64,000 nt of DNA from Catellatospora paridis. GTDB taxonomy: Bacteria; Actinomycetota; Actinomycetes; Mycobacteriales; Micromonosporaceae. The stretch lies in contig NZ_ML769317.1 of assembly GCF_009720365.1 (NCBI RefSeq), forward strand, positions 136,313-200,312. The letters run 5' to 3'. A model generated the notes under the pieces. The model was not told the origin of the DNA. It saw only the letters and a list, made by a program, of their open reading frames with translations, and ran no database searches. Shown here piece by piece: positions 1 through 64,000 of the stretch (position 1 is its first letter; each line of letters opens with the position of its first letter). The position numbers were made by a program, and so were the translations under genes.

Positions 1-212
1 GCCGCCCGGACCTGGCCGATCTCCCGGTTCAGTGCGAGATCCCAGGGCAGGGCCCGCTGCCCCGCCGGGAACCACTGCCGGCGTGTGTCGACGTGTTCGA
101 AGAGCACACCGCGCCGGTCGAAGGCGTCGAACAGTCGCTTCTCATCTGCGCCGACCCTGCTGGCGAGCACCGCAATCCTGCCCTCGCCTGGCCGCTGTGG
201 TGTCGCTGACAC
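1..212 (-). CDS. lysX: LysX-type ATP-grasp ligase, N-terminal part (runs off left edge)
   Basis: Reading leftwards from a GTG at 212, the first 70 residues match the start of LysX/RimK-like enzymes: IAVLASRVGADEK, then FEHVDTRR and LNREIGQVRA. LysX uses ATP to join the alpha-amino group of glutamate or aminoadipate to the C-terminal glutamate of the carrier LysW. A GGAG lies five bases before the GTG. The gene is cut by the window edge, so the ATP-grasp core is not visible. The presence of LysW, LysZ and LysY further right supports the call. It is divergent from the sulfotransferase at 464, and the 250 bp between them should hold both promoters. Confidence 0.82.
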   Translation of the reverse strand, partial: MSATPQRPGEGRIAVLASRVGADEKRLFDAFDRRGVLFEHVDTRRQWFPAGQRALPWDLALNREIGQVRA

Positions 213-463
213 GCGAACTCCGTTCTATAGCCACTGTCTGACCGGCGGCATCACCGCTGTCATGCGTAGGAGGCGAAACTACGACGTCCCGACCGGCCTG
301 TGCGTCCTCGGCAAATTCATTTAGACGGACGCATCGCGCTTACTTCTCGCCGATGCGGTCACCAGTTCTGATTACCCCGAGTCGGCGACCGCCGTGCCAC
401 CCTGGACGGGATTCGAATGGCTTCCGCAATGGTTCTCCTCACGCCGAGGAGAAGGAGGAGATC

Positions 464-1195
464 GTGGGAAACTCGCAGGAGCAGATACCGGTGCTCGCGC
501 TATGGAGCGCGCCTCGTTCGCGGTCCACCGCATTCGCGCGGATGATGGCCGAACGAGGCGACCGCACCGTCGTGCACGAGCCGTTCTCCCTGGTCGTCGA
601 CTTCGGAGAGGTGAAGGTCGGCGACCGGGTCGCGCACACCGAGCAGGACGTGCTCGCGGCACTGCGCGCCACCGCGGCGGAAAAGCCGGTGTTCTTCAAG
701 GACACCACGGACTTCCACTACCCGGCTCTGCTCGCCGACGAGGGCTTCCTCGCGGCCGCGACACACACGTTCATCATCCGGCACCCGGCCGAGGCCATCG
801 CCTCGCACCACAAGCTCAACCCGAACCTGGGCCGTGACGAGATCGGCTTCGCCTGGCTGTACGAGATATTCGCGGCCGTGCAGGCCGCCACCGGCACCAC
901 GCCTGTCGTGGTCGACTCCGACGACCTGCTCGACCGGCCGGCCGAAACCGTGCGCGCGTACTGCTCGGCGGTGGGCATCCCGTTCCTTCCGGATGCGCTG
1001 AGCTGGGAGCCGGGCATGCGGCCGGAATGGCAGGGGACCAGCAGATGGCATGCGTCCACCAGCCAGACCGCCGGCTTCAGGCGCAACACCGGTGACGGAG
1101 CCGCAGCGGTGGCCGCAGACCCGGTGCTGCGGGCCTATCTCGACTACCACCTGCCCTATTACGAGAAGCTGCGCGCCGCCGCGATCCGGCCGTGA
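464..1195 (+). CDS. sulfotransferase-like protein
   Basis: 243 residues. The N-terminal motif LWSAPRSRSTAF looks like the 5'-phosphosulfate loop of PAPS-dependent sulfotransferases, and FIIRHPAEAIASH resembles the 3'-phosphate-binding R...S segment of this fold. The start is GTG 464 because GGAGGAG sits just upstream; a longer frame from 353 has no ribosome binding site. It would transfer sulfate from PAPS to a hydroxyl of a small substrate. It lies directly before two overlapping genes of unusual type and a LysW set. In azinomycin/vazabitide-type pathways a hydroxyl is sulfated to make a leaving group for aziridine closure, and this is the likely role here (inference). Confidence 0.75.
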   Translation: MGNSQEQIPVLALWSAPRSRSTAFARMMAERGDRTVVHEPFSLVVDFGEVKVGDRVAHTEQDVLAALRATAAEKPVFFKDTTDFHYPALLADEGFLAAATHTFIIRHPAEAIASHHKLNPNLGRDEIGFAWLYEIFAAVQAATGTTPVVVDSDDLLDRPAETVRAYCSAVGIPFLPDALSWEPGMRPEWQGTSRWHASTSQTAGFRRNTGDGAAAVAADPVLRAYLDYHLPYYEKLRAAAIRP

Positions 1196-1312
1196 GCCGC
1201 CGGACATTCTGTCGGCGATATGGGTGGCCAATTTAAACATGGCGCTGACGAAAAGAAGTTTTCGCCGGGCTAAGTTGAAAATGTAGGACGGATTACAGAA
1301 GAGGTGTTTCAC

Positions 1313-1906
1313 GTGACGGGCATTGCGATGTCCTCCGTCAAAGCAGGGCTGTGCGATCCGGTCGACATATCTGGCCATCGCAACAACACGGCCATCTCTG
1401 CGGCGACCGAGACCAAAGCAGGGGCGTTCAATGTATGGGGGAACTCGTTCGCGGCTGAATATCTGCCCGCGGGCGGGAGTCTCGTACACGTGGACGGTGT
1501 TCCCTTCGAGTTTCCCCCGGTCTGTGACGGGCCGGACAACATTCGCGCGGCCGGACAGTTCATCGGCGTCACGCCGGGCCGCTACGACTGGATCCACGTC
1601 CTGGCCGCGTCCGAGCGACGCTGCGAGGACACCATCGAGCTGAGCTTCGCCGACGGTTCGGTCGACGCCGAGCCGCTGCGGATCTCGGACTTCTGGGCGG
1701 CGCCGGCGTGGTTCGGCGAGGTCAAGGCGTTCGAGAGCCTGGTCATGCACTACCCGCACCACGTTCAGCGAGGCGTTCCCGCGATGATGTGGGCGCAGCG
1801 GGTGCCCGTCACCCGGCGTGCCGAGCTGACCGGCATCCTCATGCCCCGCAACGTCGCGTTGCACGTGTTCGCGGTCACCCTCCAGCGTCACGGACAGCTG
1901 GCATGA
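1313..1906 (+). CDS. unfamiliar protein, candidate AziU2/Vzb11-like partner subunit
   Basis: About 197 residues, no signal peptide or membrane segment. The centre reads like an all-beta sandwich: NVWGNSFAAEYLPAGG, HVDGVPFEFPP, then GRYDWIHVLAASERR and TIELSFADGS, a pattern seen in carbohydrate-binding-like domains. No catalytic motif is obvious. GTG 1313 is preferred (AGAGG eight bases upstream); GTG 1304 is possible. It overlaps the next gene by four bases (ATGA), which suggests equal production and a heterodimer. The sulfotransferase upstream and the LysW pathway downstream make it a candidate for the small subunit of a sulfate-eliminating, aziridine-forming pair (AziU3/U2, Vzb10/11). That is inferred from context, not from remembered sequence. 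Confidence 0.55.
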   Translation: MTGIAMSSVKAGLCDPVDISGHRNNTAISAATETKAGAFNVWGNSFAAEYLPAGGSLVHVDGVPFEFPPVCDGPDNIRAAGQFIGVTPGRYDWIHVLAASERRCEDTIELSFADGSVDAEPLRISDFWAAPAWFGEVKAFESLVMHYPHHVQRGVPAMMWAQRVPVTRRAELTGILMPRNVALHVFAVTLQRHGQLA

Positions 1907-2955
1907 CCGCCGGCGTGACGGCACGGACCTACATGATCGTGGGGGCGGAGCCCGAGTGGTGGTACCGCGACCTCGTCAGCTGCCTGCAGGCCACGTTCGG
2001 CACGGTGCTGGCACGGGCGGGCGTCGATCCGCTGTCCGTGCTCGGAGCCGGCTGGCGGTTCCTGCACCTGCCGGGCGATGTCAGGTCCGAAGAGTTCTAC
2101 TACCCGTGCCCTGCCGACGAGTCCGGACAGATCGACCTCGGCTCCGCCCTGGCGCCGCACCACCAGCTGCACTCGCGCTGGTGGCAGCCCGCCGACGAGA
2201 ACGACGTCTGGCGCGAGGTCCGCGAGACTCTGGCCGACAACCGGCTGGTCATCGCTGCCGTGGACAACTTCCACCTGCCGTTCCGGCCCGCGTACGGCGA
2301 TGTGCACGCCGCACATCTCGTCGTGGTCTACGGCCTGGACGAGACCCGCGGGGTGGTGTACGTCTCGGACGCGATGCCGCCCGCGTTCCGCGGAGCCGTC
2401 CCGATCGAGGAGTTCCTGCGCAGCTGGGGCTCGGCGAATCCGAGCGACGTCCAGGACGCGTTCTTCAGCGACTCGCAGATCGGCAGGCGCTGCCTCGACG
2501 TCCGCCTGGACGCCCCGCCCGCCCCGCTGACCCCCGAACTGCTCGGCAGCTACCTGCGCACCGACGTCGAGGCCTTCACCACGGCGACCTCCACCCGCAC
2601 CGGACTGGCCGGATTCGACGCGTTCGCCGCGGAGCTCGTGGAGCGCTGCCGGGCCGGCGACGCCGATGCACTACGCGAGCTGTACCCGTTCGGCTGGGGC
2701 ATGCAGGCGCAGGCCTCACTGCACGGTGAGCTGCTGCGCAGATGCGGCCGGCAGTGGAACGACCCGGCACTGGCCGGAGCCGGGCGGGCGGTGGAGGCCG
2801 TCGCGCACGCGTGGACCGGGCTGCGGTTCACCGGTGCCCACGGGCTCGAAGACCCCCGTGCCGCTGCAGCCGACATCGCGCACCACGCCACGGTGCTGCG
2901 CGGCAAGTACGCGCGCGCTGTCGACGCCGTCGGCACGACGGCAGCGCGCCTGTGA
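1903..2955 (+). CDS. BtrH_N-like protein, candidate AziU3/Vzb10-like partner subunit
   Basis: 350 residues. The N-terminal half resembles the BtrH N-terminal domain (papain-like fold; butirosin BtrH is an acyltransferase): a Cys27 in VSCLQATFG, then VDNFHLPFR, then VHAAHLVVVYGLDE with His135 and His138, and a VSDAMPP strand. The C-terminal half is helical and unassigned. The start overlaps the stop of the upstream gene (ATGA). Two readings are possible: an acyl or aminoacyl transferase using Cys27, or the large subunit of the aziridine-forming sulfate eliminase. The sulfotransferase two genes upstream and the overlapping small partner favour the second. The first rests on fold resemblance alone. 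Confidence 0.6.
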   Translation: MTAGVTARTYMIVGAEPEWWYRDLVSCLQATFGTVLARAGVDPLSVLGAGWRFLHLPGDVRSEEFYYPCPADESGQIDLGSALAPHHQLHSRWWQPADENDVWREVRETLADNRLVIAAVDNFHLPFRPAYGDVHAAHLVVVYGLDETRGVVYVSDAMPPAFRGAVPIEEFLRSWGSANPSDVQDAFFSDSQIGRRCLDVRLDAPPAPLTPELLGSYLRTDVEAFTTATSTRTGLAGFDAFAAELVERCRAGDADALRELYPFGWGMQAQASLHGELLRRCGRQWNDPALAGAGRAVEAVAHAWTGLRFTGAHGLEDPRAAAADIAHHATVLRGKYARAVDAVGTTAARL

Positions 2956-2997
2956 CCCTCGCCGTTCGACCACCGTGATCTTGTGAAAGGGAGACTG

Positions 2998-4290
2998 ATG
3001 AGCAAGCTGGCAGCATTCGGCGGTACGGCAGTCGTGCCGAGGGAGATGCGCCGTGTGGAGTGGCCGCGCGTCGAGGACGACGACCGCAAGGCCGTCATGG
3101 ACGCGCTCGACGGCGCGCTGGTGTCCGACACGGATGGGGTGAACCCCGTCGCCGTGCTGGAGAACAGCTGGGCTGATCATTTCGGCTTCGAACACTGCGT
3201 CGCGGTGTCCAACGGCACCGCGGCCCTGTCCCTGGCGCTGGCAGCCCTCGGCATCGGACCGGGCGACGAGGTGATCGTGCCCGCGCTCAGCTTCATCGCC
3301 ACCGGGCTCGCCCCGGTGCATCAGATGGCCGTACCCGTGTTCGCCGACATCGACCCGGTCACCTTCAACATCGACCCCGACGACATCGAGCGCCGCATCA
3401 CCGACAAGACCGCGGCGATCATCCCCGTGCACCTGCACGGGGCCCCCGCCGACATGGACCGGATCACCGCGATCGCGGCCCGGCACGGCATCCCGGTCAT
3501 CGAGGACGCGGCACAGGCCCCCGGGGCGACCCACCGCGGCCGGCCGGTCGGCGGCATCGGCGCCGCGGGCGCGTTCAGCCTGCAGGTCAGCAAGAACATC
3601 CCGACCTGTGGCGAAGGCGGCCTGCTGGTGACCGGCGACGCGGAGCTCGCTAAGGCCATGCGCCGCGGCAGGCAGTTCGGCGAGGTCATCGAGAGCGGCC
3701 GCGACCGCGACTACATCTCCTACGGCCTGGGCTGGAACCACAAGATGAACGGCCTGCAGGCCGCATTCACCACCACGCAGCTCGCCCGGTTCGACGACTA
3801 CGAGCGCGCACGCCAACACAACGTCACCACGTTCCTCGCCCGGCTGGCGAAACTGCCCGGCCTGCAGGTGCCTACCGCGCTGCCGGATACCACCCATGTG
3901 TGGCACATCCTGCGCTTCCGGTTCGATCCCGCCGCGTTCGGCCTGGACGGGGTGCGCCCCGAAGCCCTGCGCTCGACCCTGCGACGGCTGCTGCGCGCCG
4001 AGGGCGTGCCGATGTCGCAGTACCAGCTCATGCCGCTGCCCGACCAGAAGGTGTTCGTCGACCGGCTCGGCTTCGGCTCGGGCTACCCCTGGTCGGTGAC
4101 CGGTGCGTCCGGAACGGTCGCCGGCGAGGACTATCCGGTGACCCGGGCGGTCATCGCCGACTCCCTGACCATCCAGAAGCGCCACCTGAACCCGGGGGCG
4201 GGCGAGCTGCTCAACCTGTACGCCGACGCCTTCGAAAAGGTGTGGGCCAACAGCGACATGGTCGCGACGCTGGCGAAGGCGGCGTCATGA
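2998..4290 (+). CDS. DegT/DnrJ/EryC1/StrS-family PLP aminotransferase
   Basis: 430 residues, normal for the family. Visible features are [22 protein letters not shown] (cofactor phosphate region), [11 protein letters not shown] (the Asp that contacts the pyridine nitrogen) and [16 protein letters not shown] with the Schiff-base lysine at about residue 199. ATG 2998 follows AAAGGGAG. Such enzymes aminate ketones on sugars, cyclitols or amino-acid chains using Glu or Gln. It overlaps the transketolase gene by four bases. In a LysW route with a transketolase, the ketose-like product needs amination at C6, and this enzyme or the class III aminotransferase at 25039 could do it. Confidence 0.88.
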
Positions 4291-5129
4291 CCATCACCCA
4301 GCTCCTGGAGCGCGACACGCTCAACGACGTCGCCGCCCGCATCCGCTCACACGTCGTCGACATGTGCGCAGGCCCCGAAGGCGGCCACCTGGGCGGTGCG
4401 CTGTCCTGCGTCGACGTGCTCACCGCACTGTACTTCTCGGTGCTCAACGTGGACACGCACTGGCCGGACGACCCGGACCGCGACCGCTTCCTGCTCAGCA
4501 AGGGCCATGCCGCAGTCGCCCTCTACGCGACACTGGCCGAGCGGGGCTTCTTCCCGGTCGACGAACTCGCCGGATTCGGGCGGGCCGGTAGCAGGCTGAT
4601 GGGCCATCCGGTGCGCGCGGTGCCCGGGGTGGAGCTGCCGACCGGGTCGCTCGGCCATGGTCTGGCACTGGGCTGCGGGTTCGCGCTGGCCAACCGTTAT
4701 GCCGGACGCGCCTCCCGCACTTTCGTGCTGCTGGGCGACGGCGAACTGCAGGAAGGCTCCGTGTGGGAGGCGGCCATCGCGGCCGCGTCGCAGCGCCTGG
4801 ACCGGCTGGTCGCCGTGGTGGACCGCAACGGACTGCAGCTGACCGGCCCCACCGATGCCATCGCGCCGATGGAACCGCTGGCCGAGCGCTGGCGCAGCTT
4901 CGGCTGGGCGGTGCGCGAGGTCGACGGGCACGACCCGGAGCTGCTGGCCGACCTGCTCGACGCCGCTCCGTGGGAGCCGGGCAAGCCCAGCGTGCTGATC
5001 GCCCGTACGGTCAAGGGCCAAGGGCTGCCCTTCCTGGCCGGCCGCGCTTCCAGCCACTATGTGACGCTGTCGCCGCGCAACCACGCGCGGGCGATCAGCG
5101 CCTTGCGGGACGCGGAGTCCCTCAGATGA
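4287..5129 (+). CDS. transketolase, N-terminal (TPP-binding) subunit
   Basis: 280 residues, the size of split transketolase alpha subunits. The thiamine diphosphate motif is [17 protein letters not shown] followed by [23 protein letters not shown] and PTGSLGHGL supply other conserved cofactor and substrate histidines. It overlaps its neighbours on both sides by ATGA, so both subunits should be made together. Split transketolases work as alpha2beta2. In the vazabitide-type LysW pathway a two-subunit transketolase adds a two-carbon hydroxyacetyl unit to the LysW-bound glutamate semialdehyde, and the position directly before lysW fits that role rather than pentose phosphate metabolism. Confidence 0.92.
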
Positions 5130-6094
5130 GCCGCGCGACCCGGGAGGCGTACCGCGACAGCGTGCTCGTACTGCTGGGACGGCACCCCGAGCTGATGTGC
5201 CTGGACTCCGACACCGGCCTGTTCAGCGCCGATCACGCGGCAGCGGCCGGTGACCAGTACCTCAACCTCGGCATCGCCGAGCAGAACCTGATGGGCGTGG
5301 CCGCCGGGATGGCGGCGTGCGGGCGGGTCCCGTTCGTCAACACGATGGCCGCGTTCGCCGCGTCCCGGGCACTGGAAGCGATCAAGATCGACATCGCCTA
5401 CAACCGGCTCCCGGTCCGCATCATGGCCACCCACGGCGGCCTGGCCGCGGGCCACCTCGGTCCGACACACCAGGCACTGGAAGACCTCGCCGTCATGCGG
5501 GTACTGCCCGGGATGACCGTCGTGGTGCCCGCCGACGCCGCCGCCACGGAGGCGATCGTCGAGCAGAGCGTGACCCTGCCCGGACCGCTCTACGTCCGGC
5601 TCGGCCGCAAACCGACCCCGCCGATTCCCGCGGCCCCGCCACCGGTCATCGGAAAGGCGCAGACGCTGCGAACCGGCGGCGACGTGGTGCTCGTGGGCTG
5701 CGGCCCCTACCCGGTGCTCGCCTGCGTCGCCGCGGCGCAAGTCCTCGCCGAACAGGGCATCGAGGCGACCGTGCTGAACATGCACACGCTGCGACCGTTC
5801 GACGCCGAGACGCTCATCGCCGCAGCACGCCCGGCCACACTCGTGGTCACCATCGAAGAACACTGGCGCGCCGGCGGCCTCGGCGGCGCGGTCGCCGAAG
5901 CACTCGCGGAGGCGGCCCCCACCCGGGTGCTGCGGCTGGGCGTACCCGACAAATTCGTCGACGAGGTGGGCAACCAGGAACACCTCGTCGCGCATTACGA
6001 CCTCACCGCCGAACGGGTCGTGAGGGCGGTCCGCACCGCCCTCGACACGACGGCCCGATCCGGCAAGACCGATTGGAAGGAACACCACTCATGA
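5126..6094 (+). CDS. transketolase, C-terminal (pyrimidine-binding) subunit
   Basis: 322 residues, partner of the preceding subunit. It shows the Pyr-domain segment YLNLGIAEQNLMGVAAG, whose Glu activates the thiamine ring, plus MATHGGLAAGHLGPTHQ and the C-terminal regulatory-domain stretch VTIEEHWRAGGLGGAVAEAL. The start ATG overlaps the upstream stop. Its stop in turn overlaps lysW's ATG. This tight DegT-TK-TK-lysW chain indicates one transcript and one pathway. Confidence 0.92.
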   Translation: MSRATREAYRDSVLVLLGRHPELMCLDSDTGLFSADHAAAAGDQYLNLGIAEQNLMGVAAGMAACGRVPFVNTMAAFAASRALEAIKIDIAYNRLPVRIMATHGGLAAGHLGPTHQALEDLAVMRVLPGMTVVVPADAAATEAIVEQSVTLPGPLYVRLGRKPTPPIPAAPPPVIGKAQTLRTGGDVVLVGCGPYPVLACVAAAQVLAEQGIEATVLNMHTLRPFDAETLIAAARPATLVVTIEEHWRAGGLGGAVAEALAEAAPTRVLRLGVPDKFVDEVGNQEHLVAHYDLTAERVVRAVRTALDTTARSGKTDWKEHHS

Positions 6095-6270
6095 CAACGA
6101 TGACCGTGCAGGCCTGCCCCGAGTGCGAGGGGCCGGTGAACGTCGCCGATTCGGTGCGGCTCAGCGAGATTCTGGAATGCGGGGACTGCCGCAGCGAACT
6201 GGAGATCGTGGCGCTCAACCCCACGGTCCTCGCCCTCGCACCGGAGATCGAGGAGGACTGGGGCGAGTAA
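6091..6270 (+). CDS. lysW: LysW amino-group carrier protein
   Basis: 59 residues, acidic. A zinc-ribbon pair, CPECEG near the N-terminus and CGDCRS in the middle, is followed by the hallmark C-terminus EIEEDWGE, whose last glutamate is the attachment point. LysW holds the amino group of glutamate or aminoadipate through an isopeptide bond so that the side chain can be phosphorylated, reduced and changed without cyclising. GGAAGGA lies about nine bases before ATG 6091; a second ATG at 6100 is also possible. Most actinomycetes make lysine by the diaminopimelate route, so a LysW here points to secondary metabolism, as in the vazabitide pathway. Confidence 0.95.
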   Translation: MTTMTVQACPECEGPVNVADSVRLSEILECGDCRSELEIVALNPTVLALAPEIEEDWGE

Positions 6271-6473
6271 CCGCTCGCAGCAGCCACCTGACCTGCCTGC
6301 CCTGCGCCTGCTACCGCCGGCCCAGTGGCAGGGCGAGGAGGACGCCCGGTGGGAAACCGTCGACGATCTCGACGGATCCACCGGGCGCCCAACCCGGTAC
6401 AGGAGGCGACCCACTCGACGTCTAGATCTGCAAAGCCCGGAACCGTACATCCCCTGTGAAGGAGTCGTATCTC

Positions 6474-8402
6474 ATGCAGTCCGAGTTCCATTCTCCCGGC
6501 GCTGGGACGGCAACCATGATGCCCTCGCCATTCTCCGTCCTGGACGACGCAGCCTCCTACGCGGCGGCCGTCGACGAGTTCCTCACGGCATCGTCCTCGG
6601 CGACCGTGCCGGTGTGGACCGGCGGACGAGCCGACCTCGCGGCCTCCGTCGAACGTGCGGCCTGCCTCTACGGCAACGTCAGCCGACCGGTCGCCCGCAC
6701 CTACGGCGTGCTGCTCACCCCCGAAGCGCTCCCCGCCGCACTCGGCGCGCTCCTGACGCCGCTGGCGCGCACCTGGCTCGACCAGGCAGAGGTCGGGGCC
6801 GCGCTGCTCGACAAACTCGACGCGCAGGCCCACCGCGAGCGCGACGCCGGCCAGGGCGAGGAATACACCCTGCTGATCGCCGGCCTCTACGAGCACTTCA
6901 CAGCGGATCTGATCTGGCCCCTGGTGCGCGCCACCGCCCACCGGCCGAACGTGCGCCTGACGTTCCTCACCGGCCGCGACGCGGCGTCGCTTGCCTGGTT
7001 CACCGCGAAACAGTACGTGCACACGGCCTCGGACGTGCGCGAACTCGGCCTGTACACCGCCGTCGACCGGGGCCTCACCCGCGACGGCGGCATCCAGCTG
7101 CGCGACGAGCGCGGAGTCGAGACCGCCGACGTCAAGTCCGAGCTGCTCGGCACCCGCTGGCGGCGGCTGTTCCTGCAGGGGCACGGGCGCGACGACTCGC
7201 TCAACCTCGCCGAGTTCACCATCTGCGGCCGCAACGACGCCGTCGAACGCAACGAGGCCCTGGTCGCTCCGCTGTGCGCGTTCACGTCGCACTGCTACAA
7301 GCCCGATGACAAGCTGATCCAGCTGCGGGAGATCCGCTCCGCCGAGATCGTGCTGAGTTCGTGCAACAACAGCCCGTTCGCCGACGCGGCCGCCTACGAC
7401 CCCAAGTACCAGCTGATGCTCAACGCGATCGACGGCACCGCCAAGGACGTCGTGGGCGCGATCACGGTCCACGACTCCGGCCGCGCGGAGAACCTCGCCT
7501 GGACCGAGGCCGCCCTGGTGCACGCATCGTCGGTCACCGCCCTCAACTCGAGCATCAGGAGCGCGGAGCCCTTCCCCGCATACGTCCACTTCGGCATCGG
7601 CGACGACCCGGGTATCGCGCCCGAGCCGCCGGCTCTCGCGCCGGAGCCGCTGCTGCTCACCACCTCCGCCCGCCTCACCGCCTATCTGGCAGGCGGCCTG
7701 CTGTCGGCCAAGAATCCGCTGCGTCCCCGTCTGGACAAGCTCGCCGCCAAGGTCGAGAACCAGGTCTCCAAGCGAGACCTGGCGGTCAACCAGGACCGGG
7801 CCAAGACCATGCGCAGCCTCATGGACGACCTGCAGTCGCTTGACATGGCCATCGCCACGCAGTTCGTCAAGGATCCCGACAACGAGCTCAGCAACTGCTA
7901 CGCCCACTTCGGCGATCGCGGTCGCCTCGACTTCTCCACCATCGCCCACGTGCGCTGCCAGTGCGGGCGACCCGCGGAGCGCTACATTCGACGTGCCCTC
8001 GTGCCCACCGCACTCGACACCGAAGGCGTCATCTGCACGCGCTGTGGTGACGTCGCGTTCCGCCTGAACGACTCACCGTCCCTGCTGATCTACACCGAGG
8101 AGCAGGGCCCGGCAGGGGGCACGGTCCAGGTGCGCGTGGCGGTGCGCGAAGCACGGCCCGGCATCTTGCGCCTCGGCCTGTTCTTCGCCAGCTACGGGCG
8201 TGCCGGGTGCACGATCACGCCGGAGCTGCAGAAGGTCCGGATCGGGTCGGACGGCACGGGTGAGGCCGAGTTCGCGCTGACCGTGGACGCTGAGATCCCG
8301 CCGCACAACTACTACATGACCGCCTATGCCGTGCAGGACCTCGCCGTGACGATCGCTCGCCGCAACTTCGGCGTCATGCCCGCCGCTGGTCAGGGCGCCT
8401 GA
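6474..8402 (+). CDS. caspase-fold (CHAT-like) protein with C-terminal zinc ribbon
   Basis: About 642 residues. A caspase-like dyad is visible: His237 in FLQGHGRDDS and Cys297 in IVLSSCNNSPFAD, 60 residues apart as in CHAT/caspase folds. Further on, CQCG (Cys495, Cys497) and CTRCGD (Cys521, Cys524) form a zinc-ribbon or treble-clef unit, followed by a beta-rich end with VQVRVAVREARPG. There is no signal peptide. ATG 6474 has GAAGGAG ten bases upstream. The gene follows lysW by about 200 bp on the same strand, ahead of a terminator. No LysK-type release peptidase is visible in the window. Release or processing of LysW cargo is one possible role; a regulated-protease role is another. Both are speculation. 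Confidence 0.6.
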   Translation: MQSEFHSPGAGTATMMPSPFSVLDDAASYAAAVDEFLTASSSATVPVWTGGRADLAASVERAACLYGNVSRPVARTYGVLLTPEALPAALGALLTPLARTWLDQAEVGAALLDKLDAQAHRERDAGQGEEYTLLIAGLYEHFTADLIWPLVRATAHRPNVRLTFLTGRDAASLAWFTAKQYVHTASDVRELGLYTAVDRGLTRDGGIQLRDERGVETADVKSELLGTRWRRLFLQGHGRDDSLNLAEFTICGRNDAVERNEALVAPLCAFTSHCYKPDDKLIQLREIRSAEIVLSSCNNSPFADAAAYDPKYQLMLNAIDGTAKDVVGAITVHDSGRAENLAWTEAALVHASSVTALNSSIRSAEPFPAYVHFGIGDDPGIAPEPPALAPEPLLLTTSARLTAYLAGGLLSAKNPLRPRLDKLAAKVENQVSKRDLAVNQDRAKTMRSLMDDLQSLDMAIATQFVKDPDNELSNCYAHFGDRGRLDFSTIAHVRCQCGRPAERYIRRALVPTALDTEGVICTRCGDVAFRLNDSPSLLIYTEEQGPAGGTVQVRVAVREARPGILRLGLFFASYGRAGCTITPELQKVRIGSDGTGEAEFALTVDAEIPPHNYYMTAYAVQDLAVTIARRNFGVMPAAGQGA

Positions 8403-8422
8403 AACACAGCAGGTAGGTGCCG

Positions 8423-8505
8423 GGTGGAGAGGCGGACCGGACTGCGGCCCGCCTCGCCACCCCGTAGCTGCGCCCCGGCCAGGTCGAGGTCATCGACCTG
8501 GCCGG
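8423..8505. terminator. tandem hairpins between convergent genes
   Basis: Two hairpins follow each other. Arms at 8423-8435 and 8449-8461 pair over 13 bp with one mismatch. Arms at 8475-8487 and 8493-8505 pair over 13 bp perfectly around a five-base loop. They separate the rightward caspase-like gene from the leftward GNAT gene, so they could stop both transcripts. Confidence 0.6.
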
Positions 8506-8521
8506 CGGTCGTGTCAGAGCG

Positions 8522-9271
8522 CTATTCAACAGGGGATCCACGGCCGGGAGCGCTCAGTCCCGTGACCCGGATGCTCAGCTGGGTGCCGAGTTCATGGAAT
8601 CCGAGCGCTCGTGCCACTCGACGCGACGGTTCGGGACGAGCCCGCCACTGGGGCAAGAAACCGTTGGTCAAGGCGTCAGCCACTGCCGCGCCCCCGACGA
8701 CGCGGGCAAGTCCACGCCCACGCTGTCGCGGCGCGGTAAGTACGCAGATATGGGCCGCCTGACCCGGCCAGCGCTGGTAGCCGGCCGCCGCCACAATGTG
8801 TGTCCCGCTGCGCACCACGAACGCGGGCGAGGTGATTTCGGCGAGCCCGCACTCGTCGGCATCATCCGGCGGAACCGCGGCGAGGAGGGTGGCCAGATCG
8901 GCATGACCTGCGGGAATGGCGTCCGTGACGCCGGGATCGGTTGGTGGGAAGTCGCGCTTGTCGCAGTAGGCCAGGGTCGCTGGACCCAACACTTCAGCGA
9001 CAGGCAGGGCGCGGCACACCCGGTCGGGGTCGGTCAAGGCTGCGACCGGCAGTCCGCCCAGTCGCTCCCGTACGAGCTCGGCGATGCCGTCCGCGGGAAC
9101 GGTGATGATCGCGGCGTTGCCGAGCGTGACGATCCCGCTCCAACCCGGCGGACACAGCAACGACCTCTCCGAGACGACCACTTGCGTGCCCTCGGCGGGA
9201 AAGGTTACGGGGACGCCGGCCAGCTCAAGCCAGACCTGCTGAGCCCGGACGATCAAGAACTGATTCTTCAA
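8522..9271 (-). CDS. GNAT-family N-acetyltransferase
   Basis: 249 residues. The C-terminal third has the acetyl-CoA signature: AHICVLTAPRQRGRGLARVVG is the V-x-x-x-RGRG-x-A pyrophosphate loop, followed by VARALGFHELGTQLSIR. The N-terminal half (QVWLELAGVPVTF, VSERSLLCPPGWSG) resembles the extra domain of two-lobed GNATs. The start is TTG 9271, which overlaps the stop of the phosphotransferase upstream (TTGA). Azinomycin producers are reported to use an acetyltransferase and an APH-like protein in self-protection, and this coupled pair could serve the same purpose (inference). Otherwise it could acetylate a pathway amine. Confidence 0.75.
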   Translation of the reverse strand: MKNQFLIVRAQQVWLELAGVPVTFPAEGTQVVVSERSLLCPPGWSGIVTLGNAAIITVPADGIAELVRERLGGLPVAALTDPDRVCRALPVAEVLGPATLAYCDKRDFPPTDPGVTDAIPAGHADLATLLAAVPPDDADECGLAEITSPAFVVRSGTHIVAAAGYQRWPGQAAHICVLTAPRQRGRGLARVVGGAAVADALTNGFLPQWRARPEPSRRVARALGFHELGTQLSIRVTGLSAPGRGSPVE

Positions 9272-10143
9272 CGGGCTGTTGCCTTTCTGATCTCGCTCAG
9301 CCACTCGATGCCGAGCCGGCGGCCGTCGGGGAACTGGTCGTAGCGATCCCAGCGCCACATCGCGACCATCGACAGCACGAGCGTTCGGCAGTCTTGGAGC
9401 AGCTGGTGAGCTATGCCCGGGTAGTGGTCGCCGACCTCGTCGGGCGCATGGGCCAGGTCGAACTCGATCGGTCCCCGGCAGCACGTCTCGAAGTCGACGA
9501 AAAGCAGGCCGGCCTGGGTCGAGAGCAGGTTGCCCGGATGCGGTTCGCCGTGCAGAAGCTGTTCGGGCCGGCCGCTGCCGCTGACTGCTCGGCGCAGGCG
9601 TTCCAACGTGCCGGCGAGGAAGGCCCGGTCCGCATCGGCCAACTCCGGCGTCCGGTCGCGGTCGGCCGCGAGCAGCTGGGCCGCAGATACCCGGTCCGTG
9701 AAGTGCGGGGCTGGCAGGTCGATCTTGCGCAATCCGGCGTGTAGACGTTCGAGCGCGCAAGCGTAGTCCGCGGGTGGGATCGCCTGGGTAGTCACCGGTT
9801 CGTAATAGGCCCACAAGGTGACCACGTAGCCGTCCCGGACGAAGACCTCGGGCGCTTCCAGCGCGGCCACCGGGCTCCCGGCCGCGGCCAGCCGCTGAGC
9901 GACGTCGACCTCGAACCGGGCGGACTGGTCTGCCACCGGCGCCACCCGGGCCAGCACGTCGCAGGGCTGCAGGCGCAGGGTGAGCTTGTTCGAGTTGTGC
10001 AGGACGACGGCGTCGTGGGCGGTCAGGCCGAGCGACGAGGCGATCGACATGGCTGCCTTGGCTGCCCGTTGGGTCTCATGCGCCTGCATCCAGGCACCGT
10101 AGCTCAGCGTTCGTGGCCCGGCAGGCACAATTCGGGGCGTCAT
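9268..10143 (-). CDS. aminoglycoside phosphotransferase-family protein
   Basis: About 291 residues with the APH/choline-kinase fold. LLHGEPHPGNLL is the Brenner-type catalytic motif, although the usual catalytic Asp (HGDxHxxN) is Glu here. GLLFVDFETCCRGPIEFDLAH supplies the metal-binding DFE. ATG 10143 was chosen; ATG 10089 is equally possible since neither has a clear ribosome binding site. It is coupled by TTGA to the GNAT gene. APH-like AziR binds azinomycin and gives resistance, so a drug-binding or modifying role is plausible. The Glu in place of Asp may mean weak or absent kinase activity. Confidence 0.75.
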   Translation of the reverse strand: MTPRIVPAGPRTLSYGAWMQAHETQRAAKAAMSIASSLGLTAHDAVVLHNSNKLTLRLQPCDVLARVAPVADQSARFEVDVAQRLAAAGSPVAALEAPEVFVRDGYVVTLWAYYEPVTTQAIPPADYACALERLHAGLRKIDLPAPHFTDRVSAAQLLAADRDRTPELADADRAFLAGTLERLRRAVSGSGRPEQLLHGEPHPGNLLSTQAGLLFVDFETCCRGPIEFDLAHAPDEVGDHYPGIAHQLLQDCRTLVLSMVAMWRWDRYDQFPDGRRLGIEWLSEIRKATAR

Positions 10144-10233
10144 CGCCCACTTGAACAGCTCTTGATCCGGCGTACGGTGCGGCGTGTGCGAATTCGATTG
10201 ACGGGATGATCGGGCGGGTTCTACGGTCGCGCG

Positions 10234-11118
10234 ATGCGTCCCGGAGAGATCACCGTCGCTGTCGAGCAGGTACGCGCGCTGATCGACGAGCAGTTCCCCG
10301 AGTGGTCGGACCTGCCGATCGTTGCGCAGCCGTTGAACGGCACCGACAACGCGCTGTTCCGGCTGGGTGATTGCCTGACGGCGCGGCTGCCGCGGGCGCA
10401 GTGGGCGGTCGACCAGGTGGAGACCGACGCGACCTGGCTGCCGCGACTGGCACCGCATCTTCCGGTGCCGGTGCCGGTGCCGATCGCGGTCGGCCGGCCG
10501 GGCGGGGACTATCCATGGCCGTGGACGGTCGTCCCGTGGCTGGACGGGCGCAATCCGCAAGCCGGGCAGGACCTCGTCGACCTCGCCGTCGACCTCGCCG
10601 GCTTCGTGCGCGCGATGATCGCGATCGACCCGATGGACGGCCCGATCAAGGAGGGGATCCAGCGCGGCGTACCTCTGGTGCAGCGCGACGAGCTGACCCG
10701 CCGGTCGATCGCGGTGCTGGGCGAACGGATCGACGGCCGAGCGGTGACCGCGGCGTGGGACGAGGCGATGACGGCGGACGAGTGGCCTGGACCGCCGGTA
10801 TGGCTGCACGGTGATCTCCTGGAAGGCAACCTGCTGGTCGATCGAGGCCGGCTCACCGCGGTGATCGACTTCGGTGGTCTCGGCCGCGGCGATCCGGCCG
10901 TCGAGGTGCGGCCGGGCTGGAGCCTGTTCGATGCCCGCGCGCGGGCCGCGTACCGGGAGGCGCTCGGGTTCGACGAGGCGACCTGGGTACGCGGGTGGGC
11001 CTGGCCGCTGTCGGGCTCGCTCTACTGGCTGGCGGACCTGTGGGACTCGATCAGCGAAGAGGACCGCGAGGACACGATCCGCTACATCGACTACATCGTG
11101 CGTCACCGCCACGGCTGA
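10234..11118 (+). CDS. aminoglycoside phosphotransferase-family protein
   Basis: 294 residues, standard APH fold. Near the N-terminus, LNGTDNALFRLGDCLTARLP is the nucleotide-binding strand pair. VWLHGDLLEGNLLV is the catalytic loop with an intact Asp, and LTAVIDFGGLGRGDPAVE carries the metal-binding Asp. ATG 10234 is the first in frame. It is divergent from the other phosphotransferase with about 90 bp between. It resembles the antibiotic-phosphotransferase group common in actinomycetes. A link to the cluster is possible only by position. Confidence 0.82.
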   Translation: MRPGEITVAVEQVRALIDEQFPEWSDLPIVAQPLNGTDNALFRLGDCLTARLPRAQWAVDQVETDATWLPRLAPHLPVPVPVPIAVGRPGGDYPWPWTVVPWLDGRNPQAGQDLVDLAVDLAGFVRAMIAIDPMDGPIKEGIQRGVPLVQRDELTRRSIAVLGERIDGRAVTAAWDEAMTADEWPGPPVWLHGDLLEGNLLVDRGRLTAVIDFGGLGRGDPAVEVRPGWSLFDARARAAYREALGFDEATWVRGWAWPLSGSLYWLADLWDSISEEDREDTIRYIDYIVRHRHG

Positions 11119-11295
11119 CCATGCGGCGCCTGCGCGGTCACCGCCGGCGACGCCCCGGACGGCAGCGCCGACAGTCCGGCCGCGAAACCGAGCCGGCTGA
11201 CTCTGATTCGACGGTCACGAATCGCGGGCCGAGCAATGCGAAGTCCGACGCCACCCGGCCTCGGGCTGAAATGCCCGAGGCGACCCGGCGAAAGT

Positions 11296-11330
11296 GCGCA
11301 GCTTCCCTTGAACGGCAAGGGAAGCTGCGC
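11296..11330. terminator. 14-bp perfect hairpin
   Basis: Arms 11296-11309 and 11317-11330 pair perfectly over 14 bp with a seven-base loop. The right arm touches the stop codon of the leftward enoyl-CoA hydratase gene, and the structure also sits 3' of the rightward phosphotransferase, so it is a likely bidirectional terminator. Confidence 0.7.
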
Positions 11331-12109
11331 TACTTGCCGAGGTAGGTCGTGCGGTGCTCCGGCCCGTCGGAGAGGAACGCCGCGACGGCAGCGCGATGAT
11401 CCTCGGTGCGCACGAGTTCGGCCGCGGTCTGGGGGAGCACCGCGTCGGCAGCCGAGACCCCACCGTCGAGGTACGCCCGTACGATCCGCTTGGTCGCCGC
11501 GTGCGCCACGCTCGGTCCGGTGGCCAGCCGCATCGCATAGGCACACACGGCCTCGTGGAACTCGGCAGGCTCGAACAGCGCGTTGACGACACCCCACTCG
11601 GCAAGCGTCGATGCGCGATACTGCGCGCCGGTCATCACCAGCTCGCGTGCGCGCGCCGGCCCGGCACGCTCGGCCAGTCGCTGGGTGCCGCCCATCGACG
11701 GGGTGAAGGCGACCTTGCGTTCGACGAGCCCGAACCTGGCCGACGCCGCTGCGACGATCAGGTCACAGGCGAGCGCGAGCTCGAACGCGGCGGTCAGCGT
11801 CAGCGAATGCGCGGCGAACACCGTCGGGCACGGCAGCGCTTCCAGCGCCTGGGTGATGCGCAGCTGCCGTGCCCAGAACGCTTCCGCTTGGGCCGGGTCG
11901 GTGTCGGCGAACACCTGGACGTCGACACCTGCGCTGACCACGCGGCCTTCGGCTCTGATCAGCAGCGCCCGGGGCGGATCAGCCGACAGCCGCGCGACCT
12001 CGGCCTCCCACGCGTCCCACATCGCCAGGTCGAACAGATTCAGCGGTGGGCTGTCCATGGTCAGGATGGCCAGCGGGCCGTCGTGGGTCAGCCGGAGCGG
12101 CGCACTCAC
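11330..12109 (-). CDS. enoyl-CoA hydratase/isomerase-family protein
   Basis: 259 residues, crotonase length. VVSAGVDVQVFAD is the first oxyanion-hole loop, and LTLTAAFELALACDLIVAA plus ARFGLVERKVAFTPSMGGTQRL form the second. The first catalytic Glu is not obvious and the second region keeps a Glu (VERKV). It starts with GTG overlapping the stop of the ketosynthase gene (GTGA). With the ACP and two ketosynthase-type proteins upstream it probably dehydrates or isomerises a short acyl chain for the product. Confidence 0.85.
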   Translation of the reverse strand: MSAPLRLTHDGPLAILTMDSPPLNLFDLAMWDAWEAEVARLSADPPRALLIRAEGRVVSAGVDVQVFADTDPAQAEAFWARQLRITQALEALPCPTVFAAHSLTLTAAFELALACDLIVAAASARFGLVERKVAFTPSMGGTQRLAERAGPARARELVMTGAQYRASTLAEWGVVNALFEPAEFHEAVCAYAMRLATGPSVAHAATKRIVRAYLDGGVSAADAVLPQTAAELVRTEDHRAAVAAFLSDGPEHRTTYLGK

Positions 12110-13296
12110 GCCACGTTCCGGAAGATGCTGATCGCGTTGTTGCCTCCGAAGCCGAACGCGTTGTTCTGCACGTACCGCAGGTGCGGCATTGCCAGCGGAG
12201 CACCGGTGACCAGGTTCAGCTCACCGTCGACCTCTTCGGCGTCCACGGCGGTCGGCGGCACCAGCCGATGCTTCAGCGTCAGGCAGGACGCCACCGCGCC
12301 GGCTGCGCCGGCCGCGCCCATCAGGTGCCCGACCGTGCCCTTGATCGCCGTCACCGCCGCCCGGGGGTAGATCTCGGTGAAGATGCCGCCCTCGACCGTG
12401 TCGTTGGCCCGGCTGCCGGTGCCGTGCGCGAAGATCACGTCGATGTCGGCCGCGGTGATCCCGGCCTCGGCGAGCGCGCGGTGATGGCACGCCTCGACGC
12501 CGTCGCGGTCAGGCGCCGTGGGGTGGTTGGCGTCGTTGCTGATCGCCGTCGAGAGGATCTCGGCATACGGCTGCTGCCCGGGACGCAGCGCGTCCTCGGT
12601 CTGCAGCACCAGGATGCCGGCGCCCTCGGACGGCGTCACGTAACGCCGGTTGACCGAGAACGGCAGGCAGCGCGTCGCGCCGATCGCCTGCAGCGAACTG
12701 AACCCGATGATGTTCTTCTCCGAGTACGGGTCGCAGCCGCCGACCACGGCGGTGTCGGCGATACCGCTGCGCAGCATCTCGATGGCACAGGAGACGGCGA
12801 CGTTGGCCGAGGCGCAGGTGCTCTGCGTGGTGAATGCCGGCCCGCGGGCGCCGATGGTCGCCGCGACGCCTTCGGTGATCGAGAAGCTGGAGAAGCCGCC
12901 CGTCTCGGTGATGTCCCGGCGGCCGCCGACGACGTCTTCGAGCGCATCGGCCTGTCCGTCGCTGCTGCCGATGCACACCATGGCGTTGCGCACCGTTTCG
13001 TCGCCGGGTTCCAGGCCCGCGTCGCGCAGTGCTTCCAGAGCCGCGTACTCGGCGAACAACGAGGCGGCCCGCGGCCGCGCGCGCGTCTGCTCGCTCACCT
13101 GCGCGAGGGCGATGTCGCGGGCCTCCTGCGGCACCCGGCCGCCGAGCGCGCCCGCCTTCATGCCCGCGTACAGCGGGGTCAGGTCGGTGAACCGGTGTCG
13201 TGCCGCGCACAGGTCGTCCCAGAACGGGCCGGTGCCGGCACCGGCCGGGGAGATGATCCCCAGGCCGGTGACGAAGATACGTGTGGACCTACTCAC
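12106..13296 (-). CDS. beta-ketoacyl synthase (FabF/KAS II type)
   Basis: 396 residues. The catalytic triad is complete: Cys161 in TQSTCASAN, His291 in FAHGTGSRAND and His324 in GTVGHLMGAAG with the preceding lysine. The C-terminal glycine-rich NAFGFGGNNA is also typical. The start is GTG 13296, overlapping the end of the KS-like gene by eight bases, so the two proteins are probably made together and may form a heterodimer, as KS and chain-length factor do. It should extend an acyl-ACP using the ACP at 14143. Confidence 0.9.
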   Translation of the reverse strand: MSRSTRIFVTGLGIISPAGAGTGPFWDDLCAARHRFTDLTPLYAGMKAGALGGRVPQEARDIALAQVSEQTRARPRAASLFAEYAALEALRDAGLEPGDETVRNAMVCIGSSDGQADALEDVVGGRRDITETGGFSSFSITEGVAATIGARGPAFTTQSTCASANVAVSCAIEMLRSGIADTAVVGGCDPYSEKNIIGFSSLQAIGATRCLPFSVNRRYVTPSEGAGILVLQTEDALRPGQQPYAEILSTAISNDANHPTAPDRDGVEACHHRALAEAGITAADIDVIFAHGTGSRANDTVEGGIFTEIYPRAAVTAIKGTVGHLMGAAGAAGAVASCLTLKHRLVPPTAVDAEEVDGELNLVTGAPLAMPHLRYVQNNAFGFGGNNAISIFRNVA

Positions 13297-14104
13297 CGAG
13301 ACCTCCGTGGCCTACCGTGTCGAAGTTCTGCCTGGTGACGGTCAACGCACCGCGGCGTGCGAGCGGGCCGCGGCAGGTGAGCACGACCTGCTCGCCCACG
13401 TCCAACTTCTGGATCACGTCGAGGAACTCGGCGGTGACGAAGGCACCGTTGCGGTCGATCGACCGATCCGATCCGATCTGTGCGCCGAGCGCCGCGTCCG
13501 CGTCGTGGTCGGGGGTCAAGTCGAAATCCGCGCGGAACTCGCGGCCCTTGACGAATGTCGCGTGCGCCAACCCGGACCGGCACCGCAGATCGTCGGGTTC
13601 GCGCTTGGCGTCGAGCAGGGCTTCGGCAGAGTAGACGTCGCCGATGAGCACCTTGCTGGTCGACGAGCGGTCGGTGGCGAGCGCGAACAGCGCCTGCCAG
13701 ATCGCGATCACCGGGGTGAGCAGACCTGCGTTGAGCGTCAGGTTCCTGCCGGTGGCGCCGATGCCGATGTTCACGAACGCGGAGGCAGAACTCGACGTGG
13801 CGTTCGGGAAGTGCTTGGCGGACAGCATCTTGCCTTCGTACTGCGCACCAAGCTGTAGACGGGTCAGTGCTTCGGTGTTGCCGTACTCGGTGCCGATCAC
13901 CACGGTGTCGTCGGTGCGCGTCTGTGGCGCATCGTCGTGGGTGCGGGCCAGGTACAGGCACAGGCGGGTGAAGGAGTCGCGGAACTGGTCACCGGTGGTG
14001 CCGATGACCGCGGCCAGATCCGAGGGAGGTTCGGCCAGTTCTCCTGGCTCTTCCCACGGTTGCTGTCCGCATAGCGCGACCTGGCGGAGACTGAACTCGA
14101 ACAC
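13289..14104 (-). CDS. ketosynthase-like protein without active-site Cys
   Basis: 271 residues, shorter than a full KS (about 400). It shows the thiolase-fold stretches VVIGTEYGNTEAL, FPNATSSSASAFVNIGIGA and VLIGDVYSAEALLD. The nucleophile elbow reads TLNAGLLTPV where active enzymes have T-x-S/A-C, so the Cys is lost. No HGTGT motif is present. It resembles the N-terminal half of a KS and may act as a chain-length or decarboxylating partner of the complete KS downstream. The overlap of the two genes supports a complex. Confidence 0.75.
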   Translation of the reverse strand: MFEFSLRQVALCGQQPWEEPGELAEPPSDLAAVIGTTGDQFRDSFTRLCLYLARTHDDAPQTRTDDTVVIGTEYGNTEALTRLQLGAQYEGKMLSAKHFPNATSSSASAFVNIGIGATGRNLTLNAGLLTPVIAIWQALFALATDRSSTSKVLIGDVYSAEALLDAKREPDDLRCRSGLAHATFVKGREFRADFDLTPDHDADAALGAQIGSDRSIDRNGAFVTAEFLDVIQKLDVGEQVVLTCRGPLARRGALTVTRQNFDTVGHGGLGE

Positions 14105-14142
14105 GCGGCGCTCCGATGCATCAGGGATTCGGGCAGGGAACC

Positions 14143-14397
14143 TTACGAGACCGGAGTCGCGACCAGATCGCGGACGTGACGCTGCAGGTCGGCGACGGTG
14201 GCGAAACTGCCGACGGACTCCTCGTCGATGTTGATGTCGAGCTTGTTCTCCACGTGCATCACCAGATCGATCATCGACAGGGAGTCGATTCCCAGATCGG
14301 ACCTGAGGTGCTGCTCGCCGGAGATCTGGAAGGACTCCGGCAGCTCGGCGACCTCCTTGAGGATTCCGTCAATCGTCTGGTCGATAACGTCGGACAT
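14143..14397 (-). CDS. acyl carrier protein
   Basis: 84 residues, acidic, four-helix ACP pattern. LGIDSLSMIDLV contains the phosphopantetheine Ser39. ATG 14397 follows GAAGGAGAAG. It heads the leftward ACP, KS-like, KS, enoyl-CoA hydratase operon, which looks like a dedicated short-chain acyl supply for the cluster. Confidence 0.92.
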   Translation of the reverse strand: MSDVIDQTIDGILKEVAELPESFQISGEQHLRSDLGIDSLSMIDLVMHVENKLDINIDEESVGSFATVADLQRHVRDLVATPVS

Positions 14398-14754
14398 CGC
14401 TTCTCCTTCGGCTGGGAATGTGAGCTGAACTTTCGTCGAGTGTGGCACGGAAGGCTTTGCGGTGCAGTAATCGGAACGCTTACCCATGGCAGGCAATGGT
14501 CAGTGCGATGTGTCTTTCCGGGCAATCACAGTGCGGACGTGCATGACGTCGACGCGACCTTATCGTCCTTTTGGGTGCGGCAGATCTGGCTCGTTTCCTC
14601 TGGTCACCGGTAGCTGATGTGACCTGGTGCGGAGCTCAGATGCCAGCCGTGCTCGGCGGGGGAGACGGCGGTTTCGAATGCCATGCGAGGTCGCACCATT
14701 CCCCATTCCGAACGTGCTCGGTCCCGCTGCCGGCGAATAATGTGAGGAGATCAG
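14398..14754. promoter_or_regulatory. divergent promoter region
   Basis: 357 bp between the leftward ACP operon and the rightward hydrolase gene. It holds no credible gene. An AT-richer segment near 14710-14750 ends in AGGAGA before ATG 14755. It probably carries both promoters; no operator was recognised. Confidence 0.4.
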
Positions 14755-15735
14755 ATGTCGCTCGATCCGACCTACGTGATGATCAGGAATTACCGCGAGG
14801 CGACCGGATTCACGCCGCTCTACACGATGACCGTGGAAGAGGCCCGCCGCGCGGATGCCGAGACCGAGGCAGGGACCTGGAAATGGCATGAGCATCCTGA
14901 AGAGGTCTTCGACCTGAACATCACCGGCCCGGCCGGCCAGGTGCCGGTCCGGGTGTACCGCCCGCGGAGCGACCGGCCGCTACCCCTGCTGATGTACTTC
15001 AACGGAGGCGGTTTCGTCGTCGGCTCGGTGGCCACGTCGGACTCGATCTGCCGCGCGCTGGCCAGCTTCGCCCAGTGCGTGGTGGTCTCCGTGGGCTACC
15101 GGCTCGCGCCCGAGAACCCTTTCCCGGCGGCCATCGACGACTGCTATGCCGCCCTGAAGTGGGCTGCGGAGAACGCGGCCGAACTCGGTGCCGACGGTCG
15201 ACGCATCGCCGTCGCCGGAGACAGCTCCGGCGGCAACGTGGCCGCGGTCATGGCGCTGATGGCACGAGACAACGACGGGCCGCAGCTGTCCGCCCAGGTG
15301 CTCGTCTACCCGCCGCTGCACAACAACCCGGACACGGAGTCCATGCGCGAGCACAAGGACCCGATGTTCTTCAACGCCATCTCGAGCGCGTGGTTCTGGA
15401 GTCTCTACCTCGCCGACCCCGCCGACGGAGACTCCCCGTACGCCTCGCCGCTCAAGGCACTCGACCACAGCCGACTTCCCGCAGCACTGATCATGACCGG
15501 CGAACTGTGTCCCGTGCGGGACGAGGGCAAGGAGTACGCCGACGCGCTCGCGCGGGCAGGCGTGCCGGTCGAGTACCACCAGTACGCCGGCCTGCCGCAC
15601 GGGTTCCTGGCCGTATCCGCGAAGCTGCAGACCGGCCGGGACGCGCTCCGGCTGATCGCCGAGTTCCTGCAGCAGCGATTCGACTCGGAAAACGTGCTCG
15701 AACCAGCCGCCATGGCTTCGAGCGGGTCCAGGTAG
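14755..15735 (+). CDS. alpha/beta hydrolase, hormone-sensitive-lipase type
   Basis: 326 residues. The nucleophile motif is GDSSGGN; the acid is in GELCPVRDEG and the base His in GLPHGF. The oxyanion motif normally HGGG is NGGGF here (MYFNGGGFVVGS), a change at the first position. SVGYRLAPENPFPAAIDD is also characteristic. AGGAGA precedes the ATG by six bases. It would hydrolyse an ester or amide in the cytoplasm, possibly to release or trim the product of the acyl module encoded divergently next to it. Confidence 0.85.
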   Translation: MSLDPTYVMIRNYREATGFTPLYTMTVEEARRADAETEAGTWKWHEHPEEVFDLNITGPAGQVPVRVYRPRSDRPLPLLMYFNGGGFVVGSVATSDSICRALASFAQCVVVSVGYRLAPENPFPAAIDDCYAALKWAAENAAELGADGRRIAVAGDSSGGNVAAVMALMARDNDGPQLSAQVLVYPPLHNNPDTESMREHKDPMFFNAISSAWFWSLYLADPADGDSPYASPLKALDHSRLPAALIMTGELCPVRDEGKEYADALARAGVPVEYHQYAGLPHGFLAVSAKLQTGRDALRLIAEFLQQRFDSENVLEPAAMASSGSR

Positions 15736-15941
15736 TCGCTGTTCGTCGGGACCGCGCGCACCCCTGCGAACGACCATTCGCAGGGGTGCCGACATCACCA
15801 CACCGGCGGCCTACGCAGGTCGGATGCGAGGTGATGGCCATGCCCCTGACCTCAGGCAACCGCCGCAACATCCGTAGGTAACCACCATCGTCATGCGGGT
15901 CCGCGCCACAGCGACAATGCCCGCAAGAATTGCGAGAAGCG

Positions 15942-17243
15942 ATGTCGCAGTCCACCGCCCTGAAAACGCCTATCACCGATGAAACCGTCGAGCCACTGGA
16001 GACCGGACCCGACACCACCCCCAACACCCCGCCTGCCAAGAACGCGCTCGTCGCCGCACTGCAGGACCAGACCATGCGCAGCCCGCTGTTCTGGAGCATC
16101 ATCGGCCGGTCTCCGATCTACATGGTCGCCATCGCCCTGGTCGTCTCCACCACGTCGCGCGGCTCGACCTACCTCTCGGCCGGCCTGCTGCTGGCCGGCT
16201 ACACCCTCGGCGTCGCCCTCGTCGCGCCGTTCGTCGCCCGGCGCGTCGACCGGTACGGCCAGTCGTCGGTCCTCCTCATCACCGGCATCGTCTACCCGCT
16301 GGCCCTGATCGGCTTCGTCTACACCGACCACGGATCACTGACCACGCAACTGGCGTGCGTGGTCGTCGCAGGCGCCACGAACCCGCCACTCAGCGGCTGC
16401 ATCCGGTCCCTGTGGAGCACCTCCGGAAGCACCATGGAGCGGGCCGGCCTGTCCATCGAGGCGGTGCTGGGCGAGGTCTTCTCCATCGGCGGACCTCTCC
16501 TGCTCAGCGCGGTCCTGTTCTGGGGCAGCGCGGACACCGCACTCATCCTCGGCGGCCTGCTCGCCGGCGTCGGGGCCATCGGCTTCGCGACGACCCGAGC
16601 CTCACGAGCGACCCAGGCCACCCCAACCCAGCGCGAGGCCACCGGCGAACGCGACCCGCTCGGCGCACTGCGCTCCGCGGGCCTGGTCCGCCTGCTGTTC
16701 GTGCTGGCCACCTGCGGCGTCGCCGCCGGCGTGTACAACGTCGCGGTGCCCGCCTTCGTCACCGCTCACGGCTCCGCCCAGGACATCGGCCTCATCTTCG
16801 GGGTGTGGGGGATCGGCGGCATCATCGGCGGAGTCTGGTACGGCAACCACACCCTGCGCCAGCCGGCGGAGCGAGCCTTCGTCATCGGCCTGCTCGCCAT
16901 GGGCGCCTGCGCCACACTGGTCCTGCTCGCCTGGGACAACTGGTCCCTCGGGGCGGCCCTCTTCCTGCTCGGCGCGACAGGGGCACCCGCGACCGCGATC
17001 TCCTACCAGCTCGTCGCCCGCACCGCCCGCGCGGACTACGTCACCGAGGCCTTCACCTGGGCCATCACGGTGAGCCTCGCCGGCTCGGCGCTCGGCGCCC
17101 AACTCGGCGGCCTCGTCATCAACGCCTCCGACACCTGGGCGGCCCTGCTGGCCGTGGTCGTCATCATGGTCGCGGGCGCGGCAGGCGCATACGTCATGCA
17201 GCACCGGTTCGCCGACACCACCGAAGCCGCACCGATTTCATAG
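15942..17243 (+). CDS. MFS transporter
   Basis: 433 residues with about 12 hydrophobic segments and a soluble N-terminal tail of about 40 residues. The loop after the second segment, APFVARRVDRYGQ, matches the G-x-x-x-D-R-x-G-R-like signature, and ATNPPLSGCIRSLW lies in the region of the drug-exporter motif. ATG 15942 was chosen; TTG 15930 is in frame. It most likely exports the product of the cluster and so adds to self-protection. It ends in a strong hairpin terminator. Confidence 0.87.
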   Translation: MSQSTALKTPITDETVEPLETGPDTTPNTPPAKNALVAALQDQTMRSPLFWSIIGRSPIYMVAIALVVSTTSRGSTYLSAGLLLAGYTLGVALVAPFVARRVDRYGQSSVLLITGIVYPLALIGFVYTDHGSLTTQLACVVVAGATNPPLSGCIRSLWSTSGSTMERAGLSIEAVLGEVFSIGGPLLLSAVLFWGSADTALILGGLLAGVGAIGFATTRASRATQATPTQREATGERDPLGALRSAGLVRLLFVLATCGVAAGVYNVAVPAFVTAHGSAQDIGLIFGVWGIGGIIGGVWYGNHTLRQPAERAFVIGLLAMGACATLVLLAWDNWSLGAALFLLGATGAPATAISYQLVARTARADYVTEAFTWAITVSLAGSALGAQLGGLVINASDTWAALLAVVVIMVAGAAGAYVMQHRFADTTEAAPIS

Positions 17244-17246
17244 CCG

Positions 17247-17303
17247 GCGTCAACGCAGCGACCGTACCCATCATCACTACGGGTACGGCCGCTGCGTTGA
17301 CGC
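17247..17303. terminator. 23-bp hairpin, bidirectional
   Basis: Arms 17247-17269 and 17281-17303 pair over 23 bp with one mismatch around an 11-base loop. It sits between the rightward MFS gene and the leftward HEPN-like gene, which are convergent, and is unusually long for a simple terminator. Confidence 0.75.
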
Positions 17304-17316
17304 TGAAAATGCTGCC

Positions 17317-18321
17317 TCAACTCAACGGCCGTAGTTCGCTGATTTCGCAGAACAGGTCGCAGTCCCAGGCGTGGCCGGAGTCGATGTCGCAATGGGTGTT
17401 GACGTACGCAGCCCAGAGGCTGTCGAGGTTGACACCATGCGTCGGTACGTCGCCAAGGAGATGGGTGATCGCGACCACGACGCGTTCGAGGAATTCAATG
17501 GTGTCGTGCACCTCGGACGCGCTCAGCGGTTCCTTCTGAAAGTGGTGTCCGAGGTCGCTGCGATGCACGATCCGGTTGCGCCGTGCGGTTATCTCAGCGA
17601 GCCGGTGCTTGAGTGAGTCACCGGACACTGCGGTGTTCGGTGACTCCCGATTGACCCGGTTGGCGGTATCGCGCCACAGGTCCCCGTCGTACACCCAGCC
17701 GAATCCGGCGGCGATCTTGTCGGGATGCTGAAAGGTCTTACGGTGCAGCGACCGTATGACGGCGTCGTATGCGCGCTCGAAGGGATAGGTGTAGGACGAC
17801 CGGCCGACCAGTAGGCCGCCCTCGTCGGGTCCATAGCGGCCGAACAGCGCCTCCGTGCCCTGGCCAAGCGGGAAGTTCGCGATGGCGCCGGTGACCGTGA
17901 CCTTGTTGAGCTTCTTGGGTCGACTGTCGGGCGGCATCAGCACGAGGATCCGTACGCGGCGCAGGATCTCGTCGCTTACCCACCGATCCAGCGCGCTGAC
18001 GGCGAGACCCCACGCTCCGCGGTACATGTCTGTCGCGTCGAGCCGGCTCAGGTCCAGTTCGGCGACCCCGAGGCGGGCCAGATCGGCTGCTGTGGCGCGC
18101 TGCATCAACGCGTCCATGACCTGGCCGGCGTCGACCATGGCACGCACCGCGTCGATGTTGTGCTTGAACACGGTGTAAGCGTGATTGCGATCGAGGACGC
18201 CCACGTGTGCAAGGCTAACCACGGCCGTCGGTATTGGGCGCGTCAATTTTCGGCGCACGGCGAACCAATCGGGTTGGACGGCTGTTGTCGGCCGCGGCCA
18301 GTCGTTCGAGGAACAGGCCAC
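17317..18321 (-). CDS. HEPN-like protein of unknown role
   Basis: Up to 334 residues. Near the C-terminus ARRNRIVHRSDL contains R-x4-H, the HEPN ribonuclease signature. Upstream are AWGLAVSALDRWVSDEILRRV and FGWVYDGDLWRDTANRVN, as in RiboL-PSP-HEPN-type domains. The start is uncertain: GTG 18321 is the longest, GTG 18204 would give a protein beginning VGVLDRNHAY. No antitoxin or partner is adjacent. It lies between the exporter and the lysYZ operon but reads as an unrelated accessory gene, perhaps an abortive-infection or RNA-cleaving protein. Confidence 0.65.
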   Translation of the reverse strand: MACSSNDWPRPTTAVQPDWFAVRRKLTRPIPTAVVSLAHVGVLDRNHAYTVFKHNIDAVRAMVDAGQVMDALMQRATAADLARLGVAELDLSRLDATDMYRGAWGLAVSALDRWVSDEILRRVRILVLMPPDSRPKKLNKVTVTGAIANFPLGQGTEALFGRYGPDEGGLLVGRSSYTYPFERAYDAVIRSLHRKTFQHPDKIAAGFGWVYDGDLWRDTANRVNRESPNTAVSGDSLKHRLAEITARRNRIVHRSDLGHHFQKEPLSASEVHDTIEFLERVVVAITHLLGDVPTHGVNLDSLWAAYVNTHCDIDSGHAWDCDLFCEISELRPLS

Positions 18322-18403
18322 CTACCCGGCGACGATCAGCATGTGGCACGAGGCCTGGAAGTGGTTCTTAGGTGCGCTACCTCGTGGTGAGGATAAGCGC
18401 CGA

Positions 18404-18434
18404 GCCGGGCAGCACCTTCTTTGTTCTGCCCGGC
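18404..18434. terminator. 9-bp GC hairpin downstream of lysZ
   Basis: Arms 18404-18412 and 18426-18434 pair perfectly over nine bases around a T-rich 13-base loop. It lies 3' of the leftward lysZ gene. Confidence 0.4.
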
Positions 18435-18505
18435 CCGCCTGCGCTTCGCAGCCGGTCAGCCTGACCGTGCCGCCTGCCACCGGCCTGGTGCGCCGTGCGG
18501 TTCGC

Positions 18506-19402
18506 TCACACGCGGATCTCTTCTCGGCGTGTGCTGTGGTGCGGCGACTCTGCGCCGCAGATGTGAACCGTGGTGCCGGCCCCCGCGAGGGCACGCCTGA
18601 CGGGTTCGGAGGTGCGCCCGTCCGCGATGCGCACGGTGGCGACTCCGCCGTCGAGCGCTTCGCGTGCGGCGATGAGTTTGAGCGCCATGCCGCCGGTGGC
18701 GGACGGGTCAGGTGCGCCGGTGGGGGCGATCTGCACGGCGGCCTGCACGCTGGTGGGGTCGTCGGGATCGGCGAGCACGCCCGGTGCGCCGGTGAGCAGG
18801 AGCAGCTGGTCGGCACCGAGTGCCGCGGCCAGCGCCGCCGCGGCCCGGTCGGCGTCGACGTTCACGGGCTGGCCGTGCTCGTCGACGGCCGGCGGCGAGA
18901 TCACCGGCACGTAGCCGGCGCGCAGCAGCGTCGCGGGCAGTTCGGTGTCGACCTGGGCGATCCGGCCGCTGTGGTTGTCGCGGATCAATACGGTGCGACC
19001 GTCGACGACGGCGCGGACGGCGGACTTGCGACGGGCGCGGAGCATGCCGCCGTCCATGCCGGTCAGGCCGACCGCGCGCACCTGATGGCGGGACAGCTCC
19101 GCCACCAGCTTCGGCTTGACCGCGCCCGCCAAGGCGAGCACGACCACTTCGAGGGTTTCCGGGTCGGTGTGACGTGTGGAGACGCTGTCCGGCGCGACGA
19201 GAGTGCGCTGCGGGACGCCGAGCCTGCCGGCGAGGCGGGCGATCTCGCCGGACCCGCCATGGACGAGAAGGATCGAATGACCTTCGTGGACGAGGCGGGC
19301 GATGTCGGCGCAGATGTCGGCGGCGTTCACGGCGGGATTGCCGCCGCACTTGACGACGATGAGCGGTTTGGTGGTCACGGTCTCTCCGGTCGGCGGGGTC
19401 AT
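18506..19402 (-). CDS. lysZ: LysZ-type kinase (LysW-bound glutamate/aminoadipate kinase)
   Basis: About 298 residues of the amino-acid-kinase fold (ArgB relatives). IVVKCGGNPAVN is the phosphate-binding glycine loop and LLVHGGSGEIARLAGRLG the substrate loop. LTGMDGGMLRARRKSAVR, VNVDADRAAAALAAALGAD and ADGRTSEPVRRALAG closely follow LysZ rather than ArgB. It phosphorylates the side-chain carboxyl of the amino acid carried on LysW. ATG 19402 overlaps the lysY stop (ATGA), but GTG 19378 has a better ribosome binding site (GGAG). No argD, argF or argR is nearby, so an arginine role is unlikely. Confidence 0.9.
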   Translation of the reverse strand: MTPPTGETVTTKPLIVVKCGGNPAVNAADICADIARLVHEGHSILLVHGGSGEIARLAGRLGVPQRTLVAPDSVSTRHTDPETLEVVVLALAGAVKPKLVAELSRHQVRAVGLTGMDGGMLRARRKSAVRAVVDGRTVLIRDNHSGRIAQVDTELPATLLRAGYVPVISPPAVDEHGQPVNVDADRAAAALAAALGADQLLLLTGAPGVLADPDDPTSVQAAVQIAPTGAPDPSATGGMALKLIAAREALDGGVATVRIADGRTSEPVRRALAGAGTTVHICGAESPHHSTRREEIRV

Positions 19403-20430
19403 AGGGGGTGCAGGCCGGGGAACGTCAGGCCCAGGGTCTCCGGCAGGCCCATGCGGATGTTGAAGCACTGCAGGGCGTTGCCGGCACCACCTTTGACGAG
19501 GTTGTCCAGGGCTCCGATGACGGTCAGGCGACCGGTGTCCTCGTCGAGGGCGTAGCCGACGTCGCAGAAGTTCGACCCCAGCAGGATCTTCGGCTCGGGG
19601 TAGCGGAAGATGCCGCGCTGGTGCGCGACGACGCGCACGAACGGCTCCTGGGCGTACTGCTCACGGAAGGCCCGGCGCACAGTCCGTTCGTCCACCCCGG
19701 GACGCAGGGTCGCATGGCCGATGGTCTGGACTCCGCGGACCGCCTCGACCCCCGTGGCGGTCATCGCGGCCGCCAGGCCCAGGTGCCGGGAGATCTCCGC
19801 CTCGTGCCGGTGACGGGTCGGCGCGAACACGCGCATGGCGCCACTGCGTTCGGCGTGCAGGTTGGCCGGGCCGGCGGTGGCACCCGAGCCGCTGGAACCG
19901 GTCCGGGCGTCGAACTGGGCCCCCTGCTCCAGATCGATCAGATCGTGCGCCACCAGAGGGTAAAGGGCGAGCACGCCGGCCGTGGCCATGCACCCGGGAA
20001 CGCTGATCAGGTCCGCGGCACGCAGGCGCTCGCGGTACAGCTCGGGAAGGCCCGGCACGAAGTCGTCCAGCAGATGCGGGGCCAGATGCTCCTCGCCGTA
20101 GTAGCGCTGGAAGACCTCGGTGTCATCGAGCCGGAAGTCCCCGGTCATGTCGATGACGAGCTTGGACCGCTGGATCCAGTGGTCGATCTGGGTCATCGCC
20201 ACCCGGTGCGGCAGCGACAGGAACACCGCGTCGCACTCCGGAACCGCTTCGGCCGCACAGAACGCCAGATCGGTGACGGACCGCAGATTCGGATGCACAC
20301 CGTCGATCCGCTTGCCCGCGAAACGGGACGAGACCGCGCCTGCCACCTCGATCTCGGGATGTCCCAGCAGCAACCGCAGCAGCTCGCCGCCGATGTAACC
20401 GCCTGCGCCGACAACCGTCACCCGCAGCAT
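19399..20430 (-). CDS. lysY: LysY-type reductase (LysW-acyl-phosphate reductase)
   Basis: 343 residues, ArgC/LysY family. It starts with the NADP Rossmann motif VVGAGGYIGGELLRLL; the catalytic Cys is about residue 147 in SVPGCMATAG; TRHRHEAEI carries the base His; the end is DNLVKGGAGNALQCFNIRMG. It reduces the acyl phosphate made by LysZ to the semialdehyde. GGAAGG lies eight bases before ATG 20430, and the stop overlaps lysZ. The SPGC motif and length fit the LysY branch, and the lysW and lysX genes in the window support this over ArgC. Confidence 0.9.
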   Translation of the reverse strand: MLRVTVVGAGGYIGGELLRLLLGHPEIEVAGAVSSRFAGKRIDGVHPNLRSVTDLAFCAAEAVPECDAVFLSLPHRVAMTQIDHWIQRSKLVIDMTGDFRLDDTEVFQRYYGEEHLAPHLLDDFVPGLPELYRERLRAADLISVPGCMATAGVLALYPLVAHDLIDLEQGAQFDARTGSSGSGATAGPANLHAERSGAMRVFAPTRHRHEAEISRHLGLAAAMTATGVEAVRGVQTIGHATLRPGVDERTVRRAFREQYAQEPFVRVVAHQRGIFRYPEPKILLGSNFCDVGYALDEDTGRLTVIGALDNLVKGGAGNALQCFNIRMGLPETLGLTFPGLHPL

Positions 20431-20541
20431 GAGCACATCCTTCCCACAGACACACTGCGACACGTCATGTGATGCCCTCCAGTCCGAACCGATTGCCACA
20501 CGAAAGAAGCTCATAACCTTCAGAAAGTCCCGGTAGACCCA

Positions 20542-21729
20542 TTACGGGGTGACGCGGTAGTCCAATGTCTGCAGGACGTTCGCCGCGTGGGCGCGCAGTT
20601 CGGACACCGAATCGGCGGTGACCGAGAAGGAGAGGAAGAAGTTCTCCTTGTCGCTGGTCGCCTGCAAGCCGTTGAGCAGCTTTATGCCGATCACACCCGG
20701 CAGGGCGAGCAGTTCGTCTTCGGTGGTCCTGACCTCGACGGTGCCGTACTCGTCGGCTTCCACGTCCATCCAGCCGATCATCGGCTCCAGGCGCAGCGGC
20801 TCCGGTCGCTCCACGGTGAATTCGCCCAGTGCCATCGAGATGACGGCTGCGAACGGGTCCATCCCGGTGATCACCTGGACCGCCTTGGGTATCTGGCCGC
20901 CGCCGGGCCGCGGATTGATCTCGATGAGCTCCGTCCGGCCGTCCTCGGTGCTCCGGCCCTCGAAGTGCAGCCAGAGCTGGTCGAGGCGAAGGTCGGTGCA
21001 CAGCGTGCTGATCGTCTCGCACAGTTCGCGCACCCCTTCCCGCACATGGTCCTGCTGGGGCGGATGGAACTCCAGGCCCGCATCGTGGTGCTTGACGTCG
21101 TCGTGGTCGGGCTTCTCGACCGCGAGGACCGGGTGGAAACGGCCGTTGACCACCGGGCCGTCCACGGAGAACTCGGTGCCCGGCAGGTACTCCTCGATGA
21201 CCATCTCGATGTCAGCGGACCCACGATCGATCAGGTACTGCTGGTAGGCGAACAGCTCTGCCGGGTTGTCCGCGCGGCTGACCAGGTGCGAAGCCCCGGA
21301 CACCCGTGCCGGCTTGACGATGACGGGGAAGAAGTCCACCGCCGCCGGGTCGCTGCAGTACTTGATGCCGGACAGACCCAGGCTGCGCATGTGGTCCCGG
21401 ACCGACGTCTTGCTCGCCAGCACGGTGCGGCCGGCGTCGCCGCCCGGTAGGCCGTAATGCGCGGCTATCGCGATGTTCCAGGAAATCAACTTCTCGACCA
21501 TGTTCACGACGGCGATGGGCACGATGCCACGCTCGTCGAGCCGGCCGGCGAGGGTGGACAGCTCGTCGCTGTCCCAGTCGAAAAGGACATGGTCGTCGCA
21601 TAGCGCGGCGTTGGGATCATCCGGCGATTCGGAGACCAGCACCGGCCGCAGATTGCGGGCCCGAACCTCTTTGACGGCAGGGGCCACGTTGCCGATGGAT
21701 ATCCAGGAGAGGATGAGCACGGATTTCAT
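20542..21729 (-). CDS. ATP-grasp carboxylate-amine ligase
   Basis: 395 residues. Features are VLASKTSVRDHMRSLGL, FFPVIVKPARVSGASHLV (ATP-binding lysine), IEEYLPGTEFSVDG and the metal-binding end LIEINPRPGGGQIP, as in BacD/carnosine-synthase-like dipeptide ligases. GGAGG lies just before the ATG. It would activate a carboxylate as acyl phosphate and join it to an amine. It is upstream of lysY in the same direction, about 110 bp away. In a ficellomycin- or vazabitide-like product it could form the amide bond to a second amino acid; this is inference. Confidence 0.87.
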   Translation of the reverse strand: MKSVLILSWISIGNVAPAVKEVRARNLRPVLVSESPDDPNAALCDDHVLFDWDSDELSTLAGRLDERGIVPIAVVNMVEKLISWNIAIAAHYGLPGGDAGRTVLASKTSVRDHMRSLGLSGIKYCSDPAAVDFFPVIVKPARVSGASHLVSRADNPAELFAYQQYLIDRGSADIEMVIEEYLPGTEFSVDGPVVNGRFHPVLAVEKPDHDDVKHHDAGLEFHPPQQDHVREGVRELCETISTLCTDLRLDQLWLHFEGRSTEDGRTELIEINPRPGGGQIPKAVQVITGMDPFAAVISMALGEFTVERPEPLRLEPMIGWMDVEADEYGTVEVRTTEDELLALPGVIGIKLLNGLQATSDKENFFLSFSVTADSVSELRAHAANVLQTLDYRVTP

Positions 21730-22098
21730 ATCGTGACCTCCGGGGACGGCTGCGGGTGGGAATTAATGACTGCCGCACCGGCAGCGCTCGGCACGTTTAT
21801 CTCGTCCGGCGATACGCCGGTTCCGACATTGAGAATCGCACGGGACAAGCCGCAGTCAAATAAGCGAGATGATGAGCCGCCGCGGTCCCCCTAAACGTGA
21901 TGCGTGCCCGAGGTTGAACGTATTGCGGACGTCAGTGCGCCGGCGCGAACGTAGCGTCCTTCGACGACAACGTCCACGCCGAACCGGGTTTCCACGGGCC
22001 GGCGTCGGGCTTCGACCGGCTGCCTGAGAGCCACATTCGGCGTCTCCGTCCTCCATCGAAACGCAGCCGATGGTGCGAACCAACCGAAGGGTGGGTAT
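21730..22098. promoter_or_regulatory. divergent promoter region
   Basis: 369 bp between the leftward ATP-grasp gene and the rightward desaturase gene. Frames here have no family resemblance. The part around 21850-21890 is richer in A and T than its surroundings. It probably carries promoters for both sides of the cluster. Confidence 0.4.
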
Positions 22099-23223
22099 GT
22101 GTCCGCAATCGAGCAACTGACCTTCGACCGACTGGCACCCGGGGTCGGAAGACAACTCCGGGAGCTCTGTCGTCTCGACAATTACCACGGCCCAAGGGCA
22201 GTGCTCTTCGAGTACGCACTCGTCTGCGCCTCAGTAGCGCTGTGTGTGGGAATCTCGTACTGGTTCTATCCAGTGGCCCTGATCGTCATCGGCTCCGTAC
22301 AACGCTTCCTCGCCCACTTCCTGCACGAGTCGTCGCACAAGGTGCTCGCCCGGAACAAGGCGCTGAACCTGCTCGCCGGGTCGGTGTTCTCGGGATACCT
22401 CATCTGGCACCTGCACGGCCCCTACCGCAGCTCGCACGTCGGCAACCACCATCGCAACCTGGGCGATGTCGAAGCCGATCCCGACTACAGATTCCACATC
22501 GAGTGCGGCCTCTACGACACCGAGCGCTCCGACCGCCATTTCTTCTACAAGGAGCTGGTGCTGTCCGCGCTCGGGTTGCGCACCCTCGACTACATCCGCT
22601 ACGTGATCAATGAGCGGGTCTTCACCGACAGCTCCAAGATCACCGTGTCGGTGCCGGTGCCGCTGCGGGTCGAGCGGGCGGTCCTACTCACCCAGTGGGC
22701 GGCCATCATCGCAGTGTGCGCCTGGTTCGGCTGGCTGCCACAGCTGCTGCTGTTCTGGTTCGTCCCGCTGTTCACCACGAACGTGGCCATCGGCTGGCTC
22801 GCCGAACTGTCCGAGCACTACCCGATGCCCGAAAGCGAGCACCGGCCGCTGCTGCTCACCCGCAACCGCCACGGCCGGTTCCTGGAGCAGTTCCTGATCA
22901 GCCGGCACAACGACCGGTACCACCTCGTCCACCACCTGAACACCGGCATCCCACACTGGAACCTGGGCCGAGCCCACCGCGTCCTGCTGCAGGACCCGCA
23001 GTACGCCGCCTGGGACGGCCTGTGGGCCGGCGCGTTCACCCGCCCCCGCTCCCGCAAGAACAAGGAAACCGTCATCAGCTACGCCGCCAAGTACCGCCAG
23101 TGGCGCAAGGCCGGCGGGGACCCGGCCGTATCAAGCCCGACTTTCGCCCAGCTCATGATGCTCGCAGCCGATACCTCGTCCCTGTCTCCGGCGGAGGTCC
23201 GTGAACCTGCGCATTCAGTGTGA
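22099..23223 (+). CDS. membrane di-iron desaturase/hydroxylase
   Basis: 374 residues. The three histidine boxes of the fatty-acid-desaturase superfamily are present: HESSHK, HVGNHH and YHLVHH, with hydrophobic segments before the first box and between the second and third. GTG 22099 has AAGG eight bases upstream. It would use O2 and two electrons to desaturate or hydroxylate a lipid or a small carrier-bound substrate at the membrane. In the cluster it could modify the acyl chain made by the KS/ACP module or hydroxylate an amino-acid moiety. Confidence 0.85.
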   Translation: MSAIEQLTFDRLAPGVGRQLRELCRLDNYHGPRAVLFEYALVCASVALCVGISYWFYPVALIVIGSVQRFLAHFLHESSHKVLARNKALNLLAGSVFSGYLIWHLHGPYRSSHVGNHHRNLGDVEADPDYRFHIECGLYDTERSDRHFFYKELVLSALGLRTLDYIRYVINERVFTDSSKITVSVPVPLRVERAVLLTQWAAIIAVCAWFGWLPQLLLFWFVPLFTTNVAIGWLAELSEHYPMPESEHRPLLLTRNRHGRFLEQFLISRHNDRYHLVHHLNTGIPHWNLGRAHRVLLQDPQYAAWDGLWAGAFTRPRSRKNKETVISYAAKYRQWRKAGGDPAVSSPTFAQLMMLAADTSSLSPAEVREPAHSV

Positions 23224-23245
23224 CGCTCGATCGCAGCCGGTCCCC

Positions 23246-23296
23246 CTGGGCGTATGAGTCCCGAACCTCGCAGGAGGTCGGGACTCATACGCCCAG
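23246..23296. terminator. 19-bp perfect hairpin
   Basis: Arms 23246-23264 and 23278-23296 pair perfectly over 19 bp around a 13-base loop, just after the desaturase gene. It is a strong terminator candidate. Confidence 0.75.
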
Positions 23297-23398
23297 AGGA
23301 CCATTCCATGCATATGGTGCGCACCAGCTTGGTCGCATCCCGCCGCGGCGCACCCGCCATCGGACGCCCCACCTGCGGCAGGACCTAAGATCGTCGGT

Positions 23399-24121
23399 AT
23401 GGCAACGCGGCTTGTTCAGATCAACATGAAGGCAAGGGACGACTCCGCGCTCGGCGGTTTCTGGGCGCAGGCGCTCGGCTGGGCGGTCTCCAGCGAGGCA
23501 CCCGGCGTGACCAACCTCGAACCCGAGGGCTTCGTCTACCCCGACCCCGTTGCCGTCTGTCTCGACCTCGTCACCTCCCCGGAACCCAAGACGGTGAAGA
23601 ACCGGGTCCACCTCGACCTGGCCGCCACCTCCGCGGCCCACCAGGCGGAACTCGTCGCACGCCTGACGGAACTCGGCGCGACACCCGCCGACGTGGGCCA
23701 GGGCGACGTCCCGTGGACGGTCATGGCCGACCCGGAAGGCAACGAGTTCTGCGTGCTGGACTCCCTCTACCATGACACCGGACCGATCGCATCGGTCGTG
23801 GTCGACTGCGCGGATCCGCGCGCCATGGCCCGCTTCTGGAGCGAGGCCACGGACTGGACCCTGCACAAGGTGACCGACCACAACGCGGTCCTGCGCTCCG
23901 CCGCGGGCGTCGGTCCATATCTGCAGTTCCTGCGCGTACCCGACGTGAAAACCGGGTGGAACCGCGCCCACCTCGACATCCGCCCATACCCGGGTGACGA
24001 CCCAGAGGCCGAGGCGGCCAGACTTCAGGCTCTCGGTGCCACCGCCATCGACGTCGGCGTCCCGTGGACGGTCCTCGCCGACCCGGAAGGCAACGAGTTC
24101 TGCCTGCTCGCCCCAGCCTGA
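23399..24121 (+). CDS. VOC/glyoxalase-family protein, two modules
   Basis: 240 residues made of two VOC modules. Each ends in a near-identical stretch, VPWTVMADPEGNEFC and VPWTVLADPEGNEFC, about 115 residues apart. Earlier strands VHLDLAA and AHLDIRP match the metal-ligand positions of the fold. No specific activity can be named; such proteins include bleomycin-like drug-binding resistance proteins and isomerases. It lies inside the cluster between two hairpins and may be independent of it. Confidence 0.8.
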   Translation: MATRLVQINMKARDDSALGGFWAQALGWAVSSEAPGVTNLEPEGFVYPDPVAVCLDLVTSPEPKTVKNRVHLDLAATSAAHQAELVARLTELGATPADVGQGDVPWTVMADPEGNEFCVLDSLYHDTGPIASVVVDCADPRAMARFWSEATDWTLHKVTDHNAVLRSAAGVGPYLQFLRVPDVKTGWNRAHLDIRPYPGDDPEAEAARLQALGATAIDVGVPWTVLADPEGNEFCLLAPA

Positions 24122-24203
24122 CCCAGTCCGATCAAGGCGAACCATCTCGGTCCGTCCCGAGCGACGCGGAACCGATCAGCGGCGCTGCGCAGGAGTAACG
24201 ACG

Positions 24204-24233
24204 AGGGCCGCAGGGGAGAATCCCCGCGGCCCT
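24204..24233. terminator. GC-rich hairpin between convergent genes
   Basis: Arms about 24204-24217 and 24221-24233 pair over 13 bp with one bulged base and a three-base loop, followed by a short T-containing tail. It lies between the VOC gene and the convergent SDR gene. Confidence 0.65.
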
Positions 24234-24254
24234 TCTCGGCGTATGCCCGCCGGC

Positions 24255-25013
24255 CTACGTCTGGACCGGAGGCCGCAGCCGCAGACCGTGCATGCCGTTG
24301 TCGACGGCGAGCACCGTGCCCACCGAAGCGCTCGACAAAGGGCTGGCCAGGTAGGCAATGGCACCAGCCACCTCGTCGGCGGTCACCAGCCGGCCGGTCG
24401 GCTGGAACGCGTCGAGCGCGGCCCGGGCGGCCACCGGATCTGCCGCCTGCGCGAGCGACCGGCCGATCCACGGGGTGTCCGCGGAACCCGGTGCTACGCA
24501 GTTGACCCGAATGCCCTCCCGGACGTGATCGGCGGCCATGGCCAGCGTCAGCGCGTACACCGCGCCCTTGCTGGCCGAGTACAGCGCCCGCTGCTGCACC
24601 CCGGCCCACGCCACGATCGAACAGGTGTTGACGATCGACGCGGCGGGGGAGCGCCGCAGGTGCGGTATCGCGTGCCGGGCGACCCGGACCATGCCGATCA
24701 CGTTGACGTCCAGCACGCGCAGCCACTCGTCGTCACCGTTGGCGGTGACGTCTCCGACGGCGCCGATCCCGGCGTTGTTCACCACGACGTCCAGCCTGCC
24801 GAAACGTTCGGCCACGGCGTCGACGGCGGCCTTGACCTGTACGTCGTCGGTGATGTCGGCCTGCACGCCGAAGATGCCGTCCGGCAGCCCCTCCGGTTTC
24901 AGATCGAGCGCGGCGACCTGGGCTCCCCTGCTGTGCAGCAGGTTCGCCGTGGCCAGGCCGATTCCCGACGCGCCGCCGGTGACGATGGCGGCCAATCCTG
25001 TGAAGTCACTCAA
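24255..25013 (-). CDS. short-chain dehydrogenase/reductase
   Basis: About 252 residues, classical SDR. IVTGGASGIGLATA is the cofactor glycine motif, VVNNAGIGA the structural NNAG, and the catalytic Ser-Tyr-Lys are in NTCSIVAW and ALYSASKGAV. ALDLKPEG suggests preference for NAD(H), since an acidic residue ends beta 2. The start is taken as TTG 25013. It lies 25 bp downstream of the aminotransferase gene in the same direction, so the two are probably co-transcribed and may interconvert an alcohol and ketone that is then aminated. Confidence 0.85.
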   Translation of the reverse strand: MSDFTGLAAIVTGGASGIGLATANLLHSRGAQVAALDLKPEGLPDGIFGVQADITDDVQVKAAVDAVAERFGRLDVVVNNAGIGAVGDVTANGDDEWLRVLDVNVIGMVRVARHAIPHLRRSPAASIVNTCSIVAWAGVQQRALYSASKGAVYALTLAMAADHVREGIRVNCVAPGSADTPWIGRSLAQAADPVAARAALDAFQPTGRLVTADEVAGAIAYLASPLSSASVGTVLAVDNGMHGLRLRPPVQT

Positions 25014-25038
25014 GAGATCTATCCCGTCCGCTCGATGG

Positions 25039-26241
25039 TCAAGACAGCACGTCGGCGATGATGCTGACGCCCAGGTCGATCTCCGCACGGGTGACGACCA
25101 GCGGCGGCGCCACCCGCAGATGCCCCCTGGCCTCCTTGCAGAGCAGGCCACGCTCGGCCAGCGCCTCAGTCACCCGGCGCCCGGCCACCCGCTCCTCGTC
25201 GAGCTGCACCCCGGCCCACAGGCCACGTCCCCGGACCTCGGTCACGCCGTCCAGCTCGTTGAGCCGGGAGTGCAGGTACGCCCCCAGCTCGCGGGAGCGC
25301 TCCTGGAACTCCCCGGTGGCCAGCAGCCGCACCGCCTCCCGGCCGACCGCACACGCCAGCGGGTTCCCGCCGAACGTCGAGCCGTGGTCGCCGGGCGTGA
25401 TCACGCCGAGGACGTCGGCACGGCCGACGACCGCGGACACCGGAACGAGCCCGCCACCCAGGCTCTTGCCCAGGGTGTACAGGTCTGCCTTGATGCCCTC
25501 GTGGTCCATCGCCAGGGTCGTGCCGGCGCGGGCCAGCCCGCATTGGACCTCGTCGGCGACGAGCAACGTGTTGGTGTCGTCGCACAGGTCACGGACCTCG
25601 GCCAGGTAGCCCTTCGGCGGAACGATGATGCCGGCCTCGCCCTGGATCGACTCCAGCAGGATCGCCGCGGTGTTGTCGGTGATCGCCGCGCGCAGCGCGT
25701 CGATGTCGCCGTACGGCACCACCTTGAAACCGGGCGTGAACGGACCGAAGCCGGCCCGGTGGCTGGCGTTCGTGGAGAACGAGACGATCGTCGTCGTACG
25801 CCCGTGGAAGTTCGCCCCGGCGACGATGACCTCGGCGGCGCCGTCCGGCACGCCCTTGACCCGGTAGGCCCACTTCCTGGCGATCTTCACGGCGGTGTCG
25901 ACGGCCTCGCCGCCGGAGTTGGACAGCAGCACCTTCTCGGTGCCCGTCAACTCGGCCAGCTCCTGGCAGAACGGCCCGAAGTGATCGTGGTGGAATGCCC
26001 GGGTGCTCAGCGTCAGCCGGTCGAGCTGTGCCTTCGCTGCGGCGACGAGGGCGGGGTGCCGGTGGCCGAAGTTGGTCGCGGAGTACCCGCCGTGGAAATC
26101 GAGATAACGTCGGCCCTCCGTGTCGTGTATCCAGGCGCCCTCACCGTGGCTGAGCACCACGGGGAACGGTACTGAGTCGTGCGCGGCCCAGCGCTCCGCG
26201 AGGGCCATGTGGTCCCGAGCGGACATGGTGTCCACGGTCAT
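25039..26241 (-). CDS. rocD: class III aminotransferase, ornithine aminotransferase-like
   Basis: 400 residues. It resembles ornithine-oxo-acid aminotransferases: TRAFHHDHFGPFCQEL, LLSNSGGEAVDTAVKIARKWA, LLVADEVQCGLARAG with the cofactor Asp, and TLGKSLGGG with the Schiff-base Lys. AAGGAG precedes ATG 26241 by eight bases. RocD works on the terminal amine of ornithine. A LysJ-like role, aminating the LysW-bound semialdehyde or extended ketone, is also possible given the lysWXYZ genes. With the DegT enzyme there are two candidate aminotransferases in the cluster. Confidence 0.85.
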   Translation of the reverse strand: MTVDTMSARDHMALAERWAAHDSVPFPVVLSHGEGAWIHDTEGRRYLDFHGGYSATNFGHRHPALVAAAKAQLDRLTLSTRAFHHDHFGPFCQELAELTGTEKVLLSNSGGEAVDTAVKIARKWAYRVKGVPDGAAEVIVAGANFHGRTTTIVSFSTNASHRAGFGPFTPGFKVVPYGDIDALRAAITDNTAAILLESIQGEAGIIVPPKGYLAEVRDLCDDTNTLLVADEVQCGLARAGTTLAMDHEGIKADLYTLGKSLGGGLVPVSAVVGRADVLGVITPGDHGSTFGGNPLACAVGREAVRLLATGEFQERSRELGAYLHSRLNELDGVTEVRGRGLWAGVQLDEERVAGRRVTEALAERGLLCKEARGHLRVAPPLVVTRAEIDLGVSIIADVLS

Positions 26242-26546
26242 GGGGATACTCCTTTTGCAGGTCCCGCTCGAACTGCCGCGGTGGGTGACCCATCGCGGCA
26301 TCAAAGGGAAACTACGAACTCGCCCCCGCTTCACGCGTCCGCGGAAGACGAATTCCGGAGTAGGCGGAGCGCTGACGTTCCGGCCGGCGCGGTAAGCGGG
26401 ATGCCGTTGTCCGCGCGAGCATCACGTCTGCCGCATGCACTCATTGCGGTAGTTGCGGATGCCCGCGCGGACGGCGCCTGCCGGTCGGTCTCAACGCCCG
26501 GTCCGTGGCCCGACCAAGTCGGGGCCGACGATGGGAGTCGGGGCGT
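26242..26546. other. intergenic, no gene seen
   Basis: About 305 bp upstream of the aminotransferase gene. It should contain that gene's promoter. Nothing else was recognised. Confidence 0.35.
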
Positions 26547-27233
26547 TCAGCCTCGTCGCCAGTAGCGGGCCGGCCCCGACCTCAGTTCGCGCCCGGTCAT
26601 GAACGACCGCGCGCGGACGGCAGCGGGATGCGGTATGGGGCACGGCCACCTTGCCTCTCGCCCCGGCTCAGGCCCACGGCGGCGCCACACGGCAGGGCGA
26701 ACGAGAAGCCCCGATGAGTTCTGCGCTTCAGCGAAACGCCAATCCTGACGCGCCGAGCGATCTCCCCGCAGCTGATGCCAGGCCCGCGGGGTGATGAGCC
26801 GTGCGCGGCGGACGCGCACGGGGCCGCCGAGGATGACCGAAACCGGGTTGGGCCAGCGGCTTTCAGGAGCAGACGGGGCGAGCAGTTGCCGGCACGAGTC
26901 GCACTCCAGGGCGAACGGCTTGCGGTGTGCGATCCGCTGGTCGACGAGGACGCGGGCGACCAGGGACGAGCAGCCGGCGGAGTACGCCTTCAGAAGGCTC
27001 GGATCCAGGTGCCGGACCGCGACGCGATCGTGAGCGGTGATTGCGCTGGTCCGGCCGTGGGACAGGGCGGCGGGGAGCCAGATGCCGGGGAGTTTGCCGC
27101 CGGCATTGACGCCGAACTTCCCGTCGCCGGTGCCGGCGAGGCTGGAATGGCAGTGGACGCAGCGGAGCGCGAGCAGGGGAAGGCGCATGCGCCGAAGGGT
27201 CCAGGACAGCACGTTATGAGGACGCGTAGACAT
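26547..27233 (-). CDS. small putative zinc-binding hypothetical protein
   Basis: Up to 228 residues. The credible part is the first 165 or so: LRCVHCHSSL and LECDSCRQLL make two CxxC pairs, with GKLPGIWLPAAL and AITAHDRVAVRHLDPSL between, an arrangement I associate with conserved actinomycete hypothetical proteins. GGAGA precedes ATG 27233. The last 60 residues are proline- and arginine-rich and look like read-through of a lost stop, so the gene may be decayed at its 3' end. Function unknown. Confidence 0.45.
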   Translation of the reverse strand: MSTRPHNVLSWTLRRMRLPLLALRCVHCHSSLAGTGDGKFGVNAGGKLPGIWLPAALSHGRTSAITAHDRVAVRHLDPSLLKAYSAGCSSLVARVLVDQRIAHRKPFALECDSCRQLLAPSAPESRWPNPVSVILGGPVRVRRARLITPRAWHQLRGDRSARQDWRFAEAQNSSGLLVRPAVWRRRGPEPGREARWPCPIPHPAAVRARSFMTGRELRSGPARYWRRG

Positions 27234-28206
27234 GATCTCTCCGAAGACTGACGAAAGGCATGGGAAATGAGCCGACGGCGACGTCGGCGACCGATGCACG
27301 GAAATGTCAGGTCTAAAGAGCAGGCGGCGTCACGTTGGGTGAAGTCCTCTGGTGAGTGGGTCGGAGAAGAAGATCCATTTACGTGGTAGGGCGGGATCTG
27401 TTACATCGTAGGGCGGGACGGGCCGGCGAGGCCACACCCATTTTCGCCTCAGGACCTGCGCCTCGGCATGCGCGCCCGGCCTGTAGCGCCGCGGTGGCCG
27501 GCATCCGGACGCCGCCTGGCGGCATCACCTCTACTCAGTTCTTCCTGACGGCCACGGCCTATGTTCAGCTCCCGATCCCGAACGGCAACGCAGGACGCCG
27601 TCGGCCACATGAGAGGCGAACTGCCATGTCCACCTACGACTACGCCATGCTTCCCCGGGGCAAACCGACCGCCTCTGATCGGTTTCATCGTCGTGCCGGC
27701 GTCGCTGCTCACCACAGTCTGGCTGGCGGTGTCCCCGCCGACAGCCACCGATGCCAACGTTGACAACGCTCCGAAACCGATCGTCGGGTCTTGGTCATCA
27801 TCGATGAACGTCCGGCCCAGCCACGCCACCAACCCGCCCAGCTGATCCCCAGCTCGCCGGCCACACCCAGCAGTCCCCGCCCACTCGCCACCAACGTCGG
27901 CGCAGCACCACACAAAAGCTCGCCCTCGACCTCCGGCGCCCCTACACCGCACAGAAGCGTCCGGCGGCGTCCGGTTTCCGGTCCACCCCACAAGGCCGCC
28001 ACCAGGACATCCCCTGACATCAATCCGGAATCCGTCGGCATCCGCCCCCGACGACGCCCAGCCCAGTTGACTCAACGCATGAACAGGCCCGAAAAGGAAT
28101 CCCGAAACGTCCACCGACGGATTTAATCCCCCTCGTCGTGCTCGCCAACGTCGGCGCAGCCATCTCATCCCTAACAGCGATATCCATCGATATTTTGGGA
28201 GGTCTC
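27234..28206. other. low-coding intergenic stretch
   Basis: About 970 bp with no frame I can defend. Several overlapping frames of 80-240 codons exist on both strands but show no domain, no conserved motif and no ribosome binding site. A ten-base motif (tagggcggga) occurs at about 27387 and 27408. The segment borders the transposon-rich zone and may contain decayed genes. The last 70 bp are AT-richer and probably hold the promoter of the gene at 28207. Confidence 0.4.
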
Positions 28207-28584
28207 ATGCGTAAAGTCCTGCACAGGATCGGAGTCGGATCTGCGGCTGTCCTGCTAGCTATCGCCGGCGCTTTAGTCGCAACCGCCTCACCTGCGTCTG
28301 CGTCAGTGACGTGCGGACCGCCTGCGCCAGACTGGGACCCCAGTTGGACACAGGCGATCAATCCGGTCAGCGGCTATTCTGGGCCTGCGATGCGGACAGG
28401 ACCAGGTCACAATTGCCCTATCCTTGTCCGACCGCCTTGGGGTACCTGGATGCCCCAGAACTGCTACCGGTTCGGTGACACGGTTAACGGCAACAGCATG
28501 TGGACGGCTGTCCATTACAACGGATACTTTGGCTGGGTCGCCGGCTATCACCTCACTGGGGCTGGATCCACTCACCTCTGCTGA
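28207..28584 (+). CDS. small secreted SH3-like protein
   Basis: 125 residues. A Sec signal peptide is clear: MRKVLHR, then a hydrophobic core (AAVLLAIAGALVAT), then a predicted cut after ASPASA. The mature part, about 93 residues with four cysteines, contains SGPAMRTGPGHNCPIL and WTAVHYNGYFGWVAGYHL, the pattern of bacterial SH3 domains, which often bind cell-wall peptides. GGGAGG precedes ATG 28207. It lies alone beside transposon remnants. Confidence 0.75.
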   Translation: MRKVLHRIGVGSAAVLLAIAGALVATASPASASVTCGPPAPDWDPSWTQAINPVSGYSGPAMRTGPGHNCPILVRPPWGTWMPQNCYRFGDTVNGNSMWTAVHYNGYFGWVAGYHLTGAGSTHLC

Positions 28585-28696
28585 CCGTCTCTGCGTCGAA
28601 GCGGTCTCCTGGCATCTGCAGCAGGCCGAGTGACATCCCATGGGACCCCACCGGATCCGTGAGCGGCAGCTAAAGACCTTTCGGGGGTGGGTCTGG

Positions 28697-29110
28697 TCAT
28701 GGTGGGGACAGACCGGTAGAGGCGAAGTAGCCGTCAATAAGTCCGTCGCGGTATTGGATGCGTTCGAGCCGGCTTTTGACCATGGCGGTCAGGGTGGCGG
28801 CGGTGCGGACGGATAGGTTGGCCAGGCTGCGTTTCATCGTTGACCAGACCTTCTTTACCGGGGTTGAGTTCGGGTGCGTAGGCCGGTAGCTGGTAGATGC
28901 GCAGCCATGGCCGGCCAGCCATGGCTGCGCATTGCGGCTGACTTTTGCATGGTGCGGTATATGAGCCGGCTGCGATATCCGGGCCGGTAACACAGCAGGC
29001 CGGCCACTGACACGCGGGCGATGCCGGCGGCGGTGACATTGACGATCGGGGTTTGGTTGCCTGGCACCCAGGTGCTGGCCTTGGTGGCCCGTAGGGTTTT
29101 GCCGCATTCG
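28697..29110 (-). pseudogene. IS630-family transposase, C-terminal part, broken
   Basis: Read leftwards from 29110, ECGKTLRATKASTW, VNVTAAGIARVSVAGLL and YRPGYRSRLIYR match the DDE domain of IS630 transposases. A shifted frame then gives STMKRSLANLSVRTAATL and YFASTGL, the usual C-terminus. About 45 residues including the second catalytic Asp region are missing and at least one frameshift is present. The first half of the same gene is at 31120-31390, separated by an inserted ISL3 element. Confidence 0.8.
29103..29110. repeat. 8-bp target-site duplication, left copy
   Basis: cgcattcg, directly next to the inverted repeat beginning at 29111. The same eight bases follow the other end of the element at 31120. 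ISL3 elements are known for 8-bp duplications. Confidence 0.85.
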
Positions 29111-29122
29111 GGCTCAACGAAG

Positions 29123-30430
29123 TTAGCGGGGGTCGAGGTGGCCTCGGAACCGACGTGTTGTGGCGGAGCGGGTGCGTAGCCGTTGGTCGACAGCGTTGCG
29201 GAAGCCGTACGCGTCGCGGGCGAGGGTCTTCGTCACGCGGTTGGTGGCCTCGGAGCCGGCGTTGGTGATCCCGGTGCGGATGAACGCCAGGATCTGTGGC
29301 CACCAGGTCTGCACCGTGGTGGCCAGGCGCTCCAGCTCGGGCAGGCCCGCGTCGGTGCAGCGGCGGTAGAAGCGGTAGAGCAGGTCCGCCACGTCTTCCC
29401 GATCGGGGTGAGTGCGGGCCGTGGCCAGCAGGTCGAGGAGGTCTTCCTTGGCGTTCCACGCGGCCAGGATCGGCAGCCCGATCCGTGGCGGCAGGCCCTT
29501 GAGCTCACCTTCGAGCTCGGCGACCAGGTCACCGTCCATCCGGGCCGCGGATCGGGTCAGCCGGTTGCGCGGCTCCCACTCGCGATCGCGCTTGCGGCCG
29601 CGGCGGCCACGCACCTGCATCGTGACCGGCGGCGTACGTCGGTCACCGTGGCGTTGGCGAGCTGAACGAGGTGGAAGTGATCGACGAGGGTGGCGTGGGG
29701 TAGTGCCTGCCTGACCGCTGCTTTGAAAATCGTGCACATGTCGATCGCGACATGGCGCACCTGCTCACGCCACGACTTCGGCTGGCCGAGCAGCCATTCG
29801 GCGACGACCTGGGCGGTGCGGCCCTCGACCTGCCCGAGCTGGCCCTGCCCGTCGGACAGGTCGCAGAAGCCGACGTGCCATTGGTCGACCACGGTCTGCC
29901 ACGACTGTGCCACCTTCGAACTGCCATTTCGGCCTGCCCCGCCTGACCTCGTCGATGCCCAGAACCTCTACCGGCTGCGGGTGGGCGGGAAGCGCGGCCG
30001 CGGCGTATGCGGTGAACGCCGCGGCCGCTACCGGCCAAGAGACGTCGTGGTCGCGTGCGGCCTGCACGATCGTGCGCCCGCCGTCGGCGACCGCGGCACC
30101 GGCCGCCGCCCGCAACCGGCAAGTCAACCGCTCACGAGCTGGCACGACAGCTACCGCCTCGGTGAACGAGGCACGGGCGCAGCCGGGCTCGGCGCAATGC
30201 CATCGCCGTTTGTACCAGCGCAACCGGGTAGGACGCCCACACAGGGGCAGGTCAGGCGGCCGGGTCACCCGCCTTCCCTTCGACCGCCGCGCCGACGTCC
30301 CGCACTCAGGACCGCGTAGTGCCCGCTCATCAGCGGTGACCAGGTCCACGACGGGCCCTCCGCCCCGTCAGCGACCGCGGTGACAACCCAGCCCGTCAAG
30401 TCCGAGCAGCCGAGTCGTATTGTTACCCAT
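29123..30430 (-). pseudogene. ISL3-family transposase, frameshifted
   Basis: Pieces in three frames form one ISL3 transposase: ATG 30430, then ECGTSARRSKGRRVTRP and RWYKRRWHCAEPGC (zinc-finger head), VEVLGIDEVRRGRPKWQFE, then HVAIDMCTIFKAA, LVDHFHLVQLANA, then GLPILAAWNAKEDLLDL, TNAGSEATNRVTKTLARDAYGF. Breaks occur near 30360, 29910 and 29590. The DDE residues are still present but no single frame spans them, so it should be inactive. Confidence 0.85.
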
Positions 30431-30448
30431 GCTCGTGGCTCTTCTGTT

Positions 30449-30482
30449 GTGATCAACTTTGTCTCGACAGCAGGATGATCGC
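30449..30482 (-). repeat. subterminal hairpin-like repeat, inner copy
   Basis: A gtgatc...gatcgc semi-palindrome just upstream of the broken transposase start. Similar units occur at 31007-31039, 31611-31636 and 32348-32380. In copy 2 the unit stands 83 bp from the element end, and the outer unit in copy 1 stands 80 bp from its end. Confidence 0.6.
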
Positions 30483-30617
30483 TGATGGCCGAAGGGCACC
30501 TACGCATCAGGGCTCCACGTGGGACGCGAGGTTGCCGACAGCCTCGTCAACCTCGCCGTGCCGTCATATAGAGATGCGCTCGCATGATCAGCATTGCAAG
30601 CGGGGGACAAACGGACC

Positions 30618-30977
30618 ATGAGCAACAGTGGCGAGCTCGCCCAAAAGGTAGTAGCGGAACTGCGCCTTGCCGGGCTTCCGGCCTGGGGTCCCGAACAGCC
30701 CGGCGGGCGGAGCGGCTTCGGCGTTGAGGAGCGAAGTGAGCCGGCTCCCACGGTCATGGTGACTGTAGTTTGGCTCGCGTCCGAAGAGCTCAAAAACAAA
30801 GCCTTCGAGGTGATGGCCGCCGATCCCCGGCATCCCCTACTGCGTCATCTGGGATTCGTAGGGATCACGATGGCTGAGGCCATCATGGAGATACTTCGCT
30901 CTGCGGGACTAGACGCACACATGAGTACCGACGATTTGAGTCCCGGTGTGGTCGAGGTATTCGCGTCAGTGGACTGA
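30618..30977 (+). CDS. passenger gene inside the ISL3 element, unknown function
   Basis: 119 residues, no signal or membrane segment. A GGGGG run lies about ten bases before ATG 30618; TTG 30594 is in frame. Readable features are ELAQKVVAELRLAGLPA, VMVTVVWLASEELKN and AEAIMEILRSAGLDAH, which suggest a small alpha/beta protein. I do not recognise a family. It is transcribed against the transposase and lies exactly in the extra segment that copy 2 lacks. Unlike the transposase it is unbroken, so it may be under selection. Confidence 0.6.
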   Translation: MSNSGELAQKVVAELRLAGLPAWGPEQPGGRSGFGVEERSEPAPTVMVTVVWLASEELKNKAFEVMAADPRHPLLRHLGFVGITMAEAIMEILRSAGLDAHMSTDDLSPGVVEVFASVD

Positions 30978-31006
30978 TGAAGCATCCTGCCCCCTGCTCT
31001 TCACGG

Positions 31007-31039
31007 GTGATCGACTTGCCCCAATAACAAGATGATCAC
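31007..31039 (-). repeat. subterminal hairpin-like repeat, outer copy
   Basis: gtgatcgactt...gatgatcac, same orientation as the inner copy at 30449-30482. The two are about 557 bp apart, almost exactly the length difference between the two ISL3 copies, which suggests a duplication of the element end around the passenger gene. Confidence 0.6.
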
Positions 31040-31119
31040 TGTGGGGCCACAGGGTGACTAACCGTCAGCGGTCCTGGACTACCCACCGCTGCGTTACCCC
31101 CCGCTAAGTTCGTTGAGCC

Positions 31120-31127
31120 CGCATTCG
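31120..31127. repeat. 8-bp target-site duplication, right copy
   Basis: cgcattcg, identical to the left copy at 29103 and next to the end of the ISL3 element at 31119. Confidence 0.85.
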
Positions 31128-31390
31128 TCGGCGAAGCAGATCCAGGCGTTCAGGCGCGGGCGACTCTTTAGCCCGACCGCCGGTAGTGGCGCCAGTGGGT
31201 GATGGCCTGCTCGTCACGTTCGGCAGCGATCTGCCGGTAGCTGGGCGGTGTGGCCCACACGGCGCATCGCCTGCCACACCATGGTGACGCCTACCCGAAC
31301 GTGGGAACATGGTGGCGATCAGCGTCTGGACCCGGCCCAGGGTCCACCGCTGATCCTGCTCACAGCCGGCAGCGGCGGGCCAATGCGGGA
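31120..31390 (-). pseudogene. IS630-family transposase, N-terminal part, broken
   Basis: Read leftwards: EQDQRWTLGRVQTLIA, then in other frames GRRHHGVAGDA and LNAWICFADECG, matching the helix-turn-helix linker and first DDE strand of IS630 transposases. It stops at the ISL3 insertion and continues beyond it at 29110. Several frameshifts show that it is old. Confidence 0.7.
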
Positions 31391-31745
31391 CTCTTCTGTT
31401 CCGCGGAGTCGCTACCAGGTATGGGACGAGCCTAGAAATCGGAACCAGGCGATGGCACCCGCCTATGGGCCCGCCTCGGGCAATAATCGGCGATAGAGGA
31501 CATCGATGTGTTCTCCGCTCTATGCCGGATCAACGAACTTGATGGGGGTCGGAGCACTCCGGTGGCCTGTCCTGAGTGGACCCTGAGGGAAGGTGTCTAT
31601 GGCCATCGGGGATCATCTTGTTGTCGAGGCAATCACAAATGAAGAGCCACGGGCATGGAGATGCAAAGCCAGGCGGCCAAGGGCCTTTCACCAGGGCGAA
31701 ACAGTTAGCTAGCCGATTAGGCTCGGAGCAATTCCTGACAGCCCG
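31391..31745. mobile_element. intergenic with ISL3 end fragment
   Basis: No gene is supported. Positions 31561-31665 resemble the left end region of ISL3 copy 2 (compare 32300-32402): the run from about 31570 through gatcatcttgttgtc to gaagagcc and the following gggcatgg is shared, although the reading frame beyond is lost. It is a third, truncated ISL3 remnant. Confidence 0.55.
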
Positions 31746-32237
31746 TCAGGCAGACCTGAAGACCCTGGAGTCGCTCCACTCCCAAAAGGCCGTTCTGCTC
31801 CCGATTTCCCCCTGGACAGAGTCGAAAATTGGCTGCATCACAGAGATGTCTGGGACATCAATAGCGACATGTCGATCGCCGTTCCATTCACTTAAGAGAC
31901 CCGCGGACCCCACAGCCCTACGTAGCGCAGATCGACCGTCTGCCACGGGGCGGGGCTCGGCGAAGAGTACCCGAAGGACACGACGGCCCGACTTCCTGAT
32001 CAATTGCTTAACGGTTTCTGACTCATCCTTCCCCACTATGTCGCCCAGAGACAGACCATACACATAGAAGGGGATGCAACGAATTTCATATCCGTTCCCT
32101 TCATCGACCTCCCGAAGCCAAAGTTGCTCGACCATCCCCCGAAGATCGAACGGAACCAGATCTACCATGGCCAGGTAGTTATTTTCGCCCCTCCATGCAG
32201 GGTCCTCGTGGCTAACGTAAGAAACTCCGTCAATCAT
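31746..32237 (-). CDS. DUF4265-like protein
   Basis: 163 residues from ATG 32237. EQLWLREVDEGNGYEIRCIPFY followed by VYGLSLGDIVGKDES and RKSGRRVLRVLF match the DUF4265 core. Longer starts are possible: TTG 32246 has the best spacing from GGAGG and GTG 32258 is further up. Function is unknown; such proteins are common accessory cytoplasmic proteins. Its upstream region is cut after about 27 bp by the end of ISL3 copy 2, so its own promoter may have been displaced. Confidence 0.7.
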   Translation of the reverse strand: MIDGVSYVSHEDPAWRGENNYLAMVDLVPFDLRGMVEQLWLREVDEGNGYEIRCIPFYVYGLSLGDIVGKDESETVKQLIRKSGRRVLRVLFAEPRPVADGRSALRRAVGSAGLLSEWNGDRHVAIDVPDISVMQPIFDSVQGEIGSRTAFWEWSDSRVFRSA

Positions 32238-32347
32238 GACCTGCAAGGCATCCTCCACGATTATGGTCTCAACGAAGTTGGCGGGGTCGGCTGACGCGAC
32301 CGGGTGTCCAGAGTGGACCCCCGAGGTGAAGGTGCCCGCGACTCTCG

Positions 32348-32380
32348 GTGATCATCTTGTTGTCTACGCAAGTCGATCAC
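32348..32380 (+). repeat. subterminal hairpin-like repeat, ISL3 copy 2
   Basis: gtgatcatcttg...gtcgatcac, a semi-palindrome 83 bp from the element end and 19 bp before the transposase ATG, matching the units in copy 1. It may be a transposase-binding or promoter site. Confidence 0.5.
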
Positions 32381-32398
32381 AAGTGAAGAGCCCCGGGA

Positions 32399-33707
32399 AT
32401 GGAAGATGCTACGACCCGGCTGCTGGGCCTCGACGGCCTGGCTGTCACCGGGGTCGCCGACGGCCGCTCGGCCCGGTCGTTGATCTGATCACCGCTGATG
32501 AGCAGGCACGCCGGTGTCCGGAGTGCGGCACGCCGGCACGCCGGCCGAAGGGCCGGCGGGTGACCCGGCCGCGCGACCTGCCGGTCGGCGGGCGTCCCAC
32601 CAGGTTGCGTTGGTACAAGCGCCGCTGGCGCTGTGACGAGCCCGGCTGCCGGCGTGCGTCGTTCACCGAGGCCGTGGCCGCCGTCCCGGCCCGCAAACGG
32701 CTGACCACCCGGCTGCGGTCGGCCGCCGGCGCGGCGGTCGGCGACGGTGGGCGCACGATCGTGCAGTCCGCACGAGATCACGACGTGTCCTGGCCGGTGG
32801 TGGCCGCGGCGTTCACCACGCACGCCGCCGCGGTGCTGCCAGACCAGCCGCAACCGGTGCAGGTGCTGGGCATCGACGAGGTCCGCCGGGGTCGGGCGAA
32901 GTGGGAGTTCGACGAGGCCACACAGTCATGGCAGACCGTCGTCGACCGCCGGCACGTGGGCTTCGTGGACCTGTCCGCCGGGCAGGGCCTGCTCAGGTAG
33001 GTCGAGGGCCGCACCGCCCAGGTCGTGGCCGACTGGCTTCTCGCTAGGCCGAAGGCGGGGCGCAAGCAGGTGCGGTTCATGGCCATCGACATGTGCACGG
33101 TGTTCAAGTCCGCGATCGTGCAGGCACTGCCGCATGTCCAACTCGTCGTCGATCACTTTCATGTGGTGCAGCTGGCCAACGCCACGGTGACCGAGGTCCG
33201 CCGCCGGGTCACCGTGCAGGTCCGCGGCCGGCGCGCAAAGGCAATCGCGAGTGGGAGCTGCGCAACCGGCTGACTCGCTCAGCGGCCCGGATGGCCGGTG
33301 ACCAGGTCGCCGGACTCGAAGGCGAGCTCAAGGGCCTACCGTCGCGGATCGGCGTGCCGATCCTGACGGCGTGGAACGCCAAGGAGGACCTGCTCGACCT
33401 CCTCGCGCTGGCCCGCACCGACCCGAACTGTGAGGACGTCGCCGACCTGCTCTACCGGTTCTACCGCCGGTGCGCCGAGTCCGGCCCGCCCGAGCTGGAG
33501 CGTCTGGCCACCACGGTGCAGACCTGGTGGCCGGAGATCCTGGCGTTCATCCGCACCGGGATCACCAACGCAGGCTCTGAGGGCACCAACCGGGTGATCA
33601 AGACCGTAGGCAGGGACGCATACGGCTTCCGCAACCCCGTCAACCAGCGGCTACGCACCCGCTGCGTCACTACTCGGCGAGCCCGCGGCCACCTCGACCC
33701 CCGCTAA
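32399..33707 (+). pseudogene. ISL3-family transposase, interrupted
   Basis: ATG 32399 gives TTRLLGLDGLAVTGVADGRSAR, then a frameshift near 32475 leads to DLITADEQARRCPECG, RWYKRRWRCDEPGC and VLGIDEVRRGRAKWEF. An in-frame TAG at 32998 follows, then VEGRTAQVVADWLLAR and VVDHFHVVQLANA, a second shift near 33235, and LPSRIGVPILTAWNAKEDL to RGHLDPR. Three separate lesions show it is dead. It is close in sequence to copy 1. Confidence 0.87.
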
Positions 33708-33867
33708 CTTCGCTGAGCCTCTATGCCGTTCACGCCACAAACCATTCACCGACAGTGCAGGCCACGTAGGAACACGTCTGACCGAGCCCATAAACAGTCC
33801 GAACGACCGGACGACACAGTGCGCTACTCGGGTTGAATAGCTGCTGCGTCGCCGAGCTCGTCGAGTG

Positions 33868-36006
33868 CTATATCGTTGTCGCCGATGCGACAGTCACTAC
33901 GCTGTGCGCGGTCCCTGCCGCTATGGCGAGCGCAGGCGTGTCCATCGCAGGAATGTCGCATTGGCCGTTGCCGTTTGAGCCGTATGCCTTGACTCGCCCG
34001 TCCACGGTGAGGATGAGGGCGTGCGCGTCACCCGCGGCGACGGCTTTGACGTCCGTGAGCAGATGGAGCGGACCGAATTGGCCTTGATCGTTGCGACCCC
34101 AGCCGTGGAGACGGCCGTCGCTGTCGACAGCCAGGGAATGCGCGCCCCCGGCACTGATGCCCACGATCTGCTGGGCGAACCGAGGCACGTGAACCTGCCC
34201 GTGGCGGTTGTCGCCCCAGCCGAGGACCGTCCCGTCCTGCCGGAGCGCGAGCATGTGCCTGGTGCCCGCGGCGATGGCCACGACGTCCTGGCAGTCGTCG
34301 GGGGGGGTCGCGCTGTTGCCTGCCGCGGCAGGCCAGCACAGCACGGTTCCATCCGCGCGTAGGGCCATGTTGTGCGCCCGCCCGGCTGCTACGGCGACGA
34401 TGTCGTAGGCGTCTTTCGGGAGCCTGGCGAGCAGGGTTCCGGTGCGGTCCCAGCCGGTCAGGGTCCGGTCCCTGCGGATCGCCAGAGTGCGGTCGCCGCC
34501 GGCGGCGATGTAGGCCATGTCGAATCCGACGCGTCGGATGTCGGAGCTGCCGCGAGTGCCGCCCCAGATCGTCACGGTGCCGTCGGTGTGCAGCGCAGCG
34601 GTGTGCACGGTGCCGGCTGCGACCTGGGTGACGTCGGCGACGTCGGTCGGCGTGTGCGCCTGTCCGTAGGTGGTGTCACCCCAGCTGCGTACGCGGCCGG
34701 GCGGAGCCGTGTGTCGCGGAGCTTTGCGGGGCAGGTCGCTGCCGTCCACCGCGGCCGGTGGACGTGGGCCGGGAATCAGGCGCTGCTCGACCAGCACCGT
34801 GCCGCGGGGGGTGTCCTGCCTGCCGGCGCCGGTCGTCGACCCGGCCTGCGGTCGTTGACTGACGATCGTGGCGCCGCGTGCTGTCTGTGTCGTCGGATCG
34901 GCCGATGTCAGCAGGTGGCTTTCGGCGCTGTGCCGGGAGTACAGCACCGGAGTCAGCCACTCGATCGGGTTGGCGCCGGCGAATATGCGTATCCGTGCGG
35001 TAGTGATCGCCTCCTCGATGGAGTCGCCCTCGGCGAGGCTTTCATACAGGCCCTGGGTGAACGCGCGGCAGGCGTCGTCGCTGATGCCGAACTGCATGGA
35101 AATCGCGGTCGGGACCTGTTGTAGGAGCAGCGTTTGGGCGACGCCGGCGAACGGGTCGCGGATGTCGGCCCGGCCGGCCTCGCAGGAATTGAGCACGACG
35201 AGGCCGAGCTCGCGGAAGTTCAGCAGCACCGCGGCGAAGTCGTCTGCCCGGTGCCACACCCCCCGGTCCTCGCCCGGGTGGAACAGCAGCAGCTCGCCGG
35301 TGACCTCCTTGCGGTTGTAGCGGCCGTGGCCGATGAAGTGCAGGACGTGCGGCCGGAAACGCATCATCTTGTCGTGAAGATCCGGCAGGGCGGCGCGCTG
35401 CAGTATCTCGAGGCGGATGTCACCGGTTTCCACTCTGGCCGCGACCGCACGCTGCAGCAGGGCGGTCTCGGCTGCGACGTCGATGACGTCTTCGTCACCT
35501 TCGGGATTGGAGATCACCGCGAGGATGCGTACCGGCTGGTCGATCGCGATGCGTCGCTCGGATTCGGCGGCGGGCAGGAACCGGATGACGGGCGTGGCCG
35601 TGTTGTGGTTGAGGTAGCGCCGCCGGTCGGGGTCGTAGAGCAGTTCCCATGGCAGAGGTGCCAGCGCCGGTGCTGCTGACAGGTCCAGGCGGATGCGCAT
35701 ACCGTGCTCGTCGCGGATGGCGCCGAGGCTGCGCTCGTAGCAGCCGTAGACGGTCTGCTGGAAGATCCGCGTGAACAGGGCAGCGCCGAGGTCGCGCACC
35801 GAGGTGTGCAGCGACGGCAGGCCCGCACGGTTGGCGCCGGGCCGCAAGGCGATCCGGTCGACCTGGCTGCTGAATTCGTCGAACGACAGTTCGAACCGGG
35901 TGATGCCGGCTGACTGTCCGGCGGGCGATGCCGTGACTCGGGCGGTGTACGCGGACCGGTCCGCCTGAATTTCAAGATCGAAGTTCTGGTACTTCAATCT
36001 CGCCAC
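33868..36006 (-). CDS. CHAT protease fused to RCC1-type beta-propeller
   Basis: 712 residues. The N-terminal 360 are a CHAT domain: LPWELLYDPDRRRYL, then catalytic His227 in HFIGHGRYN and Cys275 in VLNSCEAGRADI, ending WLTPVLYSRH. A linker of about 60 residues follows, then six or so RCC1 repeats (VRSWGDTTYGQ, VTIWGGTRGS, VLGWGDNRHGQVHVP, LHGWGRNDQGQFG, VKAYGSNGNGQCD). No signal peptide. CHAT proteases in bacterial conflict systems are switched on by sensor NTPases. The EAD-NB-ARC-TPR gene is divergent, 640 bp away, and may be the switch. The propeller would sense a ligand or dock a target. Confidence 0.88.
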   Translation of the reverse strand: MARLKYQNFDLEIQADRSAYTARVTASPAGQSAGITRFELSFDEFSSQVDRIALRPGANRAGLPSLHTSVRDLGAALFTRIFQQTVYGCYERSLGAIRDEHGMRIRLDLSAAPALAPLPWELLYDPDRRRYLNHNTATPVIRFLPAAESERRIAIDQPVRILAVISNPEGDEDVIDVAAETALLQRAVAARVETGDIRLEILQRAALPDLHDKMMRFRPHVLHFIGHGRYNRKEVTGELLLFHPGEDRGVWHRADDFAAVLLNFRELGLVVLNSCEAGRADIRDPFAGVAQTLLLQQVPTAISMQFGISDDACRAFTQGLYESLAEGDSIEEAITTARIRIFAGANPIEWLTPVLYSRHSAESHLLTSADPTTQTARGATIVSQRPQAGSTTGAGRQDTPRGTVLVEQRLIPGPRPPAAVDGSDLPRKAPRHTAPPGRVRSWGDTTYGQAHTPTDVADVTQVAAGTVHTAALHTDGTVTIWGGTRGSSDIRRVGFDMAYIAAGGDRTLAIRRDRTLTGWDRTGTLLARLPKDAYDIVAVAAGRAHNMALRADGTVLCWPAAAGNSATPPDDCQDVVAIAAGTRHMLALRQDGTVLGWGDNRHGQVHVPRFAQQIVGISAGGAHSLAVDSDGRLHGWGRNDQGQFGPLHLLTDVKAVAAGDAHALILTVDGRVKAYGSNGNGQCDIPAMDTPALAIAAGTAHSVVTVASATTI

Positions 36007-36644
36007 GGTCGCCCCTACGTCGCGAAGTCAACTGGTGTTCAGATTAGTGGGTGGGGATCGGATCCGCCGTCACGCGGGCCCTGCCCGAGAGAAATTCGGG
36101 ACTGTCGGCCGTGCGTCCTCTCCGTGCACCGCCCCGGCGAGGGACATACGGTCCAACGTGTGGTGTCGAACGACCGTCACCTTGGCCGATGGGCACGCCA
36201 GGACTCGACCCCCTGGCAGCGTCGCAGGAGTGTGATTCGTGCCTATGATGTGACACGCCGGTTGGTGCATTGGCGCCGACCGGCTATGAAGCGTTCCGAG
36301 ACTTTTTCGCGATCATGGCTTGACGCGTGTATCTGGAGGCGGTCGTGCCCGGCTGGCAGGTGGTGAACACACCTGACGGTCTGCGGCACCCTCACGTCGC
36401 CGTCCGCTTACAGGGCACATCGCGTACGGAATCTTCCGGACCCGGGCGCCGTCCACGGTCGTCGGCATTCACCGCCTGGACACCCGATCGTGGCCACATC
36501 GGTCTCGTCAGCGCCATGGGGCGTTCGATATGCTTGGATGCTCCAGATGGTTGCGTACAGTGCTCGCCCGATGCTGACGTGACCACGCGAGCAGGGGAGC
36601 GTCTCGGGCCGCATCGTCGCTTCATCTTGTTCGGGCGGTGATCG
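36007..36644. promoter_or_regulatory. long divergent intergenic region
   Basis: 638 bp between the CHAT-RCC1 gene and the NB-ARC-TPR gene. A 105-codon frame at 36327-36641 lies directly upstream and in frame with the latter, but it has no known motif, no ribosome binding site and atypical codon choice, so I do not call it a gene. The region probably holds two promoters. Confidence 0.4.
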
Positions 36645-39600
36645 ATGGCGGAAAACGCTAGGCCGACCCACCTTGGGGTCGTCGCCAGACCGAGCGTGGC
36701 CGACAAGGAAAGACTTGTCCGTGCGATCAGAGCCGTATCGGCCATGACCGACTCGGCGCAGCGTCCCGCATTGCTGCTGGAATTGCGAGAGGCGTTCGGT
36801 GACGACTTCGTCGCCAACGACCAGAATACGCGGGTCGAGATCTTGACCCTCGTCAACCACTGCATAGGCAATGGGCGAGTGCGTGACCTCGTCAGCATCC
36901 TGCGTATGGTGGGTGGCCCGACGCCCGAATGGCGCCGCCTGGTAGTCGTCGTGGATCAACTCTTCCCGGTCGAGATAGCCGACGGCGCGCCACCGGACCT
37001 GCTGGACCTGCTGCGCGGAACGGCGACATCGAGCCTCGACGAGGCGCTGCGCGATCCGGTGATCATGAGCTATCTGTCCACCGGTGAACCTCCGCTGTAT
37101 GCCGACGACGCGTTCGTCGCGCTACAGGCATTCGACGGCATGGAGGGCGGACGAGCGCAGGCGCACTTCCTGGAGCTGCTCGCGCACGCCGAGAACGCCC
37201 ACGAACTGCATCGTTTCGCCCGGCTCATAGCTCAGCACCACGGCAGCAGCGACGAGATCCACAACCTGTGCCTGTCTCTGGGCGGGGAGCTGTCGGAGGC
37301 AACGGCTGCCCAGGAGAACACCGCAGTCGACACCGGCCCCGGCGCCGCCTCGACCGCCCCGTCCGACACGAACCCGCACACTGGAGACGACGACGTGACC
37401 ATCGATACGACCGGTACAGCACACAGCGGCGTCGTGCCTGCCTCTCTTCCAGTGATCTGGGGTGGCGTGCCGCCACGCAACCGGAACTTCGTTGGACGCG
37501 AAACCCTGCTCGACCAGATCCAGCGCACCCTCGGTCGATACGTGCGCGCCACACTCATGCCGCAGGCACAGCCGTTGCACGGCTTCGGCGGCGTCGGCAA
37601 GAGCCAGATCGCCACCGAGTTCGCGTACAAGTACCAACGCGACTACGACCTCATCTGGTGGGTTCAGGCCGACGACGACCGCGCCATCCGCCGCTCGCTC
37701 AACTCACTGGCCCGCAGACTCGGGATCCGGGAGAGCGCGGACGTCGACTCCACCATCGCCAGCGTGCTCGACCTGCTGAGGCTGGGCCGGCCCTATTCGC
37801 GTTGGCTGCTCATCTTCGACAACGCCGGCGACCCGGACCAGGTGCTGCCATACCTGCCCTCCGAAGGCCCGGGCGACGTGCTGATCACCTCCCGCAGCCG
37901 CGACTGGTCGGCCCGGCCCAACGCCATCGAAGTGCCGGTGTTCACCACCGAAGAAAGCGTCCAACTGCTCACCGCCCAATGGCGCGGGCTCACCGACGCG
38001 CAGGCCGAGCGACTGGCCGACACACTCGATCACCTGCCACTGGCGCTGGAGCAGGCTGCCGCCACCCACGAACAGACCGGTATCCCCTTCGACGAATACC
38101 TCAACACCCTGGCGGCAGAACCGACGGACGTGCTGGAGGAAGGCCGGCCCGTCGGATATCCGTACCCGCTGGCCAGTGCGGTACGTCTGTCGCTCGAACG
38201 GCTCGGCGCCAGTTCCCCGGCGGCGGTCGAACTCATCCAGGTCTGCTCGTTCCTGAGCGCCCAGCCGATCAGCATCCAGATGCTGACCCGAGGCCGCGGC
38301 GCCGCCCTGCCGACGAAGCTGCAGAACGTCCTACGCGGGGACGCGATCGGCCTGCGGAAGATCGTCCGCGAGATCGGCCGCTACGCGCTGGCCCAGATCG
38401 ACTCCGGCCGCGACCTCATTCGCATCCACGCCCTGGTGGGCCTGCTCGTGCGCGACGCCATGACCGAAGAACAGCGCGCCGCCGCCCGCGCCAGCGCACA
38501 CGAACTGCTGGCCTTCGCCAATCCCGGCTCACCCGACAACCCCGGCAACTGGCAGCAGTACGCGCAGATCTCCCCGCACGTCATTCCCAGTGACATCGTG
38601 ACGTCCACCGAACCCGGTGCCCGCCGCGTCGTACTCGACCAGGTCCGCTACCTTTACACCATCGGCGACTACGGAGCCAGCCTGAGCCTGTGCGAGCTGG
38701 CCCTCGACAAGTGGGAGCAGCTCGACGAGATCACGCTCGTCGCCAAACGCCACCGCGGCAACGCCCTGCGCACGCTGGGCCGCTATGCCGAAGCCAAGGA
38801 ACTCAACCAGCAGACCTACGCGCTCATGCAGCAACAGCTCGGTGTGGACCACGAGCACACCCTGTTCACCGCCGGCCTGGTCGCCGCCGACCTGCGCCTT
38901 GCCGGCAAGTTCCACGAAGCCCGTCAGGTTGACGAGGACACGCTGCGGCGATACAACGACGTCTTGGGCGAGGACGACCCCGAGACCCTGCGCGCAGCCC
39001 ACAACCTCGCCGTCGACCTGCGCATCCTCGGCGACTTCGCAGGCGCCTACGACCTGGACACCCGCACCCTGAGCCGCCTGGTCGACGAGCTGGGCGAGGA
39101 CCACCCCCGCACCCTGCACACACACAGCAGCCGAGTGCGAGACATGCTTGGACTGGGCGAGTACGGCCCGGCGCTCGCCGCCCAACTCGAAAAGTTCCCC
39201 GTACAGGTGACACTGCTCGGTCCCCGGCACGGCGACGTGATCCTCGCCCGCCGCAACCTGGCCATCCTGCACCGCAAGGCCGGTGACTACCCTGCCGCGG
39301 TCGAGCAGGCACGCAGCAACCTCGACATCAGCCGAGACCGGTTCGGCGACTCCAACGCCCTGACCCTCGCCGCGATGGCGACGCTGGTCAACGTCCTGCG
39401 CGTCAGCGGTGAGATCGACCAGGCAGCCCGGCTCGGCGACGAAACGCTATGCGGCTACCGCCAAGCGCTGGGCGTCGACCACCCCTTCACCCACGCGGCC
39501 GCGGTGAACTACGCCATCGTGCTGCGCCGCACCAGGGAAGCCGAGCGGGCCCGGGAATTGACCGCATCAGCGCTGGAAAGACTCGAGCAGCTGCTGGGAG

Positions 39601-39926
39601 CCGACCACCCGTACTCGCTGATCACGGCCGCCAACCACTCCAACGACCTCGCGATCGCCGAGGAGACCGCACAGGCTCTGGCCTTGTCGCAGGTCACCTA
39701 CGACCGCTCGCTGCAGGTGAGGGCGCTGGACCACCCCGCGACCCTGGCTTGCGCCGCGAACCTCGCACTTGATCTGGACGCCAACGGCCGCGCGACCGAA
39801 GCCAACCAGCTGCGCAAGTCGACCCTCGTCAAGATGACGGCACGACTGGGCCGTGGCCACCCCGACACGCTGTCGATGGCGTTGGACCAGCGGATGGAGA
39901 CCGACATCGAGGTCCCGACGATGTAG
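36645..39926 (+). CDS. fxsT: EAD-NB-ARC-TPR protein, FxSxx-COOH system type (FxsT)
   Basis: 1093 residues. Residues about 20-110 (LVRAIRAVSAMTDSAQRPAL ... LVVVVDQLFP) look like an effector-associated domain. The NB-ARC begins with VGRETLLDQIQRTL, the P-loop GFGGVGKSQIA is near residue 315, WLLIFDNAGDPDQV is Walker B, and DHLPLALEQAAA is the GLPL-like motif. From about 650 there are some ten TPR units (LGRYAEAKELNQQTYALM, LGDDHP-like linkers such as LGEDHPRTLHTH). Such proteins accompany FxSxx-COOH peptides and act as regulatory NTPase switches. It converges with the HExxH gene six bases away. Confidence 0.88.
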   Translation: MAENARPTHLGVVARPSVADKERLVRAIRAVSAMTDSAQRPALLLELREAFGDDFVANDQNTRVEILTLVNHCIGNGRVRDLVSILRMVGGPTPEWRRLVVVVDQLFPVEIADGAPPDLLDLLRGTATSSLDEALRDPVIMSYLSTGEPPLYADDAFVALQAFDGMEGGRAQAHFLELLAHAENAHELHRFARLIAQHHGSSDEIHNLCLSLGGELSEATAAQENTAVDTGPGAASTAPSDTNPHTGDDDVTIDTTGTAHSGVVPASLPVIWGGVPPRNRNFVGRETLLDQIQRTLGRYVRATLMPQAQPLHGFGGVGKSQIATEFAYKYQRDYDLIWWVQADDDRAIRRSLNSLARRLGIRESADVDSTIASVLDLLRLGRPYSRWLLIFDNAGDPDQVLPYLPSEGPGDVLITSRSRDWSARPNAIEVPVFTTEESVQLLTAQWRGLTDAQAERLADTLDHLPLALEQAAATHEQTGIPFDEYLNTLAAEPTDVLEEGRPVGYPYPLASAVRLSLERLGASSPAAVELIQVCSFLSAQPISIQMLTRGRGAALPTKLQNVLRGDAIGLRKIVREIGRYALAQIDSGRDLIRIHALVGLLVRDAMTEEQRAAARASAHELLAFANPGSPDNPGNWQQYAQISPHVIPSDIVTSTEPGARRVVLDQVRYLYTIGDYGASLSLCELALDKWEQLDEITLVAKRHRGNALRTLGRYAEAKELNQQTYALMQQQLGVDHEHTLFTAGLVAADLRLAGKFHEARQVDEDTLRRYNDVLGEDDPETLRAAHNLAVDLRILGDFAGAYDLDTRTLSRLVDELGEDHPRTLHTHSSRVRDMLGLGEYGPALAAQLEKFPVQVTLLGPRHGDVILARRNLAILHRKAGDYPAAVEQARSNLDISRDRFGDSNALTLAAMATLVNVLRVSGEIDQAARLGDETLCGYRQALGVDHPFTHAAAVNYAIVLRRTREAERARELTASALERLEQLLGADHPYSLITAANHSNDLAIAEETAQALALSQVTYDRSLQVRALDHPATLACAANLALDLDANGRATEANQLRKSTLVKMTARLGRGHPDTLSMALDQRMETDIEVPTM

Positions 39927-39932
39927 GCGGTT

Positions 39933-41696
39933 TCAGCGGGCCTCCGCGGCGTTCGCCGGCGCGAGCCAGGCGGCCAGCGCAGCGACGTCGACGGGTGCGC
40001 GGTCATCGACCTGCGCCAGCGTGAACGCGAGCGTCGGGTGGCGTGCCAGCGCGGGCAACCCCACGTGCGGGGCGCAGGCCACCAGGCCGCTCCACGCGGC
40101 GACGTCGGCCCGGTCTCGGGAGATCGCCCGCTGATAGTCCTCCGCAGCCGCCCGATGGTCGCCTTCCAGCAGTAGCCGGTCACCGCGCGACAACAGCGGC
40201 GACGCCGAGCCGACACCTGACGCGAGCAGGTTCCGCGCGGCATCGCACAGTGCGGCGCTGCGACCGGACGTACGCGGCTGGACAGGCCGGAACCTAGCCG
40301 GACCGAGGCTTGGCAGGCGATGCCCGGCCAGGTCCGGGGCTGCTGCCCGGCGCTGCCAGGCGTCGGTCCAGCCGGCCGCGTGAGAAGGATCAGCCACGGC
40401 CTGTCCCAGCCACCACCGGGCTCGTTGCTCGACGACCAGGTCGGTGGCGGCCCGGGCCACGACGTCAGAGATCTGGCCGGTAGGCCAGCCGGCGGCGACG
40501 CCCTGCATCAGTTCGCACAGCATGAGGCCGTCGGTCGTGAGCTCGCGGCAGGTGCGGAGCGTGTCCAGAGCTTGGAGGACCTGGCTGCGAGTCAAGGCGA
40601 ACTCGAACGTGGCGAACGGGGACGCCGACCGGGGCTCGTTCAGCCAGAACCCGGCGACTGCGGTGAACGCGAACGCGCCGTGCAGCAGGCCCGCGGCAGG
40701 CCGAGGGTCGTCGCGCCACGGGGAATGGTAGAGCTGGCGACGAGGTAGCAGGTAGAGCGGTCGCAGATCGTTGATGCCGTTCAGCACGGTGTGGCGCAGC
40801 TCGTGGATCAACGTGGCGGCCAGTGAGTGGTCAGTCGTCGGCGAGTTCAGCGCGACGGCGCCGAAAGCTCCCCGTGCCGTGGCGCTGACGTTGCCGCCGC
40901 CGGGGGGCGCGGCCAACGGGACGATGGCATCCACGACGTCCGCGACCGAACGTGCCCAGTGAGGGTGCCTGGCGGCGATGAGCCGCCAGGCCGCGTTCAA
41001 CCTGTCCGACCACCAGCGCACGCTGCTATCGGACAGCCGTGGCGAGGCGACGCCGCCGTAGACCGCGCGGTAGGGGTCGATGTCATCGAGCTCCGGCGTC
41101 CAGGCCGCGGCCGCCGCCCCGATGCGCAGACTCCGCACCGGCCGCCACATCGATGATCGCAGCGTCGCAGGTCGGCAGACGAGCCGCCCGACGGCGGCCG
41201 GATGACGGGCGCCGCCGGTGCGGAACTGGAGGTGGAGCAGGCGGTTGACCGGCCGGCGCAGTTCGAGTTCACCGAGGCTGGGTACGAGGATCCGCCCCCG
41301 GCGGGCCAGGACCCGCACGGTGGTGGGGCGGTTGGCCCGAATGGCGCACGCCAGTGCGACCGCCCCTATGCCGGCCACATGATCGAACGAGGTGACTCGT
41401 TTGTCGCCGTTGCTCACCTGCTGAAGTGCGGCCGTGAGCCAGCGCCCGACCTGGTGGTGCGTCATCACCGCACGGAACTGCTCAGGGGAGGCCTGCTGCG
41501 CCCGTGACAGTGCGGCGAGGTTGACGGCCAGGTGATCCTTGTGGGCGGCGTGCCTACGGATACCGTCGACCACGGCCCGCAGGGTCAGCAGGTTCTTGCT
41601 GAACTGGCCGTCACGCAGTCTTCGAAGGTCCTGGTGACGCCAGGGCCCGGTGGTGAGCCCGACGAACGCGTCCTGCGGGAGCCGGTGTGTGATCAA
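39933..41696 (-). CDS. HExxH-motif protein of FxSxx-type clusters
   Basis: 587 residues. HELRH (His298 to His302) is an HExxH metal site in ATLIHELRHTVLNGI; this protein type has been described in radical SAM peptide clusters as a 2-oxoglutarate-dependent peptide beta-hydroxylase. No signal peptide. The start is TTG 41696, overlapping the stop of the radical SAM gene (TTGA) with GGAG six bases before it. The longer upstream frame is an out-of-frame reading of that gene. It probably acts on the modified FxsA peptide after cyclophane formation. Confidence 0.8.
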   Translation of the reverse strand: MITHRLPQDAFVGLTTGPWRHQDLRRLRDGQFSKNLLTLRAVVDGIRRHAAHKDHLAVNLAALSRAQQASPEQFRAVMTHHQVGRWLTAALQQVSNGDKRVTSFDHVAGIGAVALACAIRANRPTTVRVLARRGRILVPSLGELELRRPVNRLLHLQFRTGGARHPAAVGRLVCRPATLRSSMWRPVRSLRIGAAAAAWTPELDDIDPYRAVYGGVASPRLSDSSVRWWSDRLNAAWRLIAARHPHWARSVADVVDAIVPLAAPPGGGNVSATARGAFGAVALNSPTTDHSLAATLIHELRHTVLNGINDLRPLYLLPRRQLYHSPWRDDPRPAAGLLHGAFAFTAVAGFWLNEPRSASPFATFEFALTRSQVLQALDTLRTCRELTTDGLMLCELMQGVAAGWPTGQISDVVARAATDLVVEQRARWWLGQAVADPSHAAGWTDAWQRRAAAPDLAGHRLPSLGPARFRPVQPRTSGRSAALCDAARNLLASGVGSASPLLSRGDRLLLEGDHRAAAEDYQRAISRDRADVAAWSGLVACAPHVGLPALARHPTLAFTLAQVDDRAPVDVAALAAWLAPANAAEAR

Positions 41697-42901
41697 ACCG
41701 CTGCTCCGCTGACGTCGGCTGCGAGCCGCCGGTTGATGTGCCTGATGAGCAGGGCCAGAGCCGTGCAGTACACCGAGGGGTTCGCGAAGCCGCTGTCCGG
41801 TGCGTAGCGGTGGGCGACGTGGCCGCCGCCGCATACTGCCACCAGCGTGCAGGACCGGCAGTCGGCCGCGAGGGCTTCCAGACCCGACTGCTGAGCGATG
41901 ACGGAAGGGTGTTTCAAGGCGTCGTCGAAGTCGTGGTCGGTGACGTTCAATCCGGTCAGCGCCGCACCGTCGTAGGCCGACCTGAACGAGTCGACCAGCT
42001 GGATCGAACCGTCGACGTCGACGACGACGTGACCCAGCGGGCTCAGACCGATGTGCGAGGATCGGGTCTGCCTGCCCAGCTGAACGGCCATGATGTCGTG
42101 GAACAGCCGGACGACCGGGCCGTCGACCGCCCCGTACCAGTGATCGAACGCGCGCGTGAGCCACTGCCCGTAGGCGCCGGCCACGGTGGTGTCCTCAGGT
42201 AGCGGGGGTGGCCGGTGGTGGTTGGCATGGGGCAGCAGGAAGTCGATTACAGGGGGCCGGTGGGCAGCCAACGCCGTGTAGGTCTCCACCGGGTCGGCCT
42301 GAGGGTCGATGACGCACAACAGGCCGGCGAACATCGGGCGGTGCTCGGGGCTCGACAGCCGGCGTAGGCCGTCGGCGACGAGCCGGTAGGTGCCGCGGCG
42401 ATCGTGGGTCAGCCGGTGCGTGTCGTGCGTCGATGCGCTGCCGTCCAGGCTCACTCCGACTCGGATGCCCAGACCGCGCAGCTCAGTGAGCATGTCTTCG
42501 GTGAGCAACGTGCCGTTGGTCTGCACCTGGACGTTGACACGGACATCTGGTGCTGAGCGGCCCCGCAGGCAGGCGACGATCTGGTGCAGGCGCTCGCGGC
42601 CGATCAGCAGCGGTTCGCCGCCGTGCAGGACCACGGTGACCTCGGCCAGCTGATGGCGGGCGGCGTGTTCTGCGATGCGGGAGGCCGTCTGGCCGATCAC
42701 CGATGGCGACATGAATCGGGGCTGGTTCCGCCACGTCATGTCACCCATTTGATAGATGTAGCAGTAGTCGCAGGACAGATTGCAGCGGCTGGCGACTTTC
42801 ACGACGAATTCATGGAACGGTCTCACGCGGCGTGCAAATGGATGTAGCGCCGGCGCCTCAGATCGTCGAGGCATATCCGCTGGTGATCGTGTCGCCGCCA
42901 T
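41693..42901 (-). CDS. fxsB: FxsB-type radical SAM/SPASM cyclophane synthase
   Basis: About 402 residues. The radical SAM cluster is CNLSCDYC (Cys40, Cys44, Cys47), then VVLHGGEPLLIG (GGE motif), VQVQTNGTLLTE and VGVSLDGSASTHD. The C-terminal half has SPASM-like cysteines (CRSCTLVAVCGGGHVAHRY). GGAGGAG precedes ATG 42901, which lies inside fxsA; ATG 42874 is an alternative. FxsB enzymes link an aromatic ring carbon to the beta carbon two residues on, making a three-residue cyclophane at the precursor C-terminus. Confidence 0.9.
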   Translation of the reverse strand: MAATRSPADMPRRSEAPALHPFARRVRPFHEFVVKVASRCNLSCDYCYIYQMGDMTWRNQPRFMSPSVIGQTASRIAEHAARHQLAEVTVVLHGGEPLLIGRERLHQIVACLRGRSAPDVRVNVQVQTNGTLLTEDMLTELRGLGIRVGVSLDGSASTHDTHRLTHDRRGTYRLVADGLRRLSSPEHRPMFAGLLCVIDPQADPVETYTALAAHRPPVIDFLLPHANHHRPPPLPEDTTVAGAYGQWLTRAFDHWYGAVDGPVVRLFHDIMAVQLGRQTRSSHIGLSPLGHVVVDVDGSIQLVDSFRSAYDGAALTGLNVTDHDFDDALKHPSVIAQQSGLEALAADCRSCTLVAVCGGGHVAHRYAPDSGFANPSVYCTALALLIRHINRRLAADVSGAAV

Positions 42902-43028
42902 GGCGGCTCTCCTCCAGAACCCTGCGTAGTGCCGCAGCCAGACGCTTTTCACGGGAGTTCAGCAGATCCTCGAGCGGCAGGTCGGTGAGATCGACCAGTT
43001 CGTCTGGCCCGGGCTCCGATTTGTGCAC
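42858..43028 (-). CDS. fxsA: FxsA-like cyclophane RiPP precursor with YASTI end
   Basis: 56 residues from GTG 43028 (GAGG five bases upstream). The leader has the typical DLTDLPLEDLL and RLAAALRRVLEES segments. The core is GGDTITSGYASTI, ending in Y-A-S-T-I where the family name motif is F-x-S-x-x at the free C-terminus. The predicted cross-link would join Tyr52 to Ser54. It is followed by fxsB with a 44-bp overlap, so the pair is co-translated. Confidence 0.85.
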   Translation of the reverse strand: MHKSEPGPDELVDLTDLPLEDLLNSREKRLAAALRRVLEESRHGGDTITSGYASTI

Positions 43029-43273
43029 GGTAACCTCACTTCTCCCAGACGACGCGCCAGCCTTAATGAAAACGATACTTTGATATTCGCCGTTTCCCAA
43101 GGGTTGCCTGGGTGCGTGGGACAGTGCAGGAAACCCACGTCGACACGACATCTTTGGACGGGTGGTCGATCGGCTCTTCGATCTCAGCCCGAACGGGTGG
43201 AGCCGTGGCGACGGGACAATGCACGAGCGTGCAGGCCGTACGATATGGACCGACGGTGACCGGGGAGGCGCGC

Positions 43274-43951
43274 ATGGCGGACTGGGAGATCTCCGACGAG
43301 GCTGATTTCGCCTACACGGCGGATCTGCTGGAGGAGGAGTGCCGGGCGTCGGCGCCACGCCGCGGTGCCAGCCCCCACCTGGCGATCACCTTGACCGAAC
43401 TCCTGGTCGTGCAAACGCACAAATGGTTCGGAGCAGCCGACGTCAAACTCGACGCTCTGGTGGCCCACGGCGCGAAGGACGCGGGCAGCGTCGCGTACAG
43501 CGTGCGCACCTTGCCCTTCGCGGGTGTGCGCAAAGGTGAATTCCTCCCGATCGGTGCCCCCGGGCTGCTGCTCTACGAGGGCCGGCCCCGTCGGTTCATA
43601 GACCTCTTCCTCATCCTGTCGCGCGACGACGCAGCGAGTCCCACGGCACAGGCCGTGCTCGAGGAGGTCGTCGCCACGGGCGAGACTCTGCAACTGCCGC
43701 TGGAGCTGGCGACGGCCACCGGGTTCATACCGGAATCCGAGCTGCTGGCTGCCGGCCTGAAGACCGCGGTGGCGGTCGGTGATCTCGTCCTGGCACGGAT
43801 GCGTCAGCATCGTCCGGCGATCATCGGAATGTTTCGTGCCTCCTGGCTGCGCGGGCGGGACAACTGGGGCATCGGCCAGCACCCGCCCCAGGGGCGATTC
43901 GACGTCTCGGGGATGTCGTTCAGTTTCAGCGTGGTGGACGAGTCCGAGTGA
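43274..43951 (+). CDS. hypothetical protein divergent from the FxsA operon
   Basis: 225 residues from ATG 43274 (GGGGAGG upstream); the longer frame from 43112 has no start signal. Motifs are HLAITLTELLVVQTHKWFGAADVK, SVRTLPFAGVRKGEFLP, LLLYEGRPRRFIDLFLILSRDD and FDVSGMSFSFSVV. They suggest a mostly beta cytoplasmic domain with a C-terminal helical part. I do not recognise the family. It shares a 245-bp promoter region with fxsA and may be an effector or sensor of the same island. Confidence 0.6.
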   Translation: MADWEISDEADFAYTADLLEEECRASAPRRGASPHLAITLTELLVVQTHKWFGAADVKLDALVAHGAKDAGSVAYSVRTLPFAGVRKGEFLPIGAPGLLLYEGRPRRFIDLFLILSRDDAASPTAQAVLEEVVATGETLQLPLELATATGFIPESELLAAGLKTAVAVGDLVLARMRQHRPAIIGMFRASWLRGRDNWGIGQHPPQGRFDVSGMSFSFSVVDESE

Positions 43952-44101
43952 CGGCGATCGGTGCGCAGGCGCCGACGCTGTGGTCATGACCGTCGACGCG
44001 CGAAGACTTCCTCGGCGTACGCCTGCAGTCTGCGCGGCGGTTCACCGGTGAGCCACCGGGCGTCGCGTCGTCGGTACGCCGCGCCGCCCTATGATCATCG
44101 A

Positions 44102-44629
44102 ATGCTGGACCTCACCCCACCGGCGATCCGCCCCGGCGGCATCGACGACGTCGCCATCGTGCTCACCTTGATGGACCGCGCGACCGAGTGGCTCGTGTCG
44201 ATCGGCCGCGCCGATCAGTGGGGCACCGAGCCGCACTCGACGAACCCCAAGCGCATCGCACAGATCGAGGGGTTCGCCCGCAGCGGTGGGCTGTGGATCG
44301 CCGAGGTGGGCGGCACCCCTGTGGGTGCCCTCTCGGTCGGCGACGCCCTGCCGTACGTGGCCCCCGCCGACGAACCGGAGCTGTACGTACAGCTGCTGAT
44401 ATCCGACCGGTCGTCGCCGGTCCGCGGCGTCGGCGCCGCGCTGCTGGCCCACGCACGCGGGCTGGCGGTGCAGCAGGGCGTCGCGCTCCTACGGCTGGAC
44501 TGCTTTGCCGGAGGCGAGGGCGCTCTGGTGCGCTACTACGAGCGTCAGGGGTTCACCCGGGGGCAGGCCTTCTCCGTGGCACAGCCCGACCGGGACTGGC
44601 CGGGCCGGATACTCACCTTCCGTTTGTAA
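44102..44629 (+). CDS. GNAT-family acetyltransferase
   Basis: 175 residues, typical GNAT length. PELYVQLLISDRSSPVRGVGAALLAHARGLA covers the acetyl-CoA loop (a variant of RGxGxG/A), followed by LLRLDCFAGGEGALVRYYERQGF, the usual last strand and helix. The substrate cannot be named. It stands alone. Confidence 0.82.
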   Translation: MLDLTPPAIRPGGIDDVAIVLTLMDRATEWLVSIGRADQWGTEPHSTNPKRIAQIEGFARSGGLWIAEVGGTPVGALSVGDALPYVAPADEPELYVQLLISDRSSPVRGVGAALLAHARGLAVQQGVALLRLDCFAGGEGALVRYYERQGFTRGQAFSVAQPDRDWPGRILTFRL

Positions 44630-44802
44630 TCCGGCGGAGTTCACTTCAGGCGTCCGCCGGCACGGGCAGGAATCGACGCAACACTCTGCGTGCGAACCTC
44701 GTCGAGCGGGAAGTTATCGATGCTGATGAATTGCATTTCGGCTTTTCGGTGGGTTTAATCACGGGCGGGTAGGCGATCGTTCACACCTCGAAGGATGTGA
44801 CC

Positions 44803-45963
44803 ATGCAAAAGCCCGGACGTGTCCGCGCTCTCGCCTGCACCCTCGCCACGGCAGCCGCCTCGTTCGCCGTCGTCGTGCTTGTCGGAGCCCAACCCGCTCA
44901 TGCCGCCACGACCTTCACCTCGACCGCGGTGAACCAGAACGGCGGCAACTGCGCGAACCTGCCCAACAACAGCACCGCCAACGGCACCCAGCTCACCCAG
45001 TCGGCCTGCAACGGCGCGGGCAGCCAGAACTTCACCTTCACCCCGGTGAGCGGGACCACCGACCAGTTCACGATCGCGACCCCGGCCGCGGGTAGATGCG
45101 TGGACGTCAACGGGGCATCCACCGCCGACAACGCCACGATCATCCAGTGGACGTGCCACAGCGGCACCAACCAGCGGGTCCGCCTGGTGCCCGTCGCCAT
45201 CGGCGGCACCGACAAGACGTTCCACCTGCAACCCGTGCACTCGGGCAAGTGCGTCGTGCCCTCGGCGGGATCGGCCACCGCCGGTGTCGGGCTCGTCCAG
45301 CTGCCATGCAGCTCCGCGACCTCGCGCGTATGGCGGCTGCCCAACTACACCTCCGGCGGCGGCAACCCGACCACGCCACCGGAGAAGACCGTCCGCGTGT
45401 ACTGGCTCAAGCCCTCGGATGTGGCCTACGACCAGCGCTGGCCCGACGGCATCGCCAACGTGATGCGCGAGGCCCAGCGCTACTACCGGCAGGAGCTGGG
45501 CAAGACGTTCACGCTGAACACCACGGTGGTCGAGGTCGTCAACGGCGATCACGTGAAGTCGTGGTACGAGAACACGCCCAACGGCAGCGACCGCTACTGG
45601 TGGTCGGTGTTCAACATGCAAGAAGAGCTGCGGCGCAAGCTGTCCCTGCGCGCGCCCGACACCCGCTGGATCAACGTCGGTCTCATCAGCGCGGAAGGTC
45701 CGGGCGCGGGCGGCGGTGGTGGCGGCGGCTGGGTGATCCTGTGCCAGCACGACGCGGACGGCGCGGCGGGCGTGAACGGTCCCATGAACCGCTGGTACGG
45801 CGGGATGGTGCACGAACTGGGTCACGCCTTCGGCCTGCCCGACTCGGCGTCGACCGATGGCACACCCATGTCGGCGTCGTTCTACAGCTACCCGAACACG
45901 CATTTCAGCCAGGCGCAGAAGACGCAGATCCTCAACGGCCCGTACGGCACATTCCTGTCATGA
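44803..45963 (+). CDS. secreted metallopeptidase with ricin-type lectin domain
   Basis: 386 residues. A Sec signal peptide ends near AQPAHA. Residues about 35-185 are a RICIN-like beta-trefoil (GRCVDVNGASTADNATIIQW, GKCVVPSAGSATAGVGLVQL). The catalytic half has VHELGHAFGLPD with His337, Glu338, His341 and an Asp further on, the zincin HExxHxxGxxD signature. GAAGGA precedes ATG 44803. The enzyme is probably released to digest glycosylated protein, with the lectin giving binding. Confidence 0.85.
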   Translation: MQKPGRVRALACTLATAAASFAVVVLVGAQPAHAATTFTSTAVNQNGGNCANLPNNSTANGTQLTQSACNGAGSQNFTFTPVSGTTDQFTIATPAAGRCVDVNGASTADNATIIQWTCHSGTNQRVRLVPVAIGGTDKTFHLQPVHSGKCVVPSAGSATAGVGLVQLPCSSATSRVWRLPNYTSGGGNPTTPPEKTVRVYWLKPSDVAYDQRWPDGIANVMREAQRYYRQELGKTFTLNTTVVEVVNGDHVKSWYENTPNGSDRYWWSVFNMQEELRRKLSLRAPDTRWINVGLISAEGPGAGGGGGGGWVILCQHDADGAAGVNGPMNRWYGGMVHELGHAFGLPDSASTDGTPMSASFYSYPNTHFSQAQKTQILNGPYGTFLS

Positions 45964-45993
45964 GCGCTCAATTCCTGCAGTGACCGCCAAGGT

Positions 45994-46034
45994 GGCCGTG
46001 CGGAAGCCGGCGAACGACTGGCTTCTGCACGGCC
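45994..46034. terminator. 15-bp hairpin between convergent genes
   Basis: Arms 45994-46008 and 46020-46034 pair over 15 bp with one mismatch and an 11-base loop, after the metallopeptidase gene and before the convergent gene at 46080. Confidence 0.7.
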
Positions 46035-46079
46035 CCACAAACCCGGTGACCGGCCAGTCTGGGCCGTGACGCATCCGGC

Positions 46080-46439
46080 TCACGTGTCGAGAAACCCGTG
46101 TCGGGGATCAGCCGGCACGATCTGCACCGACCCGTCTCGGACCAGCCACTGGACCGGCGCCTGGTCCTCGACACTCACTACGAAGACGCCCGAGACACGA
46201 TCGCCGTCGTCGGTGGCGGGCAGCGCCGCCATGGCGCGCAGTTGGTGATCGAACCACTCGAGCCCGCCGGTGCGAATGTCACCGCCGTAGAAGGCGAAGC
46301 ACGTCCAGTTGAACTCCCTCGACGCGAACGCCCAGCCTGCCTCGTATCCAGCCGGGTGCGCGGTGATCAACCGCCGAATCCCCGCAAGCTGCTGTGCATC
46401 GCACTCCAGCCAACCTCGCACCTTCGCATACGTCCCCAC
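46080..46439 (-). CDS. small hypothetical protein
   Basis: 119 residues from GTG 46439. Features: KVRGWLECDAQQLAGIRRLI, FNWTCFAFYGGDIRTGGLEW and FVVSVEDQAPVQWLVRDG. It looks like a conserved actinomycete cytoplasmic protein with a beta-rich fold. I do not recognise a function. No obvious ribosome binding site. Confidence 0.6.
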   Translation of the reverse strand: MGTYAKVRGWLECDAQQLAGIRRLITAHPAGYEAGWAFASREFNWTCFAFYGGDIRTGGLEWFDHQLRAMAALPATDDGDRVSGVFVVSVEDQAPVQWLVRDGSVQIVPADPRHGFLDT

Positions 46440-46554
46440 CGCGCCATCGTGTCAGATCAGGTCCGTACTCGATCACCAACTTTTTGCCTGCGGCGGTCCT
46501 GTGAACAGGCGTGGCAGGGGCGCAGCGGCCGTCGCTCGCCGGGGACGCGACGGT

Positions 46555-47181
46555 CTATTCCCGGCCCATCCAGGTGGCGACGCAGGCCTCGTTGCCCTCG
46601 GCGTCGGCAAGGACCCACCACTTCGGCGCGTACGCGTCGGAGACAAGGCGACCCCCCGCTGCCAGGGCGGCGGCGATGCGGGCCTCAGCCTGCTCGTGCG
46701 GGACAGCCACGTCGAGGTGGATACGGTTGCGCTGCGGACGTGGGGCGTCCATGTCCTGGAACCCGAACCCTGGACCGCGGCCCAAAGGGTCGCTCAGGTA
46801 GTCGTCGCCGATCGGGGAGTAGCCCAGCAGTGCGCGCCAGAACGGCAGCACGTCCGCGGTGACGAGTGCGTCGATCGTGATGTTGACGAGCTGGACGGCG
46901 GTCGGGTCGGCCGGGATGCCCAACTCTGCGGCGGCGGCCGAGATCTGCCGGGCCAGGGCGACGTCGCGGTGCGTCAGGGTCACGGTGACACCGGCGTCCC
47001 GCAAGTCGACACGGGGACGGCGGTCGGCGGTGGCGACGAGCCCGCCGATCTCACCGATGAACGCGACGCCCTCCGCGAACGAACCCGTCCGGAAGTGGGC
47101 CGAGACCACGTGGTAGAGCACGCGCCAGTCGTCGACCCCGTCGGCCGCGTGAAACTGTCCCGCCGTGATCCGCTCGGTCAT
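46555..47181 (-). CDS. pterin-dehydratase-like domain fused to VOC domain
   Basis: 208 residues. The N-terminal 95 (WRVLYHVVSAHFRTGSF, RRPRVDLRDAGVTVTLTHRD) resemble pterin-4a-carbinolamine dehydratase. The rest is a VOC module (VNITIDALVTADVLPFW, NRIHLDVAVPHEQAEAR, WVLADAEGNEACVATW). ATG 47181 chosen. This fusion is found in actinomycetes; no reaction has been assigned that I know of. Confidence 0.75.
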   Translation of the reverse strand: MTERITAGQFHAADGVDDWRVLYHVVSAHFRTGSFAEGVAFIGEIGGLVATADRRPRVDLRDAGVTVTLTHRDVALARQISAAAAELGIPADPTAVQLVNITIDALVTADVLPFWRALLGYSPIGDDYLSDPLGRGPGFGFQDMDAPRPQRNRIHLDVAVPHEQAEARIAAALAAGGRLVSDAYAPKWWVLADAEGNEACVATWMGRE

Positions 47182-47326
47182 GGCGCCCAAGCTAACACCG
47201 GGACCAGCCAGGCGCGGACGCCGACCGGGAACGGTCGATGATCAGAGCAGTCATCGCTGCGGATGATCCCGTGTTGGGTGCCGGGTCGTGGGCGCAGCTG
47301 CCGAACCGTGCCCGCCGACGGGCGGG

Positions 47327-47632
47327 TCAGCCCGTGGCGAGGTGGCCTTCGATGCTGGCCACCTTCGCGTCGAGCGCCCCGCTGACGCCGTCGCGCCAGT
47401 CCAGCTTCAGGACCACGCCCACGCGAGGCGACTTCGCCTTGACGGCCTCGGTCGCGGCTTTGACGACGGTCATGACCTCGTCCCAGGTCTCGCCCTCGAC
47501 GGTGGTGAACATCGCGTCGGTGCGGTTGGGCAGGCCGGATGCGCGGACCACGCGGACCGCTTCGGCGACGAGTGCGCCGACGTCCTCCCCGGCGCCGACC
47601 GGTGAGACGGAGAACGCGACCAGGACCGACAT
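47327..47632 (-). CDS. MTH1187-family thiamine-binding protein
   Basis: 101 residues, exact family size. [41 protein letters not shown] and [13 protein letters not shown] follow the ferredoxin-like fold of MTH1187/YkoF-type proteins, which bind thiamine or its pyrimidine part. It is cytoplasmic. Confidence 0.85.
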
Positions 47633-47864
47633 GATCACGACGCTACCATCCCATCCGCCAGCCTGCCGTCCGCGCTGGCAGGGGCGCTGTGCCTGCGCGA
47701 TCCCTTGTCGGCCGCACCGGCCGGGCTTCTCGTGCGGTCCCCCGGCGCTTGCGGGGCAAGGCTCGCGGGGGCTGACAAGATCCGGGATCGGAAATATTCT
47801 CCGTAGATCACTCTCACGTCGGAGATTTTTGCCACATCTTCGGCAGCCTCGTGAAAGGACCGCC

Positions 47865-48992
47865 ATGTCCCCCGACGCACATGAGCTCGACCGTCGCACC
47901 CTCCTCAAGGCCTCACTCGGCGCCGCGACCGTGGCGGTCGTCGGCAGCGAGTTGCTGCTGCCCGGCACCGCGCAGGCGGCGCCCGGCGGCCAGTTCCCAT
48001 GGATCATCGACTGCGAGTCGTGGGGCGCCCTGCCGCCGCTGCCGCTGTCGGTGAGCGGCACCGCCACCAACAAGATCATCGTGCATCACACCGCGTACCC
48101 GAACAGCACCGACTACTCGCAGGACCAGGCGATCTGGCTGGCCCGCGACATCCAGCGGCTGCACATGGACGGCAACGGCTGGTCCGACACCGGCCAGCAC
48201 TTCACCGTCAGCCGCGGCGGCTACGTCCTCGAGGGCAGGCGCGGCAGCCTGGAGCGCCTCGAGGCCGGCGACCGGCAGATGATCTCCGCGCACTGTCCCG
48301 GTGAGAACGGCCGTGCCATCGGCATCGAGAACGAGGGCACCTATGTGACCGAGACGCCGCCGGAGGTGCTGCTGGAGTCCCTGACCAAGCTGTGCGTCGC
48401 GATCTGCCGGCAGTACGGGCTGCAGGCGCACGACATCTTCGGCCACTGGGACTTCCGCTTCACCGACTGCCCCGGCGCGGCCTTCTACCGCCAGTTCCCG
48501 ATGCTGCGCCGCCGCGTCGCCGACGCCCTGGGCACGTCGCCCGACCAGGCGCCGGAGCGCCGCTGGCCCGACATCTGGCGCTTCGTCGGCGGCCCGGTGG
48601 TCCGCGTGGCGCAGTACCTGCTCGGCGCGCAGGGATACCCGGTGGCCGCCAGCGGAGTGTTCGACGCGGCCACCGTCGCCGCCGTGCAGGACTGGCAGGC
48701 ACGCAACGGCATCGCGGTCGACATCGACGCCACCGTGACCGCCCCCACCTGGGAGACGCTCGCACCCGAGCTGGACAAGCACGCCACCGGCGTGCCGGTC
48801 AGCGCCCTGCAGTACATCCTGCACAACAAGGGATGGGCCGACGTCGCCATCACGGGACAGTTCGACCACCCGACTATGAAGGCCGTGCAGGACCTGCAGC
48901 GGCTGCACGGTCTGACCCCCAATGGCAAGGTCACGACCAGCACCTGGTGCGCGGCCGTCGGCGGCATCACCCGCGAGTCGCTGAGCGCCTAG
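47865..48992 (+). CDS. Tat-exported N-acetylmuramoyl-L-alanine amidase with two PG-binding domains
   Basis: 375 residues. The start has a twin-arginine signal ([14 protein letters not shown] ... PGTAQA). The PGRP/amidase_2 domain follows: [34 protein letters not shown] and [16 protein letters not shown], the expected zinc His and Cys pattern. Two peptidoglycan-binding domain 1 modules complete it ([41 protein letters not shown]). GAAAGGA precedes ATG 47865. It cuts the bond between muramic acid and peptide in the wall. Confidence 0.9.
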
Positions 48993-49001
48993 CAGCGCCC
49001 G

Positions 49002-49034
49002 GGTCGGGGCAGTCCCAGCGGCGGCCCCGACCCA
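49002..49034. terminator. 10-bp GC hairpin after the amidase gene
   Basis: Arms 49002-49011 and 49025-49034 pair perfectly over ten bases with a 13-base loop, ten bases past the amidase stop. Confidence 0.6.
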
Positions 49035-49190
49035 GCACACGCCCCGGCCATGCGCCAAGCGGCATCGGTCTGCTCACGTATAGCCGGCGACGCGCCCAGC
49101 TGTCCGACACGGGTGGCAACAGGCATACGCGGGAACTGTGGGTGAACAACGTTTCGGTCGTCTTGTGGCTGGTCACGGCACGTTGACACG

Positions 49191-50789
49191 ATGGCTGCCA
49201 TGCTCACAGGTTCGACAACGCTACGCCTGGAGGATCGTGAACTGCCCGCCGTGTGGCTGCGCGACAACTGCCGCTGCGCCCAGTGCGCCGACCCGGTGAG
49301 CGGGCAGAAGCTGTTCGGCATCCTGGACCTGCCCGCCGACCTGAGCGTCGACGAGGCGACCGACGACGGCACCGACGTGACCGTCAGGTTCGCCCCGGAC
49401 GGCCACGTGTCCCGGTTCCCTCGCAACTGGCTGCTCGCACCGGCGACGCCCGACGAGCGCACCGAGGATGGCAAGCAGTTCGGCGCCGGTGCGACCGAGG
49501 TCGCGTGGGCGGACTTCCGCGAGAACCGCACCGAGGCGCTGGAAGCCCTGCTGGTGCGGGGCTTCGTCCTGCTGCGGGGAGTTCCGGTCGCCGAAGGCGC
49601 GGTCCTGGACGTCGCCGCAGAGTTCGGCTACGTCCGCGAGACGAACTACGGACGGATCTTCGACGTGCGCGTCGAGGACAACGCGACCAACCTGGCGTTC
49701 ACCGGCCGGGAGATCACCCCGCACACCGACAACCCGTACCGGGACCCGGTGCCCACGGTGCAGCTCCTGCACTGCCTGGTCAACGCCGCGACCGGCGGCG
49801 ATTCGGGCCTGATCGACGGGTTCGCCGCCGCGGCCGTCCTACGGGCCGAAGATCCTGAGGCGTTCGCCGTACTCACCCGGACCCCCGTCACCTTCCGCTA
49901 CGCCGACGCCGACACCGACCTCTCGGCCAGCCGGCCACTGATCGGCCTCGACCCGGCCGGGCGGATCCGCGAAATCCGGTTCAACAACCGGTCGACCCAG
50001 CCGCTGCGCGCCCCACATGCCGACGTGATCGGCTTCTACGCCGCATACCGCATGTTCGCCGAGATCATCGCCCGGCCGGCCGGGCGGCTCGACTTGCGCC
50101 TCGGACCCGGTGACTGCCTCGTGTTCGACAACACCCGGATGCTGCACGCGCGCACGGCGTTCGCCGAGGGCGGCGCCCGGCACCTGCAAGGGTGCTACGC
50201 CGACCTGGACGCGGTCGCCAGCCGCCGCGCCGTCCTGGCCCGCCGGGCGCCCCTCGACCTGCTCGCCGACCTGTTCGCGGGACCGGGCGCTGCGGACTAC
50301 CTGGGCGAGTCGGTGTCGCAGGCCGCGCACATGCTGCAGGCGGCGTCGCTAGCCGAGGCCGCACGCTCGCCCGACGCCCTGGTCGCGGCTGCGCTGCTGC
50401 ACGACGTCGGTCACTTCACCGGCGAGATCAGCGGCGACGAGCTGATGGCCGGTGTCGACAACCGGCACAGCCACGCAGGTGCGGACTGGCTGGCCGCCTG
50501 GTTCCCGCCGGCGGTCACCGAACCGGTCCGGCTGCACGTGGCGGCCAAGCGATACCTGTGCGCGGTGGAGCCGAGCTACCGCGAGCAGTTGTCGCCGGCT
50601 TCGGAGTACACCCTGACCGTGCAGGGCGGGCCGATGACCGCGGCGGAGGCCGCCGCGTTCGAAGCGCAGCCGGGCGCGGCCGACGCCGTCGCGGTACGCC
50701 GCTGGGACGACGCCGCCAAGGACACCGCCGCGCAAGCGCCCGATTTCGCGCACTTCCGGCCGCTGCTGGAACGTGTCCTGCGCAGGTAG
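49191..50789 (+). CDS. Fe/2-oxoglutarate dioxygenase fused to HD-domain oxygenase (TmpA-TmpB-like)
   Basis: 532 residues, two enzymes in one chain. Residues 1-360 are gamma-butyrobetaine-dioxygenase-like: WLRDNCRCAQCADPVSGQK (zinc cysteines), HTDNPYRDP (His178, Asp180) and the second iron His in RMLHARTAFAEGGARHLQG. Residues 370-532 are an HD domain (LLHDVGHF, His404, Asp405; then VDNRHSHAGADWLAAW). TmpA hydroxylates 2-trimethylaminoethylphosphonate and TmpB, a mixed-valence di-iron HD oxygenase, cleaves the C-P bond to glycine betaine. One chain would channel the intermediate. ATG 49191 or 49200. Confidence 0.82.
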   Translation: MAAMLTGSTTLRLEDRELPAVWLRDNCRCAQCADPVSGQKLFGILDLPADLSVDEATDDGTDVTVRFAPDGHVSRFPRNWLLAPATPDERTEDGKQFGAGATEVAWADFRENRTEALEALLVRGFVLLRGVPVAEGAVLDVAAEFGYVRETNYGRIFDVRVEDNATNLAFTGREITPHTDNPYRDPVPTVQLLHCLVNAATGGDSGLIDGFAAAAVLRAEDPEAFAVLTRTPVTFRYADADTDLSASRPLIGLDPAGRIREIRFNNRSTQPLRAPHADVIGFYAAYRMFAEIIARPAGRLDLRLGPGDCLVFDNTRMLHARTAFAEGGARHLQGCYADLDAVASRRAVLARRAPLDLLADLFAGPGAADYLGESVSQAAHMLQAASLAEAARSPDALVAAALLHDVGHFTGEISGDELMAGVDNRHSHAGADWLAAWFPPAVTEPVRLHVAAKRYLCAVEPSYREQLSPASEYTLTVQGGPMTAAEAAAFEAQPGAADAVAVRRWDDAAKDTAAQAPDFAHFRPLLERVLRR

Positions 50790-50943
50790 CCGGTACGCAC
50801 CGCCGGTGCCGCAGCAAGCGGTTCATCGGGCGTTCGGACCACGTCGCCCTCAGCGCTGAACGTCCCAGCGTGAAACTCGTCGAACAGGCGGCACAACCGT
50901 CTGGCGGGATGCTCCGGTCAGGGGTATGGACGAGAGGGGTCGC

Positions 50944-51444
50944 ATGCGGGCCGACGAGGAACGCGCGTTCACCGAGTACGCGCAGGGGCGAGTGCTGGAA
51001 CTGCGCCGCACCGCATACCGGCTCTGCGGCGACTGGGACCAGGCACACGACCTGACCCAGACCGCGCTGATCCGGCTCTACCGGCACTGGACGCGGGTCG
51101 CGCAGACGGACTCGCCGGACGCGTACGTGCGCCGCATGCTGGTCAACGTCTTCCTCGACCACCGGCAGTCCTGGTGGTCACGGCGGGTCAGGCCGTTTCC
51201 CGAACCACCGGACACACCCGCCCCCTCCGAGGACGTCGCCGACCGCCTCGACCTGATGGCCGCGCTGGCCAGGCTCGCCCCCGGGCAGCGCGCCGTGATC
51301 GTGCTGCGCTTCTGGGAAGGCATGGACGTCGCCGAGACCGCCCGGACCCTGGGCTGCTCGCCGGGCACCGTCAAGAGCCAGACGTCGTACGCCATCGCCG
51401 CGCTGCGGCGCCTGCTGCCCAACTACGTAGGAGAAGCGGCATGA
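50944..51444 (+). CDS. SigE-family ECF RNA polymerase sigma factor
   Basis: 166 residues. Region 2 is LRRTAYRLCGDWDQAHDLTQTALIRLYRHW. Region 4 is LAPGQRAVIVLRFWEGMDVAETARTLGCS followed by PGTVKSQTSYAIAALRRLL. GAGAGGGG precedes ATG 50944; ATG 50926 is also in frame. It overlaps the next gene by ATGA, the usual arrangement for a sigma factor and its membrane regulator. Confidence 0.9.
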   Translation: MRADEERAFTEYAQGRVLELRRTAYRLCGDWDQAHDLTQTALIRLYRHWTRVAQTDSPDAYVRRMLVNVFLDHRQSWWSRRVRPFPEPPDTPAPSEDVADRLDLMAALARLAPGQRAVIVLRFWEGMDVAETARTLGCSPGTVKSQTSYAIAALRRLLPNYVGEAA

Positions 51445-52829
51445 ACGACCAGCAGATCGCGGCCCTGCTGGCCGCGGCACCGCAACAGCCCGAACCGCCG
51501 CTGCCGCCCGGCCTGCTGGAGGACCTGGTGCCCGCGGCCCGGCGCGACATCCGCCGCCGCCGCACCACCGCCGCGCTGTGCACCGTCGCCGCCCTGCTGC
51601 TCGGCGCCGGCGTGCTGCTCACCCCCGCCGGCGGCACGGACCCGGGCCCCGCCCAACGGCCGCCGGGCAGGGCCGGCCTGCCCGACCGGGTCGCCGGATA
51701 CTCACCGCTGACCGGCTCGGTCAGCGACGCCCCGCCGGGACGCGCGATCATGGTGTACGGGTACGGCAACAGCGAAATGCTGCGTACCTACCAGTCGCTC
51801 GTCCTGTCCGCCGACACCGATGCCTACCGGCAGCTCGACGCCATGCCCGACCGCTCCGGGCCGTGGCTGCTCGCCCCGGACGGGCGCACGATCGTGCTCT
51901 CGGCCGCCGACCGCGCGATGGCCGAGGTGCAGGTCGTGGACCTGCAGTCCGGGCAGACCCGGCAGGTGCCGCTGCCGCGCGCGGGCGGGGTCACCCCGCT
52001 GGCACTGTCCCCGGACGGGAACACCCTGGCGTACTCGATCGTCGACACGACGCCTATCGCCGAGGACATGGCGCGTGACGTGGGCAATCTAATCCAGCGT
52101 CACGCCACCGAGCACAGCGAGCTGGTGCTGCTGGATCTGCGCACCGGGCAGGCGACCGCGACCGATGCCGGGCCGGTGTCGGCGGCGGCGTTCGCCCCCG
52201 ACGGGCAGCGTCTGGTCGTGCAGTCGCGGCTGCGGACCTGGCTGGTCGGGCTGGACGGGCGCAGGCAGCAGGAGGTGATGGTGCCGCAGGGCTACGGCAT
52301 CACCGTGCACAACGCCTGGTCGCCGTCGGGGCTGCTGCTGGCGGTGGTGCCGTGGGCGGTCGAGGACTGGGGGACCGACCGCGCCTACGTCCTGGACTAC
52401 CGGACGCCGGGCGCGGTGCGCACGGTCAGCCTCGCCGAGCCGTCGGTGCTGCGCGGCACCGCCGACACCGAGACGTTCCTGGGCTGGCTGTCCGACACCG
52501 AGGTGCTGGGCCAGTCCTGGGACTACGGCTCCGACACCGGCGCGCTGTGGGCCGTGCCCGTCGACGGGCGGTCGCCGCGGGTGCTCAGCCGGTTCGACGA
52601 CGCCTACCGGTGCGAGTTCGGCTTGCAGCGCTGCGTGCCGTACGAGGTCTCGGTCGCCGCTGGGCTGCTGCCCGAGCTGACCGTCCGGCCTGCCGGACCG
52701 CTGGACCGTGGCCCGTGGCCTGCCGGCATCCGCCTTGCGGCGCTCGTGGTGTTCGTCGTCGGCGCCGCAGGGGGCTGGTTGCTGCGGGCCATCCTGCGGC
52801 GTCGACGTGGTCGAAGGTTCGCTCCCTAA
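51441..52829 (+). CDS. membrane protein with beta-propeller, sigma-factor partner
   Basis: 462 residues. A cytoplasmic N-terminal 40 residues, one membrane segment (TTAALCTVAALLLGAGVLL), then WD40/TolB-like repeats (PWLLAPDGRTIVLSA, TPLALSPDGNTLAYS, AAAFAPDGQRLVVQS), and a second membrane segment near the C-terminus (LAALVVFVVGAAGGWLL) with an arginine-rich end. Overlap with the sigma gene suggests it senses an outside signal for that sigma factor. It has no canonical zinc anti-sigma motif. Confidence 0.75.
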   Translation: MNDQQIAALLAAAPQQPEPPLPPGLLEDLVPAARRDIRRRRTTAALCTVAALLLGAGVLLTPAGGTDPGPAQRPPGRAGLPDRVAGYSPLTGSVSDAPPGRAIMVYGYGNSEMLRTYQSLVLSADTDAYRQLDAMPDRSGPWLLAPDGRTIVLSAADRAMAEVQVVDLQSGQTRQVPLPRAGGVTPLALSPDGNTLAYSIVDTTPIAEDMARDVGNLIQRHATEHSELVLLDLRTGQATATDAGPVSAAAFAPDGQRLVVQSRLRTWLVGLDGRRQQEVMVPQGYGITVHNAWSPSGLLLAVVPWAVEDWGTDRAYVLDYRTPGAVRTVSLAEPSVLRGTADTETFLGWLSDTEVLGQSWDYGSDTGALWAVPVDGRSPRVLSRFDDAYRCEFGLQRCVPYEVSVAAGLLPELTVRPAGPLDRGPWPAGIRLAALVVFVVGAAGGWLLRAILRRRRGRRFAP

Positions 52830-53181
52830 CCGTGACCTCCGAACTCTGAGTTGAGGGAGTCCGATACGTAGTGGCCGGGCGCGGCTGGCTCGCCGGCCAC
52901 ACGGCCGCCGACTGTGGTGCGCAGATGTGCCGTAGATCACATGCCGAGCCGGTCTCTGTCAACGCGGAGTGATCAATGCAGCTCCGGTGATGCCGACTTC
53001 CGAATGGGCGCGCCGTTAGGGGCGTGTCGACTGTGGAGAGTGATTGCGATCCGGTGTTCCGGGTCTTGTGATCTTCTGCGGGCGTCACTAGGTTGCGTTG
53101 GCTGTCTTCTCATCTACGGGGGTGTGGGACATGGGCCGTTCGCGTGCTCGTTTGCTTGTCACGATGGTCTGGATGCGTGTC
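52830..53181. other. intergenic, no gene seen
   Basis: About 350 bp. A frame open from 52914 has cysteine-rich, non-homologous content until the LamG remnant begins, so it is not called. No strong hairpin was recognised. Confidence 0.35.
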
Positions 53182-53492
53182 CGATGAGGTTCCTCACGTC
53201 GGACGCGCCGGTGCTGGGCACCGACCAGTTCTTCACGCTATCGCCGTGGGCGCTCGTGGATAACGAGACCAACAACTATGCATTGATCTCGGCCGACGGT
53301 AGGCCGGAGAGCGCGATGCGCGCACTCAACTTCACGCCGTTCACCGCGACCAACCCTCCCGCCGTCGGCTCGACGCTGCGGCACGGCAACCACATCAACG
53401 CCTTCTGCGGCGGTGTCGACGACATCCAGGTGTGGCAGGCCCCCATGACCGACGCCCAGGTCCTTGAGCGCCGCCGGGGGCAGGCGCCGTAA
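53182..53492 (+). pseudogene. LamG-domain protein remnant
   Basis: About 103 codons. FFTLSPWALVDNETNNYALIS resembles the start of a LamG/concanavalin-like domain, and FCGGVDDIQVWQAPMTDAQVL its last strands; roughly 60-80 residues between are missing or altered. No signal peptide or start codon with a ribosome binding site. LamG modules often accompany secreted RHS proteins in actinomycetes, and this piece lies 280 bp before such a gene, so it is probably debris of an earlier copy. Confidence 0.55.
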
Positions 53493-53768
53493 CACCAGCC
53501 GGTGATGCCGGACCCATGACGGGCCGCCATCACCGGCATTCGTGTTCGTCCACCGGCGAGACCAACCGGAACGGCCGCATCAACTGCGTGCGGCGTTCAG
53601 GCATGACCGGTGGGTGGCGCCGAGCGCTCCTTTCCGCGGGCGCCTGGCGCAACTGCGGGCTTGGTGGTTGTGGCTCAGCACGCTTCGGCTACCACCTGCG
53701 GTGATCACAGCAAGCCTCGCGGTCGACCGCGACGCCTTGCGCATCTCTCACACGGGGAAGGAAAGTCC

Positions 53769-56700
53769 ATGTTGTCTGCACGGTCGGTGATCGACCTGCG
53801 ACGCCCACGGCCCAGATGGGGCCGTATGTCGCTGGTCGTATCCCTCACCGCGGCCCTGGCAGGTTCACTCCTGTCCGCCGCACCCGCCTACGCGGAACCA
53901 TCTCTGCCACCGCTGAAGCCTCAACTGGAGAAGCTCGACAACGTCGGCGGCCCGGTCGCCGGGCGTGGCTGGTCGCAGAATCGCGTCAAATACGAGCCGG
54001 CGCCCACCCCGGTATGGCCCAAGGCCGGCACGGAACACGTCGTCCTCGACGCCGCCGCTGCCGCCAGGTCCGCCGACAGCCGCGGCACGCGAGCCGGAGC
54101 ACTGCCGGTGTGGGCACAGCGCGGCACCGGCGCCGCGGGCTCCCGTCTGAGCGGGCTCGACGTGACGGTCGTCGACCGTGCGAAGCTGCCCGCCCAATGG
54201 CGTGACGGCTTGGCCATGCGGGTGTCCGCGCCCAAGGACACGTCGACCGGCACCGCGAAGATCGCGGTGGACTACTCCGGGTTCCGCTACGCCGTCGGCG
54301 GCAACTGGGCTTCACGGCTTCGGCTGTGGCAGGTGCCCGACTGTGCGCTGACCACCCCGGACATGCCCTCCTGCCGGTCGGTGCCGCTGCGGACCAGCAA
54401 CGACCTGACCGCCGGTGTGGCATCGGCAGAGGTCGCGGTCGAGCACATCAAGGCGCCTACGACGCCGCAGACCAAGGCGCAGCTGGCCGGTGACGCCTCC
54501 GTGCCTACCGCACAGGGGTCGATGATCATGCTGGCGGCGGCGGCCTCAGGTAGCGACGGCGACTTCGGCGCGACCAGCATGGCCGCGTCGTCGACATGGT
54601 CGGCCGGGGGCAGTTCCGGCGACTTCTCCTGGAGCTACCCGCTGCGCATGCCGCCCGCGACCGGACCTGCGCCGAGCATCGGCCTGGTCTACTCGTCCTC
54701 GGCGGTGGACGGCCGCTCCGAGGTCAGCAACAACCAGCCGTCCTGGATCGGTGAAGGTTTCGAGTACTCGGCCGGTTACATCGAGCGCCGGTACGTGCCG
54801 TGCTCGGAGGACATGAAGAAGAGCCCGAACAACACGCTCAAGACCGCCGACCAGTGCTGGCGGTCGGACAACGCCACCATGTCGCTCAACGGCCGCGGTG
54901 GAGAGCTGATCTACGACTCGGTCAAGGGCTGGCATTCGCGGTCCGAGGACGGATCGGTGATCGAGAAGATCGCCGGTGGCGCCGGGACCAACGGCGACGA
55001 CAACGGCGAGTACTGGAAGGTCACCACGACCGACGGCACGCAGTACTTCTTCGGCCGGCACAACCTGCCCGGCGAGACGGAGAAGACGTACTCGACACTG
55101 ACGGTGCCGGTGTTCGGCAACCACACGGGCGAGCCCTGCCACCAGAGCACCTACGCTGCGTCGGACTGTGTGCAGGCGTGGCGGTGGAACCTCGACTACG
55201 TCGTGGACGTGCGTGGCAACACGATGTCGTACTGGTACGGCAAGGAGACCAACAAATACGCGCGCAACATGACGGACTCCGACGATGTCACCTACGACCG
55301 GGCGAGTTACCTCAAGCGCATCGATTACGGCACCTACGACCGCACCGTCGCCGAGCACGGCGTTCTCGAGCGGTCGGTGACCCCGTACGCGCAGGTGCTG
55401 TTCGAAACCGACATGCGGTGCTTCTCCAGTTGCGGCACCGAGACGGCCCCGACCACGGCGAACTGGAAGGACACCCCTTGGGACCAGGAGTGCAAGGCCT
55501 CGGCCACCTCCTGCCCGCAGCAGTACTCGCCGACGTTCTGGACGACCAAGCGCCTGAAGACGGTCACCACTCAGGTGTGGGACACGACTAAGGCGACACC
55601 GGCCTGGCAGCCGGTGGAGTCCTGGACCCTGTCGCACACGTTCGCGGCGACCGCTGACAGCACCCACACCGGTCTGTGGCTGGACAAGATCGACCACTCG
55701 GGTCTGGTGGGCACGCCGGTGGCGATGCCACCGGTGACGTTCGAGGCCGTCTCCCTGCCCAACCGGGTGCTGACCGAGCACGGCACGACCGACAACTGGC
55801 TGCGCATCGCCAACATCATCACCGAGACCGGATCGAAGATCCACGTCGACTACAGCGCGACCGAGTGCACATCGTCGAACCTGCCCGCCTCGGCGCACAC
55901 CAATACCAAGCGCTGTTACCCGGTGCTGGTTCCCGACCGGAACGACCCGAGCGGTGACACCCTCGTCGAGGAGTGGTGGCACAAGCACCGGGTCGAGCAC
56001 GTCACCGAGAACGACGTGCAGCTGGCCGACGGCCACCAGGCCGAGGCCAAGCATACCTACTACACCTACGTCGGCGCCCCGGCATGGCACTACGCCGACG
56101 ACGACGGCCTTTCCAAGCCCGAGCGCAAGACTTGGGCGCAGTGGCGCGGCTACGCCAAGGTCGAGACCCGCGTCGGTAACGATCCGGCCACGCAGTCGCT
56201 GGCCGTGACGACGTTCATGCGCGGTATGCACGGCGACAAGGCCAGCCCATCCGGTGGCACCCGCACCGTCACCGTGGCGGCGTCGTTGGGCTCCGAGACC
56301 GTGTACGACGAGGACCAGTTCGCCGGTCAGGTCCGCGAGCAGATCGTATATAACGGCGTGAACACCAAGCCGGTTTCGAAGACCGTGAACGTGCCGTGGC
56401 GGTCCAACCCGATCGTGTCGCGCACCATCAACGGCGACACCGTCGAGGCGCGGTTCACCCGGACGATGACGACCTACAGCGCCACCGCGCTGGGTGTCGA
56501 CGGCGCCCGCGGCTGGCGGACCACGCGCGGGCAGCGCGACTACGACCACACCTATGGGACCCTCAACTGGTCGCAGGACGACGGCGACATCACCGTCACC
56601 GGTGACGAGAACTGCACCACCTACAGCTACAACCGCAACACCGCGCCGACCGGGTCCAAGAACCTGACCCAGACCATCAAGCAGACCACGACCACGGCGC

Positions 56701-59700
56701 TGACCTGCGGCACGCTGCCTTCCAGCGTGGATGAGGTGATCTCCGAGTCGCGGCTGTACTACGACGGTGCGAGCAGCATCTCGACCATGCCGGTGTTCGG
56801 GTCGGTGACCAAGACCGAGACGCTCAAGGACTGGACGTCGGGCACCGGAACGGTGTGGCAGGCAGTGTCCCAGGCTACGTTCGATGCCGCCGGTCGTCCG
56901 CTGACCTCGACCGACATCAAGGGCAACGTCGCCACCACGACCTACACCCCGAGCGTTGGCGGCCCCGTCACCGCGGTCAGCAGCAAGACCACGGCGGCCG
57001 GGACGACGCCCTACAACTGGGTGTCGACGACCAACGTGAACCCGTACTGGGGCTCGACGGTTTCGGCAACCGACCCCAACAGCAAGGTCACCACTGAAGT
57101 CGAGTACGACGCGCTCGGCCGCACCGCCAAGGTGTGGACTCTGGGCTGGGACAAGGCCGGCCACCCGAGCACGCCCTCGGCGAAATACACCTACATCCTG
57201 GCCCCCAACCGCGACAACTACCCGTACGTCACGTCGCAGATGCTCAACCCTGACGGCAACTACGTCACGTCGTACCAGATCCTCGACGGGCAGCTGCGCT
57301 CGCGGCAGACCCAGGCACCGGCTCTGGACGGCAGCGGCGCGCGCGTGGTGACCGATACGATCTACGACGAGTTCGGGCGGGGCGCGACCGGCTACGGCGC
57401 GCATGCGGAGCCGGGTGCTGCGGCGGGCACGCTGTGGTGGGAGCCGGAGTGGTCCGTGCCCGCCGTGTCCAAGACCGAGTTCGACCGGGCATCCCGGCCG
57501 ACAGCCGGTGTGTTCCTCGCCGGCGACGACGTGCAGAACCTGGTCGAGAAGTGGCGTACGGTCACGTCCTTCGAAGGCGACCAGACTTCGGTCACCCCAC
57601 CGGCTGGTGGCACTCCCACCACGACCGTGACCGATATCCAGGGCCGCACGGTCAAGCTGCGCCAGCACAACACTCCTGCTGGTGTCGGTGGTGGCTATCT
57701 GGAGACCCGCTTCGAGTTCAACCGCAAGGGCCAGCAGTATTTGACTGTCGACCCGGCCGGTAACGAGTGGCGCAACGTCTTTGACGTCCAGGGCCGTGTC
57801 ACCCAGACGGTCGATCCGGACAAGGGCACCGCGAGCACGGAGTACAACAACTACAGCCAGGTTGTCAAGACCACCGACGCCCGCGGCGAGGTGTTGTGGT
57901 ACGTCTACGACGGCCTCGGCCGTAAGAAGCAGGTCCGTGACGACTCCTCGACGGGTCCGCTGCGCACGGAGTTCAAGTACGACACGCTCTACAGCGGCCA
58001 GTCCGGGTTCCGCGGACAGCTGACCGAGTCCATCCGCTACGAACCGGCCGGATCGGCCAACGCCTACAAGTGGCAGGTGCGCCAGTTCGACACCCGCTAC
58101 CATCCGACCGGCGTCAACTACGTCATCCCCGCGGCGGAGGCCGGCCTCGACACCACCTACGTCTACAGCTACGACTACGCCGCCGCGACCGGCTCACCCA
58201 CGTCGATCAGCTACCCGGCCGGCGGGTCGCTGGTGACCGAGCAGCTCACCACCGACTACCACAGCGCCACCGGCCTGCCGATCGCATTGGACACCAGCCT
58301 GACCGGCTCCGCCGGCACCATGGCCACCACCAGCTACAACGCCTACGGCGAGCGCACCGGATCCATCTACAAGATGCCCGGCGGTGTCTACGCTCAGGAT
58401 GTCGCCTACCGTGACGAGGCAACCCGTCGGCTCACCCGCACCACCGTGCAGACCGAGACCGGCGCCGGCACCGTCTCCGACCGGGGCTACCTCTACGACA
58501 ACGCCGGCAACATCACCTCCATCACCGAGACACCCCAGGTCGGCACAGCAGAGACCCAGTGCTTCCGCTACGACGCACTTGTCAGGCTCACCACCGCATG
58601 GACCCCCAAGTCCGGCGTAGCCTGTGCCACCGATCCGACCGTGGCCAACCTCGGCGGCCCAGCCCGGTACTGGCAGGACTGGACCTTCAATACGAGCGGA
58701 TCCCGGCTGACCGAAACCAGCCACGCCGCCGCCGGCGACACCACCCGTAACTACACGATGCCCGTGGGCGGCAAGGACGTGGTGCGCCCGCACGCGGTCA
58801 CGCAGATGGACACGACCATCGGCTCGACCACGGTGGCCAGCAAGTACGGCTTCGACGCCACCGGCAACACCATCTGCCGCCCGTCCGGGACCACCGCCAA
58901 CGACTGCGGCACCAAGGCCGGCAGCCAGGAACTCGGCTGGGACGCCGAAGGCAAACTCGCCACCGTCAAGGTCGGCACCCAGACCGTCGAAACCAACATC
59001 TACGACGCCAACGGCGTCCGGCTCATCCGCCGCGACACCGCAGGTACCACCCTCTACCTCCCGGGCCAGGAGATCCGCCGGGAAGGAACCGTCAACACCG
59101 GCACCCGCTACTACAGCCTCGCCGGACAGATCTGCGCCAGCCGCAAGAACAGCTCAGCCATCGCCAACCTGACCTGGCTGTTCAACGACCACCAGGGGAC
59201 GCAGCAGCTCAGCGTCAACGCCGCGACCCAGGCCGTCACCACCCGCTACCAGAATCCGTACGGTGGAAACAGGCCCGGGACCAGCAACCCCACCTGGGTC
59301 AACCAGAAGGGTTTCGTCGGCGGCGACAACGACCCCACCGGCCTGACGAACGTGGGGGCACGCCAATACGACAGTGTTCTCGGCAGGTTCATCAGCGTCG
59401 ACCCCATGCTGGTGGCCAGCGACCCGGCTCAATACGACGCCTACCAGTACGCCGGAAACAACCCCATCGTCTACAGCGACCCCACCGGGCTCTGCCGTGA
59501 CGATCCAGGCACGCCTTGCGGCGACGGGCACCTGCACGACGGCAACGGACTCGACGGGAAAGCCAAGGACAACTCCCGCTGCAGCAACGCCGTCTGCGGA
59601 CCAGCCGGAGACCCGTGTGACGCGCAGTGTCACGCAAAGATCAGGCAGCAGGAGGAAGCTGACCGGAAGAGGCGCGAATGCCAAGCGGACTACTGGTGCC

Positions 59701-60434
59701 GGAATGCTGGGGTATGGGGCACAGTTGCTGGTATCGCCGCAGGTGCCCTGGTCGGCGGGGCCTGCCTGTTGGCAACAGGGGGTGCCGGGTCAATCGGCTG
59801 TGCCGCTCTGGGGGGTGCTGTCGGTGGAGCCGTCGACTCGCTTACCACTGACCTGCTAGATGCCGAGGACGACTCCGTTGGTGATGTCCTACTCGGTATG
59901 CTCGGCGGCGCGGCCGCGGGTGCTGCGGCTGGCGCCTTCTTGGCAGTGGCGCTGCCGGCTGCCGGAGCGGGCGCATTCGCACTCGCAGGCGGAGCGGGAC
60001 TCAAAACGTCGATGGGAGTCGCTGGTGCGTCCCTCCGCGCATCGGCAGGGGAGCTGGCAACGCCGCTGAAGGGCCTAGCCAGCGCCTTCACCAAACCGGC
60101 TGGAGGCTACACGAGCATTCTGTCGCCCGCGAACCTTAAACACATCCTTACTGGGGACTCAGTTTCCTCGGGTGGGCACGCTTGGCCTGGTAATCCCGGT
60201 AAGACCACATTCCCGTGGCACTGGTCAAATAAGAAGATTGCACACGCAGTATCCGATATCATTACAGATCCGGCCACTGCATGGGCAAATCAAACGGGTC
60301 GGCAGGGTGCCAGGCTTACCAATGCGGGTGATCCCGCGAAGTGGATAACGGAAACCGCACGATGGGGAGTCAATATCAAGGTCATTTGGCAGCCGGCGAT
60401 AGGCAACGCGCCTTCGGCCTTCCCGCCGAGATGA
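53769..60434 (+). CDS. secreted RHS-repeat polymorphic toxin with C-terminal EndoU nuclease
   Basis: 2221 residues from ATG 53769 (GGAAGGAAA upstream). A signal peptide ends near APAYA. The N-terminal region (SWSYPLRMPPATGPAPSIGL) precedes many YD/RHS repeats, ending with the RHS core GRFISVDPMLVASDPAQYDAY and NPIVYSDPTGL near residue 1905. A glycine-rich hydrophobic pretoxin stretch follows. From about residue 2112 is the toxin: LKHILTGDS, GGHAWPGNPGKTTFPWHWS, AHAVSDIITDP, NIKVIWQP, which match bacterial EndoU RNases of CdiA/RHS toxins. This tip is richer in A and T than the rest. The overlapping gene downstream should be the immunity gene. Confidence 0.9.
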   Translation: MLSARSVIDLRRPRPRWGRMSLVVSLTAALAGSLLSAAPAYAEPSLPPLKPQLEKLDNVGGPVAGRGWSQNRVKYEPAPTPVWPKAGTEHVVLDAAAAARSADSRGTRAGALPVWAQRGTGAAGSRLSGLDVTVVDRAKLPAQWRDGLAMRVSAPKDTSTGTAKIAVDYSGFRYAVGGNWASRLRLWQVPDCALTTPDMPSCRSVPLRTSNDLTAGVASAEVAVEHIKAPTTPQTKAQLAGDASVPTAQGSMIMLAAAASGSDGDFGATSMAASSTWSAGGSSGDFSWSYPLRMPPATGPAPSIGLVYSSSAVDGRSEVSNNQPSWIGEGFEYSAGYIERRYVPCSEDMKKSPNNTLKTADQCWRSDNATMSLNGRGGELIYDSVKGWHSRSEDGSVIEKIAGGAGTNGDDNGEYWKVTTTDGTQYFFGRHNLPGETEKTYSTLTVPVFGNHTGEPCHQSTYAASDCVQAWRWNLDYVVDVRGNTMSYWYGKETNKYARNMTDSDDVTYDRASYLKRIDYGTYDRTVAEHGVLERSVTPYAQVLFETDMRCFSSCGTETAPTTANWKDTPWDQECKASATSCPQQYSPTFWTTKRLKTVTTQVWDTTKATPAWQPVESWTLSHTFAATADSTHTGLWLDKIDHSGLVGTPVAMPPVTFEAVSLPNRVLTEHGTTDNWLRIANIITETGSKIHVDYSATECTSSNLPASAHTNTKRCYPVLVPDRNDPSGDTLVEEWWHKHRVEHVTENDVQLADGHQAEAKHTYYTYVGAPAWHYADDDGLSKPERKTWAQWRGYAKVETRVGNDPATQSLAVTTFMRGMHGDKASPSGGTRTVTVAASLGSETVYDEDQFAGQVREQIVYNGVNTKPVSKTVNVPWRSNPIVSRTINGDTVEARFTRTMTTYSATALGVDGARGWRTTRGQRDYDHTYGTLNWSQDDGDITVTGDENCTTYSYNRNTAPTGSKNLTQTIKQTTTTALTCGTLPSSVDEVISESRLYYDGASSISTMPVFGSVTKTETLKDWTSGTGTVWQAVSQATFDAAGRPLTSTDIKGNVATTTYTPSVGGPVTAVSSKTTAAGTTPYNWVSTTNVNPYWGSTVSATDPNSKVTTEVEYDALGRTAKVWTLGWDKAGHPSTPSAKYTYILAPNRDNYPYVTSQMLNPDGNYVTSYQILDGQLRSRQTQAPALDGSGARVVTDTIYDEFGRGATGYGAHAEPGAAAGTLWWEPEWSVPAVSKTEFDRASRPTAGVFLAGDDVQNLVEKWRTVTSFEGDQTSVTPPAGGTPTTTVTDIQGRTVKLRQHNTPAGVGGGYLETRFEFNRKGQQYLTVDPAGNEWRNVFDVQGRVTQTVDPDKGTASTEYNNYSQVVKTTDARGEVLWYVYDGLGRKKQVRDDSSTGPLRTEFKYDTLYSGQSGFRGQLTESIRYEPAGSANAYKWQVRQFDTRYHPTGVNYVIPAAEAGLDTTYVYSYDYAAATGSPTSISYPAGGSLVTEQLTTDYHSATGLPIALDTSLTGSAGTMATTSYNAYGERTGSIYKMPGGVYAQDVAYRDEATRRLTRTTVQTETGAGTVSDRGYLYDNAGNITSITETPQVGTAETQCFRYDALVRLTTAWTPKSGVACATDPTVANLGGPARYWQDWTFNTSGSRLTETSHAAAGDTTRNYTMPVGGKDVVRPHAVTQMDTTIGSTTVASKYGFDATGNTICRPSGTTANDCGTKAGSQELGWDAEGKLATVKVGTQTVETNIYDANGVRLIRRDTAGTTLYLPGQEIRREGTVNTGTRYYSLAGQICASRKNSSAIANLTWLFNDHQGTQQLSVNAATQAVTTRYQNPYGGNRPGTSNPTWVNQKGFVGGDNDPTGLTNVGARQYDSVLGRFISVDPMLVASDPAQYDAYQYAGNNPIVYSDPTGLCRDDPGTPCGDGHLHDGNGLDGKAKDNSRCSNAVCGPAGDPCDAQCHAKIRQQEEADRKRRECQADYWCRNAGVWGTVAGIAAGALVGGACLLATGGAGSIGCAALGGAVGGAVDSLTTDLLDAEDDSVGDVLLGMLGGAAAGAAAGAFLAVALPAAGAGAFALAGGAGLKTSMGVAGASLRASAGELATPLKGLASAFTKPAGGYTSILSPANLKHILTGDSVSSGGHAWPGNPGKTTFPWHWSNKKIAHAVSDIITDPATAWANQTGRQGARLTNAGDPAKWITETARWGVNIKVIWQPAIGNAPSAFPPR

Positions 60435-60718
60435 GGTCTCACGTGAGCTATGTGGAGTTGCGTCGGGAGGCTGATGGCATTGCGCTTGCCCTCAACGAAC
60501 TGCTTGCGGCGCCTCCATCTGGAGACGTGGCTCCGGTCGATCCGGAAGACTTTCGCCAGATGGTTTGGGTCGGTGAGGCAAAACTCGGCACCGAAACGCT
60601 CTGTGAGCAGTTGGAGGAAAACGACGTCCACTTGCCGCCAGACATAGCTGCTCGAATTAAGCAGTTCGGTCTACGGGTAGGGGCAGATCCGCAGTACCTC
60701 GAGCGGATCCGTTCCTAA
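60431..60718 (+). CDS. candidate immunity protein for the EndoU toxin
   Basis: 95 residues. ATG 60431 overlaps the toxin stop (ATGA); GTG 60443 with GAGG six bases upstream gives a protein of 91. Content: VELRREADGIALALNELLA, FRQMVWVGEAKLGTETLCEQL, PPDIAARIKQFGLRVG. Acidic, no signal peptide, so it stays in the cytoplasm. I do not recognise an immunity family. Position, size and AT-richer composition like that of the toxin tip support the role. Confidence 0.7.
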   Translation: MRSHVSYVELRREADGIALALNELLAAPPSGDVAPVDPEDFRQMVWVGEAKLGTETLCEQLEENDVHLPPDIAARIKQFGLRVGADPQYLERIRS

Positions 60719-60748
60719 TTCTGCAGAATCTAGGTTTAGCAACGAACG

Positions 60749-60790
60749 CGTGGGCTGGGCGGTCGTCAACCACCGACCGCCCAGCCCACG
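60749..60790. terminator. 17-bp perfect hairpin after the immunity gene
   Basis: Arms 60749-60765 and 60774-60790 pair perfectly over 17 bp around an eight-base loop, 30 bp beyond the immunity gene stop. Confidence 0.75.
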
Positions 60791-61049
60791 TATTGGGAAG
60801 GCAAAGTAATGGGGCTTTCGTGACTAACGATCTTGCGCGCAATAGCTGAGGATAGTGCCTTGCGCCCAGATCGCACCTCCTCTTTGGATTTCGCGTCGCT
60901 GGGCTTGCGGTGCTTTCAGGAGATCGCCGGGCATGGGTGCTGTCCGCCCACGTAGGATCAACGAGTCATCGGCGCGACATTGGCTGCCGCCCGGCATGGT
61001 GATCATGGAAGTGGCAGGTCACCAGACATCGTGATCATGTACTTAGGGT

Positions 61050-61217
61050 TCATGTAGCCCCGATCAAACACCAACGGTGCGTGCCAAGATCGACTATGGC
61101 ACGCACCGTTGGTGTTCGATCGTCATAGATCAGCCTGGGCCGTAGGCGTCGGTACAGGTCGAGCTTCTGCTTAGGCTCGACGTCAGCCAGGTCTCGGGCG
61201 ATGTCGCCCACTCGGCG
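61050..61217 (-). pseudogene. possible serine-recombinase C-terminal remnant
   Basis: VGDIARDLADVEPKQKLDLY, then RRLRPRLIYDDRTPTVRAIVD and HRWCLIG resemble the C-terminal tail of large serine recombinases (L..ADPADKAEIYRQLGLRLTYHP type). Upstream frames on the same strand (MTEVRRTLADHRHCVMFDQV) are broken. Only this short piece is readable, so the identity is tentative. Confidence 0.4.
61061..61122. repeat. 26-bp near-perfect inverted repeat
   Basis: Arms 61061-61086 and 61097-61122 pair over 26 bp with one mismatch around a ten-base loop. It overlaps the 3' end of the recombinase remnant. It could be a terminator or the end of a mobile element. Confidence 0.65.
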
Positions 61218-61446
61218 GCCAACGAGCGGTCCGGGCGCCGTGGCGACCTTGTTGGTACGAGCCGTCCTGCGGCGTCGACCTGGTCGAACATGACGCAGTG
61301 ACGATGATCTGCGAGGGTGCGCCTGACCTCGGTCATTCGTGACAGGACCGCGGTGACCGACGATCAACGGCTCATCTGGTCGGGGCAATTCACCTAGCGA
61401 CATCTGAGTACGGATGCTCATGCCTGGTCGGCCCGCGGGGACGAGC

Positions 61447-62400
61447 ATGAGACCCATGAACGGGTTCTACATCGGATCGTTTGCCCATGCTCTGGGCGCG
61501 CAGAAGCGGCACCTACGGGAGTCGGCCGAGGCGGGACTGCTCCGGTCGGCTCCACAGGACCTGGAGGCGGCCGGTTTTCGCTGGCACCACGTCTGCGAAC
61601 CGGAAGACACGGCGTATGACCTGGCACGTGCGGCGGTCGCGCAGATCGCGGCCCGCGGCGACCTCGCCGACGTCGACGCGATCGTCTACGCCACGTGCCT
61701 GCCCGACGGGCAGACCGGGTCCGGTCCGGTCCGCGACGTGAAGGACCTGATGGACTTCCCGGCCGGCCGGCTGCAGGCCGAGTTCGGCATGTCCCGGGCG
61801 ATCGTGGTCGGGCTGCATCAGCAGGCCTGCACCGGCGTGCTCGGGGCGCTGCGGGTGGCGGGCGCGCTACTGGCGACCGAGCCGGGCTGGCGCCGGGTGT
61901 TGTGCGTGACCGCCGACCGGTTTCCCGCCGGCGCCTGGTACGAGCAGGCGTACAACCTGATCTCGGACGGGGCCGCGGCCTGCGTGGTCGGCCGGGACCC
62001 GGACGTGTGCCGCCTGCTGACCGTGCACCAGATCACCAACGGCGGCCTCGGCCGGGCCGACGACGACGAGACCGTCGGCACCTACTTCGCCTACACCCAC
62101 CGGCTGGTCCGGGAGGCCGCGGCCCGCGCCGGGCTGGCCCCCGCCGAGCTGGACTGGGTCGTCACCCAGAACATGCACGACAAGGCGTGGCAGATCCTCG
62201 CCCGGCTGCTGGAGCTCGACCACGCCCGGGTCTGGGCCCCGACCCTGGCCGACGTCGGGCACGTCATCTCGGCCGACGCCGTGGTCAACCTGTCGGCGCT
62301 GCTCGACTCGGGGCAGGTACGGCCAGGGCAGCGGATCGCGGTGCCGGTGGCCGGTTTCGGGCTCAACTGGCAGTGCGCGGTGCTGGAGGTTGCCCGATGA
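61447..62400 (+). CDS. KAS III-like ketoacyl synthase
   Basis: 317 residues from ATG 61447 (ATG 61456 is possible). Thiolase-fold features: DLARAAVAQIAARG, GLHQQACTGVLGALRVAGALL with catalytic Cys128, ISDGAAACVVG, WVVTQNMHDKAWQ where FabH has the HQAN motif, and PTLADVGHVISADAVVNL with GH..SA. The His and Asn equivalents are shifted (NMH, VGHV), so the chemistry may be transfer rather than normal condensation. It overlaps the AurF-like gene by ATGA and heads the second biosynthetic operon. Confidence 0.85.
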   Translation: MRPMNGFYIGSFAHALGAQKRHLRESAEAGLLRSAPQDLEAAGFRWHHVCEPEDTAYDLARAAVAQIAARGDLADVDAIVYATCLPDGQTGSGPVRDVKDLMDFPAGRLQAEFGMSRAIVVGLHQQACTGVLGALRVAGALLATEPGWRRVLCVTADRFPAGAWYEQAYNLISDGAAACVVGRDPDVCRLLTVHQITNGGLGRADDDETVGTYFAYTHRLVREAAARAGLAPAELDWVVTQNMHDKAWQILARLLELDHARVWAPTLADVGHVISADAVVNLSALLDSGQVRPGQRIAVPVAGFGLNWQCAVLEVAR

Positions 62401-63278
62401 GCGCCCTGGCGACCGCCCTGGCGCAGGTGTCGCAGACCACGGACCGGCTCAGCCGGCTGTCGGTGCGGGCGCACCAGAACCCGTACACCCTGGTCGACTG
62501 GCCATCCGCGGTGGACCCGGAGCGGGACTGGTTCAGCACCCCGGAGTACGTGAGCCTGCACGGCACGGCCGTGTGGGCGGGCCTGGACGACAGCGCCCGC
62601 CGCCGGGTCGCCTTCCACGAGGCCGCAGGCTTCTACAGCCTCAACATCCACGGGGAGAAGACGCTGATCCAGGGCCTGGCGGCACGGCTCTACCGCAGCG
62701 ACCTGGCCGGTTCGGCGGGCTACCTGCACCATTTCCTGGACGAGGAGAACAAGCACAGCGTCTACTTCGGCGGCTTCTGCACCCGGTACGCGCGGGTCCA
62801 CCGCAGCCGTCAGGCGCCGTGGCGCACCGACCGGCCGCGTGACGTCGACGACTTCCTGTTCTTCGCCAAGACGCTGATATTCGAGGAGATCGTGGACCAC
62901 TACAACCGGGTCCAGGCCCGCGACGCGCGGCTGCACCCGCTGGCCCGTTTCATCAACGACAACCACCACCGCGAGGAGGCCCGGCACCTGGTGTTCGGCC
63001 GCCGCCTCGTGACGGAGCTGTGGCAGGCGGCGGACTGGGATCAGCCGACCGCCGCCGAGATCCGCGACGACCTCGCCCGGTTCGTGACCGCCACCTGGCG
63101 CGAGTACTACCACCCTGACGTGTACGCCGACGCCGGGCTCGGCGACCCGTGGGAGCTGGCAGAGGCGGCCTGGTCCGCGCCCGACCAGCGCACCCACCGG
63201 CGCCAGGTGTCGGCCGACTGCCTGCGGTTCCTGGCGGTGGCGGGCATCCTGACCGAGGAGCCGGCCGATGCGTTCTGA
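62397..63278 (+). CDS. AurF-like di-iron oxygenase
   Basis: 293 residues. Iron-binding ExxH units are visible: EENKHS (Glu117, His120), FEEIVDHY (Glu164, His168 region) and HHREEARHL (Glu194, His197), with Glu75 in AFHEAAGFYS as another ligand, as in AurF/CmlI N-oxygenases. These enzymes use O2 to oxidise an amine to hydroxylamine or nitro. Here, next to a carrier protein and an aminoacyl-carrier ligase, the substrate is likely a carrier-bound amino acid. Confidence 0.82.
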   Translation: MSALATALAQVSQTTDRLSRLSVRAHQNPYTLVDWPSAVDPERDWFSTPEYVSLHGTAVWAGLDDSARRRVAFHEAAGFYSLNIHGEKTLIQGLAARLYRSDLAGSAGYLHHFLDEENKHSVYFGGFCTRYARVHRSRQAPWRTDRPRDVDDFLFFAKTLIFEEIVDHYNRVQARDARLHPLARFINDNHHREEARHLVFGRRLVTELWQAADWDQPTAAEIRDDLARFVTATWREYYHPDVYADAGLGDPWELAEAAWSAPDQRTHRRQVSADCLRFLAVAGILTEEPADAF

Positions 63279-63513
63279 GGCCGAGATCCGCGAACAGCTG
63301 CGAACGTTCGTACGGCACCACGCCGGGGGAGTCGACATCACCGACGACACGGAGCTGTTCACGCTGCGGGTGCTGCGTTCGGTACACCTGCCCGAGCTGA
63401 TCATCCTGCTCGAACGGCTGCGCGGCGCACCCATCGACGTGGAGCAGCTGCGCATCGGCGACTTCGACGGCATCGACGCCATGATGGCCCGCTTCGGGGC
63501 GGTGCAGCCGTGA
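63268..63513 (+). CDS. acyl/aminoacyl carrier protein
   Basis: 81 residues, ACP fold. LRVLRSVHLPELIILLERL aligns with the phosphopantetheine site, where the usual D-S-L/V is R-S-V, so the Ser is kept but the Asp before it is Arg. LFTLRVLRS follows the L-F-x-L-x-V/L-D-S pattern. It overlaps the AurF-like gene by 11 bp; the ligase gene starts four bases before its end (GTGA). Confidence 0.8.
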   Translation: MRSEAEIREQLRTFVRHHAGGVDITDDTELFTLRVLRSVHLPELIILLERLRGAPIDVEQLRIGDFDGIDAMMARFGAVQP

Positions 63514-64000
63514 CCGGGCCGGCCGACCTGGCCCGGATCGGGCTGCGCTGGGACCCCAGCGGCCAGGCCGGGCTGACCGGGCCGCTGCTGGCGCTCGCCA
63601 ACGACTGCGACCGCGCCTTCCAGACCATCGCGAGCCGGTGGCGTTCACGCGAGGAGGCGTACCCGGCGACGCTGCCCGCCTCGTCCCTGCACGGGCACCT
63701 GCGGTCGTTCCCGCACCAGGTCACGTTCGCGACGACACTCGACCCCGCCGACGCCAACCTGGGCGAGTTCACCGACGGGCCGGTCGTGGACAGGACCGGG
63801 GCGGTCGCGTTGACCCGCACGGCACCGGTCACCGCAGTGCTCACCCCAGCGGCCTGCCACCACGTCTACCACGCCCACCAAGGGGAGCAATTGCCGACAG
63901 CCGTCCACGTGACCACCCGCAACACCTGCTTCCGGCGGGAGTCGAGCTACGAGCCGCTGCGCCGCCAGTGGACCTTCGCCATGAGGGAGATCGTGTGCCT
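63510..64000 (+). CDS. class II aaRS-like amino acid:[carrier protein] ligase, N-terminal part
   Basis: 164 residues from GTG 63510 to the window edge. PAACHHVYHAHQGEQLP, then NTCFRRESSYEPLRRQWTFAM and REIVCL match motif 2 of SerRS-like amino acid:[carrier protein] ligases (FRxE...F-x-M/R-REIV). These enzymes activate an amino acid with ATP and load it on a stand-alone carrier protein instead of tRNA. The GTGA overlap with the carrier gene gives the partner. The start overlaps, so the operon continues past the edge. Confidence 0.82.
   Translation, partial: MTGPADLARIGLRWDPSGQAGLTGPLLALANDCDRAFQTIASRWRSREEAYPATLPASSLHGHLRSFPHQVTFATTLDPADANLGEFTDGPVVDRTGAVALTRTAPVTAVLTPAACHHVYHAHQGEQLPTAVHVTTRNTCFRRESSYEPLRRQWTFAMREIVC

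What the first reader, a model, noticed from the sequence alone, without database searches (positions are those of the whole stretch)
1..26241. Amino-group carrier (LysW) cluster that looks like an azabicycle/aziridine pathway
Seen: lysX, lysW, lysZ, lysY, split transketolase, two aminotransferases, sulfotransferase with an overlapping pair of unfamiliar genes, ATP-grasp ligase, exporter. Known: in Streptomyces the vazabitide pathway uses a LysW-type carrier, LysX, kinase, reductase, transketolase and aminotransferase to build a diamino-dihydroxy-heptanoate, and azinomycin and ficellomycin share the resulting azabicycle. Inferred: this cluster makes a related aziridine product, with a different acyl part supplied by the ACP/KS module and desaturase.
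Basis: partly seen in the sequence, partly recalled or inferred. Interest (0 to 1): 0.85.

Follow-up and report, generated by a model that had tools for sequence, protein, structure and literature searches.

The report
Ficellomycin-type aziridine cluster, new arms
This actinobacterium carries a gene cluster that very probably builds the same DNA-reactive aziridine 'warhead' as the antibiotic ficellomycin, but dresses it with a different set of side-chain genes, so its product is probably a new relative of a known drug-like family.

Summary
The 'unfamiliar overlapping pair' at 1304-2955 is AziU2/AziU3: phmmer hits the crystallised azinomycin proteins at E 1.5e-49 and 2.8e-75. A sulfotransferase precedes the pair; a DegT aminotransferase, split transketolase and LysW follow; LysZ and LysY lie downstream. 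Upstream of the window lie LysX, LysK, a C-A-T-TE NRPS and two acyl-CoA-dehydrogenase-like oxidases, so the expected set for a 1-azabicyclo[3.1.0]hexane is complete. LysZ groups away from ArgB. The window's AziU3 sits in a 21-row clade (100/100), apart from azinomycin. A close sister (G525) encodes the exact oxidase of PDB 8hk0 (382/382), recalled as ficellomycin's. The window shares 17 genes with it at 67-85%, lacks its amidinotransferase and L-amino-acid ligase, and adds an ACP/KS/KS-like/crotonase set, another ATP-grasp ligase, a 642-aa unknown protein, and a 'desaturase' nearest to arginine hydroxylase GntB. The NRPS condensation motif is lost in 20 of 21 close clusters scored. I file it as a new variant of a known kind: the warhead is near certain, the arms are inferred, the product is unknown.

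The parts
1..170 (-). 5' end of lysX (278 aa; rest upstream of the window), ATP-grasp ligase that loads the amino acid onto LysW
   Evidence: Pfam RimK 8.8e-29 on the upstream part; PDB Thermus LysX 6.7e-57
464..1195 (+). sulfotransferase: predicted to sulfate the C7 hydroxyl (role inferred)
   Evidence: Pfam Sulfotransfer_5 5.5e-18; homologue in 51 of 69 full-length named AziU3 loci
1304..1906 (+). AziU2 homologue, 200 aa (start 1304 chosen by homology)
   Evidence: PDB Azi28/AziU2 1.5e-49
1903..2955 (+). AziU3 homologue, 350 aa; aziridine-forming sulfate elimination with AziU2 (role recalled from the azinomycin proteins)
   Evidence: PDB Azi29 2.8e-75, AziU3 3.7e-75; Pfam BtrH_N 3.1e-27
2998..4290 (+). 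DegT-family aminotransferase, C6 amine of DADH (role inferred)
   Evidence: Pfam 4.8e-85
4287..5129 (+). transketolase N-terminal subunit
   Evidence: Pfam Transketolase_N 9.1e-45
5126..6094 (+). transketolase C-terminal subunit
   Evidence: Pfam Transket_pyr 1.1e-33, Transketolase_C 9.1e-25
6091..6270 (+). LysW-type amino-group carrier protein, C-terminus EDWGE
   Evidence: Pfam 1.4e-14; only LysW match in the genome; EDWGE in 63 of 65 loci with a hit, the other 2 partial
6474..8402 (+). 642-aa protein without family; invariant His237 and Cys297 and a CxC/CxxC cluster; possible caspase-like peptidase (guess)
   Evidence: no Pfam, NCBIfam or PDB hit; alignment of 6 sequences
9268..10050 (-). 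APH-fold kinase 1; membership uncertain (also in G002, not G271)
   Evidence: Pfam APH 3.1e-16
10234..11118 (+). APH-fold kinase 2; membership uncertain (not in G002 or G271)
   Evidence: Pfam APH 2e-33
11330..12109 (-). crotonase-family (ECH) enzyme of the acyl set
   Evidence: Pfam ECH_1 7.2e-31
12106..13296 (-). ketosynthase with TCAS, HGTG and GHLMGA motifs
   Evidence: Pfam 4e-28 and 4.9e-25; motifs; NCBIfam FabF 194.8 and AmcF 158.9 bits, both below cut-off
13289..14104 (-). KS-like partner, 271 aa, no Cys at the aligned site (CLF/CYF-like guess)
   Evidence: no Pfam/NCBIfam; weak distant hits, of which 3 of 3 tested carry a ketoacyl-synt domain
14143..14397 (-). acyl carrier protein
   Evidence: Pfam PP-binding 1.1e-8
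14755..15735 (+). alpha/beta hydrolase (LipP1/HSL type)
   Evidence: NCBIfam NF058653 352 bits, cut-off 350; also in G002, G271, G485, L203, L204
15942..17243 (+). MFS exporter
   Evidence: Pfam 2.1e-18
18506..19378 (-). LysZ, [LysW]-amino acid kinase
19399..20463 (-). LysY, ArgC-type reductase
20542..21729 (-). ATP-grasp ligase, predicted to make the amide bond in place of the NRPS
   Evidence: Pfam ATP-grasp_4 2.9e-11; 68-70% in S. omiyaensis and S. lateritius clusters
22201..23223 (+). membrane hydroxylase of the FA_desaturase superfamily, GntB-like
   Evidence: NCBIfam GntB 273.1 bits, cut-off 380; 79-83% in 3 sister genomes
23426..24121 (+). two-domain glyoxalase-like protein; membership uncertain
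   Evidence: Pfam Glyoxalase_6 2.6e-54
24255..25013 (-). SDR dehydrogenase, predicted to oxidise the C5 hydroxyl
   Evidence: Pfam 7.7e-53; 84% to G525
25039..26241 (-). class-III (ornithine-type) aminotransferase, called LysJ here, predicted to put the amine on C5
   Evidence: TIGR01885 441.8 bits, cut-off 378.4; 75% to G525

Best explanation
A ficellomycin-clade biosynthetic cluster (about -8.8 kb to 26.2 kb in window coordinates; a further regulator gene at about -11 kb). Carrier stage: LysX loads glutamate on LysW; LysZ, LysY, the split transketolase and the DegT aminotransferase turn it into LysW-bound diamino-dihydroxy-heptanoate (DADH). LysK frees it. Warhead stage: the sulfotransferase sulfates the C7 hydroxyl and AziU2/U3 expel sulfate to close the aziridine. 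The A domain of the C-A-T-TE NRPS loads it, the two acyl-CoA-dehydrogenase-like proteins make the alpha,beta double bond in trans, and the aziridine nitrogen adds to give 1-azabicyclo[3.1.0]hexane; the TE releases it. Decoration: SDR plus class-III aminotransferase turn the ring hydroxyl into an amine, as expected for ficellomycin. Here that amine is not made a guanidine (no amidinotransferase found in the cluster); it, or the alpha-amine, receives an acyl or aminoacyl group. Candidate donors are the ACP/KS/KS-like/crotonase set and an amino acid hydroxylated by the GntB-like enzyme and joined by the ATP-grasp ligase, because the NRPS condensation domain has lost its catalytic motif. Shown by sequence: the families, the clade, the conserved pocket, the lost His. 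Inferred: every reaction, and the arms above all.
For: AziU2/U3 homology. Oxidase 79% identical to PDB 8hk0_A, whose 382 printed residues equal G525's. AziU3 tree: 21-row clade at 100/100, azinomycin clade separate. LysZ tree, LysX, one LysW and a separate ArgB in the genome. A-domain pocket D-V-F-D-F-G-G-V identical in the 19 close-cluster C-A-T-TE NRPSs scored plus L089 and L098. Second His of HHxxxDG kept in 1 of 21 close clusters with this NRPS, against 37 of 40 other loci. APS kinase, CysD and CysN genes (PAPS supply) sit inside ten close clusters (family names tested on G525's copies only). G525 carries a StrB1-like amidinotransferase (3.4e-166), an L-amino-acid ligase (LAL_C2), LysJ and SDR, matching the recalled ficellomycin structure.
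Against: No chemistry was measured. The window has no PAPS operon of its own within the stretch read. KS-like and ACP relatives were found only in G002 and G271 among the loci compared. S. lateritius and S. omiyaensis share g39 (the 642-aa protein), ATP-grasp, GntB-like and SDR genes but show no LysJ in the stretch read. G341, the one close cluster with an intact condensation motif, also has an ATP-grasp ligase, and three loci outside the clade (L099, L100, L106) have lost the motif too, so loss and ligase do not track perfectly. The GntB-like protein is below that model's cut-off.
Confidence: 0.85

Rival explanations
1. The cluster makes the LysW-bound DADH and the aziridine, but its end product is a known compound (ficellomycin, vazabitide A or azinomycin).
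For: The core fits all three.
Against: AziU3 lies outside the azinomycin clade. The window lacks the amidinotransferase and LAL ligase of G525 and carries genes not seen in G525's 40 kb (KS set, GntB-like, g39). The vazabitide cluster itself could not be fetched, so that comparison is open.
Confidence: 0.07
2. The KS/KS-like/ACP/crotonase/hydrolase genes are an unrelated neighbouring operon and the product is simply the amino-azabicycle with one ATP-grasp-added residue.
For: Only 3 clusters have the set; S. lateritius and S. omiyaensis share most other accessory genes without it.
Against: In G271, from another genus, the set sits between the core and SDR/LysJ although the rest is rearranged. 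L203 carries a different ACP plus a KAS-III-like enzyme next to a 67% identical hydrolase, and L204 looks the same by gene order and sequence starts.
Confidence: 0.3
3. LysW, LysX, LysZ and LysY serve primary lysine or arginine synthesis.
For: They belong to the same protein families.
Against: Separate ArgB in the genome, LysZ tree, and close linkage with AziU2/U3 and transketolase in most relatives.
Confidence: 0.01

Closest known systems
Ficellomycin cluster (taken to be that of genome G525, via PDB 8hk0; the link is recalled)
   Same: LuxR, two oxidases, C-A-T-TE NRPS, LysK, LysX, sulfotransferase, AziU2, AziU3, DegT, split transketolase, LysW, LysY, LysZ, LysJ and SDR: 17 genes, 67-85% identical; oxidase-NRPS-LysK-LysX and sulfotransferase-to-LysW runs in the same order.
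   Different: Window lacks StrB1-like amidinotransferase, LAL_C2 ligase and the CysC/CysD/CysN operon; has KS/KS-like/ACP/crotonase, another ATP-grasp ligase, GntB-like hydroxylase, 642-aa protein and another MFS.
Azinomycin cluster (PDB 7wuw/7wux AziU2/U3, 8gs1 Azi28/Azi29)
   Same: AziU2/U3 pair; sulfotransferase, ACAD-type oxidases and LysX near the pair in loci of that clade.
   Different: AziU3 clade separate; ACAD1 of loci in that clade only 38-42% identical to the window's.
Vazabitide A cluster
   Same: Carrier-protein route to DADH (PMC9570651, passages); sulfation and aziridine by recall.
   Different: Not fetched; not tested.
Cispentacin type II PKS-like set (AmcB-H; PMC10698177, outline, abstract and passages)
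   Same: ACP + KS + KS-like partner that lacks motifs; an aminotransferase that uses ornithine.
   Different: KS 158.9 bits against AmcF cut-off 325, ACP 38.3 against AmcB cut-off 80; no AmcE match over cut-off in the genome; no free-standing AMP-ligase (AmcH role) among the cluster genes scanned.
GntB, guanitoxin L-arginine gamma-hydroxylase
   Same: Best curated model for 22201-23223, E 3.2e-81.
   Different: 273 bits, below the cut-off of 380; substrate unknown.

Membership tests
Azabicycle (AziU2/U3) aziridine pathway | AziU2 and AziU3 homologues as an adjacent pair | tested here: met
   4-base overlap
Azabicycle (AziU2/U3) aziridine pathway | sulfotransferase next to the pair | tested here: met
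   464-1195; homologue in 51 of 69 full-length loci
Azabicycle (AziU2/U3) aziridine pathway | pair of acyl-CoA-dehydrogenase-like oxidases next to an NRPS | tested here: met
   upstream of the window; 8hk0_A 1.3e-199
Azabicycle (AziU2/U3) aziridine pathway | enzymatic aziridine formation | not testable with these tools
   needs an assay
Amino-group carrier (LysW) pathway | LysW with EDWGE end, LysX, LysZ, LysY, LysK | tested here: met
   LysW is 49.5 bits against TIGR01206 cut-off 53.2 (just under) but over the Pfam cut-off
Primary lysine/arginine synthesis | LysZ groups with ArgB of primary metabolism | tested here: not met
   split 100/99
Ficellomycin clade | AziU3 in one clade with the ficellomycin cluster | tested here: inconclusive
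   G525's AziU3 is 85% identical but was not a row of the AziU3 tree, whose 21-row window clade holds rows 76-89% identical; the LysZ tree does hold G525, in the same 9-row clade as the window (100/98); that G525 is the ficellomycin cluster rests on recall
Ficellomycin itself | amidinotransferase for the guanidine | tested here: not met
   in G525 and G341 (same gene family); none among the window cluster genes scanned
Ficellomycin itself | LAL_C2 L-amino-acid ligase | tested here: not met
   present in G525; the window ligase shows no LAL_C2
Azinomycin | AziU3 in the azinomycin clade | tested here: not met
Vazabitide A | gene-by-gene match to vzb | not tested
Cispentacin-type KS/CYF | NCBIfam AmcF and AmcB cut-offs | tested here: not met
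   partner gene has no NCBIfam hit at E 1
GntB arginine hydroxylase | NCBIfam equivalog cut-off | tested here: not met
   273.1 of 380 bits

The most novel reading that the evidence does not exclude
The amino-azabicycle is a fixed, mobile DNA-reactive cassette with interchangeable arms, and this lineage has turned its NRPS from a peptide-bond maker into a bare loading platform for ring closure (condensation motif lost in 20 of 21 close clusters scored), leaving arm attachment to swappable ATP-grasp ligases. The window joins two arm modules found separately elsewhere (g39 / ATP-grasp / GntB-like / SDR as in S. lateritius; KS / KS-like / ACP / crotonase / LysJ as in the Micromonosporaceae genome G271), giving a product with a polyketide-type acyl group and a hydroxylated, perhaps arginine-derived, residue on the warhead.
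Probability: 0.4. Interest if true: 0.68.

Novelty: new variant of a known kind. Interest (0 to 1): 0.52.

Why it matters
Few aziridine antibiotics have known enzymes. This places a complete azabicycle pathway in a Micromonosporaceae genome, shows that it is one of 28 close clusters in the collections searched (AziU3 76% identical or more) in Streptomyces, Micromonospora, Herbidospora and kin, and gives a testable split between a constant warhead and variable arms. It also yields a clean prediction: the NRPS of this group cannot condense, so the ATP-grasp enzymes must. If right, arm genes could be used to forecast which clusters make new compounds.

Tried and rejected
Cispentacin/coronafacic-type arm: considered because the KS and ACP hit AmcF/AmcB models, dropped as a membership claim because scores are far under cut-off, AmcE is absent and no AmcH-type ligase was seen. 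Profile comparison of KS with the KS-like protein was uninformative (probability 0.5%, three-row profiles).

AlkZ-type self-resistance in the cluster: the genome has 8 AlkZ-like matches (7 full-length, 1 weak), none on contig C6, although PMC9040887 (passage) counts 5 AlkZ-like genes in ficellomycin/vazabitide-like clusters.

Fatty-acid desaturase reading of 22201-23223: replaced by GntB-like hydroxylase (the L111 relative gives 315 of 380 bits). Recurrence: window, G002 and, S. lateritius, S. omiyaensis and S. bohaiensis at 79-83% and L111, L078, L088 at 39-41%. One search covered the genomes of 20 clade loci: 8 matched, two of them weak (4.4e-4, 8.7e-4) and dropped, 12 had none. The S. bohaiensis match is on another contig than its AziU3.

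Structure prediction of the 642-aa protein (A2), the KS-like protein (A3) and the oxidase was never accepted: 'machine busy' on every try. No fold claim is made.

First LysZ tree used an out-of-frame ArgB translation and is discarded; one search replaces it with a reduced set (20 of the 56 cluster LysZ rows that one search used, plus window, own ArgB and three PDB chains).

Gene calling failed on G137 (one search shows only tiny ORFs), so G137 is not counted for accessory genes. Residue 331 of the A-domain pocket was misread by the local aligner (C); ungapped reading gives T, so only eight positions are cited.

The set of 21 is not the 21-row clade. Of 28 distinct close clusters (AziU3 76% or more; 12 by whole-genome search, 16 more by the named scan), 21 have this NRPS in the fetched stretch and were scored, 4 (G199, G283, G140, L081) have other NRPSs, and 3 (L070, L082, L085) show none in the stretch. 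G002, G271, G525 and G485 are in the 21 by AziU3 identity, not by the tree.

Limits: 80 of 95 relatives were kept; flanks there are 10 kb at most, so absences in named loci are soft. The ACP of the L078 cluster was seen only in L203 and is not matched to the window's ACP there, so an ACP absence means little. tblastn hits at E 1e-5 to NRPS, KS, SDR and MFS families are unspecific.

Full report
What is there. The window is G000:C6:136313-200312 of an 8.97-Mb, 99.8% complete genome. Its family is Micromonosporaceae, judged from named Micromonospora loci that share contigs (same lengths) with members of the search's family f1; the genus is not named. The cluster does not begin at base 1. lysX starts at 170 and runs out of the window, followed on the same strand by lysK (M20 peptidase), a 1366-aa C-A-T-TE NRPS and two acyl-CoA-dehydrogenase-like genes; a LuxR regulator stands beyond, and a second HTH gene that is conserved in G002 and G271 lies at about -11 kb. 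After 26241 comes a 2.5-kb gap and short ORFs that read like transposase pieces (my reading, no call).

The deciding genes. The 1903-2955 protein matches PDB 'Azi29' at 2.8e-75 and 'AziU3' at 3.7e-75. The 1304-1906 protein matches 'Azi28' and 'AziU2' at 1.5e-49 and 1.8e-49. PMC9570651 (passages) says that DADH is sulfated and the sulfate displaced by the neighbouring amine to give the aziridine, citing Kurosawa et al. 2022. That AziU2/U3 do this is recalled; that paper is not held. PMC11880133 (passages) speaks of sulfotransfer-mediated aziridine synthesis in the azabicyclo[3.1.0]hexane ring in ficellomycin biosynthesis; [quoted passage not shown] The content of that paper is recalled, and it is not held. 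It is the model for my oxidase step.

Distribution. AziU3 is found in 2 of 11 genomes of the genus, the own one included, 28 of 354 of the family (24 strong, 4 with E from 6.9e-9 to 5.2e-4) and 14 of 394 drawn from the class (6 strong, 8 with E from 1.4e-5 to 6.6e-4). A named scan gave 95 relatives, of which 80 were kept. AziU2 accompanies 79 of 80, always on the same strand. Of the 69 loci of 20 kb or more, 51 show a sulfotransferase hit, 58 LysX, 48 LysW, 55 DegT, 50 transketolase, 60 an NRPS hit and 47 an ACAD1 hit.

The clade. In an ML tree of 82 AziU3 rows, the window falls in a 21-row clade (100/100) of Streptomyces, Micromonospora, a Micromonosporaceae MAG and Herbidospora. The PDB azinomycin protein sits in another 8-row clade (100/100). 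Host taxa are mixed inside the window's clade, which suggests transfer. The NRPS pocket residues 235-330 read DVFDFGGV in all 19 close-cluster C-A-T-TE NRPSs scored, and in L089 and L098 outside. Four close clusters (G199, G283, G140, L081) carry other NRPSs with an intact condensation motif; no ATP-grasp ligase other than LysX was recognised there by similarity, though several of their genes were not identified.

The ficellomycin link. PDB 8hk0_A matches the window oxidase at 1.3e-199, and its printed 382 residues are identical to the oxidase of G525; the window's is 79% identical. I recall 8hk0 as the ficellomycin oxidase of Streptomyces ficellus; the tool output names only the enzyme class. 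G525's cluster also has a StrB1-like amidinotransferase (3.4e-166), an LAL_C2 ligase, an MFS and APS kinase/CysD/CysN, plus LysJ and SDR. That fits recalled ficellomycin (valine joined to a guanidino-azabicycle). The window shares 17 genes with it at 67-85% identity.

The window's own arms. Two gene sets differ from G525. Set A (642-aa protein, ATP-grasp, GntB-like hydroxylase, SDR; the SDR is in G525 too) recurs in S. lateritius and S. omiyaensis at 73-74%, 68-70%, 82-83% and 86-90%, there with APS kinase/CysD/CysN. Set B (crotonase, KS, KS-like, ACP, hydrolase, with SDR and LysJ) recurs as a whole only in G002 and in G271. The KS-like protein has no close relative in 393 other class genomes (7 weak hits, best 1.9e-5) or in 351 other family genomes (11 weak hits, best 4.5e-8); three weak hits were tested and all three carry a ketoacyl-synt domain. 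L203 holds a parallel arrangement: another ACP and a KAS-III-like enzyme beside a 67% identical hydrolase; L204 looks the same, its hydrolase 66%.

A lost condensation motif. The second His of HHxxxDG, recalled as the catalytic one, survives in 1 of 21 close clusters (G341/L071); the window reads VPSLVCDT and G525 AHRLVCDG. Outside, it is kept in 37 of 40 loci and lost in L099, L100 and L106, so it was probably lost more than once. An ATP-grasp ligase besides LysX is present in the window, G002, G271, G341, G525, G186 and, cut at the edge, G485 (Pfam on three representatives). The simplest reading is that this NRPS only loads and releases the warhead.

Primary metabolism excluded for LysZ: own ArgB is at C26, and LysZ and ArgB split at 100/99. 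The Thermus LysZ branch is long and the tool warns of long-branch joining. LysZ's PDB ranking agrees (Thermus LysZ 1.2e-53, best acetylglutamate kinase 2e-29).

The 642-aa protein. Four homologues lie in azabicycle clusters (G002; L074, L080, L087 at 70-74%). In 393 other class genomes two more full-length ones were found (46-48%, G652 and G707) and two broken or weak ones (G701, G724). In G652 and G707 it stands beside a DegT-like enzyme, an ATP-grasp ligase and an MFS (36-44% to the window's) and, in G652, a cytosylglucuronate decarboxylase BlsE (633 bits, cut-off 400), recalled as the mark of blasticidin-type nucleosides; G707's counterpart is 68% identical to it. His237, Cys297 and four Cys at 495-524 are invariant in six sequences. 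A link with export or unmasking of a reactive product is a guess.

Print status. Ten full-text searches listed no paper whose title or shown abstract treats this cluster, or condensation-motif loss or ATP-grasp ligation in azabicycle clusters; I saw listings, and most journals in this field are not held.

Noticed in passing
window 6474-8402; L190:8682-10541 (G652); L191:8951-10837 (G707): A 642-aa family without Pfam domain occurs both in aziridine clusters and in what look like blasticidin-type nucleoside clusters (BlsE hit in G652); in the window, G652 and G707 it has an ATP-grasp ligase and an MFS nearby; invariant His/Cys suggest a caspase-like dyad (guess).
   Followed up: partly
L067 (G525), L074, L076, L078, L080, L082, L083, L085, L087, L088; outside the clade L091: APS kinase, CysD and CysN genes travel inside sister azabicycle clusters, perhaps a private PAPS supply for the sulfotransferase; none was seen in the window cluster.
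   Followed up: partly
L068/L069 (G485), L070, L079: One branch carries other genes around the same warhead genes; in G485 Pfam finds a methylaspartate-mutase-like MutE with a B12-binding protein, an HMGL/IPMS enzyme, a desaturase, a PLP decarboxylase and a phosphopantetheinyl transferase: another arm type.
   Followed up: no
L106, L123, L126, L131, L134, L137, L143, L146, L148, L099, L100: AziU2/U3 with NRPS hits and mostly ACAD hits but no LysW or transketolase within the flanks read; either the cluster is split or the substrate is made differently.
   Followed up: no
window 17317-18204: 295-aa protein without family with an RxxxxH-like motif; reads like a HEPN protein; not seen in G002, which has a ClpC-N-like gene there (my reading).
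   Followed up: no
window 28697-33707: Short ORFs on both strands that look like remnants of an ISL3-type transposase, at the downstream edge of the cluster (my reading, no call).
   Followed up: no
window 33868-36006: 712-aa protein that reads like a CHAT-type domain followed by RCC1-like repeats (my reading, no call).
   Followed up: no
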